Assembly: GCA_947177735.1 (NCBI GenBank)
Contig: CAMWVP010000007.1
Coordinates: forward strand, 1 to 48,267
Reading direction: 5' to 3'
From: an uncultured Clostridia bacterium
GTDB taxonomy: Bacteria; Bacillota; Clostridia; Oscillospirales; Ruminococcaceae
Length of the DNA: 48,267 bases
The notes under the pieces were generated by a model. The model ran no database searches and was not told the origin of the DNA. It was given only the letters and a program-made list of their open reading frames with translations. Positions 1 to 48,267 of this stretch are shown here, one piece after another. Positions within the stretch are counted from its first letter, which is position 1. Every line of letters starts with the position of its first letter. The translations under genes and the position numbers were made by a program.

Positions 1-62
1 CAGAAGACGGCATACGAGATCTAGTACGGTCGCGTGGGCTCGGATATTTGTATAAGAGACAG
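1..62 (+). other. Illumina P7 / Nextera i7 adapter (artefact)
   Basis: Bases 1-20 match the 3' part of the Illumina P7 oligo, lacking only its first four bases. Bases 21-28 (CTAGTACG) match the Nextera N702 index. Bases 29-62 match the Nextera read-2 adapter ending in the Tn5 mosaic end (TATAAGAGACAG), with three mismatches by my comparison. This is library sequence left on the contig end. Genomic sequence starts at about 63, and any open frame crossing this point is not biological. Confidence 0.97.
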
Positions 63-64
63 TG

Positions 65-266
65 CTTTCCATTGTTCTTCCTATCACGACTCCGTGCTAC
101 GGGGGTTTTCAGCCCCCTGCCATTTTTGCTGTGCGAGCCGTAGTTTGTTATCCGTTCAGCTCCCCTTCAAGCTGGTAGTTAAGCCGTATACTTTCCATTG
201 TTCCTTCTATCACGACTCGTGCTACGGGGGTTTGACTCCCCTGCTATTTTTGCTGTACGAGCCGTA
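65..266. repeat. Two ~77-bp imperfect direct repeats with hairpins
   Basis: Copies at 65-142 and 191-266 share the order CTTTCCATTGTTC, TATCACGACT, GTGCTACGGGGG, ATTTTTGCTGT, GAGCCGTA, separated by a 48-bp spacer. Each copy holds a G5/C5-type stem around a short loop. Each also has an outer inverted pairing (ACGACTCGT with ACGAGCCGT in the second copy). They lie just downstream of the leftward rtcB-linked gene, so they could act as terminators or processing hairpins, or be a small intergenic repeat. No protein is supported here. Confidence 0.7.
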
Positions 267-273
267 TTCCAAA

Positions 274-612
274 TCAGAGTTTTTCCCGTTCCTCGCGAAA
301 CTCTTTCCACTCGTCTTTAAGGCGGTTTTCCTCGACATAGCGGTGACAAACGTGGATCACACTTGTGTCGCTAAGCTCCGAAATCTTTTTCAAATGCCAA
401 CGGTACACCTTTTTCATTTTAAGGAACTCCCGCGAAATGTCGGCAAGCTGTTCTATTCCCGTCTGTACCTCTTCTCTTTTATCGGCTGCGGGTATGCCCT
501 CAAAATAAACCTCGACCGGTCCGCGCCGCCCGCGCCTGCGGGTTTTATGCTGTCTTTGGAGCTGCTTCATGGTTCCTTTAAGTTCGTTTATGATTCGGTC
601 GTTTTCGCTCAC
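274..612 (-). CDS. Hypothetical protein coupled to rtcB
   Basis: This encodes a small, highly charged protein of about 112 residues that I do not recognise. It starts with GTG, and its first bases overlap the rtcB stop codon (GTGA, 609-612), so translation is probably coupled to the RNA ligase. It is rich in Arg, Lys and Glu, has a basic stretch near residue 25 (KTRRRGRRG), and is predicted by eye to be mostly helical with no membrane segment or signal peptide. The coupling suggests a role near RNA repair or ligation, but that is only inference from context. It could also be an unrelated gene that shares the transcript. Confidence 0.6.
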   Translation of the reverse strand: MSENDRIINELKGTMKQLQRQHKTRRRGRRGPVEVYFEGIPAADKREEVQTGIEQLADISREFLKMKKVYRWHLKKISELSDTSVIHVCHRYVEENRLKDEWKEFREEREKL

Positions 613-1838
613 CCCTTGACCACCCCTATCGTAAACAGCTTTTTCACCGCTTCGGTAAGGTCGGTCTGATTAGCCATTACCTGATCGATATCCTTGTAGG
701 CGAACCGCGACTCCTCCGCAACGTCGGATTTGTTGTGCTTTGCGAGGACAACGTTTTGCTCTTTAAGGTCGCACATCACGCTCTCCACGGAGAAGTTTGC
801 GACTGCCGCCGTTCTGGAGTACGCTCTCCCCGCGCCGTGCGAGCTTGACATAAAGCTCTCGGGCTCGCCCTTTCCGCGGACTATGTAGCTGAAAGAGCCC
901 ATAGCGCCCGGGATTATAGCAAGCTCTCCCTCGCGCGCCCGAATAGCGCCCTTGCGGTGAACGTAAACGTTCTTCCCGTAGTGGTTCTCGATCGCCGCGT
1001 AGTTGTGGTGGCAGTTGATCTCGCAGGAGTACTCCGGCTCGATGTTGAGGTATTTGAGCGCGTATTTTGTGAAGGTTTCCTTGAGCTTCGCGAGCATTAC
1101 CGCGCGGTTCTCGTAGGCGAAATCCATCGAGAGCTGCATCCACTCCAGATAGCGCTTCCCCTCGTCGGTATCGACGGGCAGGAACGGCAGATTCCACTCC
1201 GCGGGCACTTTAGAGTGCCACTTGTCGTTGAGCGCGCGAGCTATCTTGTTGAAGTACTGCCCGACAATATTGCCGAAGTGGCGGCTTCCCGAATGCAGCA
1301 TTATGCAGCACATTCCGTTCTCGTCCTCTTGCAATTCGATGAAATGATTTCCTCCGCCGAGAGTGCCGACCTGGAAATAGCCCTCGTCTATTTGCGGTAA
1401 TAACTCCTTGTCGAACTCGTATTTCTCACCCTGCTCCTTAGCCCTGTCAAGCACCGCGGAGGGCTGTGGCTTTTTGTAGTGGTTGAACCCCGTCGGGATA
1501 TTGCGGAGGATATCGCCGCATATCGCCTGCACAAGGTTTCCGCTGCCCGTTACGGTCTCGCGGAGCAGCGCCGCGGGAACGTTCGTCTGTACAAACGCCA
1601 TTCCGCAGCCTATATCCACACCCACCGCGTTCGGGATAACCACGCCGTCGCAGGCGATAACGCCGCCTATCGGCATACCCTTGCCCATGTGCGTGTCGGG
1701 CATAAGCGATACCCATTTATATACGAACGGCAAGCGCGAGAGGTTCTTCGCCTGCGCCAGACAGCCTTCCTCGATCGCTCCCATATCCGACTGCCATATT
1801 TTTATCGGCGCTCCGTCGTCGAGCTTATGTACAAACAT
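609..1838 (-). CDS. rtcB: RNA-splicing ligase RtcB
   Basis: RtcB joins RNA 2',3'-cyclic phosphate (or 3'-phosphate) ends to 5'-OH ends using GTP and Mn2+, in RNA repair. The protein is about 409 residues, usual for the family. It shows the metal and guanylate-site motifs: DTHMGKG near residue 50, VGVDIGCGM near 75, GTLGGGNHF near 160, MLHSGSRHFG near 183, CHHNYA near 275, and SSHGAGRAYSR near 335 (the histidine that carries GMP in the family lies in this last region). ATG at 1838 is preferred over GTG at 1841 because of its distance to AAAGGA. It overlaps the small downstream gene by four bases. No archease gene is seen nearby. Confidence 0.96.
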   Translation of the reverse strand: MFVHKLDDGAPIKIWQSDMGAIEEGCLAQAKNLSRLPFVYKWVSLMPDTHMGKGMPIGGVIACDGVVIPNAVGVDIGCGMAFVQTNVPAALLRETVTGSGNLVQAICGDILRNIPTGFNHYKKPQPSAVLDRAKEQGEKYEFDKELLPQIDEGYFQVGTLGGGNHFIELQEDENGMCCIMLHSGSRHFGNIVGQYFNKIARALNDKWHSKVPAEWNLPFLPVDTDEGKRYLEWMQLSMDFAYENRAVMLAKLKETFTKYALKYLNIEPEYSCEINCHHNYAAIENHYGKNVYVHRKGAIRAREGELAIIPGAMGSFSYIVRGKGEPESFMSSSHGAGRAYSRTAAVANFSVESVMCDLKEQNVVLAKHNKSDVAEESRFAYKDIDQVMANQTDLTEAVKKLFTIGVVKG

Positions 1839-1958
1839 CACGTTCAGTCCTTTCGTTTCGTTTTTTGTTATGTTCTAATTCTAGCATAAATTTCCGAAAA
1901 AATCATATAAAAAAATCTGCGATGACTATATTTGCGTAAAAATACGGTTTCCCGCTTA

Positions 1959-2142
1959 GGGGCGTAAAATATAGAAATATTGCGGTATCGAGCGAAAACG
2001 CATGGCACCGCAATTTTCTATGAAACGGCTTGACAAAGGCGGCACGCCTTGGGGCGTAAAATATAGAAATATTGCGGTATCGAGCGAAAACGCATGGTAC
2101 CGCAATTTTCTATGAAACGGCTTGACAAAGGCGGCACGCCTT
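1959..2142. repeat. 92-bp tandem duplication with two hairpins per unit
   Basis: Two head-to-tail copies (1959-2050 and 2051-2142) differ at a single base (GCATGGCACC versus GCATGGTACC). Each unit holds a long inverted repeat (ATAGAAATATTGCGGT pairing with ACCGCAATTTTCTAT, one bulged base) with an inner GCG-AAAA-CGC stem. It also holds a perfect short hairpin (AAGGCG-GCA-CGCCTT). The end of copy two provides two bases of the stop codon of the permease gene. No open frame is supported. It may act as a double terminator or be a recent copy of a mobile palindromic unit. Confidence 0.92.
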
Positions 2143-3322
2143 AATTCGCCCTCAACGCTTCTGCGGGCCTTAGCTTAGCCGCCTTGACCGCAGGGTACGC
2201 GCCGAACACCGCGCCTATCGCTGCCGAAGCGAGAGCCGAGGCTGCCAGCGAACCGAGATTGGCGGTAAACGGCACCGCCAGCACAGCGCAGCCCACCAGC
2301 GACGCGAGCAGCCCGAACGCTATTCCGGCGCCGCTCCCGAGGAGGGTCAGTATCACGCTCTCGGTCAGGAACTCAAGGCAGATAACGGAGCTTTTCGCGC
2401 CGATAGCTTTCTTTATGCCGATCTCGCGGGTGCGTTCTCCGACGCTCATCATCATCGTGGTCATCACCGAGATTCCCGACACCACCAGCGATATCCCCGC
2501 GACAAGCGAGAGCGCCGTTGTGACTATCGCCAGAATATCGTCAAGCTGCCCCTTTTGCGAGAGGAGATTGTTGCAGGTGTAGCCGTCTGTAATGCCGTTT
2601 CGGCGGTTCAGCTCGTCCGTCACGCGTCCGACGATCGCCGTGTCCGAGTTCATATCCACCAGCTTGACGGCGATTTTATCATAGGTCGTCCGTCCGCACA
2701 GCCCCTGCATAGTCGTTATCGGGATATACATAAACCCCGGCATAATGTTTGTGAGCATACCCTGCAATGACGACAGCCCCGACTGCGCGACGCCGATTAT
2801 CTCAAACGTGTGATACTTGCCGCCAAGGAACATCGAGAGCTGTTTCCCGACAACGTTGCTCCTCCCGTAGCTCGCCAAAGCAAACTGCTCGTCGATAACG
2901 CAGACCTTTGACCGCGCGGCGGTGTCCGAGTTGTTGATTAGCCTGCCGTGCTTTGCCTCAAGCGAGATGAGCTTGTCCGCGGATCTGTCGACTCCCCAGA
3001 CATAGCAGTCAAGGCGGCGGTTTATCATTTTTGCCTCGGTCACGCTTGCCATAAGCGGCATAACGTCGCTCACGCCGTCAATAGCGCGCACCGCCGAAAC
3101 GTCGCTGTCGGTGAGCGTGACCGAGACGGAGTTCTTCGCGGACTGGATAAGCAGCGTGTCAACGCCCATCGTCACGAGCGTCTTGCTCACCTCGGCAGTG
3201 CCGACCGCGCCCACCGTCGAGATAAGCACCACCGAGAACACCCCGACCGCTATCCCCGCCATTGTAAGCAGCGAGCGCGTGCGGCTCCTGAATATGTTTA
3301 CAAGCAGTCTTGTTATCGTCAT
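2141..3322 (-). CDS. ABC transporter permease, MacB/FtsX type
   Basis: This is the integral membrane subunit of a MacB-like (type VII) ABC exporter. The 393-residue protein has an N-terminal membrane segment (about 16-40), a large outside domain (about 45-265, MacB_PCD type), then three C-terminal segments forming the FtsX domain, including the conserved GERTREIGIKKAIGA coupling region near residue 295 and PAEALR at the end. It lies two bases downstream of the adaptor gene, so the pair is one operon. The usual ATP-binding subunit is absent on both sides. It must be encoded elsewhere, or the pair is incomplete. The stop codon lies in the tandem duplication. Confidence 0.93.
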   Translation of the reverse strand: MTITRLLVNIFRSRTRSLLTMAGIAVGVFSVVLISTVGAVGTAEVSKTLVTMGVDTLLIQSAKNSVSVTLTDSDVSAVRAIDGVSDVMPLMASVTEAKMINRRLDCYVWGVDRSADKLISLEAKHGRLINNSDTAARSKVCVIDEQFALASYGRSNVVGKQLSMFLGGKYHTFEIIGVAQSGLSSLQGMLTNIMPGFMYIPITTMQGLCGRTTYDKIAVKLVDMNSDTAIVGRVTDELNRRNGITDGYTCNNLLSQKGQLDDILAIVTTALSLVAGISLVVSGISVMTTMMMSVGERTREIGIKKAIGAKSSVICLEFLTESVILTLLGSGAGIAFGLLASLVGCAVLAVPFTANLGSLAASALASAAIGAVFGAYPAVKAAKLRPAEALRAN

Positions 3323-3324
3323 TT

Positions 3325-4275
3325 TTACCTCATATTCTCCGCAACTCTTATATAGCTCCTGTCGGCGATCTCAAGCGGGTCTTGGAATACGATGTCCGCC
3401 GCCGTAACGCCCTTGCGTATCTCCGTGCCGTCGGCGAACTCCGCTCCCGTAAAGACGCCGCGCCGCACCGCCTTACCGTCCTCGTAAACGTAAACGTACT
3501 CGCCCGTTTCGTCCTGCGCGATAGCCGAATACGGCAGTACGCAGATGCTCCGCGCGTCGGAGAGCTGTATCTCCGCCTCCGCGGAGAGCCCCGATTTAAG
3601 GCGTTCGTCGTCTCTGTCGGGCGTTATCGTTACGTCGACGACCGTCTCGAGTACCGCGCCGTTATACTGACTTCTGGCAGCCTGCGCGATCGCGGTGACC
3701 GTGCCGAAGAACACGTCGTCGGGGTAAGCCGCGAGGGTAAACCGCACGTTCTGTCCGAGCTCGACCTTGGCGATGTCGAGCTCGCTCACTGCCGTCACCA
3801 CCGCCAGCTCGTCCGTTTGCGCTATGGATACGATACTGTAACCGCTTTGAACAGCCTGACCGCTGTTTGTCGTAGCGATTACCCTGCCCGAGCAGTCGGA
3901 GGTTATCTTCTCGGGCAGAAGAGCTACCGCCGTCGACAGATTAGTCGCCGATATCGCGAGCGCGGCGACCTGACCGAGGCTCTCGATAAGCGACGCGGAC
4001 GCCTCTCTGTCGATAGTCGCGACGGTATCTCCCACTCCGACAATATCGCCCTCTTTGACGTGCAGCTTCTCGATCACCAACGGCAGCGAGGAGGTGATCT
4101 CATGCTGTCCGAGGTAAGTAAGCTCGCCCGTTCCGAAAACGGATTCGCTGTAGCTGCGAACGCTCGGGCGGAGCGTCTCGGAGACGGGCACGGCGCTCTC
4201 CACCGCTCCGGGCACCGCACCCGCGATCATTGCCAGAACCGCTGCGATTCCCAGTACCGCGGCTGTTTTCTTCAT
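3325..4275 (-). CDS. MacA-like (HlyD family) efflux adaptor
   Basis: This is a membrane-fusion type adaptor for an ABC exporter, about 316 residues. It has an N-terminal hydrophobic segment (residues 5-25, KTAAVLGIAAVLAMIAGAV) that is a membrane anchor or uncleaved signal. A lipoyl/barrel-sandwich region follows (VIEKLHVKEGDIVGVGDTVATID near 67-90), then beta-barrel and C-terminal domains (FGTVTAIAQ, GLSAEAEI, KAVRRGVFTGAEF near 275). The coiled-coil hairpin between the lipoyl halves is very short, as in many Gram-positive members. The start is ATG with AAGGGG upstream. It is the first gene of a two-gene operon with the permease; substrate unknown. Confidence 0.88.
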   Translation of the reverse strand: MKKTAAVLGIAAVLAMIAGAVPGAVESAVPVSETLRPSVRSYSESVFGTGELTYLGQHEITSSLPLVIEKLHVKEGDIVGVGDTVATIDREASASLIESLGQVAALAISATNLSTAVALLPEKITSDCSGRVIATTNSGQAVQSGYSIVSIAQTDELAVVTAVSELDIAKVELGQNVRFTLAAYPDDVFFGTVTAIAQAARSQYNGAVLETVVDVTITPDRDDERLKSGLSAEAEIQLSDARSICVLPYSAIAQDETGEYVYVYEDGKAVRRGVFTGAEFADGTEIRKGVTAADIVFQDPLEIADRSYIRVAENMR

Positions 4276-4459
4276 CTATATCAACCCCTTCAATAAATTC
4301 AACAAATATATTGTTTCGGGTTAAGGGGGAAATATTCCCAAGCAAGTTTATTTTTTTGTATCGGCGGCAGCATCGAAAGAGTGCGGCAAGTACGTTGAGT
4401 TCCGGCAACGGTAATGATACGTTAATATAAAACGTAAACATAAAATCGGCATAATATTA

Positions 4460-4481
4460 GCCGTCCAAACGATTGGACGGC
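4460..4481 (-). terminator. Hairpin downstream of the XRE gene
   Basis: A perfect stem (GCCGTCCAA / TTGGACGGC, loop ACGA) lies 7 bases after the XRE stop codon. The following minus-strand sequence is AT-rich but has no long T run, so it is a possible but not classical terminator. Confidence 0.6.
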
Positions 4482-4487
4482 TTGAAA

Positions 4488-4715
4488 TCATTCCTGCTTG
4501 AAAACTCGGGGAACGTTTGTACGTCCCGCAATATAATCCAGACTGACGTCGTAATATTCGGCAAGCATTATCACTCTGTCAAACGGGATAACGATCTTGC
4601 CGCTCTCGTATTTCCCGTAATGCTGCTGTGAGGTTCCGATTATCTGTCCTGCCTGAAGCTGAGTGAGATCTCTGTCTTCGCGTAAATCTTTTAGTCGTTC
4701 ATAATAATTTTTCAC
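4488..4715 (-). CDS. XRE-family HTH transcriptional regulator
   Basis: A 75-residue protein that is almost only a Cro/C1-type helix-turn-helix: RLKDLREDRDLTQLQAGQIIG near residues 7-27, SQQHYGKYESGK (recognition helix) near 29-40, then the conserved 'IPFDRVIMLAEYYDVSLDYIAGRT' type helix pair. It has no sensor or dimerisation domain beyond this. It is transcribed away from the BspA-like lipoprotein gene, and a perfect palindrome overlapping that gene's promoter lies between them. That makes self-regulation or control of the lipoprotein gene likely. The RBS GGAGGG precedes the ATG. Confidence 0.9.
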   Translation of the reverse strand: MKNYYERLKDLREDRDLTQLQAGQIIGTSQQHYGKYESGKIVIPFDRVIMLAEYYDVSLDYIAGRTNVPRVFKQE

Positions 4716-4776
4716 AAAAATCCCTCCTCAAACATAGCTATTATACACAAATTATATCATTGTTGGAAAATAAGGG

Positions 4777-4805
4777 TTGACTTTAAGTCATATATGACTT
4801 ATAAT
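4777..4805 (+). promoter_or_regulatory. Sigma-A promoter of the BspA-like lipoprotein gene
   Basis: TTGACT (4777-4782), a 17-base spacer and TATAAT (4800-4805) form a near-consensus housekeeping promoter about 50 bases upstream of the ATG. Confidence 0.88.
4784..4801. promoter_or_regulatory. 18-bp palindromic operator candidate
   Basis: TAAGTCATATATGACTTA is a perfect palindrome that fills the promoter spacer and touches the -10 box. Its size and position next to a divergent XRE gene fit an operator at which a dimer would block RNA polymerase. Binding by this regulator is inferred. Confidence 0.72.
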
Positions 4806-4854
4806 ATACTATAGTATTTGCGGGTATTTTCCCCAAAAGAAAGGAATAAATGAC

Positions 4855-5913
4855 ATGAAAAAGAAAATTACGGCAATGATAGTTTGCGCGGCAGTCGCCC
4901 TGTCGCTCACCGCGTGCAACACGGACGGCGAAAGCAGCTCTCCGAGCACGAGTACAAAAAGCAGTACCGAAAGCAGCAAGACCGAGAGCAGCTCGACTGT
5001 TTCAAGCAGCAGCACCGAAAGCACCTCCGACAGCAAGCCCGAGGAGAGCGGCTCCGAGAGGACTGTTCCCAAAGAAAGCAGCGTCCCCGAGCCGACATTG
5101 GCGGACGAGGCGGATTTCGAGACGGAAGCCGTCGACGGCGGCGTGTGCATTACAAAATATAAAGGCAGCGCTCTAAACGTTGTAATCCCCGAAACGATAG
5201 GCGGGGAAAAAGTAGTGCGGATAGGTGAAGAAGCGTTCCAAAGCAATCACAGTCTAATAGGCGTAACTATTCCGGGAAGCGTAGAGCTCATTGACAGCGA
5301 AGCTTTATTTGGCGCGTTCACCAACTGTGATAAACTTAAAGAAGTTACTTTTCTTGGCGATGATATGCCCGCCTTTGCTTATGATGCATTTTTTCAAAGC
5401 GCTTGGCTGAAGGAAAAACGCACGGAAAATCCCGACTATACTATTGTAAACGATATGTTGTTGGTATGGAGGAAAAACGAGGGTGATGTCACCGTTCCCG
5501 ACGGTGTGACAAAAATCGCACCGCGGGCTTTTGAGCATATGGATCAGATCACGGGAATAAACATTCCCGACAGCGTCACGGAGATCGGCGGGTATGCTTT
5601 TCACGAGTGCAGAGGATTAAAAAACATAACGCTCTCCAAAAACATTACAAAGATCGCCGAGGGAACTTTTGACCTGTGTGTTCTTCTTGAACGTATTGAT
5701 ATTCCGGATGGTGTGACTTCGATAGGCAAGCATGCATTTTACTGTTGCGGTCTTAATTCTGGTGGCGGTACTGTTATAAAAGTCCCCGACAGTTTCTTCG
5801 ACACTGTAACTGAAGGGGAGGGCATTTTAGAAAATTATGATATGCGGTATGAGTATAAGGGTGAAATATATGATTCAATATATGCGTTTTTTGAAAGCGT
5901 AAACGGCAACTGA
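4855..5913 (+). CDS. BspA-type leucine-rich repeat lipoprotein
   Basis: A 352-residue surface lipoprotein with a signal peptide ending in the lipobox LTAC (Cys at about 21). A Ser/Thr/Glu-rich flexible linker spans about residues 22-85, followed by LRR_5 (BspA) repeats: VVIPETIGGEKVVRIGEEAF, GVTIPGSVELIDSEAL, VTVPDGVTKIAPRAFEH, NIPDSVTEIGGYAFHEC, TLSKNITKIAEGTF, DIPDGVTSIGKHAFYCC. BspA proteins in other bacteria bind host or surface ligands; the ligand here is unknown. It starts a run of extracellular protein genes. The promoter with the XRE operator candidate lies directly upstream, and a terminator follows, so it is probably a single-gene unit. Confidence 0.9.
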   Translation: MKKKITAMIVCAAVALSLTACNTDGESSSPSTSTKSSTESSKTESSSTVSSSSTESTSDSKPEESGSERTVPKESSVPEPTLADEADFETEAVDGGVCITKYKGSALNVVIPETIGGEKVVRIGEEAFQSNHSLIGVTIPGSVELIDSEALFGAFTNCDKLKEVTFLGDDMPAFAYDAFFQSAWLKEKRTENPDYTIVNDMLLVWRKNEGDVTVPDGVTKIAPRAFEHMDQITGINIPDSVTEIGGYAFHECRGLKNITLSKNITKIAEGTFDLCVLLERIDIPDGVTSIGKHAFYCCGLNSGGGTVIKVPDSFFDTVTEGEGILENYDMRYEYKGEIYDSIYAFFESVNGN

Positions 5914-5939
5914 TGCACCGCCGTTTATAATATCCACGA

Positions 5940-5966
5940 AGCCGCCATACGCGGCTCCGTTTTTTC
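5940..5966 (+). terminator. Rho-independent terminator after the BspA-like gene
   Basis: Stem AGCCGC-CATAC-GCGGCT followed by CCGTTTTTT. Confidence 0.85.
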
Positions 5967-6005
5967 GCCGTATCTTCCGTGGGTAATAACATCAACAAAT
6001 CCTAT

Positions 6006-6034
6006 TGACTTTTTTCCCCCCTTATGGTACAATT
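6006..6034 (+). promoter_or_regulatory. Sigma-A promoter of the alpha-galactosidase gene
   Basis: TTGACT (6006-6011), a 17-base spacer, and TACAAT (6029-6034), about 60 bases before the ATG. Confidence 0.8.
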
Positions 6035-6093
6035 ATACAAAGCGGACAAATTTCCGCCGATGAATATTATAAATAATGTAGGAGATATTGCTT

Positions 6094-7305
6094 ATGAATA
6101 ACAAATTTCTGGGTCTGACCCCCCCTATGGGCTGGAACTCTTGGAACACCTTCACCTGGGAGATCAACGAGGAGCTGATAAAGACCGCCGCCGACGCGTT
6201 CGAGACGCAGGGTCTGCGCGAGGCGGGCTATGAGTACGTTGTCATCGACGACTGCTGGAGCGAAAAGCAGCGCGACGCGAACGGCAGACTGGTTCCCGAT
6301 CACTATAAATTCCCGAACGGCATCAAGGCAGTCGCGGATTACGTGCACTCCAAGGGGCTCAAATTCGGTATCTACTCCTGCGCGGGCACTCACACCTGCG
6401 GCGGTCACCCCGGCAGCTTCGAGCACGAGTTTGACGATGCGGAGACCTTTGCTGAGTGGGGCGTCGACTACCTCAAGTATGACTACTGCTACAAGCCCGA
6501 CCATATCCCCGGCGAGATACTCTACAAGAGAATGTCCACGGCTCTGCGCAATTGCGGGCGCGATATTATGTTCTCGGCGTGTAACTGGGGCAACGACGAC
6601 GTATACAAGTGGATACGCGAGAGCGGCGCTCATCTGTTCCGCTCCACGGGCGATATCCAGGACAGCTGGGAGTCGGTAAAGCGGCTCGCCCTCTCTCAGA
6701 TAGGCAATGAGTGCTACGGCGGAAACTTCTGCCACAACGACATAGATATGCTCGTTGTCGGTATGCACGGCGGCTCCAATAACCAGTGGATAAACTCCTC
6801 CGAGGAGGGCGTGAACGTTATCGCCGACGCAGGCGCGGGCATACCTCCCGCGATAGGCGGCTGCACCGATACCGAGTACAGAACGCACTTCTCACTCTGG
6901 GCAATTATGAACTCTCCGCTGATGATCGGCTGCGATATCCGCAGAATGACCGATACCACGCGCGAGATACTCACCAACAAGGAGATCATCGCGATAAATC
7001 AGGATATCGAGTGCCGCGGTCCGTACTGCATCAAGCAGTGGAACAACCCCGAGAACGTTTTCGCGCTTGTCAAGCCCATGTCCGACGGCGGCTACGCTAT
7101 CGGTCTGTTCAACTTCGGCGACAGAAGCGGCGAGATGTCGCTCCAGTTCTGGGATATCGGTCTGACCTACGCTTCGGGTCGCGGTCTCGAGCTGTACGAC
7201 TGCTGGAACAAGAAGGATCTCGGCACCTTCACCGAGCGCTTTGTCACCACTCTCGAGCCGCATGACTGTATGATGCTCCGCGCTCAGGTGGTAAAGACCC
7301 GCTGA
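6094..7305 (+). CDS. GH27 alpha-galactosidase
   Basis: A cytoplasmic hydrolase that removes terminal alpha-1,6-linked galactose (galactomannan fragments, melibiose-type sugars). It has 403 residues, no signal peptide and the GH27 barrel from residue 8 (LTPPMGWNSWNTF). IDDCW lies near 51. The nucleophile is Asp130 in LKYDYC, and the acid/base is Asp187 in RSTGDIQDSW. A C-terminal beta-domain covers about residues 300-403. ATG at 6094, with AGGAGA 8 bases upstream, is chosen over TTG at 6088. Its stop codon overlaps the start of the small Zn-ribbon gene. With the GH26 mannanase 2 kb downstream it suggests galactomannan use. Confidence 0.95.
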   Translation: MNNKFLGLTPPMGWNSWNTFTWEINEELIKTAADAFETQGLREAGYEYVVIDDCWSEKQRDANGRLVPDHYKFPNGIKAVADYVHSKGLKFGIYSCAGTHTCGGHPGSFEHEFDDAETFAEWGVDYLKYDYCYKPDHIPGEILYKRMSTALRNCGRDIMFSACNWGNDDVYKWIRESGAHLFRSTGDIQDSWESVKRLALSQIGNECYGGNFCHNDIDMLVVGMHGGSNNQWINSSEEGVNVIADAGAGIPPAIGGCTDTEYRTHFSLWAIMNSPLMIGCDIRRMTDTTREILTNKEIIAINQDIECRGPYCIKQWNNPENVFALVKPMSDGGYAIGLFNFGDRSGEMSLQFWDIGLTYASGRGLELYDCWNKKDLGTFTERFVTTLEPHDCMMLRAQVVKTR

Positions 7306-7508
7306 TGGCGAACTGGAAAACCTGCAAGGAGTGTGGCGCGCCGCTCGGCACGGACGATATCGCCATCAATCAGAAGCTCATCTCGCGCAACGTTCAGGAG
7401 TTTTTCTGCATCGACTGTCTTGCACAGTACTACAAGACAACGCGCGAGGTGATACAGGCGCGTATCGACTACTACCGCAAAAGCGGACACTGCACGCTTT
7501 TCAGATAG
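7305..7508 (+). CDS. Small zinc-ribbon protein
   Basis: A 67-residue protein with two Cys pairs, CKECG at residues 8-12 and CIDC at 35-38, a typical Zn-ribbon layout, plus a His-Cys near the C-terminus (SGHCTLF). ATG overlaps the alpha-galactosidase stop (TGATG), so it is translationally coupled. It resembles small uncharacterised Zn-finger proteins of Clostridia; I know no function for it. Possible roles are nucleic acid or protein binding. Confidence 0.75.
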   Translation: MANWKTCKECGAPLGTDDIAINQKLISRNVQEFFCIDCLAQYYKTTREVIQARIDYYRKSGHCTLFR

Positions 7509-7516
7509 GGGAAAAG

Positions 7517-8551
7517 ATGAAGAAATTTATTACGGCACTTTTTGCGGCGGTAATGGCACTTTCGTTCACCGCCTGCGACAAGAGCGGCGATACGCGGACA
7601 AAAGACGATGAGATATCCGGCAGCTCGTCCGAAAAGAGCAGCTCAAAATCCGAAAGCACGGATATCGATATTTCGGGAAGCGGTTCTTCCGTTGAACCTC
7701 CGGGAAGCTCGATTTCCGATGAGAGCGATCCTTCCACCGAACCGCCGGAATACTCGCAGCAGGAGGAAAGTAATATGCCGGAAAACTGCGCTATGGAAAC
7801 GGTTACGATACTGGGCGAGGAATACGATATCGCTTCGACCACAGCTCTTTATTTAATGTGCAATGATCTTACCGATGAACGATTGGCGGAGATCGTGCCT
7901 CAAATAGAAAAGCTGGTGAATCTTTCTCACCTGGATTTATCATACAATAAAATAACCGATATTTCACCGCTTCAGAACCTTACCGGCTTGACGAGCTTGG
8001 AATTACCCGGCAACGAAATAACCGATATATCGCTATTGAATAACTTTACCGGTTTGACGTATCTGAACCTGATTGAGAACGAGATAACCGACATATCACC
8101 ATTGACCAACCTTACGGGATTAACGATGTTGTATTTGCTCGGTAACAAAATAGCCGATATATCACCTTTGAAAGATCTTAACGGTTTGACGGCTTTAACT
8201 TTGTCGAACAATGAAATAACCGATATATCGCCATTGGCAAACCTTACGGGATTAACGGATTTGGCTTTAGCCGGTAACAAAATAACAGATATATCGCTGT
8301 TGGCGAATCTTACGGGTTTGGTGCATTTGTGCTTGTCGAACACCGGAATAACCGATTTACCGCCATTGGTGAACCTTACCGATTTGATTGATCTGGACGT
8401 GTCATTCAACCAGATAACCGATATATCGCCACTGACAAATCTTACCGGTTTGAGGTATTTGGACTTATACGCCACCCCCTTCACAGAAGAGGATATAGCA
8501 CTGCTAAAACAGCGATTACCCGATTGCTACTTATCATTGAAAGGAGTGTGA
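7517..8551 (+). CDS. Internalin-like leucine-rich repeat lipoprotein
   Basis: A 344-residue surface lipoprotein. The start is ATG at 7517 (GGGGAAAAG upstream); the frame is open further upstream, but the signal peptide begins here. The lipobox is FTAC (Cys about residue 20), followed by a Ser/Glu/Pro-rich linker to about residue 95. About ten 22-residue repeats follow on the pattern 'ITDISPLxNLTGLTxLxLxxN', the SDS22/internalin type, with a short C-terminal cap (ALLKQRLPDCYLSL). The repeats are very alike at DNA level, so copy number may vary. Predicted to present a curved binding surface outside the cell; ligand unknown. It is seven bases from a related gene. Confidence 0.9.
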   Translation: MKKFITALFAAVMALSFTACDKSGDTRTKDDEISGSSSEKSSSKSESTDIDISGSGSSVEPPGSSISDESDPSTEPPEYSQQEESNMPENCAMETVTILGEEYDIASTTALYLMCNDLTDERLAEIVPQIEKLVNLSHLDLSYNKITDISPLQNLTGLTSLELPGNEITDISLLNNFTGLTYLNLIENEITDISPLTNLTGLTMLYLLGNKIADISPLKDLNGLTALTLSNNEITDISPLANLTGLTDLALAGNKITDISLLANLTGLVHLCLSNTGITDLPPLVNLTDLIDLDVSFNQITDISPLTNLTGLRYLDLYATPFTEEDIALLKQRLPDCYLSLKGV

Positions 8552-8557
8552 GGCGCC

Positions 8558-9325
8558 TTGAAAAAGATTTTTGCCGCCTGTCTTGCGGCAGCGGCGCTTC
8601 TGAGCCTTACCGCCTGCAACAACCTGCAAAGCGAAATGTTCTTCCCGCCAAAGGAACAACTGATTCCGGCTGAGAGCTTTTCCGCGCAAAGCACCTTCTA
8701 CACCACCACCGCCGACACTTCGATAAACGCGGACGAGGTCGGCACAATGGGCACGGTGAACATTCTCGGCTTGGAGTATGATATTGCGACGACAACGCGG
8801 CTCGATCTGCGGAAGCGCGATCTGGACAGCACCGCGCTCACGGACAATGCGCCGTTTATCGGACAGCTTTCGCAGCTTAACTCGCTGGAGCTCGGCTTCA
8901 ATAACATCGGCGATATCTCGCCGCTGTCCGAGCTTTCGGTATTGGATATCAGGACGATTTCTCTCACAGGCAACGACATTAAGGATATCGCGCCGCTTAA
9001 AGGCTTTACGGGGCTTGAAAAGCTCTGGCTCGGCAACAACGGCATCTCGGATATTTCGGCGCTTGGGGAGTTGACCGAGCTCACCGAGCTTGACATCTCG
9101 GGCAACGAGATAACCGATATCTCGGCGCTTTCGGGGCTTACAAAGCTTGAAACGCTTAATATGGAACGGGTGCCGGTGACGGATTTTTCGCCTCTTTACG
9201 GGCTCAAGAGCCTGACCTGTCTTAAAATCTCGGAGCCCGCAACGGAAGAATTAACTCGCCTCGGCGAGGAATTGCCCGACTGCCTGATAAGCTTCTCGGG
9301 CTGCGAGCTCACTGCGGAGCATTAA
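8558..9325 (+). CDS. Internalin-like LRR lipoprotein, second copy
   Basis: A 255-residue paralogue of the upstream gene. It starts at TTG 8558, with AAGGAG 11 bases upstream, giving signal peptide MKKIFAACLAAAALLSLTAC with Cys at 20. After a short linker a conserved pre-LRR part follows (VNILGLEYDIATTTRLDLRKRDL; the upstream protein has VTILGEEYDIASTTALYL). Then come five to six repeats (NDIKDIAPLKGFTGLEKLWL, NEITDISALSGLTKLETLNM) and the cap ELTRLGEELPDCLISF. The last residues (SGCELTAEH) look like a junction with the remnant that follows. The two genes probably arose by duplication and share one transcript. Confidence 0.88.
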   Translation: MKKIFAACLAAAALLSLTACNNLQSEMFFPPKEQLIPAESFSAQSTFYTTTADTSINADEVGTMGTVNILGLEYDIATTTRLDLRKRDLDSTALTDNAPFIGQLSQLNSLELGFNNIGDISPLSELSVLDIRTISLTGNDIKDIAPLKGFTGLEKLWLGNNGISDISALGELTELTELDISGNEITDISALSGLTKLETLNMERVPVTDFSPLYGLKSLTCLKISEPATEELTRLGEELPDCLISFSGCELTAEH

Positions 9326-9369
9326 CTCGGCTCGGCGAGGAATTGCCGAACTGTCAAATAAATTTTTAG
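9310..9369 (+). pseudogene. Remnant of a third LRR gene (C-terminal cap only)
   Basis: Read in the frame starting at 9322, this stretch encodes LTRLGEELPNCQINF and a TAG stop (9367-9369). That is nearly the same as LTRLGEELPDCLISF, the cap of the gene just upstream. The DNA matches as well, with a small frame change at the junction. It has no start or RBS of its own. It is most simply explained by deletion between tandem LRR genes that left only the end of the last copy. Confidence 0.82.
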
Positions 9370-9390
9370 TTAAAGGAAAGGAGCATTTTT

Positions 9391-10782
9391 ATGAAGAAGT
9401 TTATCGCCGCTGCTCTTTCGCTGGCGATGGTTTTGTCCATCACTGCCTGCGATAAGAACAGCAACAGCAGCGAAAATCCCTCGGACAGCTCCGCGGGAAC
9501 CTCCGACTCCGGAAGTGAAAACCCCGGCGGCGAGAGCAAAGTTGAGGAGCCGCCTAAGACCCTCTCAAATCCCGTCAAAAAGACGGCCGACGGCGACATT
9601 GATATGGAGGCGGCGCTCGCGTATGAGACCGACTTCGACGCGCTTATCAAGAGCCTGTCCGAGCGCGAGGTGGACGTGTCCAAGCCCGTTTCCCTCAACG
9701 CGCAGAACAACCCCGAGACTATGAAGGTCTGGAACTTCCTGAAGGAGTGCTACGGGAAAAAGATCATTTCGGCTCAGCAGCAGGACAATCCCGTTCAGGT
9801 GTACGAGGACAAGGTGTACTACGACGCTATTCAAGACCTGCCCGCGATGAAGGGCTTCGATTTTATCCACGCTGTCGGGGACAATCCCAACCGCGATCTC
9901 GTTGACGCGGCGCTGGAATGGGGTACCGAGAGCGGCGGTCTGGTGGCTTTCTGCTGGCATTGGAACGTTCCGCGCGACATCGACAACCGTGACAAAGGGC
10001 GCGCGTTCTATATGGAGCGCAACGGAGTTAAGATCGAGAACTGGAACGCCCGCAACGCGACCGTGCCCGGAACCAAGGAGTACGAGGTTGCGGTTCACGA
10101 CATCGATCTCGTGGCGAGCTATATGCAGGAGCTTGAGGCGGCGGGCATAACCGTGCTCTGGCGCCCTCTGCACGAGGCGAGCGGAAGCTGGTTCTGGTGG
10201 GGCATACAGCCCGAGACCGATAAGGACGCGATCAGAGACGGCTCATACGATACGTTCCAGAGGCTTTGGTATATGATCTATGACCGCCTTGAGAACTATC
10301 ACAAGCTCTCCAACATCATCTGGGTATGGAACGGTCAGTCGTCGTTCTGTAAGGTAGAACCCAACTCCTACGACATCTCGGGTATAGATATTTACCCCAA
10401 CAAGACCGACCACTCTCCGCAGGTAAAAAAATACGAGGAGCTTAAGAAGATGACCTACGAGGGCAAGATGCTCGCGCTCACCGAGAATGAGAACTTCATC
10501 GACCCGCAGCAGTGCATTGACGAGGGCGTTATGTGGCTCTACTATATGCCGTGGTGCGGCGAGTTCGTCTACGAGGCTACGTCTCCGGGTTCTGGCGCGC
10601 CCAAGATGGATATCTTCGGCACTCCGCATCTCAATCCCGAGAGGATCGACAATGAGACCCTGGCGAAGTATTTCAACGATCCCGCAATGGTCACATGGAA
10701 TAATATGCCCGTGCTCTACGGCGAAAAGAACACTCCTCAGCGCATAATCACCTGGGAAGCGATGAGAACTCCCGCGGAATAA
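9391..10782 (+). CDS. GH26 beta-mannanase lipoprotein
   Basis: A lipid-anchored endo-beta-1,4-mannanase of 463 residues. The signal peptide ends in SITAC (Cys20), followed by a Ser/Gly/Glu linker to about residue 65 and the GH26 barrel. Signature regions are HAVGDNPN near 160, FCWHWNVPRD near 187-196, VLWRPLHEASGSWFWWG (acid/base Glu262), GIDIYP near 331, LALTENE (nucleophile probably Glu365) and the WGxF-like end. It should cut mannan outside the cell; the GH27 enzyme would remove galactose side groups after uptake. AAGGAAAGGAG precedes the ATG, and a terminator follows. Confidence 0.94.
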   Translation: MKKFIAAALSLAMVLSITACDKNSNSSENPSDSSAGTSDSGSENPGGESKVEEPPKTLSNPVKKTADGDIDMEAALAYETDFDALIKSLSEREVDVSKPVSLNAQNNPETMKVWNFLKECYGKKIISAQQQDNPVQVYEDKVYYDAIQDLPAMKGFDFIHAVGDNPNRDLVDAALEWGTESGGLVAFCWHWNVPRDIDNRDKGRAFYMERNGVKIENWNARNATVPGTKEYEVAVHDIDLVASYMQELEAAGITVLWRPLHEASGSWFWWGIQPETDKDAIRDGSYDTFQRLWYMIYDRLENYHKLSNIIWVWNGQSSFCKVEPNSYDISGIDIYPNKTDHSPQVKKYEELKKMTYEGKMLALTENENFIDPQQCIDEGVMWLYYMPWCGEFVYEATSPGSGAPKMDIFGTPHLNPERIDNETLAKYFNDPAMVTWNNMPVLYGEKNTPQRIITWEAMRTPAE

Positions 10783-10791
10783 CTTTTATGT

Positions 10792-10812
10792 CCCCGTTAC
10801 TTCAACGGGGGC
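10792..10812 (+). terminator. Terminator-like hairpin after the mannanase gene
   Basis: Perfect stem CCCCGTT-ACTTC-AACGGGG, nine bases after the stop codon. The T tract is short (GCATTTCC), so strength is uncertain. Confidence 0.6.
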
Positions 10813-10877
10813 ATTTCCGTAAAAGATATGCGTGTCAGCCGTACCGACTATGACTGCATCTCACTTTGCATACGCAA

Positions 10878-10907
10878 TAAAAAAACCGCAGTCTTGCACC
10901 GCGGCTT
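10878..10907 (-). terminator. Rho-independent terminator of rpsF-ssb-rpsR
   Basis: On the minus strand, GCCGC(GGTGCAAGACT)GCGG is followed by seven T's, 14 bases downstream of the rpsR stop. Confidence 0.85.
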
Positions 10908-10921
10908 TCTTATTTTTGATA

Positions 10922-11170
10922 TCAGTCGGCTACATACGGGATCAAAGCGAGCTGTCTTGCTCTCTTGATCGCGGTCGTAAGCTCTCTCTGGTGGTATGCG
11001 CAGCAGCCCGTAACTCTGCGGGGCAGAATCTTTGCGCGCTCTGTCATATACTTCTTGAGCTTGGCGATATCCTTATAGTCGATGAACTCTGTTCTGTCAG
11101 CGCAGAACTGGCAAACCTTTTTGCGGGTGCGCTTAACAGGGTGAGCAGATTTTTCGATCCTATCAGCCAT
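10922..11170 (-). CDS. rpsR: Small ribosomal subunit protein bS18
   Basis: An 82-residue bS18, normal length. It is the zinc-binding form: CQFC at residues 20-23 and [10 protein letters not shown] near 55-64 supply Cys and His ligands. It pairs with bS6 on the platform of the 30S subunit. Last gene of rpsF-ssb-rpsR, followed by a terminator. The RBS GGAGG precedes the ATG. Confidence 0.98.
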
Positions 11171-11237
11171 GATACTTTACCTCCTCTAAAATTCGGAAAT
11201 CATTCAGCCGGCGTATCTGTCGGCTCTTTTTCGTTCG

Positions 11238-11753
11238 TCAGAACGGATAGTCGTCATCGTCCTTGTCCGCGGATGAGAAATCCGCTGCCGGAGCGGCACT
11301 CTGAGCCTGCGGGGGAGCCTGTGGAACGGGCGGTGTCTGTGGTGCGGAATAACCTCCGCCGTAGCCGCCTCCGTAGGGTGGCTCAGCGGGAGGGGGAGCG
11401 CCGTAGCCTCCGCCGTAATTTCCGTTGCCGCCGTTGGCTTTCTCGCCCGTAAAGTAGGCGTTATCCACCATTATCTCATACCATGTTGCGGGATTGCCGT
11501 TTTTATCGGTGTACTGCCGTGTCTGCATCTCACCCTCGATCAGGATCATTCTTCCCTTGCCGAAGAAGCGGCAGATAAACTCGGCGGTTGCGCGCCAAGC
11601 GACAATATTGAAGAAATCGGACTTTCTTTCTTCGCCCTTTTTCTGATATCTTCTGTCGACTGCCATTCGGAAACTGCATGTCGTCACACCGCTCGGAGTC
11701 GTTTTGAGCTCCAGATCGTTGACAATACGCCCCATCATAATAACTTTGTTCAT
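11238..11753 (-). CDS. ssb: Single-stranded DNA-binding protein
   Basis: Binds ssDNA in replication, repair and recombination. The 171-residue protein has an N-terminal OB fold (MNKVIMMGRIVNDLELKTTPSG to about residue 105). A Gly/Pro/Tyr/Ala-rich flexible linker (GGGYGAPPPAEPPYGGGY type) follows. The acidic tip DKDDDDYPF, which recruits partner proteins, closes the protein. Its place between rpsF and rpsR is the standard bacterial order. Confidence 0.97.
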   Translation of the reverse strand: MNKVIMMGRIVNDLELKTTPSGVTTCSFRMAVDRRYQKKGEERKSDFFNIVAWRATAEFICRFFGKGRMILIEGEMQTRQYTDKNGNPATWYEIMVDNAYFTGEKANGGNGNYGGGYGAPPPAEPPYGGGYGGGYSAPQTPPVPQAPPQAQSAAPAADFSSADKDDDDYPF

Positions 11754-11819
11754 GAGATACCTCCGTTCAAACCATTCGATAACCTAAAATCTTTCACATT
11801 CTGACTACAAACCGTTCAA

Positions 11820-12113
11820 TTACTTTGCGAGCACAACTACCGAGCGGAGAACGCCGTCGGTGATGTTGATGATACGCTCGAGCTCTGCGGGGAAATCGGG
11901 CTTGGACTCGAAATTATAGAGAACGTAATAGCCCTCGCTCTCATAGTTGATCTCGTAAGCCAGCTTTCTCTTGCCCCACTCGTCAACGTTGGTAAGAGTA
12001 CCGTTTGCCTTGATCAAGTCCGAGAACTTTTCGGTCAGCGCCTTGATCTGCTCCTCATCCTTCTTGAGAGAGAACACGATCACTGCCTCGTACTTTTCAC
12101 TGAGCTTTGCCAT
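11820..12113 (-). CDS. rpsF: Small ribosomal subunit protein bS6
   Basis: A 97-residue bS6 with the family pattern YEAVIVFSLKKDEEQIKALTEKF at the N-terminus, WGKRKLAYEINYESEGYYVLYNFES in the middle and LERIINITDGVLRSVVVL at the end. It partners bS18 in the 30S platform. First gene of the operon, with a consensus promoter and a hairpin leader upstream and AAGGAGG before the ATG. Confidence 0.98.
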   Translation of the reverse strand: MAKLSEKYEAVIVFSLKKDEEQIKALTEKFSDLIKANGTLTNVDEWGKRKLAYEINYESEGYYVLYNFESKPDFPAELERIINITDGVLRSVVVLAK

Positions 12114-12140
12114 TTATAAGCACCTCCTTATGGATATATA

Positions 12141-12162
12141 TCCCGCAGTTTTTCGTGCGGGA
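12141..12162 (-). promoter_or_regulatory. rpsF leader hairpin
   Basis: TCCCGCA pairs with TGCGGGA around an A-rich loop in the leader, about 30 bases before the start codon. Leaders of this operon in many bacteria contain an S6:S18-binding hairpin for feedback control. This could be that site, but I cannot confirm the consensus loop. Confidence 0.5.
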
Positions 12163-12197
12163 AAGGGGTTATATCGCGATTGGCGATTAACTTAATT

Positions 12198-12226
12198 ATT
12201 ATAGCAGATTTTTCCGAGCTTGTCAA
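12198..12226 (-). promoter_or_regulatory. Sigma-A promoter of rpsF-ssb-rpsR
   Basis: On the minus strand TTGACA (12221-12226), 17 bases, TATAAT (12198-12203): a perfect consensus promoter. Confidence 0.93.
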
Positions 12227-12259
12227 GCGGTTTTAGAGATTTTTTGCATTTTTGTGCAG

Positions 12260-12443
12260 TTTTATACTAATTCGCAATCGCAGTATAGACAAGATTTGTG
12301 GCAAGGTCGCGTCTAGCGCAAGGACGCATTATGCGCCTGTTGTCTTAGGACAATTGCGCAAAACGCTCAAGGAGCTTTGACGCAGCGATAGGCGCGAGAT
12401 TGACGCAAAGATGTCTATACGTAGATTGTGAATTAGTTTTATA
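12260..12443 (+). mobile_element. MITE-like element A with 7-bp target duplication
   Basis: The element 12267-12436 (170 bp) is flanked on both sides by TTTTATA (12260-12266 and 12437-12443). Its ends are inverted (CTAATTCGCAATC versus CTAATTCACAATC), and pairing continues imperfectly for about 53 bp per arm. The loop region holds a hairpin (TTGTC-TTAG-GACAA, 12340-12353) and a core starting CAAGGAGCTTTGACGCAG at 12368. It has no coding capacity. The right copy of TTTTATA includes the stop codon of the radical SAM gene. It is related in layout and core to elements at 20817-20978 and 41562-41725. Confidence 0.85.
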
Positions 12444-13335
12444 ATCCCGAGAAGTCGAAGCTCGGAGTGTATTCCTCCTTGGCGGAGGAGCGCTCCTGCA
12501 TATAGCCGATCAGCTCCGCGTTGTATACCGCGTCGAGTACCTTGCGATACTCGAATGTCGTAACGCGGCGGTTGAATTTCTCAAACCGCGGATCGGTCTT
12601 GACACGTCCGAACGGCGTATACTGGCTCATCAGGCTGAACAGTATCTCCCCGCCGAAACGCTCCGCGACACGCTTTACGACATCTATTGAGTCCTTGTAT
12701 TGCCCGGGCAATACGAGATGGCGGACGACCGTTCCGCGAAGCAGTATGCCGTCCTCGGAGAGCACGGGCTTGCCCGTTTGGCGTATCATTTCGGCGAGGG
12801 CGGTCATTGCCGTATCGAAATAATCGGGCGCGTCGGAGAGCAATTTCGCGAGCCCGCTGTCGTAATACTTGACGTCCGGCAGATAGACGTCGACGAGCCC
12901 ATCGAGCGTTTGCAGCGTTTCCACGCGTTCGTAGCCCCCCGAGTTGTACACGATAGGCAGCGACAGCCCGCGCGTCTTGGCGAGCAGCAGCGCGCGTTTT
13001 ATGGCAGGCACAAAGTGCGTCGGGTTGACGAGGTTGATATTGCGCGCGCCTTGCCGCTGAAGATCAACGAAGATCTGCGCAAGTCTCTCCTCGGTGAGCT
13101 CCCTGCCTTTGCGCTCGGTGCTGATATCGAAATTCTGGCAGTATGCGCAGCCGAGTACGCAGCCCGAAAAGAACACCGCGCCACTTCCGCCCGTCTCCGG
13201 GTCTCCCGAGATGCACGGCTCCTCCCAGAGATGAAGCATAGCCTTTGCGGCGACCGGCAGCTCGCCCATTCCGCAGTAGCCGCGCGAGACCGCCCTGTCA
13301 ACGCCGCATCTGCGCGGACAAAGTTCACATTTCAT
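12439..13335 (-). CDS. Radical SAM protein, PflX-like (COG1313)
   Basis: A 298-residue putative radical SAM enzyme related to pyruvate formate-lyase activases of the PflX group. N-terminal Cys motifs (CELCPRRCGVDR, residues 3-14, and YCGMG near 20) precede the SAM/4Fe-4S motif CVLGCAYCQN near residues 59-68. Further family features include GARNINLVNPTHF near 96, YNSGGYE near 130, YLPDVKY near 150 and LVLPGQYKDS near 210. The true substrate of PflX proteins is not established. No pyruvate formate-lyase gene is nearby, so 'activating enzyme' should not be assumed. Monocistronic in this view; the 3' end abuts element A. Confidence 0.9.
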   Translation of the reverse strand: MKCELCPRRCGVDRAVSRGYCGMGELPVAAKAMLHLWEEPCISGDPETGGSGAVFFSGCVLGCAYCQNFDISTERKGRELTEERLAQIFVDLQRQGARNINLVNPTHFVPAIKRALLLAKTRGLSLPIVYNSGGYERVETLQTLDGLVDVYLPDVKYYDSGLAKLLSDAPDYFDTAMTALAEMIRQTGKPVLSEDGILLRGTVVRHLVLPGQYKDSIDVVKRVAERFGGEILFSLMSQYTPFGRVKTDPRFEKFNRRVTTFEYRKVLDAVYNAELIGYMQERSSAKEEYTPSFDFSGL

Positions 13336-13408
13336 TATCAGCTCATTCCTTTCGCTCGACGTAGCACCGAATAAACGGCGTTTTCCCCGAAAGCGGGAGG
13401 AAACGCTG

Positions 13409-14668
13409 TCAGATCAGCGTTTCCTTTGCCAACGAGTTATCCGCGCAGACCGCGTATACTACCGTACAGCCGCTGACCTCAACAAAGCAGTCATAGAATT
13501 TGAACATCTCGGCGGGAATATAATCCTCAAACGCCTTGCGCTGCTGTTCTATACGCTTGTTGAGCGCCGCTTCAATTTTCGCGGCAGCGCTCCCGTCAAC
13601 TGCGGTGAACACCCCGAACTCGTCCGGAGACGCTCCCGAAGCGTTTACTCGCACGGAAAAATCAACGATATCCTCCGCACCGAGATCGAAATACACGCTC
13701 AGATCGTCAGCGGCGATCTCCGTCATTTCCGACAAACCGAGCCTAGCGGCAAGCGCGGTGGTCTTTTCGGAGAGTGCGGAAACGCTCTCCGTTTCCCTTG
13801 CTTCACCGTAATAAGTCAAGGTTTTCTCCACCCTCGACAGCAAAACGGGATAGGTCTTGCCTACAAAGTGCATACCGTCATCGTAGGCGTATTCCTCGTC
13901 GAAGCAGCCGTTTTTGTCCTTCAGTACGCTGTTGAGATCGCAGTACACCGCGTTCAGCTCACCGCACAGAGCGAGTATTTTTTCGTTCAGCTCGTCTATC
14001 AGAGCATTCGTTATCCCCGAATACGCCGCCATAGAGCTGTAAGCGGTTATCGGCGGCACGGAGACGACGCATATGACGCTGTTCGGACAGTCCGCGCGAA
14101 GCGTGTTCAGCAGCTCGCGGTAATCCTTTATGTATTCCTCGAGGTCGGTATCGGGCGAGAGCCCGTTCGAGCCGAGCATTATAATTATATGCCGCGGCTG
14201 TTTTTCCTTGGCGTAATCCGCGGCGCTGCCCGGGTAACGATCCTCGTCGAACGCTCTGTGTACCGCACGGTAGGGAGTGTAACCGCCGACTGCCGCAACG
14301 CGGTCGCGTTCCGTATACGAGTACAGGTACAGCCCGGTAAAAATACTGTCACCTATAAACAAATCGTCAGCAAAAAACTCCTCATCGTAGTCGGTCGTGA
14401 GCTTTATTTCAAGCTCGTGTCTAGGACTCTCGGGTTGAGAACCCTCGGGTCGGAGATCCTCGGGCGGTGCGCTCTCGTTTGTGCTCTCCGAGGACGCGCC
14501 TTGCTCCGTCAAGCTTGACGAGCCGGGCGAACTCTCGAAACCGTATGAGCTTGTGAATGAAGACGATTCAACGAAACCGGAGCTTTCCGGAAACTCCACC
14601 GCCGATCTGCAGCCCGTAAGCGACAGAGCCGCGGCTAATGCGGTCAATACGGCCGAATATTTTTTCAT
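13409..14668 (-). CDS. SGNH-hydrolase lipoprotein with C-terminal DUF4358
   Basis: A 419-residue surface lipoprotein. ATG at 14668 (AAAGGA upstream) gives a signal peptide with lipobox LTGC (Cys20); the longer frame lacks such a signal at its start. A Ser/Glu/Pro linker runs to about 90. An SGNH/GDSL esterase domain follows: FIGDS at 104-108, LGSNG at 165-169, and DGMH at 264-267 supplying the catalytic Asp/His pair. The last 110 residues match DUF4358 (ASPDEFGVFTAVD, KRIEQQRKAFEDYIP). Likely an esterase acting on cell-surface or dietary polysaccharide acyl groups; the substrate is unknown. I know DUF4358 mostly as a stand-alone lipoprotein, so the fusion is of note. Confidence 0.83.
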   Translation of the reverse strand: MKKYSAVLTALAAALSLTGCRSAVEFPESSGFVESSSFTSSYGFESSPGSSSLTEQGASSESTNESAPPEDLRPEGSQPESPRHELEIKLTTDYDEEFFADDLFIGDSIFTGLYLYSYTERDRVAAVGGYTPYRAVHRAFDEDRYPGSAADYAKEKQPRHIIIMLGSNGLSPDTDLEEYIKDYRELLNTLRADCPNSVICVVSVPPITAYSSMAAYSGITNALIDELNEKILALCGELNAVYCDLNSVLKDKNGCFDEEYAYDDGMHFVGKTYPVLLSRVEKTLTYYGEARETESVSALSEKTTALAARLGLSEMTEIAADDLSVYFDLGAEDIVDFSVRVNASGASPDEFGVFTAVDGSAAAKIEAALNKRIEQQRKAFEDYIPAEMFKFYDCFVEVSGCTVVYAVCADNSLAKETLI

Positions 14669-14802
14669 ATGCTGTTCCTTTCCCCAAAATCTTAGGAAAT
14701 GCCTATCAAATTTCTGTTTCAAGAATTAAATCAGCGTTTCCCAAAATAATTATCGTTACGGATTTTCCCCGATTTTTTCGGGAAAACCGCCATATATCGC
14801 TT

Positions 14803-15960
14803 TTAAATTCTTACATTGTATGCCCTTGTAATCGTTTCGGGCAGTGCCGTACCCGTTACCACAACGGTCTCGACACGCTGAAAGCACCTGTTCGCGTTGT
14901 CATATATAAAGGTGTTGTCGCTCCATGGCGAGTTTGTCGCGAACGTCGCGTATCTGCCGCCGATGATCTGGAGCTTTCCGTTCTCGTACAGCTCCCGTGC
15001 GTTTGGAACGTAGGTCAGCACCGTTTTATCCGTGCAGAGTATCTCGGCGAGCTCCGCGTTCGGCGAGACCGCCGCCAGCGCACAGAACTCTCCGCTTTCC
15101 GCGTTAAGCAGGAACGGCTCGAACGTGTCCCAGCCGAATCCGCCAAGCAGCATATTCCGATACACCGAGACTGGACAGCCCGAGAGCTTGAGCTCTGCCT
15201 TACCGTTTTTAAAAGCATATATCGCGCTTCTGTGTCCGCTCTCGTTGTGACCGAAGTCGAAAAAAGCGTGCACCGTATCGTCCATATAAGACAGCAGCCT
15301 GAACGCGCTGTAATCCTGACGGCAAGCGTCATAGAGTATCTCCGTGCCGCCGTCGGCATTGACGTAAACGGGAATGTGATAATCGGTATGCCCCGACCAT
15401 TCCATTTGGGAATACGGGAGCGGCACGCGGAGAATAACTATGCTCTCCTCGTTCTCCCCGTCGAGCTTATGTCTAACGCTTGCGACTATATCGCAGCGGA
15501 AATCTATCTCACTCGTTCCGGCAAGGTAATCGCTGTAGCCGTATACTAGCCAGAGCGGCTGCTCGGGGTTCTCGTTTATGACAAGCTCGCCGTTTTCGAT
15601 CGTGAACATCTCGTTCGCCAGCTCCAGAGCCTCGCCGTAAAGCTCCGATTTCCTGTATGTCTCGATAGCCGCCGCCACAGCCGTATCGTCCGCCAACGGC
15701 ACCGAAATATCGTCGATAAACGAGCAGCCTACAAGCCAAGCGCTGTCAAAATCGGCGATATGATCGGCGATATAGAAGTCTTCGGTAAGCTCGATCCCCG
15801 CCCCGCTGTCGGAGCTCGAAGCCTCGGAGCGGCTTTCAACGCTCGATTCGGAAACGGCGGACTGCTCCGACGGCTCGGACGAATCGTCCGTTGGAATAAG
15901 CGTACACGCGGCGAGTAGAACTATCGGCACTAACACTGCCATGACTGCGGTTTTCCTCAT
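14803..15960 (-). CDS. Hypothetical Ser-rich lipoprotein
   Basis: A 385-residue lipoprotein of unknown function. ATG at 15960 with AAAGG upstream gives the signal peptide MRKTAVMAVLVPIVLLAAC (Cys19). A Ser/Glu linker reaches about residue 55. The rest is a soluble, mixed alpha/beta domain rich in Trp and Tyr (DFDSAWLVGCSFIDD, LWLVYGYSDYLAG, YMDDTVHAFFDFGHNESGH). No known catalytic motif is visible. It resembles the Ser-rich lipoproteins elsewhere in this window only in signal and linker. Transcribed in the same direction as the SGNH gene, about 130 bases upstream of it. Confidence 0.75.
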   Translation of the reverse strand: MRKTAVMAVLVPIVLLAACTLIPTDDSSEPSEQSAVSESSVESRSEASSSDSGAGIELTEDFYIADHIADFDSAWLVGCSFIDDISVPLADDTAVAAAIETYRKSELYGEALELANEMFTIENGELVINENPEQPLWLVYGYSDYLAGTSEIDFRCDIVASVRHKLDGENEESIVILRVPLPYSQMEWSGHTDYHIPVYVNADGGTEILYDACRQDYSAFRLLSYMDDTVHAFFDFGHNESGHRSAIYAFKNGKAELKLSGCPVSVYRNMLLGGFGWDTFEPFLLNAESGEFCALAAVSPNAELAEILCTDKTVLTYVPNARELYENGKLQIIGGRYATFATNSPWSDNTFIYDNANRCFQRVETVVVTGTALPETITRAYNVRI

Positions 15961-16043
15961 AATTCGACCTTTCAAGCGAAATCATTTTTCGACAATATTA
16001 TAGCACATTCTTCACATACAGTCAATAAAGATTTGTTCCCATA

Positions 16044-16080
16044 AAAATAAAACATCCCCTCACATCCTTGCTCGGGGGCG
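16044..16080 (-). terminator. Terminator at the end of the flagellar operon
   Basis: On the minus strand a CCCCC/GGGG stem (CGCCCCCGAG ... GAGGGGATG) is followed by TTTTATTTT, just after the last flagellar gene. Confidence 0.65.
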
Positions 16081-16084
16081 TTTT

Positions 16085-16570
16085 TTACAGGTTTTTGTTC
16101 AGCGACTGTCCTGTCGCTCTTCCGACGACGGCGCTGTTATAATAGCCGATCTTCTGCTTGGTCTGCTTGAGCTGTTCAAGCTCGCGGCGCGAATCGACGT
16201 GCCTGTCCTTGAACTGCCCGTTTATCACCTTGTCCTTGTCGACAATTCTCTGCTTGGTCACGGTGATATTGCGCTGGAGCAGCTGGAGCTTCTTGTGTGT
16301 CTCATCAAGCGTAACGCTTATGTAGCTGCCGTTTATCAGCGCTTTTAACAGCGCCGATTCCTCGGGAGCCTCGCACTCGATCACCGCCTCAAGATCCTCC
16401 TTCAGATCTTCGAGGGTCTCTATCAACTCATTTCTGGCAATGAGCCCCTGCTGGAGTATTTCAAGCTCGGCATTTATCATAGTGTCGGTTTGTTTTTCGT
16501 ATTCCTGGAGCGTCGCGAGAATTTTTGTCATCAACTCGCTTGCCCGTTCACAGCCAAAAAGCTCTGCCAT
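16085..16570 (-). CDS. Flagellar-operon protein, FliT-like chaperone candidate
   Basis: A 161-residue protein, nearly all helical and charged (residues about 20-140 look like a coiled coil: LATLQEYEKQTDTMINAELEILQQG, ETHKKLQLLQRNITVTKQRI). ATG at 16570 has GAGGGG upstream. It is the gene after fliS, the place where fliT or another export chaperone often sits. Size and helical content fit, but I see no decisive motif. It ends the operon and is followed by a terminator. Confidence 0.6.
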   Translation of the reverse strand: MAELFGCERASELMTKILATLQEYEKQTDTMINAELEILQQGLIARNELIETLEDLKEDLEAVIECEAPEESALLKALINGSYISVTLDETHKKLQLLQRNITVTKQRIVDKDKVINGQFKDRHVDSRRELEQLKQTKQKIGYYNSAVVGRATGQSLNKNL

Positions 16571-16606
16571 ACTTTTCCCCTCTTTCCGCGGCATTTGCTT
16601 CTGTTA

Positions 16607-17020
16607 TCAGAATATGCCTTTTTTCTGATTTTGTTTCTCCTGTGCCTCGATCTCTTCTCTGGTCATCTGGCTTATCTGTGTGAACGCGTCGCGCAGCTCT
16701 CCGAACATCGGGATGATCTTCTTTATCTCCGTGCAGTCTTTGCTGACGTTCGCCTTGACGATCTCTTTGTAGAAGAAGATGTACAGGCTTTCGAGATTCT
16801 GCGAGATGGGCACGGACATATCCAACGCCTCGCGGAGCGCATCAATGCAGTCCTCCGCCTTGATAAACGCGGCGTTTGATTTCGCGTAGTTCTTCTTCTC
16901 GACAAAATCCATGCCGATGGCGAGCTGACGCTCGATCTCGCTGTACAGCTTGATAACGACCTCAACGGGTGTCATGGTCGTGACAGACTGCTTTTTATAT
17001 GCGGAATAAGGATTTACCAT
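16607..17020 (-). CDS. fliS: Flagellar export chaperone FliS
   Basis: A 137-residue protein that binds newly made flagellin and keeps it from polymerising before export. Family features: MVNPYSAYKKQSVTTMTPVEVVIKLYSEIERQL at the N-terminus (the NPY-AY-KQ-V-T-P pattern), then helices with KAEDCIDALREALDMSVPISQNLESLYIFFYKEI. The C-terminal tail is Lys/Gln-rich and slightly longer than usual. It lies between fliD and the FliT-like gene in the same operon. No flagellin gene is in the window. Confidence 0.95.
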   Translation of the reverse strand: MVNPYSAYKKQSVTTMTPVEVVIKLYSEIERQLAIGMDFVEKKNYAKSNAAFIKAEDCIDALREALDMSVPISQNLESLYIFFYKEIVKANVSKDCTEIKKIIPMFGELRDAFTQISQMTREEIEAQEKQNQKKGIF

Positions 17021-17051
17021 AGCTATCCCTTCTCCTTACTTAATAAGCAAA

Positions 17052-17081
17052 GCCGCGCAAACTTGCGCAAGGCTGCGCGGC
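17052..17081 (-). other. Intra-operon hairpin between fliD and fliS
   Basis: GCCGCGCA pairs perfectly with TGCGCGGC around a 14-base loop that holds TTGCGCAA. No T run follows, so it may be an RNA-processing or stability hairpin rather than a terminator. Confidence 0.55.
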
Positions 17082-17094
17082 TCGCCGTGGTTTG

Positions 17095-19491
17095 TTACTG
17101 CTGAGTTGTGCCGAAGTTGCCGAGGAAGTTAGCCATATAACTGGATTGGCTGTTCATATCGGACATCATCTTCTCGAGGTTGGTGAATACGCTCCACCAA
17201 TACTCCTCCTTGGCATCGTAGCGATCCTGAAGCTGGCTGATACGCTTGTTTATCTGCTCCATCTGGCGATAGATAGCGTTGTTCTTGGCGGTCGAGCCGC
17301 TTTCGAGACCCGCCTTGCGGATAAGCGTTCCCTTGACTGTATTTCCGGAAAGCCTCGTGGTGCTTATAGCACCGTCAATGGTATTGCTTATCTTCCTCAT
17401 AATACCTGTCTCGGTATCGGTAAACAGCTTTGTTATAGCCTCGGGATTTGTCTCGAACGCCTTATCGAGAGCCTCCTCGTCAATCTCGAGCTTACCGTGA
17501 CGCGCGCCCTCGCTGTCTTTCATAGACGATACAACGCTTATGCCCATATTGTACAGACCGAATTTCGAGCCGTCGTCCAGCGTAACGCTGTTGTACATCG
17601 CTATTCTGATCTGAGACATAATGCTCGACACCGTGGAGTCATTGTAGAGAACACCCGTTTTTGCGGCTTCTTCCCACTTCTCGATCTCCTTCTCGGACAT
17701 CTCTTCCTTCTGAGCGTCGGTCAGCGGGTCGTAGGTGTTGTTTTTGGAGTCGCGCTTGGGAGCGGTGCCGATATGACCGTAAATGTCGTCGATCAGCTGG
17801 TTGTAATCCTTCACGAAGTCCTTGATCGACTGCTTTATATCGTCATAGTTCTTGGAAATGCTCACCGTGATATCGGTGTTAAGCTCAACGTCGGTGAAGT
17901 CGAACGTAATGCCGTCCATAGTATAGGAGCTGCCGTTGTGGTAGACCTCAACGCCATCTATCGTGAACTTTGCGTTCTCGCCAAGCTCGTAAACAGCGCC
18001 CGCGCCCGTCGTAAGACCGAGAGCCTTTGCAAACTCGTCGTCCTCGTCGATATCAACATCGCCGCCGTTGCCCATGTCGTTGGCTTCGATAATGAACTTG
18101 TTCTCAAGCTTGGAGTAGGTCATGGTAACTCCCGCGCCGCTCTTATTCACAGCGGAAACGAGATCGGCGATAGTAGCGTTCTTATCGACCGATATCTCCT
18201 TGCCGTTTATCGTCATCGAGTACTTTCCGTCCTCGTTCGGCTCAAGACCGAGATTATACAGCTCCGTCTTGTCGGTGAACTTGTTGGAAACGCTGCCCTT
18301 TTCAATACCGAACGTTCCGCCGCTTGTCGCGGTAAGCGAAAATCTTACGTCCTCGCCCTTGCTGTCCTTTGCGGTAACATAGGACTTGTCGATCGAGAAA
18401 GTGATGCCTTCGCCTCTGAACTCTCTGTTCAAGGCGCTCTGCATATACTCGGTATTTCTGTCCTTTGCCGCCTGAGTGCTTGTATAGGTGTATTTTTCAA
18501 GCTGCTCTTCGGTAGGCAATGTGCCGTTTTCCTTCACATATGCCGCAGTCTTGAGCCGATTATACTCCGCAAGGATAGGCTCATTACCCGCTTCATTGCG
18601 GCTGTCGTAGTAACTCTCGGAAACAGCGCTGAACTTTACTTCTCTTACGTCTCCGCCGACGTCTACGGTTATCGAGTTCATACCCGTAACGGCAGCCTGC
18701 GGCGCTATAGCGACCTTTGTCGCAGGTCTCGCAAGACCGAAGTTGCCGGTCTTTTCGGTAATGGTAACGGAGGAGTTTCCGTTTACGGTAAATCCGATAG
18801 AACCGTCGCCGTTATCCTTTGCCTGGATAAAATATTTTCCGCTGTCCTTATCGGTCTCGCCGAAGTAATCCTTGAGCTGCTGATTCAGATCGTCGATAAC
18901 ATCGGTTTTCGCCTGATTTAACGCCGCCTCGGAAATGCTTCCGTTGGGGTTGGGAGTCACATTTGCCTTGAACTCCAGCGTCTTGGAAACGTCGCCGACC
19001 TTTACGTTAAGCTCAAAGTTATAGGTTCTGGTACCGTCGTCGTTGGTGGTGTACTCGGAGGTGTTCAGCGCCTTTTCAAGATCGATATTGAAATTCTGCG
19101 TACCGAGAACGGAACCCGTGCGTGTGGTCGCGGTAGCCTTGCGCGCAACGTTCAGCTTATGAGTACCCTCAACGGCGTTCGAGGTCGTAGTCACCTTGAG
19201 ACCCGAGTCCTTTGAGGGGTCGGCCTTGTTGGTGATAGTGGTCTTGAACTTTGAGAAGGCAGTCGGGCTCATAAGGTAGCTGTCTCTCTTAAGGATATCA
19301 AAGTACTTGCCCTTGAAGTCGCTCAGCTTCGTGATTATGTCACGATAAGCCTCCTGCTGCCAGGTAAGCTTTGTAAGCTTTTTGTTCTGATTGTCGATCT
19401 TCGTCTGATAGGTCTGCATCATCTTCTCGATCATCGCCTCGGAATCGTAGCCCGAGTTGATGCCGGCAAGACGCATTATGTCATTAGCCAT
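17095..19491 (-). CDS. fliD: Flagellar cap protein FliD (hook-associated protein 2)
   Basis: FliD caps the filament tip and guides flagellin assembly. The FliD_N domain starts at residue 1 (RLAGINSGYDSEAMIEKMMQ), and the FliD_C region has NAKFTIDGVEVYHNGSSYTMDGITFDF near 506-532, SISKNYDDIKQSIKDFVKDYNQLID near 544-568, and C-terminal coiled-coil QMEQINKRISQLQDRYDAKEEYWWSVFTNLEKMM. At 798 residues it is well above the usual 450-700. The extra length is in the middle (about residues 100-500), the surface-exposed part that varies between strains. One base separates its start from the csrA stop. Adhesive roles known for some FliD proteins are possible but not shown. Confidence 0.95.
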   Translation of the reverse strand: MANDIMRLAGINSGYDSEAMIEKMMQTYQTKIDNQNKKLTKLTWQQEAYRDIITKLSDFKGKYFDILKRDSYLMSPTAFSKFKTTITNKADPSKDSGLKVTTTSNAVEGTHKLNVARKATATTRTGSVLGTQNFNIDLEKALNTSEYTTNDDGTRTYNFELNVKVGDVSKTLEFKANVTPNPNGSISEAALNQAKTDVIDDLNQQLKDYFGETDKDSGKYFIQAKDNGDGSIGFTVNGNSSVTITEKTGNFGLARPATKVAIAPQAAVTGMNSITVDVGGDVREVKFSAVSESYYDSRNEAGNEPILAEYNRLKTAAYVKENGTLPTEEQLEKYTYTSTQAAKDRNTEYMQSALNREFRGEGITFSIDKSYVTAKDSKGEDVRFSLTATSGGTFGIEKGSVSNKFTDKTELYNLGLEPNEDGKYSMTINGKEISVDKNATIADLVSAVNKSGAGVTMTYSKLENKFIIEANDMGNGGDVDIDEDDEFAKALGLTTGAGAVYELGENAKFTIDGVEVYHNGSSYTMDGITFDFTDVELNTDITVSISKNYDDIKQSIKDFVKDYNQLIDDIYGHIGTAPKRDSKNNTYDPLTDAQKEEMSEKEIEKWEEAAKTGVLYNDSTVSSIMSQIRIAMYNSVTLDDGSKFGLYNMGISVVSSMKDSEGARHGKLEIDEEALDKAFETNPEAITKLFTDTETGIMRKISNTIDGAISTTRLSGNTVKGTLIRKAGLESGSTAKNNAIYRQMEQINKRISQLQDRYDAKEEYWWSVFTNLEKMMSDMNSQSSYMANFLGNFGTTQQ

Positions 19492-19492
19492 G

Positions 19493-19726
19493 TCACTTTT
19501 CCTCCTGTTTATGGGAATTCAGAAGCTGCTCGATAGCGGAGCCGGAAGCGTGAGCGGACTGCTCGTTTGTCTGGCGGAGCGTTTTAAGCTCACTTCTGAA
19601 AACTTTTACCTCTTTTGGAGCGTTGATCCCGATCTTCACCTTGTCCTTGGATATCTCAAGAACCGTGATCTCGATGTTGTCGGCGATCGATATGCTCTCG
19701 TCTGCCTTTCGCGTTACTACCAGCAT
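19493..19726 (-). CDS. csrA: Carbon storage regulator / flagellin translation repressor CsrA
   Basis: A 77-residue RNA-binding dimer ([47 protein letters not shown]) with the conserved RxxE-type C-terminal helix start. The C-terminal tail ([21 protein letters not shown]) is longer than in E. coli. ATG at 19726 with AAGGAGG seven bases upstream is preferred over the TTG at 19732. It follows fliW directly. In Firmicutes FliW binds CsrA and lifts repression of flagellin translation; that switch is expected here, with its flagellin target outside the window. Confidence 0.96.
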
Positions 19727-19728
19727 GA

Positions 19729-20163
19729 TCAATCCTCCTTAGGTGCGTATACGGGATACTTGAACTCATAGTCCTCCAGAATGACCTGTGCGGCGATATT
19801 GTCTCTTATATTGAGCACTATCGGGCAGCGCAGATTTATGGTGGTCTGCTTATAATCATCGGGAACGATCGCAACGGCAAGGCACGAATAAGGCGTATCC
19901 TCATCGATCTTCAGCGTTGCCTGTTCCTCGTCCGAGATCTCAAATCTGTAATCGGGGTAGATCTGCATCGGGTTGTACACGACAAAGCAAGGCTCCACGC
20001 TGTCCACTGCCTGAAGCCACATCGGGAAAGTGTTTTCGCCGAGCGGATAGATCAGCGTATAGCGCTTTACGCTCTCAAACCCGATTATACCGTCGGGAAT
20101 GTTTATTATCGTGCTCTCGTTGATCTCGATCTCTCCGAAATCCCTTGTTTTAATTTTCATCAT
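19729..20163 (-). CDS. fliW: Flagellar assembly factor FliW
   Basis: An approximately 144-residue protein that binds free flagellin or, when flagellin has been exported, CsrA, setting flagellin translation. Family features: [20 protein letters not shown] near residues 20-40, [20 protein letters not shown] near 47-66, [27 protein letters not shown] near 90-118. ATG at 20163 follows AAGGA; a TTG further out overlaps the preceding stop codon. Its end overlaps the region of the csrA start signals, so coupling is likely. Confidence 0.95.
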
Positions 20164-20165
20164 AT

Positions 20166-20789
20166 TCAATCCTTATCAAGAAATGGCGGCGGCTCGTAGT
20201 TCGGATTAGCGCTCGGCGGCACGTAGATCGGATCGCCTATGTATTCGATCTCCACGCGCGGTCTGTCGCGGACGATAAACTCTACGCTGCCCGGTATGAA
20301 CTCCAGCGGCGAGTCGGGATGAACGTCCCAATCGATATCCTGGCTGCCCATCTGATATTCGATGTTCAGCTTGCCGGCGTCGAACGTGATATCCGCGCCC
20401 TCTTTCGGCAGGAACTCCATTATCGTCTGAACGGTAGCGCCCGCTCTCGCGTTGTTGAGCGCGATCTCCGACGGGGACATTCCCCTTGCCAGCTGATCGC
20501 CCTCGGAAGCGACCTTTGCGGTTCCCTGAAACGCGATAGAAAAGCCTTCCTGTGCTTTTTGCTTGAGCATATCGCCGTCGGTCATATGACCGAAGCCGAG
20601 GCTTTTGCGTGCCTCGTAGGTGTCTATATTGAGCTTCAGCGGCTCCGCCTGCATGACGAAATTACCGTTCTGAGTCTTTATATTCACCCGCGGCTGAGTG
20701 TATTCCTCGGAATGCTCAAACTTCGCGTTTGTCACCTTGATCTCGATCTGGATCGGGATCGTGGTGATCTGAAGTAAATTAGGGATCAA
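20166..20789 (-). CDS. DUF6470 family (YviE-like) flagellar-operon protein
   Basis: A 207-residue protein that takes the place of Bacillus yviE between flgL and fliW. It starts at TTG with AGGAGG eight bases upstream. Family-like features are the N-terminal LLQITTIPIQIEIKV and the C-terminal hydrophobic-Pro pattern SVEFIVRDRPRVEIEYIGDPIYVPPS, with a Pro-rich tail. Function is not established in any species I know; it is conserved next to hook-filament junction genes. Element B separates it from flgL. Confidence 0.82.
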   Translation of the reverse strand: MIPNLLQITTIPIQIEIKVTNAKFEHSEEYTQPRVNIKTQNGNFVMQAEPLKLNIDTYEARKSLGFGHMTDGDMLKQKAQEGFSIAFQGTAKVASEGDQLARGMSPSEIALNNARAGATVQTIMEFLPKEGADITFDAGKLNIEYQMGSQDIDWDVHPDSPLEFIPGSVEFIVRDRPRVEIEYIGDPIYVPPSANPNYEPPPFLDKD

Positions 20790-20816
20790 TTAAAACACCT
20801 CCTGTGTAATAATATT

Positions 20817-20978
20817 ATACTAATATCCGTTTAAACGAGGGAAAAGATTTGCTGAAAGACGGCATCGATTTCTAGAAAATCGACCGCCGCAAGGCTTTAT
20901 GCCTTGCAAGGGAGATTGACGACGAAAGCGGTGCCGTCTTTCGGCAAAGATTTCCTGAGTTTAAATGGGTATTAGTAT
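20817..20978 (+). mobile_element. MITE-like element B inside the flagellar operon
   Basis: A 162-bp inverted repeat: the left end ATACTAATATCCGTTTAAAC and the reverse complement of the right end ATACTAATACCCATTTAAAC differ at two places, both G-U pairs in plus-strand RNA. Pairing resumes to the shared GAAAGACGGCA, giving arms of about 47 bp. The loop has two hairpins (CGATTT-CTAGA-AAATCG and GCAAGGC-TTTAT-GCCTTGC). The second is followed at once by CAAGGGAGATTGACG, related to the core of elements A and C. No clear target duplication and no coding capacity. It sits between flgL and the DUF6470 gene. Confidence 0.8.
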
Positions 20979-21024
20979 TGAAGACGCGCCGCGCGGCTCT
21001 GACACCGCGCGATGCCGTCGCAAT

Positions 21025-23322
21025 TTACTTGATATAATTGAAAATGCTGTTCGGAACTACCGAGCTCGACATTTGCAGGCAAGCGTTGTACATTGCCTCG
21101 TACGTTTTCCAGAGAGTGATCTCTTTCTTCACGTCCGCGCCCTCGAGATCGTTCTGACGATCGAGGAGGTTTTCCTCTCTTGTGGTGATCCTATCGAGGT
21201 TGAAGCTGATGAACTCCTCGTTGCAGCCCAGATCCGCGATCTCTACGAGCAGATTCTCATTTGCGGTAACTATTCTGTCGATACAGCCGTTCGCGTATGC
21301 GATATCGCCGTTTCTGAGCGCTCTCGCCGCGTCAAGCGTAAGCTGAATGTAGTTGTTCGAGTAGATGGATTCTCTCTCGACGATGGGGTTTTCCTTGGAT
21401 GGGTATATGGTGTTCGCGAGCGCGGTGCCCTCGTTGACGTTGTAAACGCCGTCCTCGTCGCCTTTTGTGAACTTGACCGTGTTATCGTTCAATGCGGCTT
21501 CAAGGTTCGCGAGGGTCTCCTCCGCGTTTTCGCCTGCCTCGAAGCTTATGTTCTTCACGTTTCTGCCGTCGTCGGTGATGACCTTGAGCTCGTACTTAGC
21601 GCCGGGTATCATCTTGCCGAGGTTTATCGAATAATCCGTCTTGGCTCCTACCGGAACGGTCGCTCCGGTCTCGTCCTTGCAGGTGACGCCGCCCGCGAAC
21701 GAGCCGTCCGCCTTTTTGGTGATAACGCCGTTGGTGTCCATCGTATATGTATTGTTCGCGTTGTTGAACTTATCTACGATGTCGTTGGTATTGTCGTCGA
21801 CCTTAACGGTTATGTTGACTCCGTTGGGAACCGTGAACGTATATGTTTTTCCGGTCTCAAACTTTGAAGTGTCGAACTTGGAGGTGCTCTTGCTTATGAT
21901 ATCCGCCTTTACCGCCGTGGGAGGCGTGCCCTTATTGTCTATGCAGCTTACCTTGACGGGGCTGCCCTCGCAGGTGATCATACCCTGTGTGACCTTGGTC
22001 TTGGAGATGTTGACCTTGCCCGCTGTGCCATACGCCTCGTCAAGCGCCTGCTGGATATTGTTGAGCGTTTCCGCGGTGCGCAGCTCGGGATCGTCGTTAT
22101 CCGAAGCCTGGAACGTGATGGTTTTCGCGTCCTCGTTTCCGACCTTGACCTCGAGAGAGTAATACTCTCCGTCCTCAAGGTTGTCGACGTTTACCTTGAA
22201 CTTGTTAGTATAGCCCGAGTCGTTGTCAACAACGAGCTTTTCGGGATATATTTTGATCTGCTTCTTATTTACCTTCTTAAGTTCGTCAAGCTCCTTTGCC
22301 ACTATGACAGTGGGCTCGCCGTCCTTCATCTCCGTGTACTTGTCGACTTCATTCCTGTATTCATTGTTGACTATGCACACGATTCCGTCCTCGACGGGAA
22401 CCTCCGCGTTTACCACATTATCGTCGGCGTCCAGCTCGTCCTTTACGAGATAGACAACACCCTGAGCGTCCACCTTGGGATAACCCTCGCCGAGACCCTT
22501 TTCTCTCTTGTATGCGTCCGCGAGAGCCGCGTTGAGGACTTTTACATTATCCTCCGGCAGCACCTGTCCCTTGAAAGCGATCGTCTTTTTAACGTTGCCC
22601 GCGTACACATCGATGCAGTACATTCTGTTTTCCTTGATCTGCGAGAGATCGATGTCCGCAACGCCGTATTCCGCGCCGCAGCCCGACACCTTTGTGCCGA
22701 CGAACGAAATATTGAGAACGGACTGAGGGTCGACCTCCTGTGTCTCCTGGTCGATCTCCATTCCCAAGCCTATATCGAGATTGACTTCCTTGGAATAGGG
22801 ATACTGCTTATAGTCGCTCATCGCGTTCACGGGGATACCGTGATAGAGGACTGTGGCAGCGTTTCCGTTGGAGTCGTTGATTATCTCGAACGGGGAGGGA
22901 TCGTCGCTCTCGCCGCCGAAAATCGCGCGTCCCGCCGAATCGGTGTTGAATATCGAGCAAAGCTCGCGCGCGCTGGTCTCCAGCTGCTGAGCGTATATAT
23001 TGTAGTCCTGCATATCCTTTGTGGTGTTGCAGGCTGCGATGATAGTCTCGCGGATCTGTGCCATTTTCTCGGATACCTGCAAAAGCGAGGTCTCCGCCTC
23101 GGTATAGAACTTATCGGCAACCTTGAGGTTTTCCTTATACTGAGCCGAATAGTACAGCGATTTTCTGACATTCAGCGCCTTGGCTGCCGCAAGGGGAGCT
23201 TCGGAAGCTCTCGCGAACTGTCTCTGCGAGGTTATTCTTTTCTCCGTTTGTGTTTTGAGGTTCAGCAGGCGGTTAAGATCGCGGTTATAACCTCTGAGTA
23301 TCGTAGGGTTTGTAATTCTCAT
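21025..23322 (-). CDS. flgL: Hook-filament junction protein FlgL (hook-associated protein 3), enlarged
   Basis: FlgL joins the hook to the filament. The ends are typical: MRITNPTILRGYNRDLNRLLNLKTQTEKRITSQRQ at the start and the flagellin-like C-terminal helices (ALRNGDIAYANGC ... LDRITTREENLLDRQNDLEGAD ... YEAMYNACLQMSSSVV). The protein has 765 residues, against about 300 for most FlgL proteins. The insert (about 195-650) contains at least three and perhaps four copies of a small domain with the pattern 'Y-x-V-x-x-G...KTIxF' then 'ALxxAY'. They lie near residues 234-270, 387-431, 492-522 and 576-613. These probably project from the filament surface. It is followed by element B. Confidence 0.94.
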   Translation of the reverse strand: MRITNPTILRGYNRDLNRLLNLKTQTEKRITSQRQFARASEAPLAAAKALNVRKSLYYSAQYKENLKVADKFYTEAETSLLQVSEKMAQIRETIIAACNTTKDMQDYNIYAQQLETSARELCSIFNTDSAGRAIFGGESDDPSPFEIINDSNGNAATVLYHGIPVNAMSDYKQYPYSKEVNLDIGLGMEIDQETQEVDPQSVLNISFVGTKVSGCGAEYGVADIDLSQIKENRMYCIDVYAGNVKKTIAFKGQVLPEDNVKVLNAALADAYKREKGLGEGYPKVDAQGVVYLVKDELDADDNVVNAEVPVEDGIVCIVNNEYRNEVDKYTEMKDGEPTVIVAKELDELKKVNKKQIKIYPEKLVVDNDSGYTNKFKVNVDNLEDGEYYSLEVKVGNEDAKTITFQASDNDDPELRTAETLNNIQQALDEAYGTAGKVNISKTKVTQGMITCEGSPVKVSCIDNKGTPPTAVKADIISKSTSKFDTSKFETGKTYTFTVPNGVNITVKVDDNTNDIVDKFNNANNTYTMDTNGVITKKADGSFAGGVTCKDETGATVPVGAKTDYSINLGKMIPGAKYELKVITDDGRNVKNISFEAGENAEETLANLEAALNDNTVKFTKGDEDGVYNVNEGTALANTIYPSKENPIVERESIYSNNYIQLTLDAARALRNGDIAYANGCIDRIVTANENLLVEIADLGCNEEFISFNLDRITTREENLLDRQNDLEGADVKKEITLWKTYEAMYNACLQMSSSVVPNSIFNYIK

Positions 23323-23342
23323 ACGTCATTTACCTCCATATC

Positions 23343-24911
23343 TTACAGACCGACTCTGCCGGTTCCGTTGATCAGCTTGTCGAGCAGGTCGTCAAGCGCG
23401 GTTATTATTCTTGAGGATGCGTTGTACCACTTCTGGTAGTTCAGCATATTGATGCCTTCCTCGTCCATCTGTACGCCGGAAACGTCGTCTCTTGCGTCGA
23501 GCAGACCATTGACCGTCGTGATCGCAGCCTCATTGCGGCTTACCTCATACTCGATACCTTGTCCGAGTCTGTTGGAGATGAACGCGATGTATTCGTAAAC
23601 GCTGCCCTCAAAGTCGTGGCAGTTTCCGAACTTGATAGCCTTGTTATCAAACTGCGAGATCAGATATTTAATGTTTGTATTCTGAAGGTTTACTTCATGG
23701 GAGGTATCCTCGTCGGTCATCTCATCCTTGATCTCGCTGAATCCGTACTTATACATACCCGTCTGCTCATCGAGGATCCTTGTTTCACCGATCATTGTCG
23801 GATTCTCTTTCCAGCAGTCCGCGACGCGGATATTACCCGCCGTGATAAGCGCGTTTTCAATCGACGGAGCGAACATCGTTCTCGAGGGAAACTCCTCCGC
23901 GCCGTTTGCTTTGTTGAAGGTATTGGCGATAGTGCGCGCGAACTCGTTGACAGCGCTCTTATAGTAAGCTATGCCGTGAATGCTGTTCTGTCCGCCCGTC
24001 GCGTAAACGCCGTTGCCGTTTATCATATCTATGTAGCCCTTCAGCGAGCCCGAGGAGAAGCTGGTCGGATGACCGCTCTCGTAGAAAACGACCGCCTGAC
24101 CGTACATATCGTAGTCCTTCATAATAAGGCGGTTGGTCTTGAAGTTCTCGCCGTCGAGGACTGTTACCCCGCCCATCTTAACGGTGTATGTTCCGTTGGA
24201 GGAGTTCCTTGAAAACTCAACGTTGCCGTAGGTCGAGAGCTCGTCGATGTAGAGGTTCATCTCATCGTACAGCTCGTTGGGACCGTACTCCTCGTAGTAG
24301 TGTATCTTCTCGCGGGCGATCTTATCGTTGAGAATATTCATCTCTTCGATCATATTGTTTATATAGTCTACGCTGTCCGAGAGCTCGTGCACGTAGGTGT
24401 ATTCGATCTCCGTGAGCTCCTGGTCGTAGGCGTTGAGCAGCTGGCAAAGATTCACAGCCGCGTTGGTAACGATGGTAGCGACCTCCTTGCTGTCGGGTTT
24501 CTCACCGGAGTAGTCCTGGAGGGCGTTGAAGAACTGCTGAGTGTAGAACTGCAGTCCGTCGGTCTCGAAATTGTCGAGCGCGTCCTCGATATCGGAGAGT
24601 ATTTTCAATTTAGTGCTGGTCTCCGATTCGATAGCGACGTTCTCGCGGTAACGCTTGTCGATGAAGATATCGCGTATCTGGCTTACGCCGTAAGAGTTTG
24701 CGCCCTGTCCCTGAATGGAGAGGTTGTTGGTCTTGGACGACCATCTTATCGAGCGGTTGCCCGAAACGTACATCGAGTACAGGTCAACGCGCTGTCTGGT
24801 GTAGCCGGGAGTATTTATGTTGGAAATATTATTTCCCGTGATATCAAGGCTCTTCTGCGCGAGCGAGAGAGTGCGCTTTTGGGTTTCAAAACCTAAGAAT
24901 GTCGGACGCAT
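23343..24911 (-). CDS. flgK: Hook-associated protein FlgK
   Basis: First protein of the hook-filament junction, 522 residues, normal size. N-terminal flagellar rod-type motif: FLGFETQKRTLSLAQKSLDITGNNISNINTPGYTRQRVDLYSM (residues 4-46), with the SNxNTPGYTRQ signature. The middle includes NDKIAREKIHYYEEYGPNELYDEMNLYIDELS. C-terminal GVQMDEEGINMLNYQKWYNASSRIITALDDLLDKLING matches the HAP1 end (MDEE-NLM-YQ-AY-A-ARVIT). It lies between flgN and flgL with short gaps. Confidence 0.96.
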   Translation of the reverse strand: MRPTFLGFETQKRTLSLAQKSLDITGNNISNINTPGYTRQRVDLYSMYVSGNRSIRWSSKTNNLSIQGQGANSYGVSQIRDIFIDKRYRENVAIESETSTKLKILSDIEDALDNFETDGLQFYTQQFFNALQDYSGEKPDSKEVATIVTNAAVNLCQLLNAYDQELTEIEYTYVHELSDSVDYINNMIEEMNILNDKIAREKIHYYEEYGPNELYDEMNLYIDELSTYGNVEFSRNSSNGTYTVKMGGVTVLDGENFKTNRLIMKDYDMYGQAVVFYESGHPTSFSSGSLKGYIDMINGNGVYATGGQNSIHGIAYYKSAVNEFARTIANTFNKANGAEEFPSRTMFAPSIENALITAGNIRVADCWKENPTMIGETRILDEQTGMYKYGFSEIKDEMTDEDTSHEVNLQNTNIKYLISQFDNKAIKFGNCHDFEGSVYEYIAFISNRLGQGIEYEVSRNEAAITTVNGLLDARDDVSGVQMDEEGINMLNYQKWYNASSRIITALDDLLDKLINGTGRVGL

Positions 24912-24942
24912 CGTGTGTTCCTCCTGAAAGTAAATTTAGTTG

Positions 24943-25425
24943 TCATACCTGCCTGAACGCCTTTGCGGAGGATTGACCTCCCTCTACCTTTGAAGCGTTC
25001 TTGTTATAAGTCTGGGGCTTCTCGAGGATGCCCGCCTGTATTACGAATTCCTTCTGATTATCAAGCTTGCGCTTTACCATCTCGGTGGTCTGAGAATTTA
25101 GCTCCGTGATGTTGTCTACAAGCTCCGTAAGCTGCTTATACAGCATATTCATTTTGGGTTTATAGTCCTCGGGAGCCTCTTCTATAAGCTCGCTGAGTTT
25201 TCTGTCGTCTATCCCCAGACCGCGGAAAAGCTCGAGCCGCTTATCCTCGAGCGAACGGCTTTTCATAAGGAAAGCCTGCTCGTCGTTAAGCGAGTCGGTC
25301 AGCCATTCCAGATCGTCGGCGAGTATCTTCGTGTGCTTTTTCATCAGGAACACGGTAAGCTCCCTGTAAAAGTCAACGTCGATCTCAAGACATCTGACCA
25401 CTGCTTCGGCGGTCATTTTATCCAT
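24943..25425 (-). CDS. flgN: FlgN-type export chaperone
   Basis: A 160-residue, helical protein in the place of flgN, between flgM and flgK. Family-like features: DFYRELTVFLMKKHTKILADDLEWLTDSLNDEQAFLMKSRSLEDKR near residues 18-62 and the C-terminal helix ELNSQTTEMVKRKLDNQKEFV. FlgN chaperones FlgK and FlgL before export. Assignment rests on position plus general pattern. Confidence 0.85.
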   Translation of the reverse strand: MDKMTAEAVVRCLEIDVDFYRELTVFLMKKHTKILADDLEWLTDSLNDEQAFLMKSRSLEDKRLELFRGLGIDDRKLSELIEEAPEDYKPKMNMLYKQLTELVDNITELNSQTTEMVKRKLDNQKEFVIQAGILEKPQTYNKNASKVEGGQSSAKAFRQV

Positions 25426-25429
25426 AATA

Positions 25430-25696
25430 TCACCCCAATAAGATCAGTGCTGCAAGCTCGGCGTTCGTCAAGCCCTGTTCTGCCGTATTCTGCGCTTCAA
25501 GAAGCTCCTTTGGAGAAGCGTCGGAGTTTACCTCCTGCGCGATAGCGAGCTTCGCTGCAGCAAGACTTTTCTCAAATCCGAACTCAACTCTGTCGGTGTT
25601 GTTTTTAGCGGAAACGGCGGCACCGGACTTTTTCGGCGTCTGTGCCTTCGTTGTTTTGTATGTGGAAATAATTCCGTTTATCCCCTTTATCTCCAT
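25430..25696 (-). CDS. flgM: Anti-sigma-28 factor FlgM
   Basis: An 88-residue FlgM-like protein: MEIKGINGIISTYK near the start, a Ser/Ala/Lys-rich disordered middle, DRVEFGFEKSLAAAKLAIAQEV matching the DKVxxS region of the family. FlgM holds sigma-28 (FliA/SigD) until the hook is complete. The C-terminal part (EAQNTAEQGLTNAELAALILLG) differs from the usual 'IxxGxY' ending, so binding details may differ. It is the first gene after a perfect sigma-28 promoter, which fits the normal feedback loop. Confidence 0.82.
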   Translation of the reverse strand: MEIKGINGIISTYKTTKAQTPKKSGAAVSAKNNTDRVEFGFEKSLAAAKLAIAQEVNSDASPKELLEAQNTAEQGLTNAELAALILLG

Positions 25697-25751
25697 AGTG
25701 CCTGCCTCCTTTAAAGTTTTATAAATGGGCGCATTTTACCCCACATATATA

Positions 25752-25778
25752 TTATCGGCAACCAAGCGCAAAACTTTA
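25752..25778 (-). promoter_or_regulatory. Sigma-28 (flagellar) promoter
   Basis: On the minus strand TAAAGTTT (25771-25778), an 11-base spacer, then GCCGATAA (25752-25759). This matches all 16 positions of the classical sigma-28 consensus. It is about 55 bases upstream of flgM and should drive the whole late flagellar operon. Confidence 0.95.
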
Positions 25779-25855
25779 GCCTCATTTGAGATTTTTCGCG
25801 TTGATTGCAACAAAGTTTTCGGGCTTTTTAAAGCATTTTTAGTGCATTTTCACCA

Positions 25856-25884
25856 TAAAAATCCCCCGACTTATCATCGGGGGA
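25856..25884 (-). terminator. Rho-independent terminator of the pilin cluster
   Basis: On the minus strand TCCCCCGA-TGATAAG-TCGGGGGA followed by TTTTTA. It lies about 70 bases after the last prepilin gene and ahead of the flagellar promoter. Confidence 0.9.
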
Positions 25885-25953
25885 TATAAACGTTTACGGT
25901 TATGTGACAACTGTCGATCTTTGCGACAGCCGCACCGATTTGCGCGGGTATGT

Positions 25954-26739
25954 TTATCCGAGTACGGTACCTCTCTGTCCGAGACTTCTGTCCTCACCCT
26001 CCGCGTTTGCCACGTAAGGCGAAAATACGCCAACTATCCTCTTGGCTGTGGTGTAGCTTCCTGTCCAGTTGAAGAGGAGATTTTTCGACGCGTACTCCGA
26101 CCAGCTGCCTGTGCACTGGGGGAACTGCTTTTCGCTGAATGCCGCGAAGCATATCCTGACCGTATTGACCTCGTCGGTCGTTGTCTCGGGTGGGGTGGGA
26201 GCAACAGCCTCATAGCGCACCTTTACAAGATAGTAGCCGTCATAAGCACTGATCCTCGTTTCCAGATCGTTCTTCAGCTGCCTGCCGAGCGACGAATCCT
26301 TGACGTTATCGCCGCGCTTGAGCAGATCCTCGAACGTGTTTCCGACATTGACACTGTTGATGATGCCGCCCTTGGCGTCCACTTCGATAAAGAGCTCGCA
26401 GGTCTCGGGCATATCGGGGAAAGAAGTCGCGCCCGCTTTGCAGGGGTAATTTCCGCCCACTTTCTTAAAGAAGTGTATGTAACTGGTAGCCGTCGGGGTT
26501 TCCTCGGACTTCAGGGTAAGGTTCAGAGGACCCTCATACAGCGAGTATTTTGTAAATATCGACTGCATCACGTTATACATATCATGTGATGCGGAAATGG
26601 CTTTATCAATGTTCGACTTTCGTGTGTCGAACGTCGGCAGCAGCATTGTGGCGACCACGGCGATTATCGCAACGACGACAATCAGCTCGGCAACCGTAAA
26701 ACCGCGCCGCGATCTCATTCTATGCAGGAATTTTATCAT
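25954..26739 (-). CDS. Type IV prepilin-like protein, 261 residues
   Basis: A minor pilin or pseudopilin. A short basic leader ends RSRRG, followed by FTVAELIVVVAIIAVVATMLL, the PilD cleavage motif (G|F, Glu at +5) and membrane helix. The globular part contains two Cys near the middle (FFKKVGGNYPCKAG, MPETCELF) and two near the C-terminus (VRICFAAF, PQCTGSW). The size is larger than the major pilin candidate. Last of four prepilin genes after pilT; role in pilus initiation or tip is possible. Confidence 0.85.
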   Translation of the reverse strand: MIKFLHRMRSRRGFTVAELIVVVAIIAVVATMLLPTFDTRKSNIDKAISASHDMYNVMQSIFTKYSLYEGPLNLTLKSEETPTATSYIHFFKKVGGNYPCKAGATSFPDMPETCELFIEVDAKGGIINSVNVGNTFEDLLKRGDNVKDSSLGRQLKNDLETRISAYDGYYLVKVRYEAVAPTPPETTTDEVNTVRICFAAFSEKQFPQCTGSWSEYASKNLLFNWTGSYTTAKRIVGVFSPYVANAEGEDRSLGQRGTVLG

Positions 26740-26821
26740 AAGAACCTCCCGTAAGTCATCTTGTTATTCTCGTTTCACAGATACGCGTTATTCGCTTTGA
26801 GCAAAACAACACTCGGCTTTA

Positions 26822-27322
26822 TCAGCCTCCCCATTTCGTTACAAGTACGTCGCCCATTGGAGCAAGACCATAGTCTATATCATCAAATCTTGCGCCCGGC
26901 TTATAGCCCTCGTTTCTTCTCCAACCGGCATGATGGAAGTCCTCGCGATAATATACCTCTTGAACTCTGCCCCAACCGAGAACAATAGCCGCACCCGTCG
27001 TGCCGCCGGATTTGATTTCGGGGCACTGACTGAGAATATATTCCTTCAAGGTCTGCGGACCGTTTCCGTCGCCCATATCAACGGTCTCTGTTCCGTCCTC
27101 GATAAGCTCTCCTTGATTGTTCAATTCGGCTTCAAAATTCTTCGCAAGATCCAAAACGGTCTCCAAGCCACTTTCCACCGATCTCTTTTGAGAGTTTTGA
27201 ACCATACCGACCATAAGCGGGATAGCTATCGCGGCAAGCACGGCGATAACGGCAATAACGATTATAAGCTCCATCAGAGTGAAGCCCCGTTTTGCCCTTA
27301 GCTTTTGAAGATATTGTATCAT
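26822..27322 (-). CDS. Type IV prepilin, 166 residues
   Basis: Prepilin with leader MIQYLQKLRAKRG and FTLMELIIVIAVIAVLAAIAI (G|F, Glu at +5). The stretch after the helix (VQNSQKRSVESGLETVLDLAKNFEAEL) resembles that of the main pilin next to it (ESSRKRSAESTCQSIQNLAKTFAST), so the two are probably duplicates that diverged. The globular part is short and lacks a clear disulphide pair. A strong hairpin lies between it and the upstream pilin gene, so its expression is likely lower. Confidence 0.88.
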   Translation of the reverse strand: MIQYLQKLRAKRGFTLMELIIVIAVIAVLAAIAIPLMVGMVQNSQKRSVESGLETVLDLAKNFEAELNNQGELIEDGTETVDMGDGNGPQTLKEYILSQCPEIKSGGTTGAAIVLGWGRVQEVYYREDFHHAGWRRNEGYKPGARFDDIDYGLAPMGDVLVTKWGG

Positions 27323-27401
27323 ATGTAAACCTCCTCGAAATCAAAGCTCTTGTTTTTACACAATCGAGAATTATGCACAAACAAAAGTTTTGATTTTAAA
27401 A

Positions 27402-27451
27402 TAACACTAATTCCTCGACAGCGCTAAGCGTTGTCGAGGAATATTGTGTTA
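27402..27451 (-). terminator. Strong hairpin downstream of the main pilin gene
   Basis: AACAC.AATTCCTCGACAGCGCT on the left pairs with AGCGTTGTCGAGGAAT..GTGTT on the right, about 20 base pairs with one G-U and a small bulge. On the minus strand the stem is followed by TTATTTT. It may end or weaken transcription, or protect the 3' end of the pilin mRNA. Confidence 0.75.
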
Positions 27452-27501
27452 GTTAGTAAGTGCTGCCTGATAAATCAAGCAATTGTGCTTACGGTTAAAG
27501 A

Positions 27502-28011
27502 TTACGGAGTAGCAGCAGCGTCTTCAATCGTTACGCTGTTTGCTGTCGGAGCAGTAACCTTCTTGGTCTCCTGGAGACCGCCCGAAGCAGCATCCCAAGT
27601 AGACTCAAACGAACCCTCGGTATAAACTACCTTGGTAACCTGACCAGCCTTAAGGGTGATTACCGCAGTACGCTTAGTGCCGTCGCCGGATGCATTGAAC
27701 TCGGGGATCTGTCTCTTGATGTACTTATCCATTTCGTCAGCTGTTGTGATGCCGTCTTCGTCCATCAGAACGGTACTAGTGGATGTGCACTGCTCGCCCT
27801 TCTTGGACATTACGGTAGACGCAAATGTCTTAGCGAGGTTCTGGATAGACTGGCAGGTGCTCTCTGCGGATCTCTTACGAGAGCTCTCGATAACACCGGA
27901 CAGAGTGGGGATGAGGATCGCAGCAAGTACGCCGATGATAGCGATAACAACGATCAACTCAACGAGCGTGAAGCCCTTTTTGGCCTTGAGGGCCTGAAGT
28001 TTCTTTACCAT
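27502..28011 (-). CDS. pilA: Type IV pilin, probable major subunit
   Basis: A 169-residue prepilin: leader MVKKLQALKAKKG, then FTLVELIVVIAIIGVLAAILIP with Glu at +5, the textbook class III signal. The mature globular part has two Cys (STCQSIQ near 63, EQCTSTSTV near 83) that may form a disulphide, and ends in a flexible Ala/Thr tail. Three things suggest the main subunit: its own promoter, a long structured leader, and a strong 3' hairpin. AGGAGG precedes the ATG. Confidence 0.9.
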   Translation of the reverse strand: MVKKLQALKAKKGFTLVELIVVIAIIGVLAAILIPTLSGVIESSRKRSAESTCQSIQNLAKTFASTVMSKKGEQCTSTSTVLMDEDGITTADEMDKYIKRQIPEFNASGDGTKRTAVITLKAGQVTKVVYTEGSFESTWDAASGGLQETKKVTAPTANSVTIEDAAATP

Positions 28012-28029
28012 AATAAAGACCTCCTAGTG

Positions 28030-28255
28030 AAAAAATTTATTTTGTATAACCCCGGCGGGGCTATATCCTGAATTATGATACCGACCGCGTCGGGCTAGCC
28101 TCCGCAGCGGCGGCGCCGCAGATCGAGAGGCAAAATCATAAGATAAGGTCGTTATGATACACTTCGTTTTGAAATGTACTTTAGTATTAACTTTTCAAAA
28201 GAACTGTCAGCCGTGTAAACGTTTTCCCGTAATTGGGATTCACTTCCTTGGCTGT
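28030..28255 (-). promoter_or_regulatory. Structured 5' leader of the pilin gene (riboswitch-like)
   Basis: The leader RNA of about 240 bases can form several stems: CAGCC/GGCTG, ACATTTC/GAAGTGT, GCCTC/GAGGC and CCGAC-GCG-GTCGG. A 9-bp hairpin next to the RBS has a CCCC/GGGG centre. The heptamer TTATGAT (28135-28141 on the minus strand) can pair with either of two identical ATCATAA copies, one upstream (28152-28158) and one downstream (28073-28079). This allows two exclusive folds. No known riboswitch consensus was recognised, including both c-di-GMP classes. Confidence 0.6.
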
Positions 28256-28261
28256 AATCAT

Positions 28262-28290
28262 ATTATAACGCAAGTTAGCTAAAATTGCAA
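28262..28290 (-). promoter_or_regulatory. Sigma-A promoter of the pilin gene
   Basis: On the minus strand TTGCAA (28285-28290), 17 bases, TATAAT (28262-28267), about 250 bases upstream of the pilin ATG. Confidence 0.82.
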
Positions 28291-28414
28291 GTGTTTTTTG
28301 AAAACTTTTTTGGAAAAGTCACAATTTTGTTAAAAGTTGTTCTTTTCAAGAATAAGTTTTGTGCACTTTGACGGCTTTGAAATCAGCTTCTCAATGTAAC
28401 GATTTACATCTACA

Positions 28415-28993
28415 CTAGCTCCTTTGCGGATAAGTGCCGATTATTCTGCCGCTTGGAGATTGATTGCTCCAGCCGCCGCTGAAATCGGGTTGACCGTTAT
28501 TTATCGGGGGAAGCTCCCCGTCCAGCGCAGACGTGCCCGTTGCATATGCCGCAAACCGCGCAAATCCGTCCTTAAACACCACATATATCGCCGAGTCGCC
28601 TATTCCCGTCAGATCGTCGGCAAGCGCCGCGAGCAGCATACCCTCGCCGCTAGACGAATTGGGAGTGCCGCTGTATGTGGCAGCCGAGCCCCACGAAAAG
28701 CCGCCGCCGGAAAGCTCCGGCAGGGCGGTACACGACCATGTGTTTCCGCTCACGGTGATCTTGAAAACCGCTTCACTTGACTGAGCGATCTGATTGCCGG
28801 CCATAAACGCGTCTATCACTTTGGTAATATTTGTGGCGTTGCTGTTTGCGGAGGTTATCCTCGCGGTGGCTACCGTGTTGGAGATCATGGGAACAAGAAT
28901 TGCAGCCAACACTCCGATGATCGCAATTACAACGACCAACTCCACGATCGTAAAGCCGCGTCTTGCCTTTAACTCTTGTATTCGCTTGATCAT
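28415..28993 (-). CDS. Type IV prepilin, 192 residues
   Basis: Prepilin with leader MIKRIQELKARRG and FTIVELVVVIAIIGVLAAILVP (Glu at +5). ATG at 28993 is chosen because the GTG nine bases upstream is part of the Shine-Dalgarno sequence (AGAGGTG). The globular part is Ser/Gly/Ala-rich with one Cys (SCTALPELSGGGF). It lies between pilT and the promoter of the main pilin, so it is transcribed with pilB-pilT. Confidence 0.88.
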   Translation of the reverse strand: MIKRIQELKARRGFTIVELVVVIAIIGVLAAILVPMISNTVATARITSANSNATNITKVIDAFMAGNQIAQSSEAVFKITVSGNTWSCTALPELSGGGFSWGSAATYSGTPNSSSGEGMLLAALADDLTGIGDSAIYVVFKDGFARFAAYATGTSALDGELPPINNGQPDFSGGWSNQSPSGRIIGTYPQRS

Positions 28994-29029
28994 ACGGTTC
29001 ACCTCTTTTCAAAATGCCGGATAATATGC

Positions 29030-30115
29030 TTAGCTGCCCATTTCCAGGAAGCGCTTATACTCGGTGAGATCCTGGCAGCGGTTTCTCGCCACCGCGTCAT
29101 CCACCTTGCCCATACGCACGAGCCTTGCCAGGTCCTGGTCGAGCGTGAACATTCCGTTCTTCTTTCCCGTCGCGATAGCGGTCGGCACCTGGAATATCTT
29201 GCCCTCGCGTATCATTGCCCGGATAGCGTCTGTCGCGCAGAGTATCTCGAGCGCGGCGCATCTGCCCTTGCCGTCCGAAGTCGGAACGAGGGTCTGAGAG
29301 ATTATGCCGACGATATTGCCCGAAAGCTGCGAGCGTATCTGACCCTGCGAGTGCGGGGGATAAACGTCGATGATACGGTCGATAGTTTCAGCCGCGCCCG
29401 TCGTATGCAGCGTCGAGAGCACCAAGTGACCGGTTTCCGCCGCGGTTACCGCCGCGTTGATGGTCTCGAAGTCACGCATCTCTCCGACGAGTATAACGTC
29501 GGGGTCCTCACGGAGTGCCGCACGGAGCGAGCCGGCGAACGAGTCAACGTCCTGTCCGATCTCACGCTGGTTTACCATCGACTGCTTGTGAGTGTGAACA
29601 TACTCGATAGGGTCCTCGACCGTGATAATATGGCAATTCTTCTGACGGTTGATATGGTCTATCATTGCCGCCAGCGTCGTCGATTTACCGGAACCCGTAG
29701 GTCCGGTGACGAGCACCAGTCCGCGCGGCGCGAGCGCGAATTCGCCCAGCGTTGCGGGGAGGTTCAGGTCGGACAGCGTGGGGATATCGTCACGCAGCAG
29801 ACGGATAGCGACGGCGTGATAACCGCGCTGTCTGTACACGTTGACTCTGTGACGGAAGCCCGTCGCCGACGTATACGAGAAGTCGGTGTCCAGACCCTTG
29901 GATATCTGCGATTTATGCTTGATCGAGGTTATCTGGTTGATAATATTGACTATTATCGGCTCGGTGCAGTCGGGGTAGCCCGAGAGCTTTCTGATCGAGC
30001 CGTGCAGACGGACGATCGGCGGCAGACCCGCGGTAAAGTGCAGGTCCGAGCAGCCCAGATCGCGGGACTCGTCAAGAATTCTGTTGATATCCATTATATT
30101 GTTTGTATGTTCCAC
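29030..30115 (-). CDS. pilT: Twitching motility ATPase PilT
   Basis: The retraction ATPase of type IV pili, 361 residues, normal size. An N-terminal PAS-like domain is followed by the RecA-like core with Walker A GPTGSGKST, the Asp box (TVEDPIEYVH), Walker B region (DPDVILVGEMRD) and His box (TGHLVLSTLHTTGAAETIDRIID). The PilT-type end LVRMGKVD..A is present. It starts at GTG with AAGGAG seven bases upstream. It suggests that these pili retract, giving twitching or DNA uptake. Confidence 0.96.
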   Translation of the reverse strand: MEHTNNIMDINRILDESRDLGCSDLHFTAGLPPIVRLHGSIRKLSGYPDCTEPIIVNIINQITSIKHKSQISKGLDTDFSYTSATGFRHRVNVYRQRGYHAVAIRLLRDDIPTLSDLNLPATLGEFALAPRGLVLVTGPTGSGKSTTLAAMIDHINRQKNCHIITVEDPIEYVHTHKQSMVNQREIGQDVDSFAGSLRAALREDPDVILVGEMRDFETINAAVTAAETGHLVLSTLHTTGAAETIDRIIDVYPPHSQGQIRSQLSGNIVGIISQTLVPTSDGKGRCAALEILCATDAIRAMIREGKIFQVPTAIATGKKNGMFTLDQDLARLVRMGKVDDAVARNRCQDLTEYKRFLEMGS

Positions 30116-30156
30116 TGTTTTTCTCCTTAAATATTAACCAAACGACAATATTCCGC

Positions 30157-31863
30157 TTATACAGTATAAGTCGCTTTTACCAGTTCGTCCATTGAAGTCC
30201 TCCCTTGGAGAACCATCTGCGAAACGTTGTCGCGAAGAAGCAGAGTACCGCTCTTTGTCGCCATCGCGCCTATTTCCTCGGCGGTCGCGCCCGCGGAGAT
30301 GAGCTCCTTGATCTTGGGTGTGGTGACGATGATCTCATGGATAGCGGTACGTCCCGTGTAGCCCGTGCCGTGGCAGACCTTGCAGCCGCCGGGACGGGGT
30401 CTGCATATCTGTACGGGGGCTGTCTTGTTCATCAGCTTGAGCTCCTCGGGGTCGTCAAGCGTGAACGTCTCCTTGCAGGTATTGCAGAGGAGCTTTACAA
30501 GTCGCTGAGCGATGATCCCGACAAGCGACGAAGCGACCATGTACGGCGCAACGCCCATATCCACCAGACGGACGATGGTTGACGCCGCGTCGTTGGTATG
30601 CAGCGTCGAAAGCACGAAGTGTCCCGTGATAGCCGCACGGATCGCGATGTCGGCGGTCTCGCCGTCACGTATCTCGCCGACCATTATGATATCGGGGTCC
30701 TGACGGAGTATCGAACGCAGCGCCGCCGCGAACGTCATACCCGCCTTTGCGTTGATCTGGCACTGGTTTACGCCGTCGATCTTCTTCTCGACGGGGTCCT
30801 CAACCGTTACGATGTTTACGTTAGGCTGTGAGAGCTCGCCGAGCGTCGCGTAGAGTGTTGTGGATTTTCCCGAACCCGTCGGTCCCGTAACCAGCATAAC
30901 CCCGTTCGGGCAGCGGATTATCTGCTTGAACATCGCGTAGTTATAGTCGGTCATACCGAGGTCGGTTATCTTACGCGTTTTCTCGTCTGCCGTCGAGAGC
31001 AGTCGTATAACGCACTTTTCGCCGTATACGCAGGGGATAGTCGAAACACGCATATCGAGGTTTACGCCGTCTATACGTGTACCGAAACGTCCGTCCAGCG
31101 GGATACGTCTTTCGGCGATGTTCATACCGCCAAGTATCTTGATACGTGTGATGATGGAGTTGTGGAACGAGGGCGGTATCTTCATGTCCTGCTCCACGAG
31201 CTCGCCGTCTATTCTGAAACGGATACGCGTTCTGTCCTTAAAGGGCTCGATATGGATATCCGTTACCTGCATTCTGAACGCGGTCTCGACCATCATATTT
31301 ACGAGCTTAACGATAGGCGCGTTATCGATACGTCCCTCGGATTCCGCCTGCGCGAGGTTCTGCTCCATGGACTTTTCGTCGCCTGCTTCGTTCTCCAGCT
31401 CGTTCATCGTGCTGTCGATCGCCTGCGATGAATAGAACTTGTTTATAGCCGCCTCGATCTGAGATTTTGTGGAGATCTGCGGCACTATCTCCATGCCCGT
31501 TGTAACCTTGAGGTCCTCGAAAATATAGAAGTTTACGGGATCGTTCGTTGCGACCATCAGACGGTTATGGTTGATGCTGTAAGCGAATACCGTCTTTTCC
31601 TTTGCTACGTCCTCGGGTATCTTGCCTACCGCTTCGGTGCTGACCTTTACGGACGACAGATCGACGAACGGCACCTTAAGCCGTATTGACAGTGCCTGTG
31701 CCAGCTGTGTCTCCGAAACAAGACCCATCTCAAGTACGATGTCGCCGAGCATCTTTCCGCTGCCCTGCTGCCGGCGAAGTGCGTCGTCAAGCTGTTCTTG
31801 GCTTATAAAGCCGCTTTCCAGAAGCACCTCTCCGATTCTAATGTTTTTTATCGGTCCCGCCAT
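30157..31863 (-). CDS. pilB: Pilus extension ATPase PilB
   Basis: The assembly ATPase that drives pilus extension, 568 residues. The N-terminal T2SSE_N domain (IRIGEVLLESGFISQEQLDDALRRQQG) is of the kind that binds c-di-GMP in some PilB/MshE proteins, although I cannot verify the binding motif. The core has Walker A GPTGSGKST, TVEDPVEKKIDGVNQ, Walker B region DPDIIMVGEIRD and His box GHFVLSTLHTNDAASTI. The four-Cys zinc motif (LLCNTCKE and GCKVCHGTGYTGR) is complete. ATG at 31863 (GAAAGGAAG upstream) removes a non-homologous extension. Confidence 0.96.
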   Translation of the reverse strand: MAGPIKNIRIGEVLLESGFISQEQLDDALRRQQGSGKMLGDIVLEMGLVSETQLAQALSIRLKVPFVDLSSVKVSTEAVGKIPEDVAKEKTVFAYSINHNRLMVATNDPVNFYIFEDLKVTTGMEIVPQISTKSQIEAAINKFYSSQAIDSTMNELENEAGDEKSMEQNLAQAESEGRIDNAPIVKLVNMMVETAFRMQVTDIHIEPFKDRTRIRFRIDGELVEQDMKIPPSFHNSIITRIKILGGMNIAERRIPLDGRFGTRIDGVNLDMRVSTIPCVYGEKCVIRLLSTADEKTRKITDLGMTDYNYAMFKQIIRCPNGVMLVTGPTGSGKSTTLYATLGELSQPNVNIVTVEDPVEKKIDGVNQCQINAKAGMTFAAALRSILRQDPDIIMVGEIRDGETADIAIRAAITGHFVLSTLHTNDAASTIVRLVDMGVAPYMVASSLVGIIAQRLVKLLCNTCKETFTLDDPEELKLMNKTAPVQICRPRPGGCKVCHGTGYTGRTAIHEIIVTTPKIKELISAGATAEEIGAMATKSGTLLLRDNVSQMVLQGRTSMDELVKATYTV

Positions 31864-31935
31864 GTGTGATTCTTCCTTTCGGGGTGGACTTTCCGAACTT
31901 TCGGAATAAAATATATTGCTAAATCTGCAAATTAC

Positions 31936-31964
31936 TTGCAATAATTGCAATTTTGTGGTAAAAT
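31936..31964 (+). promoter_or_regulatory. Promoter of pilD
   Basis: TTGCAA (31936-31941), a 17-base spacer, TAAAAT (31959-31964), 30 bases before the pilD start. Confidence 0.72.
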
Positions 31965-31993
31965 AGAATTAATCTATTTAAGGAGGGGTCATA

Positions 31994-33037
31994 ATGCCCG
32001 ATTTGGTTTCTACTATTGTTTACGCGGTATTCGCGTTCTTGATCGGCTCCGTTATCGGAAGCTTTCTGAATGTCGTCATACTGCGTACTCCGCTGAAGCA
32101 GTCGATAATCACCGAGCCGTCGCACTGTTTTTCATGCGGTCACAAGCTGGCTTGGTATGATATGTTCCCGATCTTCAGCTGGCTGTTTCTGCGCGGCAAG
32201 TGCCGCTACTGCAAGGAGAGGATATCACCGCGCTATATGATCATCGAGGCGGTCACAGCGGTATGCTACTGCCTTGCGTATCTGATATTCGGCTTTAAAT
32301 GGGAACTTGCCTTTTCGGCAGTCTTGTTCGCCGTACTTATCGTACTTAGCGGGATAGATATCGATCACTTTGAGATACCGTACTGGTGCAGCATTGTCAC
32401 TGCCGTGCTCGGTATCGCCGCGTTCTTTGTTTTTCCCGCAACTCCGTGGTATGAGCGACTTATCGCTCTGGGAGTCATCGGAGTGCTGTTTGTTATCCTT
32501 GTGCTCGTCGGCGGCATGGGCGGCGGCGATCTTCAGCTTATGCTCGGCGCGTCGCTTCTGCTCGGCTACAAGGTGTTCATCGCTCTGTTTATCGGTATCG
32601 TTCTGGGCGCTGTCTACGGCATCATCAAGAAGTCCCGAGACAGGAAAGCCGAGAAAGCGGTCTCCGAGAAAATAAAGCAGCTTGCGATGGACTGGTATCA
32701 AGATCAGCTTGACCGCGACGTTGGGTATGTGCTGGACGGTCACTCTGATATTATTGTCGGAAGTATAAGCGAGGGAGAGCCCGACATAGAGTGGGAGTTC
32801 CTCGAAGAAAAGGTCTGGAAAGGTCTGCCCGATAAGGCGGCATTAAGTCAGACGCTGCGTGACAACATCACGGAAGAGCGCGAGGGCGGTTTTAAGATCT
32901 TCATCAAGGACGACCTTGTGGAGAAAGTCAAGTATTCCCGCCGAATGGTATTCGGACCGTTTCTTGCGGTCGGAATATCTGCCGCTTGGCTTGTAGGTGA
33001 GTTTATAATGAACTGGTATGTAGGATTGCTGAGTTGA
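31994..33037 (+). CDS. pilD: Prepilin peptidase PilD (with cytoplasmic insertion)
   Basis: Cleaves prepilin leaders and may N-methylate the new Phe. The N-terminal segment has FLIGSVIGSFLNVVILR, followed by the zinc cysteines at 45, 48, 70 and 73 (CFSC, CRYC). The aspartate motifs are LSGIDIDHFEIP near 118-129 and GGMGGGDLQLM (GxGD, Asp179). The protein has 347 residues; most are about 250. A hydrophilic insert of about 100 residues (about 213-315) separates the segment that ends IIKKSRDRK from the conserved C-terminal MVFGPFLAVGI segment. It is the only rightward gene in the pilus locus, with its own promoter and AGGAGGGG. Confidence 0.93.
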   Translation: MPDLVSTIVYAVFAFLIGSVIGSFLNVVILRTPLKQSIITEPSHCFSCGHKLAWYDMFPIFSWLFLRGKCRYCKERISPRYMIIEAVTAVCYCLAYLIFGFKWELAFSAVLFAVLIVLSGIDIDHFEIPYWCSIVTAVLGIAAFFVFPATPWYERLIALGVIGVLFVILVLVGGMGGGDLQLMLGASLLLGYKVFIALFIGIVLGAVYGIIKKSRDRKAEKAVSEKIKQLAMDWYQDQLDRDVGYVLDGHSDIIVGSISEGEPDIEWEFLEEKVWKGLPDKAALSQTLRDNITEEREGGFKIFIKDDLVEKVKYSRRMVFGPFLAVGISAAWLVGEFIMNWYVGLLS

Positions 33038-33066
33038 GTCATTGCCTCAACTGTCACACAAACTTT

Positions 33067-33093
33067 TCGGGGCGAGGTTATCGCCCCGATTTT
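33067..33093. terminator. Bidirectional terminator between pilD and the minor pilin genes
   Basis: TCGGGGCGA-GGTTA-TCGCCCCGA has T-rich sequence on both sides (TTTTG to the right, and on the minus strand AAAAG towards TTT), between two convergent genes. Confidence 0.85.
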
Positions 33094-33123
33094 GTCTGTG
33101 TTATTTCACGGCCTCAGCCGTTT

Positions 33124-34017
33124 TTACGGTGTGGCAGGCGGTGCTTCGTAATACTTCAGCTTCCTGGTCACATAGAAGATATACGTTTCCGGATTTGTAC
33201 TGGGGAAAGTAGCCGCAAATTCATCGGCGGTACGTATCTGTGTAGTGAGCGTTATCGGATTGCCCATAGCGTCGTTGCCGCCCTCAATGGAGTACAGCTT
33301 GTAGATATCGCCGCGGTTTATTGCGGGGGTACGGATATTGATAAGATCAGCGTATCCCTCACCCGATGCCGCGAGAGCGGTCATAGCGGAATTGGAATAT
33401 ACGTCGATGGTCGTCTTGAGCGCTGCGTTCTTTGTAGAGACTATCGGCTTGGTCTTGTCGTTATCCTCGTATTCGTTATAAGGCATGACCTCGAACGAAA
33501 TATTCGGATAGAGATTATCGTAGAAGCACGGCTCAAATACGTTTGTACATTTGAGCCCCGCGCCGCCGACAAGATTAAACGAAGAATCGTACCTCGGCTT
33601 AAGGTTATTCAGCATATACTTGTAATGGTGAGTTTTCGGATCCTCCAACCAGCGTATGCCGATGATCTTCAGGTCGTAGATATCCTTATTGTCACCGTCG
33701 TTAAGGAAAGCCTTCATTTCCTTAACAGCCTCATGCTCATCTATCGTCGCGCTGAGAATATCCGACGGATTTGCGTTGGTAAATATCGCGACAAAGACGG
33801 AATTTTTGATATTCCTGTCAATGTACGCCTCTGTCGCCTCGGCGATCATCAGCGCGTTTGCGTTTTTCTCGTTGTTCATAACGACCGACATAACGGGGGT
33901 TATCATTCCGAGCACCGATATGATCAGTATTCCCAGCAGCGCGCAGGAAACGATGACCTCGACCAGTGTAAAACCGCTTTTATTCCGGAGCTTCAGAAGC
34001 CTTGAGAATCTCCTCAT
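33124..34017 (-). CDS. Minor prepilin, 297 residues
   Basis: A large prepilin with leader ending RNKSG and FTLVEVIVSCALLGILIISVL (Glu at +5). After the helix a long globular domain has single Cys residues near FEPCFYDN and GLKCTNV that may pair. It ends with a Tyr/Pro-rich tail. It follows another minor prepilin with no intergenic base. Together with the PilX-like gene these probably form a priming or tip complex. Last gene of the pilC-led operon. Confidence 0.85.
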   Translation of the reverse strand: MRRFSRLLKLRNKSGFTLVEVIVSCALLGILIISVLGMITPVMSVVMNNEKNANALMIAEATEAYIDRNIKNSVFVAIFTNANPSDILSATIDEHEAVKEMKAFLNDGDNKDIYDLKIIGIRWLEDPKTHHYKYMLNNLKPRYDSSFNLVGGAGLKCTNVFEPCFYDNLYPNISFEVMPYNEYEDNDKTKPIVSTKNAALKTTIDVYSNSAMTALAASGEGYADLINIRTPAINRGDIYKLYSIEGGNDAMGNPITLTTQIRTADEFAATFPSTNPETYIFYVTRKLKYYEAPPATP

Positions 34018-35133
34018 TTAATCACCCGCCCCTCCAACAGAATACGAACCGCTTTCGGTCTTTTTGGTCTCGAAGGGATAAGAGCCGTAGATGTTTACAT
34101 GGGTTTTTCCGATCTTTGCAGCGCCGGTTTTCTCGTCGTAAATCGGGCTCCTGTTGTACGTGCCGCTGCTTCCGTTCTTGCCGAACGAACTTGCCGAAAT
34201 GCCGGGATCCTCATTGAACACCACTACAAATTTCGTTGTAACACTCGGCTTGAATCCATCCGGGTGCGGATACTTATTGGGGTTGAATACGTTGTTGCCT
34301 GTTACGGGCATAGAAACCTTCACGCCGAAGCCCGATATCTGCGATACAACATACTGATTGTTCGTATCGCCGATCTGAATGACTTCCTTGATCTTAGCCT
34401 CGTCGTAGACCTTCTTGTAGTAGCTGTCAACAACGACCTCTTCCATTTCACCCTCGGCGTTTTTCTGCTTTTTCTTTACCTCCACGAGCTGATCGTGCCA
34501 CTTCGTGGTGGAGTAGAAGTACAGTCTCAGCTGAGAATCCGCAATATCATCAGACTGCATATTGCTCGAGTCCGCGGAGACAGTAATCTCATAAGCGAAC
34601 TTACCGTAAGGATTACCCTCGGGGAGCTTGGATACACCGATATTGATGTCCTCCAATCCCTTGGTTCCGGTGATTCTTGTGTCGTACTTTGACGCCTGAC
34701 CGACGCCGTTTCCGGAGCTGCCTCCACCGCTGCTGCCGGTGCCGTCAGCACTGTAGTCGAAATCGCCGACAAAGTAGTTGATTCCCTCAACAATATCATC
34801 GCCGGTTGCGTCCGGATCGGTCGCCTTTATCATATAATCCATGTTAATGTCCAACGGTGTCTCGGAGGGGTCGCTCGGATCCTTTTTGAACGACAGATTT
34901 ACCGTTCCGTCCGGGGACGCGTCCTCGGGGAAAGGACTGGTGTCCTTCCCGTTGACAACGAGCTCCTCTTCCTGTTGGTTGAGATTTTCCGCGAATCTGA
35001 GATTTTGGTTGCGCTGATCTATCGAAAGCCGGAGCATCTGCATGATCATCGCCATCATTATCGAGAAAACGGCGATAGCGACAACGATCTCCGCCAGTGA
35101 GAAACCGCTCTTATTTGAGAATAATCTTTTCAT
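34018..35133 (-). CDS. Minor prepilin, 371 residues
   Basis: Prepilin-type start with a very short leader MKRLFSNKSG and FSLAEIVVAIAVFSIMMAMIM (Glu at +5; Ser at +2). The body is long, hydrophilic and Gly/Ser/Asp-rich, with a low-complexity Gly/Ser stretch (GTGSSGGGSSGNG) near residue 125. Repeated Lys/Glu segments (EVKKKQKNAEGEMEEVVV) follow. Such size is uncommon for pilins and fits a tip or adhesin-like minor subunit. Zero-base junction with the next gene. Confidence 0.83.
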   Translation of the reverse strand: MKRLFSNKSGFSLAEIVVAIAVFSIMMAMIMQMLRLSIDQRNQNLRFAENLNQQEEELVVNGKDTSPFPEDASPDGTVNLSFKKDPSDPSETPLDINMDYMIKATDPDATGDDIVEGINYFVGDFDYSADGTGSSGGGSSGNGVGQASKYDTRITGTKGLEDINIGVSKLPEGNPYGKFAYEITVSADSSNMQSDDIADSQLRLYFYSTTKWHDQLVEVKKKQKNAEGEMEEVVVDSYYKKVYDEAKIKEVIQIGDTNNQYVVSQISGFGVKVSMPVTGNNVFNPNKYPHPDGFKPSVTTKFVVVFNEDPGISASSFGKNGSSGTYNRSPIYDEKTGAAKIGKTHVNIYGSYPFETKKTESGSYSVGGAGD

Positions 35134-35145
35134 AAAAACGCCTCC

Positions 35146-37563
35146 TTAATAGCTTCCGAGACCGATCTTCCAGCTTCTGTCAGCAAGCGCGAGAAGCTCC
35201 TCGCCGCTGCTTTCGCCCATCAGCTCCCAAGGCATCTTATCGGGATAGCAGTTGGTGACGAAGTAGGTATCGTCGAACGAGAAGTCCGAAACGATCAGTC
35301 CGCCGCACAGCTTATTCGAGCTTCCGCCGGAATTGCCCTTTGCCTTGAATGTCATATAAGGCGCGTAGATAAAGCCGTACAGACCGTTCGCCATAACCGG
35401 TCCGCCGGTCAGGCTGTAGCCTATGCGTATATCCGCACTCTCTTCACAGCTTACTATGAAGATGTTTACGTTCGGATAGTTGTTGCCGGGAAGTGTTATG
35501 CCGTGATCGCTGCAGTAATCGTCGACAACATCATGGTCGATGCGGTAGTTGCAGACGCCTGCGGTATATGAGCCGTCGTCGAGCTCCTCGATCTTCTTCG
35601 CTTCACTCTCGTGGCACAGCGGGCAGACCTCGCTGACGCTGGTTCTGCCGTGGCTTGCGCACTTCACGCCGATCTTGTATGTGCCGGGGTGTTCCTTACA
35701 TTCATCGGACGTTGTGTACTTGCTGTAAGAGCAGCCGTCGCCGTTTTTGCACGACTTGTGGATAAACTGAGAAGCCATGAGCGCGGAGTCGGTTGCGGTG
35801 ATGGGTGCGCTGCTGTAGTAAGTAGCAGCCTTGGTGCTCCAGGTGCCGTGTTCATCCATGACTTGATTTTCCCACGTCTGATCCGCGAGACCGCCGAGCA
35901 GCGTGAACCAACCCTCGTGCATAAACTGCTGTCTGTCGCAGTCCTGATAGGTCGTACCCTCGGCAACGTCGATAACCAGTGCGCCCTTGCCTCTTACCAG
36001 TATCGTATTGGAGGTGCAGCAGTTGTGGAACCATTTAAATACGTTTCCGCCGAAGTTGCCCGAAGTGTCAAGATATCCCTTGACGCGAAGCGTCATGATA
36101 TTGTCTGGATTCTCGCCCGTATCAATGATTATGGTGAGCGGCGCGTTATTGCCGTTAAAGCCGCCTCTTACCTCTTTTATAACACCCGCGTAGCAGACAA
36201 CGTCCGCCGAGCCGAGGGTATCCGATCTTGATCCGGGATACGCTATCGTATAGGTTGTGGTCATTGCGGGAACGCCGTCCACGGGCTGGTTGTAATCGTT
36301 GAGCTTGATGGTGATCTGATTATATTTTCTCGGATTGGTTGTAGGGTCGTCACCGATCGTCGACTGGTCGAGCTCGGGGAGATAATCGTCCTTTGTCTTA
36401 TCCATATCCTTATCGGGATCGCCGTCGTTGATGACCCACTTAGCGTAAGCGCGGCTCTGAGTGCTCGACTTCAGAGAATTTTTCATTTCGGCAAATTCCT
36501 TCATATCGGGAGAAGTTGTGCTAAAACCCTTATTCATGCTGACCGTACCGCCGACAGCCATAGGCGTGTTGCAGGTCAGACACCAGTCACCGCCGGTGAC
36601 GTTGCCCGCAACATGAACGTTTACGTTTGTAAAGTCCAGATTCTGACCGGGCTGCAGCGCCAGATTGCCGCAGACATACAAATCCATAGTGCCGGTGGTG
36701 CATTTGATACCGCCGCCCGCGCCTATGAAGTCACCGCCTACCACGATCTTGCTTCCCGAGGGGAAATCGATGACCTGTCTGCCTAAACAGTATGTGAGAT
36801 CGCCGAGTATATACCAATCGACGGGCTGATTAAACTCGCTGTACTTGGCGTCCAGTGCCGGGGACATTATGCTGAACGACTCGTTGACAATGAGGTTTCC
36901 GCCGGCTCTGAGGTTTCCGGAGATACGGCAGTATCCCGCGCCTCCGGGCATGGACAGATAGCTTGTTTCCGTATCAAAGAATACGTCGGTTATAAACTCG
37001 CCGCCGCCGAGGCTCGCGTCGTTGTCGACATAGCCCGTAGCCGCGAAGATATTGTTATCCTCGGGCAGCTTGTTGTTCACCATTTCGACATGTACGTACA
37101 TATGAACCGTTTCCGCAACGCCGTTGTTGATAGTGGTCGTTGCGATATCAAAGGTCATATTTTCCTTGCCGTTTACCATTTCATTGGGCAGACGTGTGAT
37201 ATCCATCGAGTACGCGCCCATCTGCGAAACATCTGCGCCCGTAAGCGTAGAGTCAAAGCTGGTAAAGCCGTTCGCACCCGTAGTTATTGTATCGCCCTCA
37301 TTCATAGCGGACAATGTGGTAAACAGATCGGAATCGCCCTGTGTGAGCGAACCGTCCATAAGTCCCGCAAGCACCATATCGTTCAGCGATATAGCCGACT
37401 GATATGACTGCTGCTGGAAGAAAGTTGCAAATTGTGTCTGGCGCGATGAGATCACCGAGAAGTACATCGCCATACACGCTATCATCAGTGCCGTCATGGT
37501 ACTGATGACCATAAACAACGCGCTTCCGCGGTTGCTTAGGTATTTCCTAAGTGAATGTGCCAT
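35146..37563 (-). CDS. Large PilX-like pilus-associated protein with Cys-rich region
   Basis: An 805-residue protein that starts like PilX_N proteins: a short basic leader (LRKYLSNRGS), then one hydrophobic helix (ALFMVISTMTALMIACMAMYF) and a Gln-rich stretch. The helix has no Glu at +5. The body (about 200-350) is Gly-rich and repetitive in a way that suggests a beta-helix (ISGNLRAGGNLIV, KIVVGGDFIGAGGG, LYVCGNLALQPG, VHVAGNVTGGDW). Residues about 605-690 contain some nine Cys with several His (CSYSKY, CKEHPG, KCASHG, VCPLCHE), a possible metal-binding knob. It is probably the tip component of the pilus. Confidence 0.72.
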   Translation of the reverse strand: MAHSLRKYLSNRGSALFMVISTMTALMIACMAMYFSVISSRQTQFATFFQQQSYQSAISLNDMVLAGLMDGSLTQGDSDLFTTLSAMNEGDTITTGANGFTSFDSTLTGADVSQMGAYSMDITRLPNEMVNGKENMTFDIATTTINNGVAETVHMYVHVEMVNNKLPEDNNIFAATGYVDNDASLGGGEFITDVFFDTETSYLSMPGGAGYCRISGNLRAGGNLIVNESFSIMSPALDAKYSEFNQPVDWYILGDLTYCLGRQVIDFPSGSKIVVGGDFIGAGGGIKCTTGTMDLYVCGNLALQPGQNLDFTNVNVHVAGNVTGGDWCLTCNTPMAVGGTVSMNKGFSTTSPDMKEFAEMKNSLKSSTQSRAYAKWVINDGDPDKDMDKTKDDYLPELDQSTIGDDPTTNPRKYNQITIKLNDYNQPVDGVPAMTTTYTIAYPGSRSDTLGSADVVCYAGVIKEVRGGFNGNNAPLTIIIDTGENPDNIMTLRVKGYLDTSGNFGGNVFKWFHNCCTSNTILVRGKGALVIDVAEGTTYQDCDRQQFMHEGWFTLLGGLADQTWENQVMDEHGTWSTKAATYYSSAPITATDSALMASQFIHKSCKNGDGCSYSKYTTSDECKEHPGTYKIGVKCASHGRTSVSEVCPLCHESEAKKIEELDDGSYTAGVCNYRIDHDVVDDYCSDHGITLPGNNYPNVNIFIVSCEESADIRIGYSLTGGPVMANGLYGFIYAPYMTFKAKGNSGGSSNKLCGGLIVSDFSFDDTYFVTNCYPDKMPWELMGESSGEELLALADRSWKIGLGSY

Positions 37564-37649
37564 TCTAATGTCCTCCTTTCAAGTACTTACAGTTTCCCGT
37601 ATTGCAACAGTCGGTGCGAATAAAATTATCCGCACCTATGCTGAAAATC

Positions 37650-38600
37650 TTACGTCGAAGTACCGTCCTGAGCGTCAAGTACCGGGGTGGGATCCTGCAT
37701 ACGCTCTATGCAGTAGAAGGTCATGGTGTCGGACCAAGAGTACACGTAATCCACGATTTCCGCGATCTCTTCCTCTTCTCCCGGGAGACCGTTGGCACCA
37801 ACAGCCGGGTTGGCGGGATTTGCTCCGGCAGGCGTTTCCTCTTTCTTTTCAACAGGCAGACCCGTTGCCGCGGCGAGTGCTTTCTTACCCGCTTCTTCCG
37901 CCTGTTCGTTGAGCTCCTCTACTAGCTTCTCGTACTTTTCCGTTACCTCCCAATAGTCCAGTGTAAGACCGTTGATCTTGATAGCTTTTCTGACTTCCTT
38001 GCCATTCTCATCAAGAACATAGGAGTTTATTTCGTCTGCGAATTTGACAAGCTCATCGCGGTCGATAGCGCTTACGGTAAAGCTGACCTGGCTTGCTCCA
38101 ATGGTCTGAATATCACCGAGAGCGTTGTTGAGCTTTGTCTGTCTCGCGATCATAGCCGCGTAATCTGCGGGAACGGTGGCACCCTGGGTCGCGTATGTCT
38201 TAAGGTCGTATTCGACAGCGGGGTTGACATAGAAGTTCTTTCCGAGAGTAGCGGTCGTAGGTCTGTCTACGCTGAGAGACTCAACGACTACCTTGGCGGT
38301 ACACTTCTCGAGGAAGGCTCTGAATGCCTGATCCGCCTGATAGGCTGTGAACTCGGGGAAGAACATATCCGCCATATGCTCGCCGTCTTCGTATGCCTTT
38401 ATGATCTGATCCTTGAGCGGACCTTTTCTTGCCGCTTTTTCAACGTCTCCGTCGTACTCTACCTGCTTGCTCGCAAGCGCGGCAACCGTTGCGCCGATTG
38501 TTTCGATCTTCGGCTTTACGAGCAGCCATCCGCCGAGTGCGAGAATTAAAATAATAACGATAATTATAGCGCCGATGCGCTCCTGTTTACTTAATCTCAT
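37650..38600 (-). CDS. pilO: Type IV pilus alignment protein PilO
   Basis: A 316-residue inner-membrane protein: a short basic cytoplasmic start, one membrane helix (IGAIIIVIILILALGGWLLV, about 9-28), a coiled coil (about 30-65) and a PilO-type ferredoxin-like domain (about 75-250). The C-terminal part is Pro/Ala/Glu-rich. It overlaps the stop of the PilM-PilN fusion gene by one base (TAATG). It works with PilM and PilN as the frame that links the cytoplasmic motor to the pilus. Confidence 0.85.
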   Translation of the reverse strand: MRLSKQERIGAIIIVIILILALGGWLLVKPKIETIGATVAALASKQVEYDGDVEKAARKGPLKDQIIKAYEDGEHMADMFFPEFTAYQADQAFRAFLEKCTAKVVVESLSVDRPTTATLGKNFYVNPAVEYDLKTYATQGATVPADYAAMIARQTKLNNALGDIQTIGASQVSFTVSAIDRDELVKFADEINSYVLDENGKEVRKAIKINGLTLDYWEVTEKYEKLVEELNEQAEEAGKKALAAATGLPVEKKEETPAGANPANPAVGANGLPGEEEEIAEIVDYVYSWSDTMTFYCIERMQDPTPVLDAQDGTST

Positions 38601-40264
38601 TATTCAGTCACCTCCCCTTGTTGTGCTGTATCAATAGGCGTACTTGCTGCGTCGAGGTCGAGTGTAGCGTTCTTCTCGTCGCTTCCCATTTGCAGCTCCA
38701 TTGTCATCTTGAACGAGAACACGGTATCATACTTTTTGTTTCCGGTTTCGGAGAGCAGTGTGTATGTACCCCAATCGGTCAGATTGTCCTTTTCAAAACC
38801 CGTGTAATTGATATTTACAAAATACGGATCGCCGTATTTGTTAAGCACTTTGGTAGAGAGATATTCCGCGTATCTTGACGGAACGGAGGAGGGATCACCC
38901 TGCGAAAGTCCCTTGAACTCTACCGACACGCTGTAATTGTTGACTTCGATCTTTGCGATCTCAAGCTCCTCTTTATCCTTATCGGAAAGCAGCTTGTCAG
39001 TCGTGCTGTCGAGCGGTTCGCGAACCTTGGCGAACACTTCGCTCTGAACCTTGGGCTGGTAGTTGAACAGCAGCGAGGTCTTGTTGACGGTGTCATTGTA
39101 GCTGTTAAAGCCCTGCAGCATCACGTCGCGTTCGTCAACTATCTGCAGGTCTCTCTGCATCTGGGGATCGTCGATCTTTGCCTGGAGGGCGTTTATCTGT
39201 CCGTTCAGGTTGTTGTTGATAACGTCGCATACCAGCAGCGCGCCGGCGACAACGGCTGCCGCGCCGAGTGCCGCGCCCGCAAATCCGAGCAGGAATCCGT
39301 TAGAGCCCTTGGACTCCTTAGCGGAAGTAGCTTCGAGCAGGTTGATGTGCTCGAGGTCTTTGTTGCGGCGGTAGAGCGCGCCGATCGCGTTCGCGTACTT
39401 CGAGAAGTCGAACTGTACGGAGGTAGCGATGGAGCTCGGCATTGAGAGCATATTCGTCGGAACGTTGAACGAGGATATCGCGTTCGTGATTTCGATGAAG
39501 CTGTCGATCTCGCCGTAGAACAAGATTTCCTGAAGCGGCTTAGCGCCCTTGCGCGACCTGATGAACTGGATCATTCTGAACAGGTTGTCGTAAACCGCGC
39601 GCGTAACGTAGTCGGGAGCGTTCTCGTAATCGTTCGGGTCGATGTTAAAGAATCGGGAGAACGCGAGCTGATTTTCCTCATACAGGTTCATATTGAGGAA
39701 GTTCTTATCGATCTGGATAAGCAGTATCGGCATTCTGTCCGACATCTTCGGAGTATTGATGATAAGACGGGTAACGGAGTTGTTGGAGATGTTTACGCCC
39801 TTAAGCTGAAGTCCCACATGGGAGAAAAGCCTTACGTAGCCGTCTACCAGTCTCTGCGGACACGCAGCCGCGATGACCTTGAGCATCTTGTTCTTTTCCT
39901 CGTCCTCGGTCTCGCCCGCTATAGTAAATGATATGTTGAACTCGTTGGATACGTTCATATTCGACTGGATCATCGCTTCGATGATAGCCGGATTTTTCAT
40001 ATTCTTCGGCTTTGCAACAACCATTTCCTTGTATACTATGGAGCTGGAAGTAATGGAAACTATCGCTTCCTTCTCCTTAATATCCTTGGACTTGATGATA
40101 TCGTTCAGTTCTGCCGCCACCATAGGAACGTCGGTAACGTAACCGTTTGCGATCATTCCGAGCGAGAGCTCGCGCATATCCGCGTCCTGCACTCTGATCT
40201 TGTTACCGCTGTGTACGCCTCTGACAAGCTTTATTTGTCTGTCGGTAATATCTATTGAAAGCAT
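38600..40264 (-). CDS. PilM-PilN fusion protein
   Basis: A 554-residue protein that joins two pilus frame proteins. Residues 1-300 form a PilM-like actin-fold domain (MLSIDITDRQIKLVRG at the start, IVSITSSSIVYKEMVV, PILLIQIDKNFLNMNLYEENQL, LFYGEID, YANAIGALYR). Directly after it comes HINLLEA (306-312), the short motif that is normally the very N-terminus of PilN and binds PilM. A membrane helix (323-347), a coiled coil and a PilN periplasmic domain follow. The PilM partner peptide is therefore attached in cis. The frame has no stop or shift at the junction, and pilO follows. Confidence 0.85.
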   Translation of the reverse strand: MLSIDITDRQIKLVRGVHSGNKIRVQDADMRELSLGMIANGYVTDVPMVAAELNDIIKSKDIKEKEAIVSITSSSIVYKEMVVAKPKNMKNPAIIEAMIQSNMNVSNEFNISFTIAGETEDEEKNKMLKVIAAACPQRLVDGYVRLFSHVGLQLKGVNISNNSVTRLIINTPKMSDRMPILLIQIDKNFLNMNLYEENQLAFSRFFNIDPNDYENAPDYVTRAVYDNLFRMIQFIRSRKGAKPLQEILFYGEIDSFIEITNAISSFNVPTNMLSMPSSIATSVQFDFSKYANAIGALYRRNKDLEHINLLEATSAKESKGSNGFLLGFAGAALGAAAVVAGALLVCDVINNNLNGQINALQAKIDDPQMQRDLQIVDERDVMLQGFNSYNDTVNKTSLLFNYQPKVQSEVFAKVREPLDSTTDKLLSDKDKEELEIAKIEVNNYSVSVEFKGLSQGDPSSVPSRYAEYLSTKVLNKYGDPYFVNINYTGFEKDNLTDWGTYTLLSETGNKKYDTVFSFKMTMELQMGSDEKNATLDLDAASTPIDTAQQGEVTE

Positions 40265-40308
40265 ATCTTCACCTCATAATTATTTTTTTGTTTTTGAACG
40301 CCGAACTC

Positions 40309-41499
40309 TTACGAAACGTTCGTCATTCCGCCGTAGAGCATCGGGAATACGCCCGCGAGGAAGAGTCCGATCGCGATACCCATGATGATGATCATCAACG
40401 GCTCCATCAGACCTACCAGCTTTGTGATAGCCGAATCGGCTTCTTCATCATAATAATCCGCGGACTTGCTGAGGATCGTATCCAGCGTACCGGATTCCTC
40501 TCCGACAAATATAATTGAGGTAAACATACCCTCAAATATTCCTGTTTTCTCGATAGCCTTCGACATACTCTCACCGAGCTTGATGTCGTTGACAACGTCC
40601 TTAAATCGCTTGTGTACATAAGTATTGTTTACGGCAGCGATCGACTTTTCGATACATTCGACCATCTGAAGACCCGCACCGTACAGGTTGGACATATTTC
40701 TCGCAAACGTACCCGTGTACATTGTCGCTACAAGCGTTCCGACCTTCGGTATTTTCAGAAGCAGCTCATCCATTTTCAAGCGCGTGGAAGGTGTCCTGCG
40801 CAGCATAATGAACGTGAAAATTATGGCGAAAATAACGATTATGTAAATATACCAGTAGTTGATCAAAGAATCCGAGAATGCGATAAGCGCCGCCGATATG
40901 GGGGTGATGTCGTCGGGATTCATCATTTCCTGGAAAGTCGGGAGGATAGCCACGAACATGAATATCAGAACCACGAGCAGCAGAACGCCCAAGACGATAG
41001 GATAAACCATTGCGGATTTAGCCTTGTTCGCGGTTTTGTTGGCGTTCGCGTAGTGGTCGGACAATCTGTTCAGCATCTGATCCAGAGTACCGGACGCTTC
41101 GCCTGCCGCCACCATGCTCACGAACATGTCCGGGAAAATGCCCGGCTTTGAAATAAGCACGTCGGAGAAGGATTTACCCTTTTGTACCTCCTCGTAAATA
41201 TCCAGCAGCACGGCCTTTGCCTTTTTATTCTCCTGCTGATCCTGAAGGATGTGCAGCGCTCTTACGAGCGACAGACCTGCAGAAGTCATGGAAGCCAGCT
41301 GACGGCTGATAAAGGATACCTCCTTGGTCTTAAACTTGTACTTGACGTCCGCGACGCCCCCGCCGAGATCGCGGTAGCTGGTCACGTAGAGCTTTCGATC
41401 CCTCAGTCTTGCCTGAAGGTCCTTATAGTCCTCCGCTAGCTCCTGTCCTCTGACGGTACGGCCGTTGACGTCGGTGGCAACATAAGAGTATTTGTTCAC
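40309..41499 (-). CDS. pilC: Inner-membrane platform protein PilC
   Basis: The polytopic platform on which pilins are assembled, about 396 residues, normal length. GTG at 41499 has CGGAGG seven bases upstream; the longer frame from 41523 lacks an RBS. Two GspF-type domains: KTKEVSFISRQLASMTSAGLSLVRALHIL near 60-88 and, in the second half, the matching TFARNMSNLYGAGLQMVECIE, with three membrane segments. The end MIIIMGIAIGLFLAGVFPMLYG matches the family. First gene of the leftward pilus operon. Confidence 0.95.
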   Translation of the reverse strand: MNKYSYVATDVNGRTVRGQELAEDYKDLQARLRDRKLYVTSYRDLGGGVADVKYKFKTKEVSFISRQLASMTSAGLSLVRALHILQDQQENKKAKAVLLDIYEEVQKGKSFSDVLISKPGIFPDMFVSMVAAGEASGTLDQMLNRLSDHYANANKTANKAKSAMVYPIVLGVLLLVVLIFMFVAILPTFQEMMNPDDITPISAALIAFSDSLINYWYIYIIVIFAIIFTFIMLRRTPSTRLKMDELLLKIPKVGTLVATMYTGTFARNMSNLYGAGLQMVECIEKSIAAVNNTYVHKRFKDVVNDIKLGESMSKAIEKTGIFEGMFTSIIFVGEESGTLDTILSKSADYYDEEADSAITKLVGLMEPLMIIIMGIAIGLFLAGVFPMLYGGMTNVS

Positions 41500-41561
41500 C
41501 TGATAACCTCCGTTCCCCAACATCTGTTGTTGAAAATATTAGGCGGCAGAAGTCCTATTTT

Positions 41562-41725
41562 AGAGCCTGTTCAGTATCTCGGCGCACATGGATTGTCGAG
41601 CATAATTTTGCCGAGAACAAGGAAAAACGACGAAGAAATACTTAATGTATTTCAAGGAGTTTTGACGCAGTTATCGGAAAAATTTGCCGACAAGACGTGT
41701 GCGAAGAGATGCTGAACGGGCTCTT
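41562..41725 (+). mobile_element. MITE-like element C in the pil operon leader
   Basis: A 164-bp inverted repeat. The ends GAGCCTGTTCAGTATCTC and (reverse complement) GAGCCCGTTCAGCATCTC differ only by two transitions. Pairing continues imperfectly for about 56 bp per arm (41562-41618 with 41670-41725). The loop has a perfect hairpin GAAATAC-TTAAT-GTATTTC (41635-41653) followed by CAAGGAGTTTTGACGCAG. Counting ends from GAGCC, TTA flanks both sides, a possible 3-bp target duplication. No coding capacity. It lies between the pil promoter and pilC, so it is in the leader of that transcript. Confidence 0.82.
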
Positions 41726-41763
41726 AGGGCGCAACTTACCCATAGCCACCTACTTGTAATTAA

Positions 41764-41792
41764 ATTATACCATAATTTCTTGTTTTTTTCAA
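41764..41792 (-). promoter_or_regulatory. Sigma-A promoter of the pil operon
   Basis: On the minus strand TTGAAA (41787-41792), 17 bases, TATAAT (41764-41769). The leader to pilC is then about 260 bases and includes element C. Confidence 0.82.
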
Positions 41793-41985
41793 GCGCCTGT
41801 AAACGATTTTTTTCAATATTTACTTAAAAAACGGCGTATTTATGTGTAGAATTTCAACTTCCGCATATGTGCAATTTAGACAAAGAACTTTCAACTTCGG
41901 TTGAAAACTACATTTTAGATTTGGCGGAAATGGCTTGTTTATCGCATTTGTGCGTGGTCGTGGTTAATTCTGCCCGAAAAAGTCC

Positions 41986-42014
41986 TTGATTTTGGAGATA
42001 TATTATGGTATAAT
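41986..42014 (+). promoter_or_regulatory. Sigma-A promoter of glgP
   Basis: TTGATT (41986-41991), 17 bases, TATAAT (42009-42014), about 40 bases before the ATG. The stretch from 41793 to 41985 is AT-rich; I see nothing else in it. Confidence 0.87.
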
Positions 42015-42056
42015 ACTTAATGTATAACCCGATCGTTATTTTAAAGGAGATATATT

Positions 42057-44426
42057 ATGATCGATAAGACTTTGCTGAAGAACGACTTTGAGGACATTCT
42101 GCGCGATTCCCACATTCAGGGAAAAAAGCGCACACCGGCTCAGCTCCATGACGCGCTTTCCCGCGCGATAATGAAGCAGGCTGTTCCCATGATGAGCTGC
42201 TCCGCGCCCGCGGGCAGGAGCGCATCATATCTCTCTATGGAGTTCCTCGTTGGACGCGCGGTATACAACAACATCTTATGTCTCGGGCTGCGCGACTATG
42301 CCGAGGAGCTGCTCAGCAGTGCCGGAGGCAGTCTCTCCGACCTTGAGGAGATCGAGGACGCCGCTCTCGGAAACGGGGGCCTCGGCAGACTCGCGGCGTG
42401 CTTCCTCGACAGCGCCGCGACGATGAAGCTCCCGCTGACCGGCTACGGAATACGCTACAAGTACGGTCTGTTCAAACAGAACATCGAGGACGGCTTCCAG
42501 CGCGAGTACGCCGACGACTGGACAAGGTTCGGCGACCCGTGGAGCAGGCGCGTCGACGAGGAAGCCGTGCTCATTCACTACTCGACGGGCGATGTCAAGG
42601 CGGTGCCCTATGATATGCCCATCTTCGGCTACAAGAACGATTTCGCGGGCACTCTGCGCCTGTGGCAGGCGGAGCCGATAAACGCGTTCGACTTTGACGC
42701 GTTCAACCGTCAGGACTACTTTGCTGCCGCAAAGGGTCAGATCGAAGCCGAGAACATCTCCGGCACGCTCTACCCCAACGACGACGCACGTCCCGGAAAA
42801 ATACTCCGTCTCAAGCAGGAGTACTTTTTCAGCGCCGCGTCGATGTCTGATCTTGTCAGGAAGCACATCGAGGCGGGGCGTGACATCTATTCGTTCGCGG
42901 AGTACAACACCGTCCAGCTCAACGATACCCACCCCGTTATCGCTATCCCCGAGCTTATCCGCATACTCGTGAACGAGCGGAACGTTCCGTTCGCGAAAGC
43001 GCTCGAGATCGCGGAAAAGACCTTCAACTACACCAATCACACCATTATGGCGGAGGCGCTCGAGAAGTGGGATTGCGGGATCGTCGAGGAGCTGCTGCCA
43101 GAGGTCTACGGCTTTATTCTCCGTATAAACGAGGAGTTTATTTCCGATATGTACCGCCGCGGCATACCGCGCGACGAGATCGAGAAGATGCAGCCCGTGT
43201 CCGGCGGCGTTGTGCATATGGCGAAGATGGCTATCTACTGCTCGCAGTTCGTCAACGGCGTTGCCAAGATACACACCGAGATACTCAAAAAGGACGCTCT
43301 GCCCGAGTGGTACGAGATGTTCCCCGAGCGCTTCCAGAACAAGACGAACGGCATTACTCCTCGCCGCTGGCTTGCGCTCTGCAACCCGATGCTTTCCGCG
43401 CTCATCACGCAGCTTCTCGGCAGCGAGGGCTGGGTGACGAATCTTACAAGGATCAGCGAGCTGCGCAGGTACGCGGACGACAGAGAGGTGCTCGGCAAGT
43501 TCAAGGATATCAAGTACCTGAACAAGGCGGCGCTTGCCAAGTATATCAAGGAGCACGAGGGCGTTGAGATCGATCCGAATTCCATGTTCGACATTCAGAT
43601 AAAGCGCCTGCACGAGTACAAGCGTCAGCTTCTGAACGCTTTCGGCATTCTCTATATTTATTATGGTATAAAGGACGGCAGCATCGCGAACTTCGCCCCG
43701 ACAACGTTTATCTTCGGCGCAAAGGCTGCTCCGGGATACGTTCGCGCTAAAGCTATCATCAAGTTCATAAACGAGATCGCTGATCTCGTCAATAACGACG
43801 AGTCGCTCAACGGTGCGCTCAAGGTCGTTTATGTGCGGAATTACAACGTTTCCTACGCTGAAAAGCTGGTAGTTGCCGCGGATATCTCCGAGCAGATATC
43901 CACAGCCGGCACGGAGGCTTCGGGCACGGGCAATATGAAGTTTATGCTCAACGGCACCATGACTCTCGGAACCTACGACGGCGCTAACGTCGAGATATGC
44001 GAGGAGGCAGGCGAGGAGAACAACTACATTTTCGGCGCGCGCGTTGAGGATCTCGCGCAGAGAATGCCGACCTACGATCCGAGAAAGATCTACTCCGAGA
44101 ACACGCGTATCGCCCGCGTGCTGAACACGCTCATCGACGGCACGTTCTCCGACGGCGGGAACGGTTCGTTCAGAGAGCTGTACTATTCGCTGCTTGACGG
44201 CGCCTCGTGGCACAGACCCGACCATTACTACCTTCTCGGCGACCTCGAGAACTACGTTCAGGCTAAGCTCAAGGCAAACAGCGATTTCTGCTTTAATCAC
44301 GATGAGTTTATCAAGAAGTGCTGGCTGAATATGACTGCCGCGGGCAAGTTCAGCTCCGACCGCACTATCGCGGATTACGCGAAGGAGATATGGAAGATAG
44401 AGCCCGCAGACGGCGGGAAAGCGTAA
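42057..44426 (+). CDS. glgP: Glycogen phosphorylase
   Basis: Releases glucose-1-phosphate from glycogen or maltodextrin in the cytoplasm using pyridoxal phosphate. 789 residues, normal for bacterial GT35. Signatures: YLSMEFLVGRAVYNNI near 59, LGNGGLGRLAACFLDSAAT near 103, NDTHPVIAIPELIRIL near 291, TNGITPRRWL near 435, and the PLP-lysine region EASGTGNMKFMLNGTMTLGTYDGANVEI near 627-654. AAAGGAG precedes the ATG. Monocistronic, with promoter and terminator; no other glycogen gene is in the window. Confidence 0.97.
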   Translation: MIDKTLLKNDFEDILRDSHIQGKKRTPAQLHDALSRAIMKQAVPMMSCSAPAGRSASYLSMEFLVGRAVYNNILCLGLRDYAEELLSSAGGSLSDLEEIEDAALGNGGLGRLAACFLDSAATMKLPLTGYGIRYKYGLFKQNIEDGFQREYADDWTRFGDPWSRRVDEEAVLIHYSTGDVKAVPYDMPIFGYKNDFAGTLRLWQAEPINAFDFDAFNRQDYFAAAKGQIEAENISGTLYPNDDARPGKILRLKQEYFFSAASMSDLVRKHIEAGRDIYSFAEYNTVQLNDTHPVIAIPELIRILVNERNVPFAKALEIAEKTFNYTNHTIMAEALEKWDCGIVEELLPEVYGFILRINEEFISDMYRRGIPRDEIEKMQPVSGGVVHMAKMAIYCSQFVNGVAKIHTEILKKDALPEWYEMFPERFQNKTNGITPRRWLALCNPMLSALITQLLGSEGWVTNLTRISELRRYADDREVLGKFKDIKYLNKAALAKYIKEHEGVEIDPNSMFDIQIKRLHEYKRQLLNAFGILYIYYGIKDGSIANFAPTTFIFGAKAAPGYVRAKAIIKFINEIADLVNNDESLNGALKVVYVRNYNVSYAEKLVVAADISEQISTAGTEASGTGNMKFMLNGTMTLGTYDGANVEICEEAGEENNYIFGARVEDLAQRMPTYDPRKIYSENTRIARVLNTLIDGTFSDGGNGSFRELYYSLLDGASWHRPDHYYLLGDLENYVQAKLKANSDFCFNHDEFIKKCWLNMTAAGKFSSDRTIADYAKEIWKIEPADGGKA

Positions 44427-44449
44427 AAAACGTTCCGAAGAAAAATCAA

Positions 44450-44481
44450 GGTGCCGAGCGGTCACGCTCGGCACCTTTGTT
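44450..44481 (+). terminator. Rho-independent terminator of glgP
   Basis: GGTGCCGAGCG-GTCA-CGCTCGGCACC followed by TTTGTTTT. Confidence 0.95.
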
Positions 44482-44563
44482 TTATGCAGCCCGTTGCTTA
44501 AACGGTTTTATTATATTATAATATGTGTATCTAAACCGTGCCGGAAACAAGACTTGAATTAAG

Positions 44564-45940
44564 TTAAAAAGCAAGCCTTTCCTCGATATACGCCTTAACG
44601 TCCGCGAGGGGTATCCTCACCTGCTGCATGCTGTCGCGCTCGCGGACGGTAACGCAGCCGTCGTTCTCGGTATCGAAATCGTAGGTGATGCAGAACGGCG
44701 TGCCGATCTCATCCTGTCGGCGGTAGCGCTTTCCGATAGCGCCCGCCTCGTCGTAGTCAACAGCGAAGTGCTTGGACAGCTCGTCATACAGCTCGTTAGC
44801 TTTTTCGGAGAGCTTCTTGGACAGCGGCAGCACGGCAGCCTTTATCGGAGCGAGAGCGGGGTGGAGGTGCATGATGGTTCTGGTGGTGCCGTCCTCGAGC
44901 GCCTCCTCGTCATACGCGTCGCAGACTACCGCGAGGAACAGGCGCTCCACGCCGAGCGACGGCTCGATAACATAGGGCACGTACTTCTCGTTGGTCTCGG
45001 GATCGAAGTATTCAAGCGACTTGCCGCTCGTATTGATGTGCTGAGTGAGGTCGTAGTCGGTTCTGTCGGCAACGCCCCAGAGCTCGCCCCAACCGAACGG
45101 GAACATAAACTCAAAGTCGGTCGTCGCCTTGGAGTAGAACGCGAGCTCCTCGGGATCGTGGTCGCGCAGGCGGAGGTTTTCCTCTTTAAGACCGAGCGCG
45201 AGCAGGAAATTCTTACAATATGTTCTCCAGTACTCGAACCACTCGAGATCGGTGCCGGGCTTGCAGAAGAACTCCAGCTCCATCTGCTCGAACTCGCGCA
45301 CGCGGAAGATGAACTGTCCGGGGGTGATCTCGTTTCTGAACGACTTTCCGACCTGAGCCACGCCGAACGGGACTTTTTTGCGGGTGGTGCGCTGGATATT
45401 CGCGAAGTTTACGAAAATACCCTGCGCGGTCTCGGGACGGAGGTACAGCTCGTTCTTGTTGTCCTCGACGGTACCCTGCGCGGTTTTGAACATCAGGTTG
45501 AACTGGCGGATATCGGTGAAGTTGGTGCTGCCGCAGTTCGGGCACTTGATTCCCTTTTCGCGGATATAGTCCATCATCTTGTCGTTTGCCCAGCCGTCCG
45601 CGGTAGTCTCGCCGAAGTCCTCAATGAGCTTGTCGGCGCGGTGACGCGTCTTGCAGTCCTTGCAGTCCATAAGCGGGTCGGAGAAGCCGCCGACATGACC
45701 CGAAGCCACCCACGTCTGCGGATTCATCAGGATAGCGCTGTCGAGCCCGACGTTGTACTTGTTCTCCTGCACGAACTTCTTGCGCCATGCCTTCTTGATG
45801 TTCTCCTTGAGCTCAACGCCGAGAGGACCGTAATCCCACGTGTTCGCCAGACCGCCGTAGATCTCGCTGCCCGGGTAGACGAACCCTCTGTGTATGCACA
45901 AGGTCTTGATAGTTTCCAGTGATTTTTCCGTGTTCTTCAT
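44564..45940 (-). CDS. glyS: Glycyl-tRNA synthetase (dimeric type)
   Basis: Charges tRNA-Gly. 458 residues, single-chain alpha2 type as in many Gram-positives. Signatures: [29 protein letters not shown] near 11-39, a zinc-like pair CKDCKTRH near 93 with CPNCGST near 134, class II motif 2 ([28 protein letters not shown] near 200-227), and motif 3 ([13 protein letters not shown] near 330). The C-terminal anticodon-binding domain follows. GAAAGGAAA precedes the ATG. Its leader contains element D rather than a recognisable T-box. Confidence 0.97.
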
Positions 45941-45961
45941 TAAAGTTATTTCCTTTCTTTC

Positions 45962-46076
45962 CCCTATGTGGAGTATAGGTCACCTCTAAAAACCTTGTTT
46001 GAGATAAAATCAGCAGGGCACGCCGTCTGCTGATTTTACCTTTTCAAACCGGTTTTTAGAGGCTCCCTATAGGGAG
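45962..46076. repeat. Element D: ~115-bp inverted repeat in the glyS leader
   Basis: Nested palindromes: an outer pair CCTCTAAAAACC (left) and GGTTTTTAGAGG (right), a TTTGA/TCAAA pair inside, and a perfect 11-bp stem AAAATCAGCAG / CTGCTGATTTT around a 10-base GC-rich loop. The right end is itself a 14-bp perfect palindrome CTCCCTATAGGGAG, and the left end CCCTATGTGGAG is a degenerate partner. It fills the gap between the 176-residue protein gene and glyS. It resembles a MITE, or could work as a terminator or leader structure. It does not share the CAAGG core of elements A-C. Confidence 0.75.
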
Positions 46077-46077
46077 A

Positions 46078-46608
46078 TCATAGCCATAGAAATTTTCTCC
46101 GCTCTCTTCTCGTGTCAACGCAATTCTCCATTTTCTTGATAAAGCGGGAGAGCGACATCGTGAAACCGTCATCCGCATCGCTGTTTGTATTCGCGGCAGC
46201 CAGCGCGGCGGCGCGGAATTCCTTGTCGGACCTCGCCTCGAACATCTGTTCTATTGCGTTCATAAATCCGCGTTCGCGCTCGATGGCAGCCTTTATGTCT
46301 CGGTATTCTGCGCTTAGCTTGCCCGGAACGCGCAGCTTCTCAAAGTAGTCCAACACATTCCTTATATCCTCGATGGCAAGTTTGGCGCTTCTCTCGGAGT
46401 TCTTGATATACTCGACGCGGTTAGACGAGCTGAGCGCGTTTGCCTCTTTGATAAGCGACGAGAGCGTTTTAAGGTCGGCGCTGTAATTCTGTGCCTGCTC
46501 ACGGGTATTATTGAGGTGCGCGTTCGTGATTATCTTTCCCACGATCGTGAACGCAAACAGGACAGCGGCAAACACAGAGGTGATAACGCGTATCTTTCTT
46601 TTATCCAT
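46078..46608 (-). CDS. Hypothetical membrane-anchored protein
   Basis: A 176-residue protein that I do not recognise. One N-terminal membrane segment (VITSVFAAVLFAFTIVGKII, about 8-27), then a helical, charged outside or cytoplasmic domain (NTREQAQNYSADLKTLSSLIKEANALSSS, SERSAKLAIEDIRNVLDYFEKLRVPGKLSAEYRDIKAAIERERGFMNAI). The phrase 'F-KLRVPGKLSAEYRDIKAAI' resembles 'LGKINPPEKYADRHKELVKSL' of the lipoprotein encoded just upstream, so the two may share a fold. AAGGAG lies before the ATG. Last gene of the ilvE-led group. Confidence 0.7.
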   Translation of the reverse strand: MDKRKIRVITSVFAAVLFAFTIVGKIITNAHLNNTREQAQNYSADLKTLSSLIKEANALSSSNRVEYIKNSERSAKLAIEDIRNVLDYFEKLRVPGKLSAEYRDIKAAIERERGFMNAIEQMFEARSDKEFRAAALAAANTNSDADDGFTMSLSRFIKKMENCVDTRRERRKFLWL

Positions 46609-46623
46609 ACGACGCTCCTTTTG

Positions 46624-47112
46624 TCAGCCGTCGAGCTCCGCTTTCAGATCCTTCCACAGGAACATATATACGCTCGGAAACGATTCGCCATCGGGAATGG
46701 AATTCACCGTGTCCGCGATCTCCTCGCCGATCCTGTCCGCTTCCTCGGAACTTTCCGCCGAGCATAACTTAAGCGCCGCCTTGTTCCATTCGTACTCGTA
46801 ATCGAGCGACTTTACAAGCTCCTTATGGCGGTCGGCGTATTTTTCGGGAGGATTGATCTTCCCCAGATCGTCAAGCGCTTTTTCACGTCGGGAGATGGTC
46901 TCTTTCAGACCGGCAATCTCCTCGTCGGTATACGGGAATGTCTCGGGAGCATATTTCGTCCAGTCCGTCGTAGCGACAAGGAACTCGCTCCAGCAGCGCT
47001 TTATCTCGTCGCCGTACTCGCGCACGGTCAGCCGTTTCCCCGAGCAGCCGCAAAGCATGACGGACAGCAGTACCGACACAGCGAGCAGCGCCGCCGCAAC
47101 GCGTCCGCTCAT
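46624..47112 (-). CDS. Hypothetical lipoprotein
   Basis: A 162-residue lipoprotein: signal peptide with lipobox LCGC (Cys about 23), then a helical domain (EYGDEIKRCWSEFLVATTDW, KETISRREKALDDLGKINPPEKYADRHKELVKSLDYEYEWNKAALKL). The pattern 'L..I.PP.KY...H' occurs in many uncharacterised bacterial lipoproteins. The ATG overlaps the stop of the upstream gene (ATGA). Probably works with the membrane protein that follows; no function can be given. Confidence 0.78.
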   Translation of the reverse strand: MSGRVAAALLAVSVLLSVMLCGCSGKRLTVREYGDEIKRCWSEFLVATTDWTKYAPETFPYTDEEIAGLKETISRREKALDDLGKINPPEKYADRHKELVKSLDYEYEWNKAALKLCSAESSEEADRIGEEIADTVNSIPDGESFPSVYMFLWKDLKAELDG

Positions 47113-47336
47113 AGCTTCATCTGCCCCGGAAATATGATCTCGTGTATCTCCGTGAGCCGCTTCTCGTACATGTCGAGCGCGGCGGGGTCTTTCTCGTCCT
47201 GCATCTTGGAAAATATTCCCATTATCTCATCCTTCAGCGCGAGCATATCCTGCGGTATCTTCTTGTCGCCGAGGACGTACCTGCGCGTCATGGCCTCCAG
47301 CATCTCCGCTATCAGCGCCTGCGATTTATTATTCAT
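47109..47336 (-). CDS. Hypothetical small protein coupled to ilvE
   Basis: A 75-residue soluble, helical protein (ALIAEMLEAMTRRYVLGDKKIPQDMLALKDEIMGIFSKMQD). I choose ATG at 47336 because it overlaps the ilvE stop codon (ATGA, 47333-47336) with AAGG upstream; a longer frame would start inside ilvE. Its own stop overlaps the lipoprotein start in the same way. It has no recognised domain. Confidence 0.68.
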   Translation of the reverse strand: MNNKSQALIAEMLEAMTRRYVLGDKKIPQDMLALKDEIMGIFSKMQDEKDPAALDMYEKRLTEIHEIIFPGQMKL

Positions 47337-48267
47337 ACCTTCTGTATCCATCCGAATTCGTCTTTTATCTTGCCCCACTGGATACCCGTGAGAGTATCAT
47401 AGAGCATTTGGCTGGTCTCGCCGATCTTTCCGCCGTTTACGGTCATAACGGTATCGCCGTACTTGAGCTCGCCGATAGGCGAAATGACAGCCGCCGTGCC
47501 AGTGCCGAACGCTTCCTTGAGCTGTCCTGCCTTGTGAGCCTCGACAAGCTCGTCGATGGTGATGCGGCGCTCGCTTACCTTATAGCCCTTTGAGCGGAGT
47601 ATCTCGATTATCGACATTCTGGTAATACCGCTGAGGATAGAGCCCACGAGCTCGGGAGTGACTACCTCGTCGCCGATGATGAAGAACACGTTCATAGAGC
47701 CGACTTCCTCGATGTACTTCTTCTCCACGCCGTCCAGCCAGAGCGTCTGAACGTAGCCCTGAGCCTCGGCCTCCTCCTGACCCTTGAGGGAGATGGCGTA
47801 GTTCGCGCCTGCCTTGGTGAAGCCCGTTCCGCCGACTACCGCGCGGACGTATTTCTGCTCAACGTAGATTTTTACGGGCTCGATCCCGTTCGGATAGTAC
47901 GCTCCGACGGGCGAGAGGATTATCGCGAAGATGAGGTGCTTTGCGGGGTGAACGCCCACGTGAGCGTCAACCGCGAAGATGTACGGGCGAATGTACAGCG
48001 ACGTGCCCTCGGCGGTAGGTATCCAGTCCTCGTCTACCTTGACGAGCGTTTTGATAGCCTGAACGGCAAATTCCTCATCTATCTTCGGGATACAAAGTCT
48101 GTCGCAGGAAACGTTCATTCTCGCCATATTCTTATCGGGGCGGAAGAGCTGTATCTCGCCGTTCGCGGTGCGGTATGCCTTTAAGCCCTCGAATATCTCC
48201 TGCGCGTAGTGGAGCACCATTGCGGCGGGGTCGAGCGAGATCGGTCCGTAGGGCACTATTCTCGGAT
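47333..48267 (-). CDS. ilvE: Branched-chain amino acid aminotransferase (partial)
   Basis: Catalyses the last step of Leu, Ile and Val synthesis, and the first of their breakdown, with PLP. 311 residues are present; the frame continues past the window end, so about 40 N-terminal residues are missing, and the internal GTG at 48256 is not the real start. Family features: ISLDPAAMVLHYAQEIFEGLKAYR, NMARMNVSCDRLCIP, YIRPYIFA, LSPVGAYYP, KAGANYAISL (PLP lysine region), TLWLDGVEKKYIEEVGSMNVFF, and FGTGTAAVISPIGEL. It is the large BCAT group (about 350 residues). It is followed without a gap by three small genes. Confidence 0.95.
   Translation of the reverse strand, partial: PRIVPYGPISLDPAAMVLHYAQEIFEGLKAYRTANGEIQLFRPDKNMARMNVSCDRLCIPKIDEEFAVQAIKTLVKVDEDWIPTAEGTSLYIRPYIFAVDAHVGVHPAKHLIFAIILSPVGAYYPNGIEPVKIYVEQKYVRAVVGGTGFTKAGANYAISLKGQEEAEAQGYVQTLWLDGVEKKYIEEVGSMNVFFIIGDEVVTPELVGSILSGITRMSIIEILRSKGYKVSERRITIDELVEAHKAGQLKEAFGTGTAAVISPIGELKYGDTVMTVNGGKIGETSQMLYDTLTGIQWGKIKDEFGWIQKV

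Follow-up and report, generated by a model that had tools for sequence, protein, structure and literature searches.

Bacterial MITEs are usually regarded as terminal products of IS elements in which the palindromes are passive, and EFAR is one of the palindromic intergenic repeats. According to the portions of the reports that were available, the BOX elements of Streptococcus pneumoniae are modular MITE-like repeats with predicted transcript folds and with ends like those of a resident IS (PMC3049150), REPINs are hairpin-forming, non-autonomous extragenic elements whose fold is tied to a putative transposition intermediate (PMC3116915), and ERIC, Correia/NEMIS and bcr1 are palindromic intergenic repeats, some of which are cleaved in RNA (PMC10969869, PMC2267715).

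The window analyzed here, a stretch of 48,267 nucleotides from an uncultured Clostridia bacterium, contains three hairpin elements (A, B and C) that we assign to one family of repeats. Judged by the same partial descriptions, this family comes nearest to BOX elements and REPINs. Compared by description with the available part of the BOX report, the family is alike in its modularity, its MITE-like nature and its predicted folds. Unlike BOX, it resides in another host, and its one core is joined to several end types throughout an order and outside it; moreover, no strand test of private against shared changes was found in that part of the BOX description (PMC3049150). The family resembles REPINs, as far as the available part of their description goes, in its hairpins, its non-autonomous nature and its compensatory changes, but REPINs are linked to RAYT tyrosine transposases, whereas the elements studied here have 3-bp target duplications and one genome contains DDE-type IS remnants that share their ends. 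ERIC, Correia/NEMIS, bcr1 and EFAR, likened to the family by description, are also palindromic and intergenic but belong to other lineages. MITEs of the IS5 superfamily have 3-bp TNA or ANT duplications and terminal inverted repeats, as observed here, and the IS remnants just mentioned, found in the genome G061, have ends identical to those of the elements. The definition of a MITE however includes neither a conserved folded core nor a strand bias in the rod, and both are present in this family.

The edges of A, B and C were set by their target duplications, read by eye, and the window contains the following features:

12262-12264 and 12439-12441: target duplication of element A, TTA and TTA
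12265..12438, plus strand: element A (174 bp), ends TACTAAT/ATTAGTT
12324..12367, plus strand: nested hairpin module in the loop of A, which takes the place of the left half of the inner helix
12368..12385, plus strand: right half of the core in A, CAAGG ... GACGCAG
20815-20817 and 20978-20980: target duplication of element B, TTA and TTG (not identical)
20818..20977, plus strand: element B (160 bp), ends TACTAAT/ATTAGTA
20872..20924, plus strand: core of B, CTAGA-helix-GACCGCCG, hairpin CAAGGC-TTTAT-GCCTTG, CAAGGGA-GATT-GACGACG
41560-41562 and 41724-41726: target duplication of element C, TTA and TTA
41563..41723, plus strand: element C (161 bp), ends GAGCCTGTTC/GAACGGGCTC
41618..41670, plus strand: core of C, CAAGGA-helix-GACGAAG, hairpin GAAATAC-TTAAT-GTATTTC, CAAGGA-GTTTT-GACGCAG
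45978..46067, no strand assigned: fourth palindromic element, core-less, GGTCACCTCTAAAAACC ... GGTTTTTAGAGGCTCCC, flanked by TATA/TATA

All three elements are intergenic: A adjoins rpsF, and B and C lie upstream of a DUF6470 gene and a T2SSF gene, respectively. The right TTA of the duplication of A is the stop codon of a minus-strand radical SAM gene. Searching the window with R1, a covariance model built from alignment A2 (14 copies of the base form, each represented by its inner 110 nt), we recovered A, B and C with scores of 63.9, 109.4 and 93.6 bits together with a weak antisense match to B (31.2 bits). Nothing else was found in the window up to E=10, and the fourth palindrome (45978..46067) did not match R1. 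The three related hairpin elements of the original prediction are all present, and their membership of one family is supported. A is an altered copy, with a second palindromic module and with part of the inner helix gone, and a DNA search (query about 60-112) found stretches related to its nested module at other sites in its own genome. The cores of A and C, compared by eye, agree in 21 of 25 positions, as had been proposed. When the arms were aligned strand-symmetrically, all transition differences gave plus-strand G-U pairs (3 in A, 5 in B and 3 in C, where 3, 4 and 3 had been counted earlier) and none gave A-C. The claim that the terminal inverted repeats vary while the core is kept holds for the family; it fails for A compared with B, which have the end motif TACTAAT in common, and only C has a different end.

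The plus strand is modeled as a rod of ~56 nt per side, with small internal loops, that leads into a head in which CAAGG, a helix, CGCAG, a hairpin, CAAGG, a helix and CGCAG follow each other. The two internal loops of the head are one motif (CAAGG/CGCAG) in opposite orientation around a covarying helix of 5-8 bp. In A2, 92.0% of the cells were paired and double changes were found at 22 of the 35 pairs, with a covariation score of 0.566 vs 0.191 for shuffled alignments. Alignment A5 (54 distinct rows from many genera), which was fitted to the covariance model and leans towards the structure of that model, had 91.3% of its cells paired, double changes in 34 of the 35 pairs and a covariation score of 0.779, vs 0.187 when shuffled and <=0.143 when slid. 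This strong covariation signal supports the conserved plus-strand fold that had been proposed from three copies. In addition, five columns that are unpaired in the model showed no variation in 51 of 51 rows, which come from many genera (4 of 55 rows were dropped). The presence of C as the sixth core base in 22 of these 51 rows led us to abandon two readings of the core, as a CsrA-type binding site (CARGGA) and as a Shine-Dalgarno sequence. No Rfam model matched the window at gathering score, and at E<=1 the sole match lying on an element in the 5 + 16 loci searched was a plant miRNA model in L226 (E 0.7, far below threshold). A sub-threshold match to the xerDC RNA in L253 is located outside the element.

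DNA searches of the genome of origin with A, B and C gave 41, 15 and 37 matches, respectively, including the queries themselves and some antisense matches, and the pattern CAAGGNNNNTTGACG occurred 31 times in this genome vs 4 times for a reversed control. With R1 we obtained 89 matches in the same genome at E<=1e-3 (150 of 2298 first-look candidates were scored), of which one lies antisense to another match and a few are truncated by the end of a contig. Since wrong-strand reads of true elements reach about 31 bits, matches near this score say little on the core. A search of relatives with R1 was positive in 39 of 61 genomes, with matches in 34 of the 37 genomes of the genus (own one included) and in 5 of the 24 genomes from the rest of the order. 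In a sample of the order, R1 matches at E<=1e-5 were present in 79 of 394 genomes and 44 of 168 genera (about 9 candidates were scored per genome); 28 of these loci were fetched, and the core or a close variant was present in the 24 viewed. In a sample of the phylum R1 matched 7 of 398 genomes, four of which are outside the order, and the loci viewed in these four genomes display the core. Further copies of the family, as anticipated from the window, were in this way found by the covariance model in the own genome, the genus and the order.

A strict core pattern run over the named genome collection retrieved 70 stretches, of which, according to their labels, 39 are from Planctomycetales bacterium MS499-59 (G061), 23 from Oscillospiraceae, 5 from Clostridia and 3 from Bacteroides; the same pattern had no occurrence in viral_contigs. 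The Planctomycetales label of G061 is plausible. When proteins of G061 were compared with those of Oscillospiraceae loci the top four matches were 44-55% identical, which indicates that G061 is a distant host; two short matches of 86-91% are to L200, a locus of G061 itself, and the prepilin word was not found in G061. For later tests we used 175 places (181 R1 matches minus 6 overlapping ones). Both halves of the core were detected by the strict pattern at 123 of these places, most of the others look by eye like one-base core variants and a few are core-less (such as L205:4151 and L039:1163). The family is abundant and has no Rfam entry, and we found neither a name for it nor, in the literature searched, a report of it. 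As a nucleic-acid family of Oscillospiraceae-labelled bacteria, it can easily be taken for noise or for candidate riboswitches.

The excess of G-U over A-C in the plus strand extends well beyond the window. The 28 copies of the own genome contain 105 G-U and 16 A-C (93 vs 8 without the composite copy L031), and 84 representatives chosen from the 175 places contain 279 and 61, with the orientation of the elements assigned by a model that itself favors G-U. Counted per element, G-U was above A-C in 72 of the 84 representatives, below in 4 and tied in 8. In 34 elements from other genera the bias persisted in a weaker form (G-U 120, A-C 63; 22 elements above, 6 below and 6 tied), which counts against the explanation that we favor below. 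We also assembled a control set of 235 inverted repeats from 772 kb, including 131 at R1 places, from which near-duplicates were removed. With orientation ignored, the imbalance persisted in 51 core-bearing palindromes (230, expected 207.1, sd 5.3), and 70 core-less palindromes showed none (majority 303, expected 296.2, sd 6.5, p 0.17). The strand-specific pairing beyond chance that was claimed for A, B and C is upheld in the expanded set.

Comparing private with shared changes allows selection that acts on spreading to be told apart from selection that acts on resident copies. This comparison was made on five subfamilies comprising 98 copies (21 of the 26 fetched from G021, 40 from G061, and 11, 4 and 22 copies from the own genome). 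Changes were scored away from the Watson-Crick consensus pair and considered as shared when they occurred in at least two copies at different places. Private changes displayed no bias (G-U 32, A-C 25, p 0.43) and shared changes a clear one (G-U 30, A-C 8, p 0.0005), the counts being small in both classes and assembly errors possibly being among the private changes. A looser first run, in which flanking columns were included, gave a weaker contrast (summed counts of 75:50 for shared and 69:70 for private changes). Shared changes numbered 52:29 at paired and 6:17 at unpaired positions (Fisher p 0.0017), the corresponding private counts being 28:26 and 8:6. A mutational cause predicts the same direction at unpaired positions, and since these run the opposite way (6:17) we ruled out deamination in a single-stranded intermediate as the source of the bias. 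At positions paired on one strand only we counted 7:21 shared and 1:6 private changes, and the former value fits a return from G-U to Watson-Crick pairs, a reading made after the fact. Of the 171 private changes 18 fell on core-loop positions, roughly in proportion to the number of such positions (97 of 810), but of the 282 shared changes only 15 did (p 0.04). Private transitions showed no dependence on the orientation of the flanking genes (++ 10:11, -- 12:14). The presence of the bias in shared changes and its absence from private ones suggest that the fold is selected in spreading lineages and not in resident copies. Resident copies thus appear to drift, the fold being maintained in the copies that give rise to others, and one folded strand is suggested to matter for spreading. 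The original prediction had instead proposed elements kept as plus-strand RNA, which was not borne out for resident copies, as private mutations have neither a G-U bias nor a dependence on gene orientation.

The elements are short and non-coding and have terminal inverted repeats, all of which are MITE traits. They also display insertion polymorphism: site B was empty in 20 of the 20 same-genus loci in which the flanking gene was found (24 genomes were examined), and the only R1 match at the site B loci of relatives was a 17-bit match elsewhere in L353. For three end types, identical 3-bp duplications were present in 34 of 47 copies (all TNA), 11 of 22 (all TNA) and 36 of 39 (35 ANT and one GGT), and they were non-identical in 27 of the 108 copies with both ends recognised. 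TNA and ANT duplications are typical of IS5-superfamily groups. REPIN/RAYT systems are not known to make target duplications; here duplications are present. The end types comprise TACTAAT, GA[AG]C[CT]TGT, AGACCTGTTC and CTCTAAAAACC, plus a tRNA T-arm-like end in G382 and G218, and the head is constant. ARAGORN predicted no tRNA gene at the T-arm-like elements; three of these loci hold a tRNA elsewhere. The earlier view that these are not ordinary MITEs was correct in that the ends vary around a constant core, but the ends and the target duplications are themselves MITE-like.

A 460-bp decayed IS copy of G061 (L214) bears both element ends, and a piece of a related remnant in the same genome (L217, with one end seen) matches DDE_Tnp_4 at 5e-7. 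No full-length IS-sized pair was found among the first 100 of 172 end words of G061. In G352 we observed an IS5-type IS with an end that is related but not identical to that of the element. The PF01609 transposase was detected in 8 of 13 element-bearing genomes; it was absent from the other 5, and none was found in the own genome, absences that count against the explanation given below. The orientation of the elements to flanking genes at the 175 places was ++ 55, -- 52, +- 16 and -+ 18, with 13 elements inside called genes and 21 without a called gene on one or both sides, counts that rest on crude gene calls. Since this orientation is random, it is a coincidence that A, B and C are flanked by minus-strand operons, a point to which the original prediction had given weight.

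We consider it probable that the elements constitute a non-autonomous, MITE-like mobile family that moves as DNA and whose plus-strand fold acts in cis for spread. A, B and C are copies of this family, whose base form is ~160 bp, and they would be mobilised in trans by IS transposases, with the IS5 superfamily as the most likely source. Every copy forms a long palindrome, and its plus strand folds to a rod with a conserved head made of two near-identical opposed loops, a helix of 5-8 bp and a cap hairpin. During propagation the folded strand may act in cis, and the conserved unpaired bases may bind a putative protein, perhaps as a two-fold site. A MITE family combined with a portable folded module that is cis-acting in spread is the simplest account. 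As to the nature of the folded strand, we lean slightly towards RNA over single-stranded DNA, because G-U is accepted as if it were a regular pair and the elements show no trace of an orientation linked to replication. We advance only tentatively the proposal that the family is a DDE-type, target-duplicating one whose spread requires a cis folded single strand (RNA or DNA) with a two-fold loop motif, and whose core swaps transposase ends and crosses taxa. A DDE transposase needs double-stranded ends only and gives no reason for a strand-specific fold, which counts against the explanation judged probable above. If one folded strand does matter for spreading, this would point to an unrecognised step or factor in repeat mobility and to a portable folded module that outlives its ends.

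Several other explanations were weighed against a MITE-like family with a cis-acting fold. One of them, which we regard as unlikely, is that the plus strand folds as single-stranded DNA, in an attC- or REPIN-like manner, and that the mobilising enzyme takes this fold as its substrate. IS200/IS605-type transposons are not known to make target duplications and single-stranded DNA transposition is associated with a replication-linked orientation, so that the 3-bp duplications and the 55:52 orientation to genes argue against this form. It would however agree with the location of the bias in shared and not private changes, and in DNA too G-T is better tolerated than A-C. Furthermore, REPINs are described, in the part of the source available, as forming hairpins in single-stranded DNA or mRNA, with frequent compensatory changes and a putative transposition intermediate (PMC3116915). 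The ordinary MITE, in which the fold is unselected, the paired changes arise by template switching between the arms and the bias is mutational or an alignment artefact, has in our view a low probability. The MITE hallmarks are present, template switching can make the arms and also the inner helix agree, and the bias is weaker outside the genus and in the looser private/shared run. Yet template switching is expected to have no strand preference, and core-less palindromes from the same loci lack the imbalance. Nor would an ordinary MITE account for unbiased private changes, for the opposite direction at unpaired positions or for the five invariant core bases across many genera.

A retro-element, in which the plus-strand RNA would be reverse-transcribed and the copy integrated in a SINE-like manner, is very improbable: it would explain why one folded strand is biased in changes common to several copies, but both the ends and the duplications are of the DNA-transposon kind, and G061 contains IS remnants that have these ends. 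We give the least credence to a regulatory RNA (leader, attenuator or mRNA stabiliser) that the host maintains for the adjoining genes, although the intergenic positions of A, B and C next to the genes named above would suit such a role and BOX and ERIC repeats are said, in the available part of the BOX report, to affect co-transcribed genes (PMC3049150). The random orientation to genes and the independence of private transitions from it speak against this role, and for B it is refuted by the empty site in the 20 relatives where the locus was found.

Two further arrangements were observed among the copies. In L322, two inverted full elements surround an ISAs1-like gene, but a composite transposon was rejected because element 1 has its own TAA/TAA, which makes independent insertions likelier. 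Four JAQUHC copies have, by eye, 4-bp duplications.

A subclass of the elements, represented by loci L254-L269 in genomes G382 and G218, has ends resembling a tRNA T-arm (GGGTTCGACTCCCGCATGC) and bears an additional hairpin in its left arm. At the elements of six related loci (L228, L231, L238, L244, L249 and L250) no tRNA was detected by ARAGORN.

Repeats also found in the window:

45978-46067, palindromic element number 4, lacking the core (the conserved folded head of the family), with ends GGTCACCTCTAAAAACC and flanks TATA/TATA

12324-12367, second small palindromic repeat, ACGCATTATGC...GCAAAACGCT, also at loci L039, L040, L041 and L044

7945-9141, 39-nt repeat in 12 copies, in plus-strand reading frames, spaced mostly by 66 bp

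1953-2136, 92-bp sequence duplicated in tandem at 97% identity, flanked by two minus-strand genes

At two loci, L112 and L252, the core is present between ends similar to those of the palindrome numbered 4. Many elements carry the second small palindromic repeat in their loops, and stretches related to it are also present at other places in the genome. The pattern of the 39-nt repeats is presumably leucine-rich-repeat-like.

Around element A (window 12200-12441), the TTA target duplication doubles as the stop codon of the radical SAM gene on the minus strand, and inspection by eye revealed a putative sigma-70-like promoter for rpsF immediately to the left of the element. Elsewhere, a sub-threshold match to xerDC RNA lies close to an element but outside it (L253, 1937-2059), and at L322 (G352:C2) an ISAs1-like transposase gene is located between two full elements in inverted orientation.
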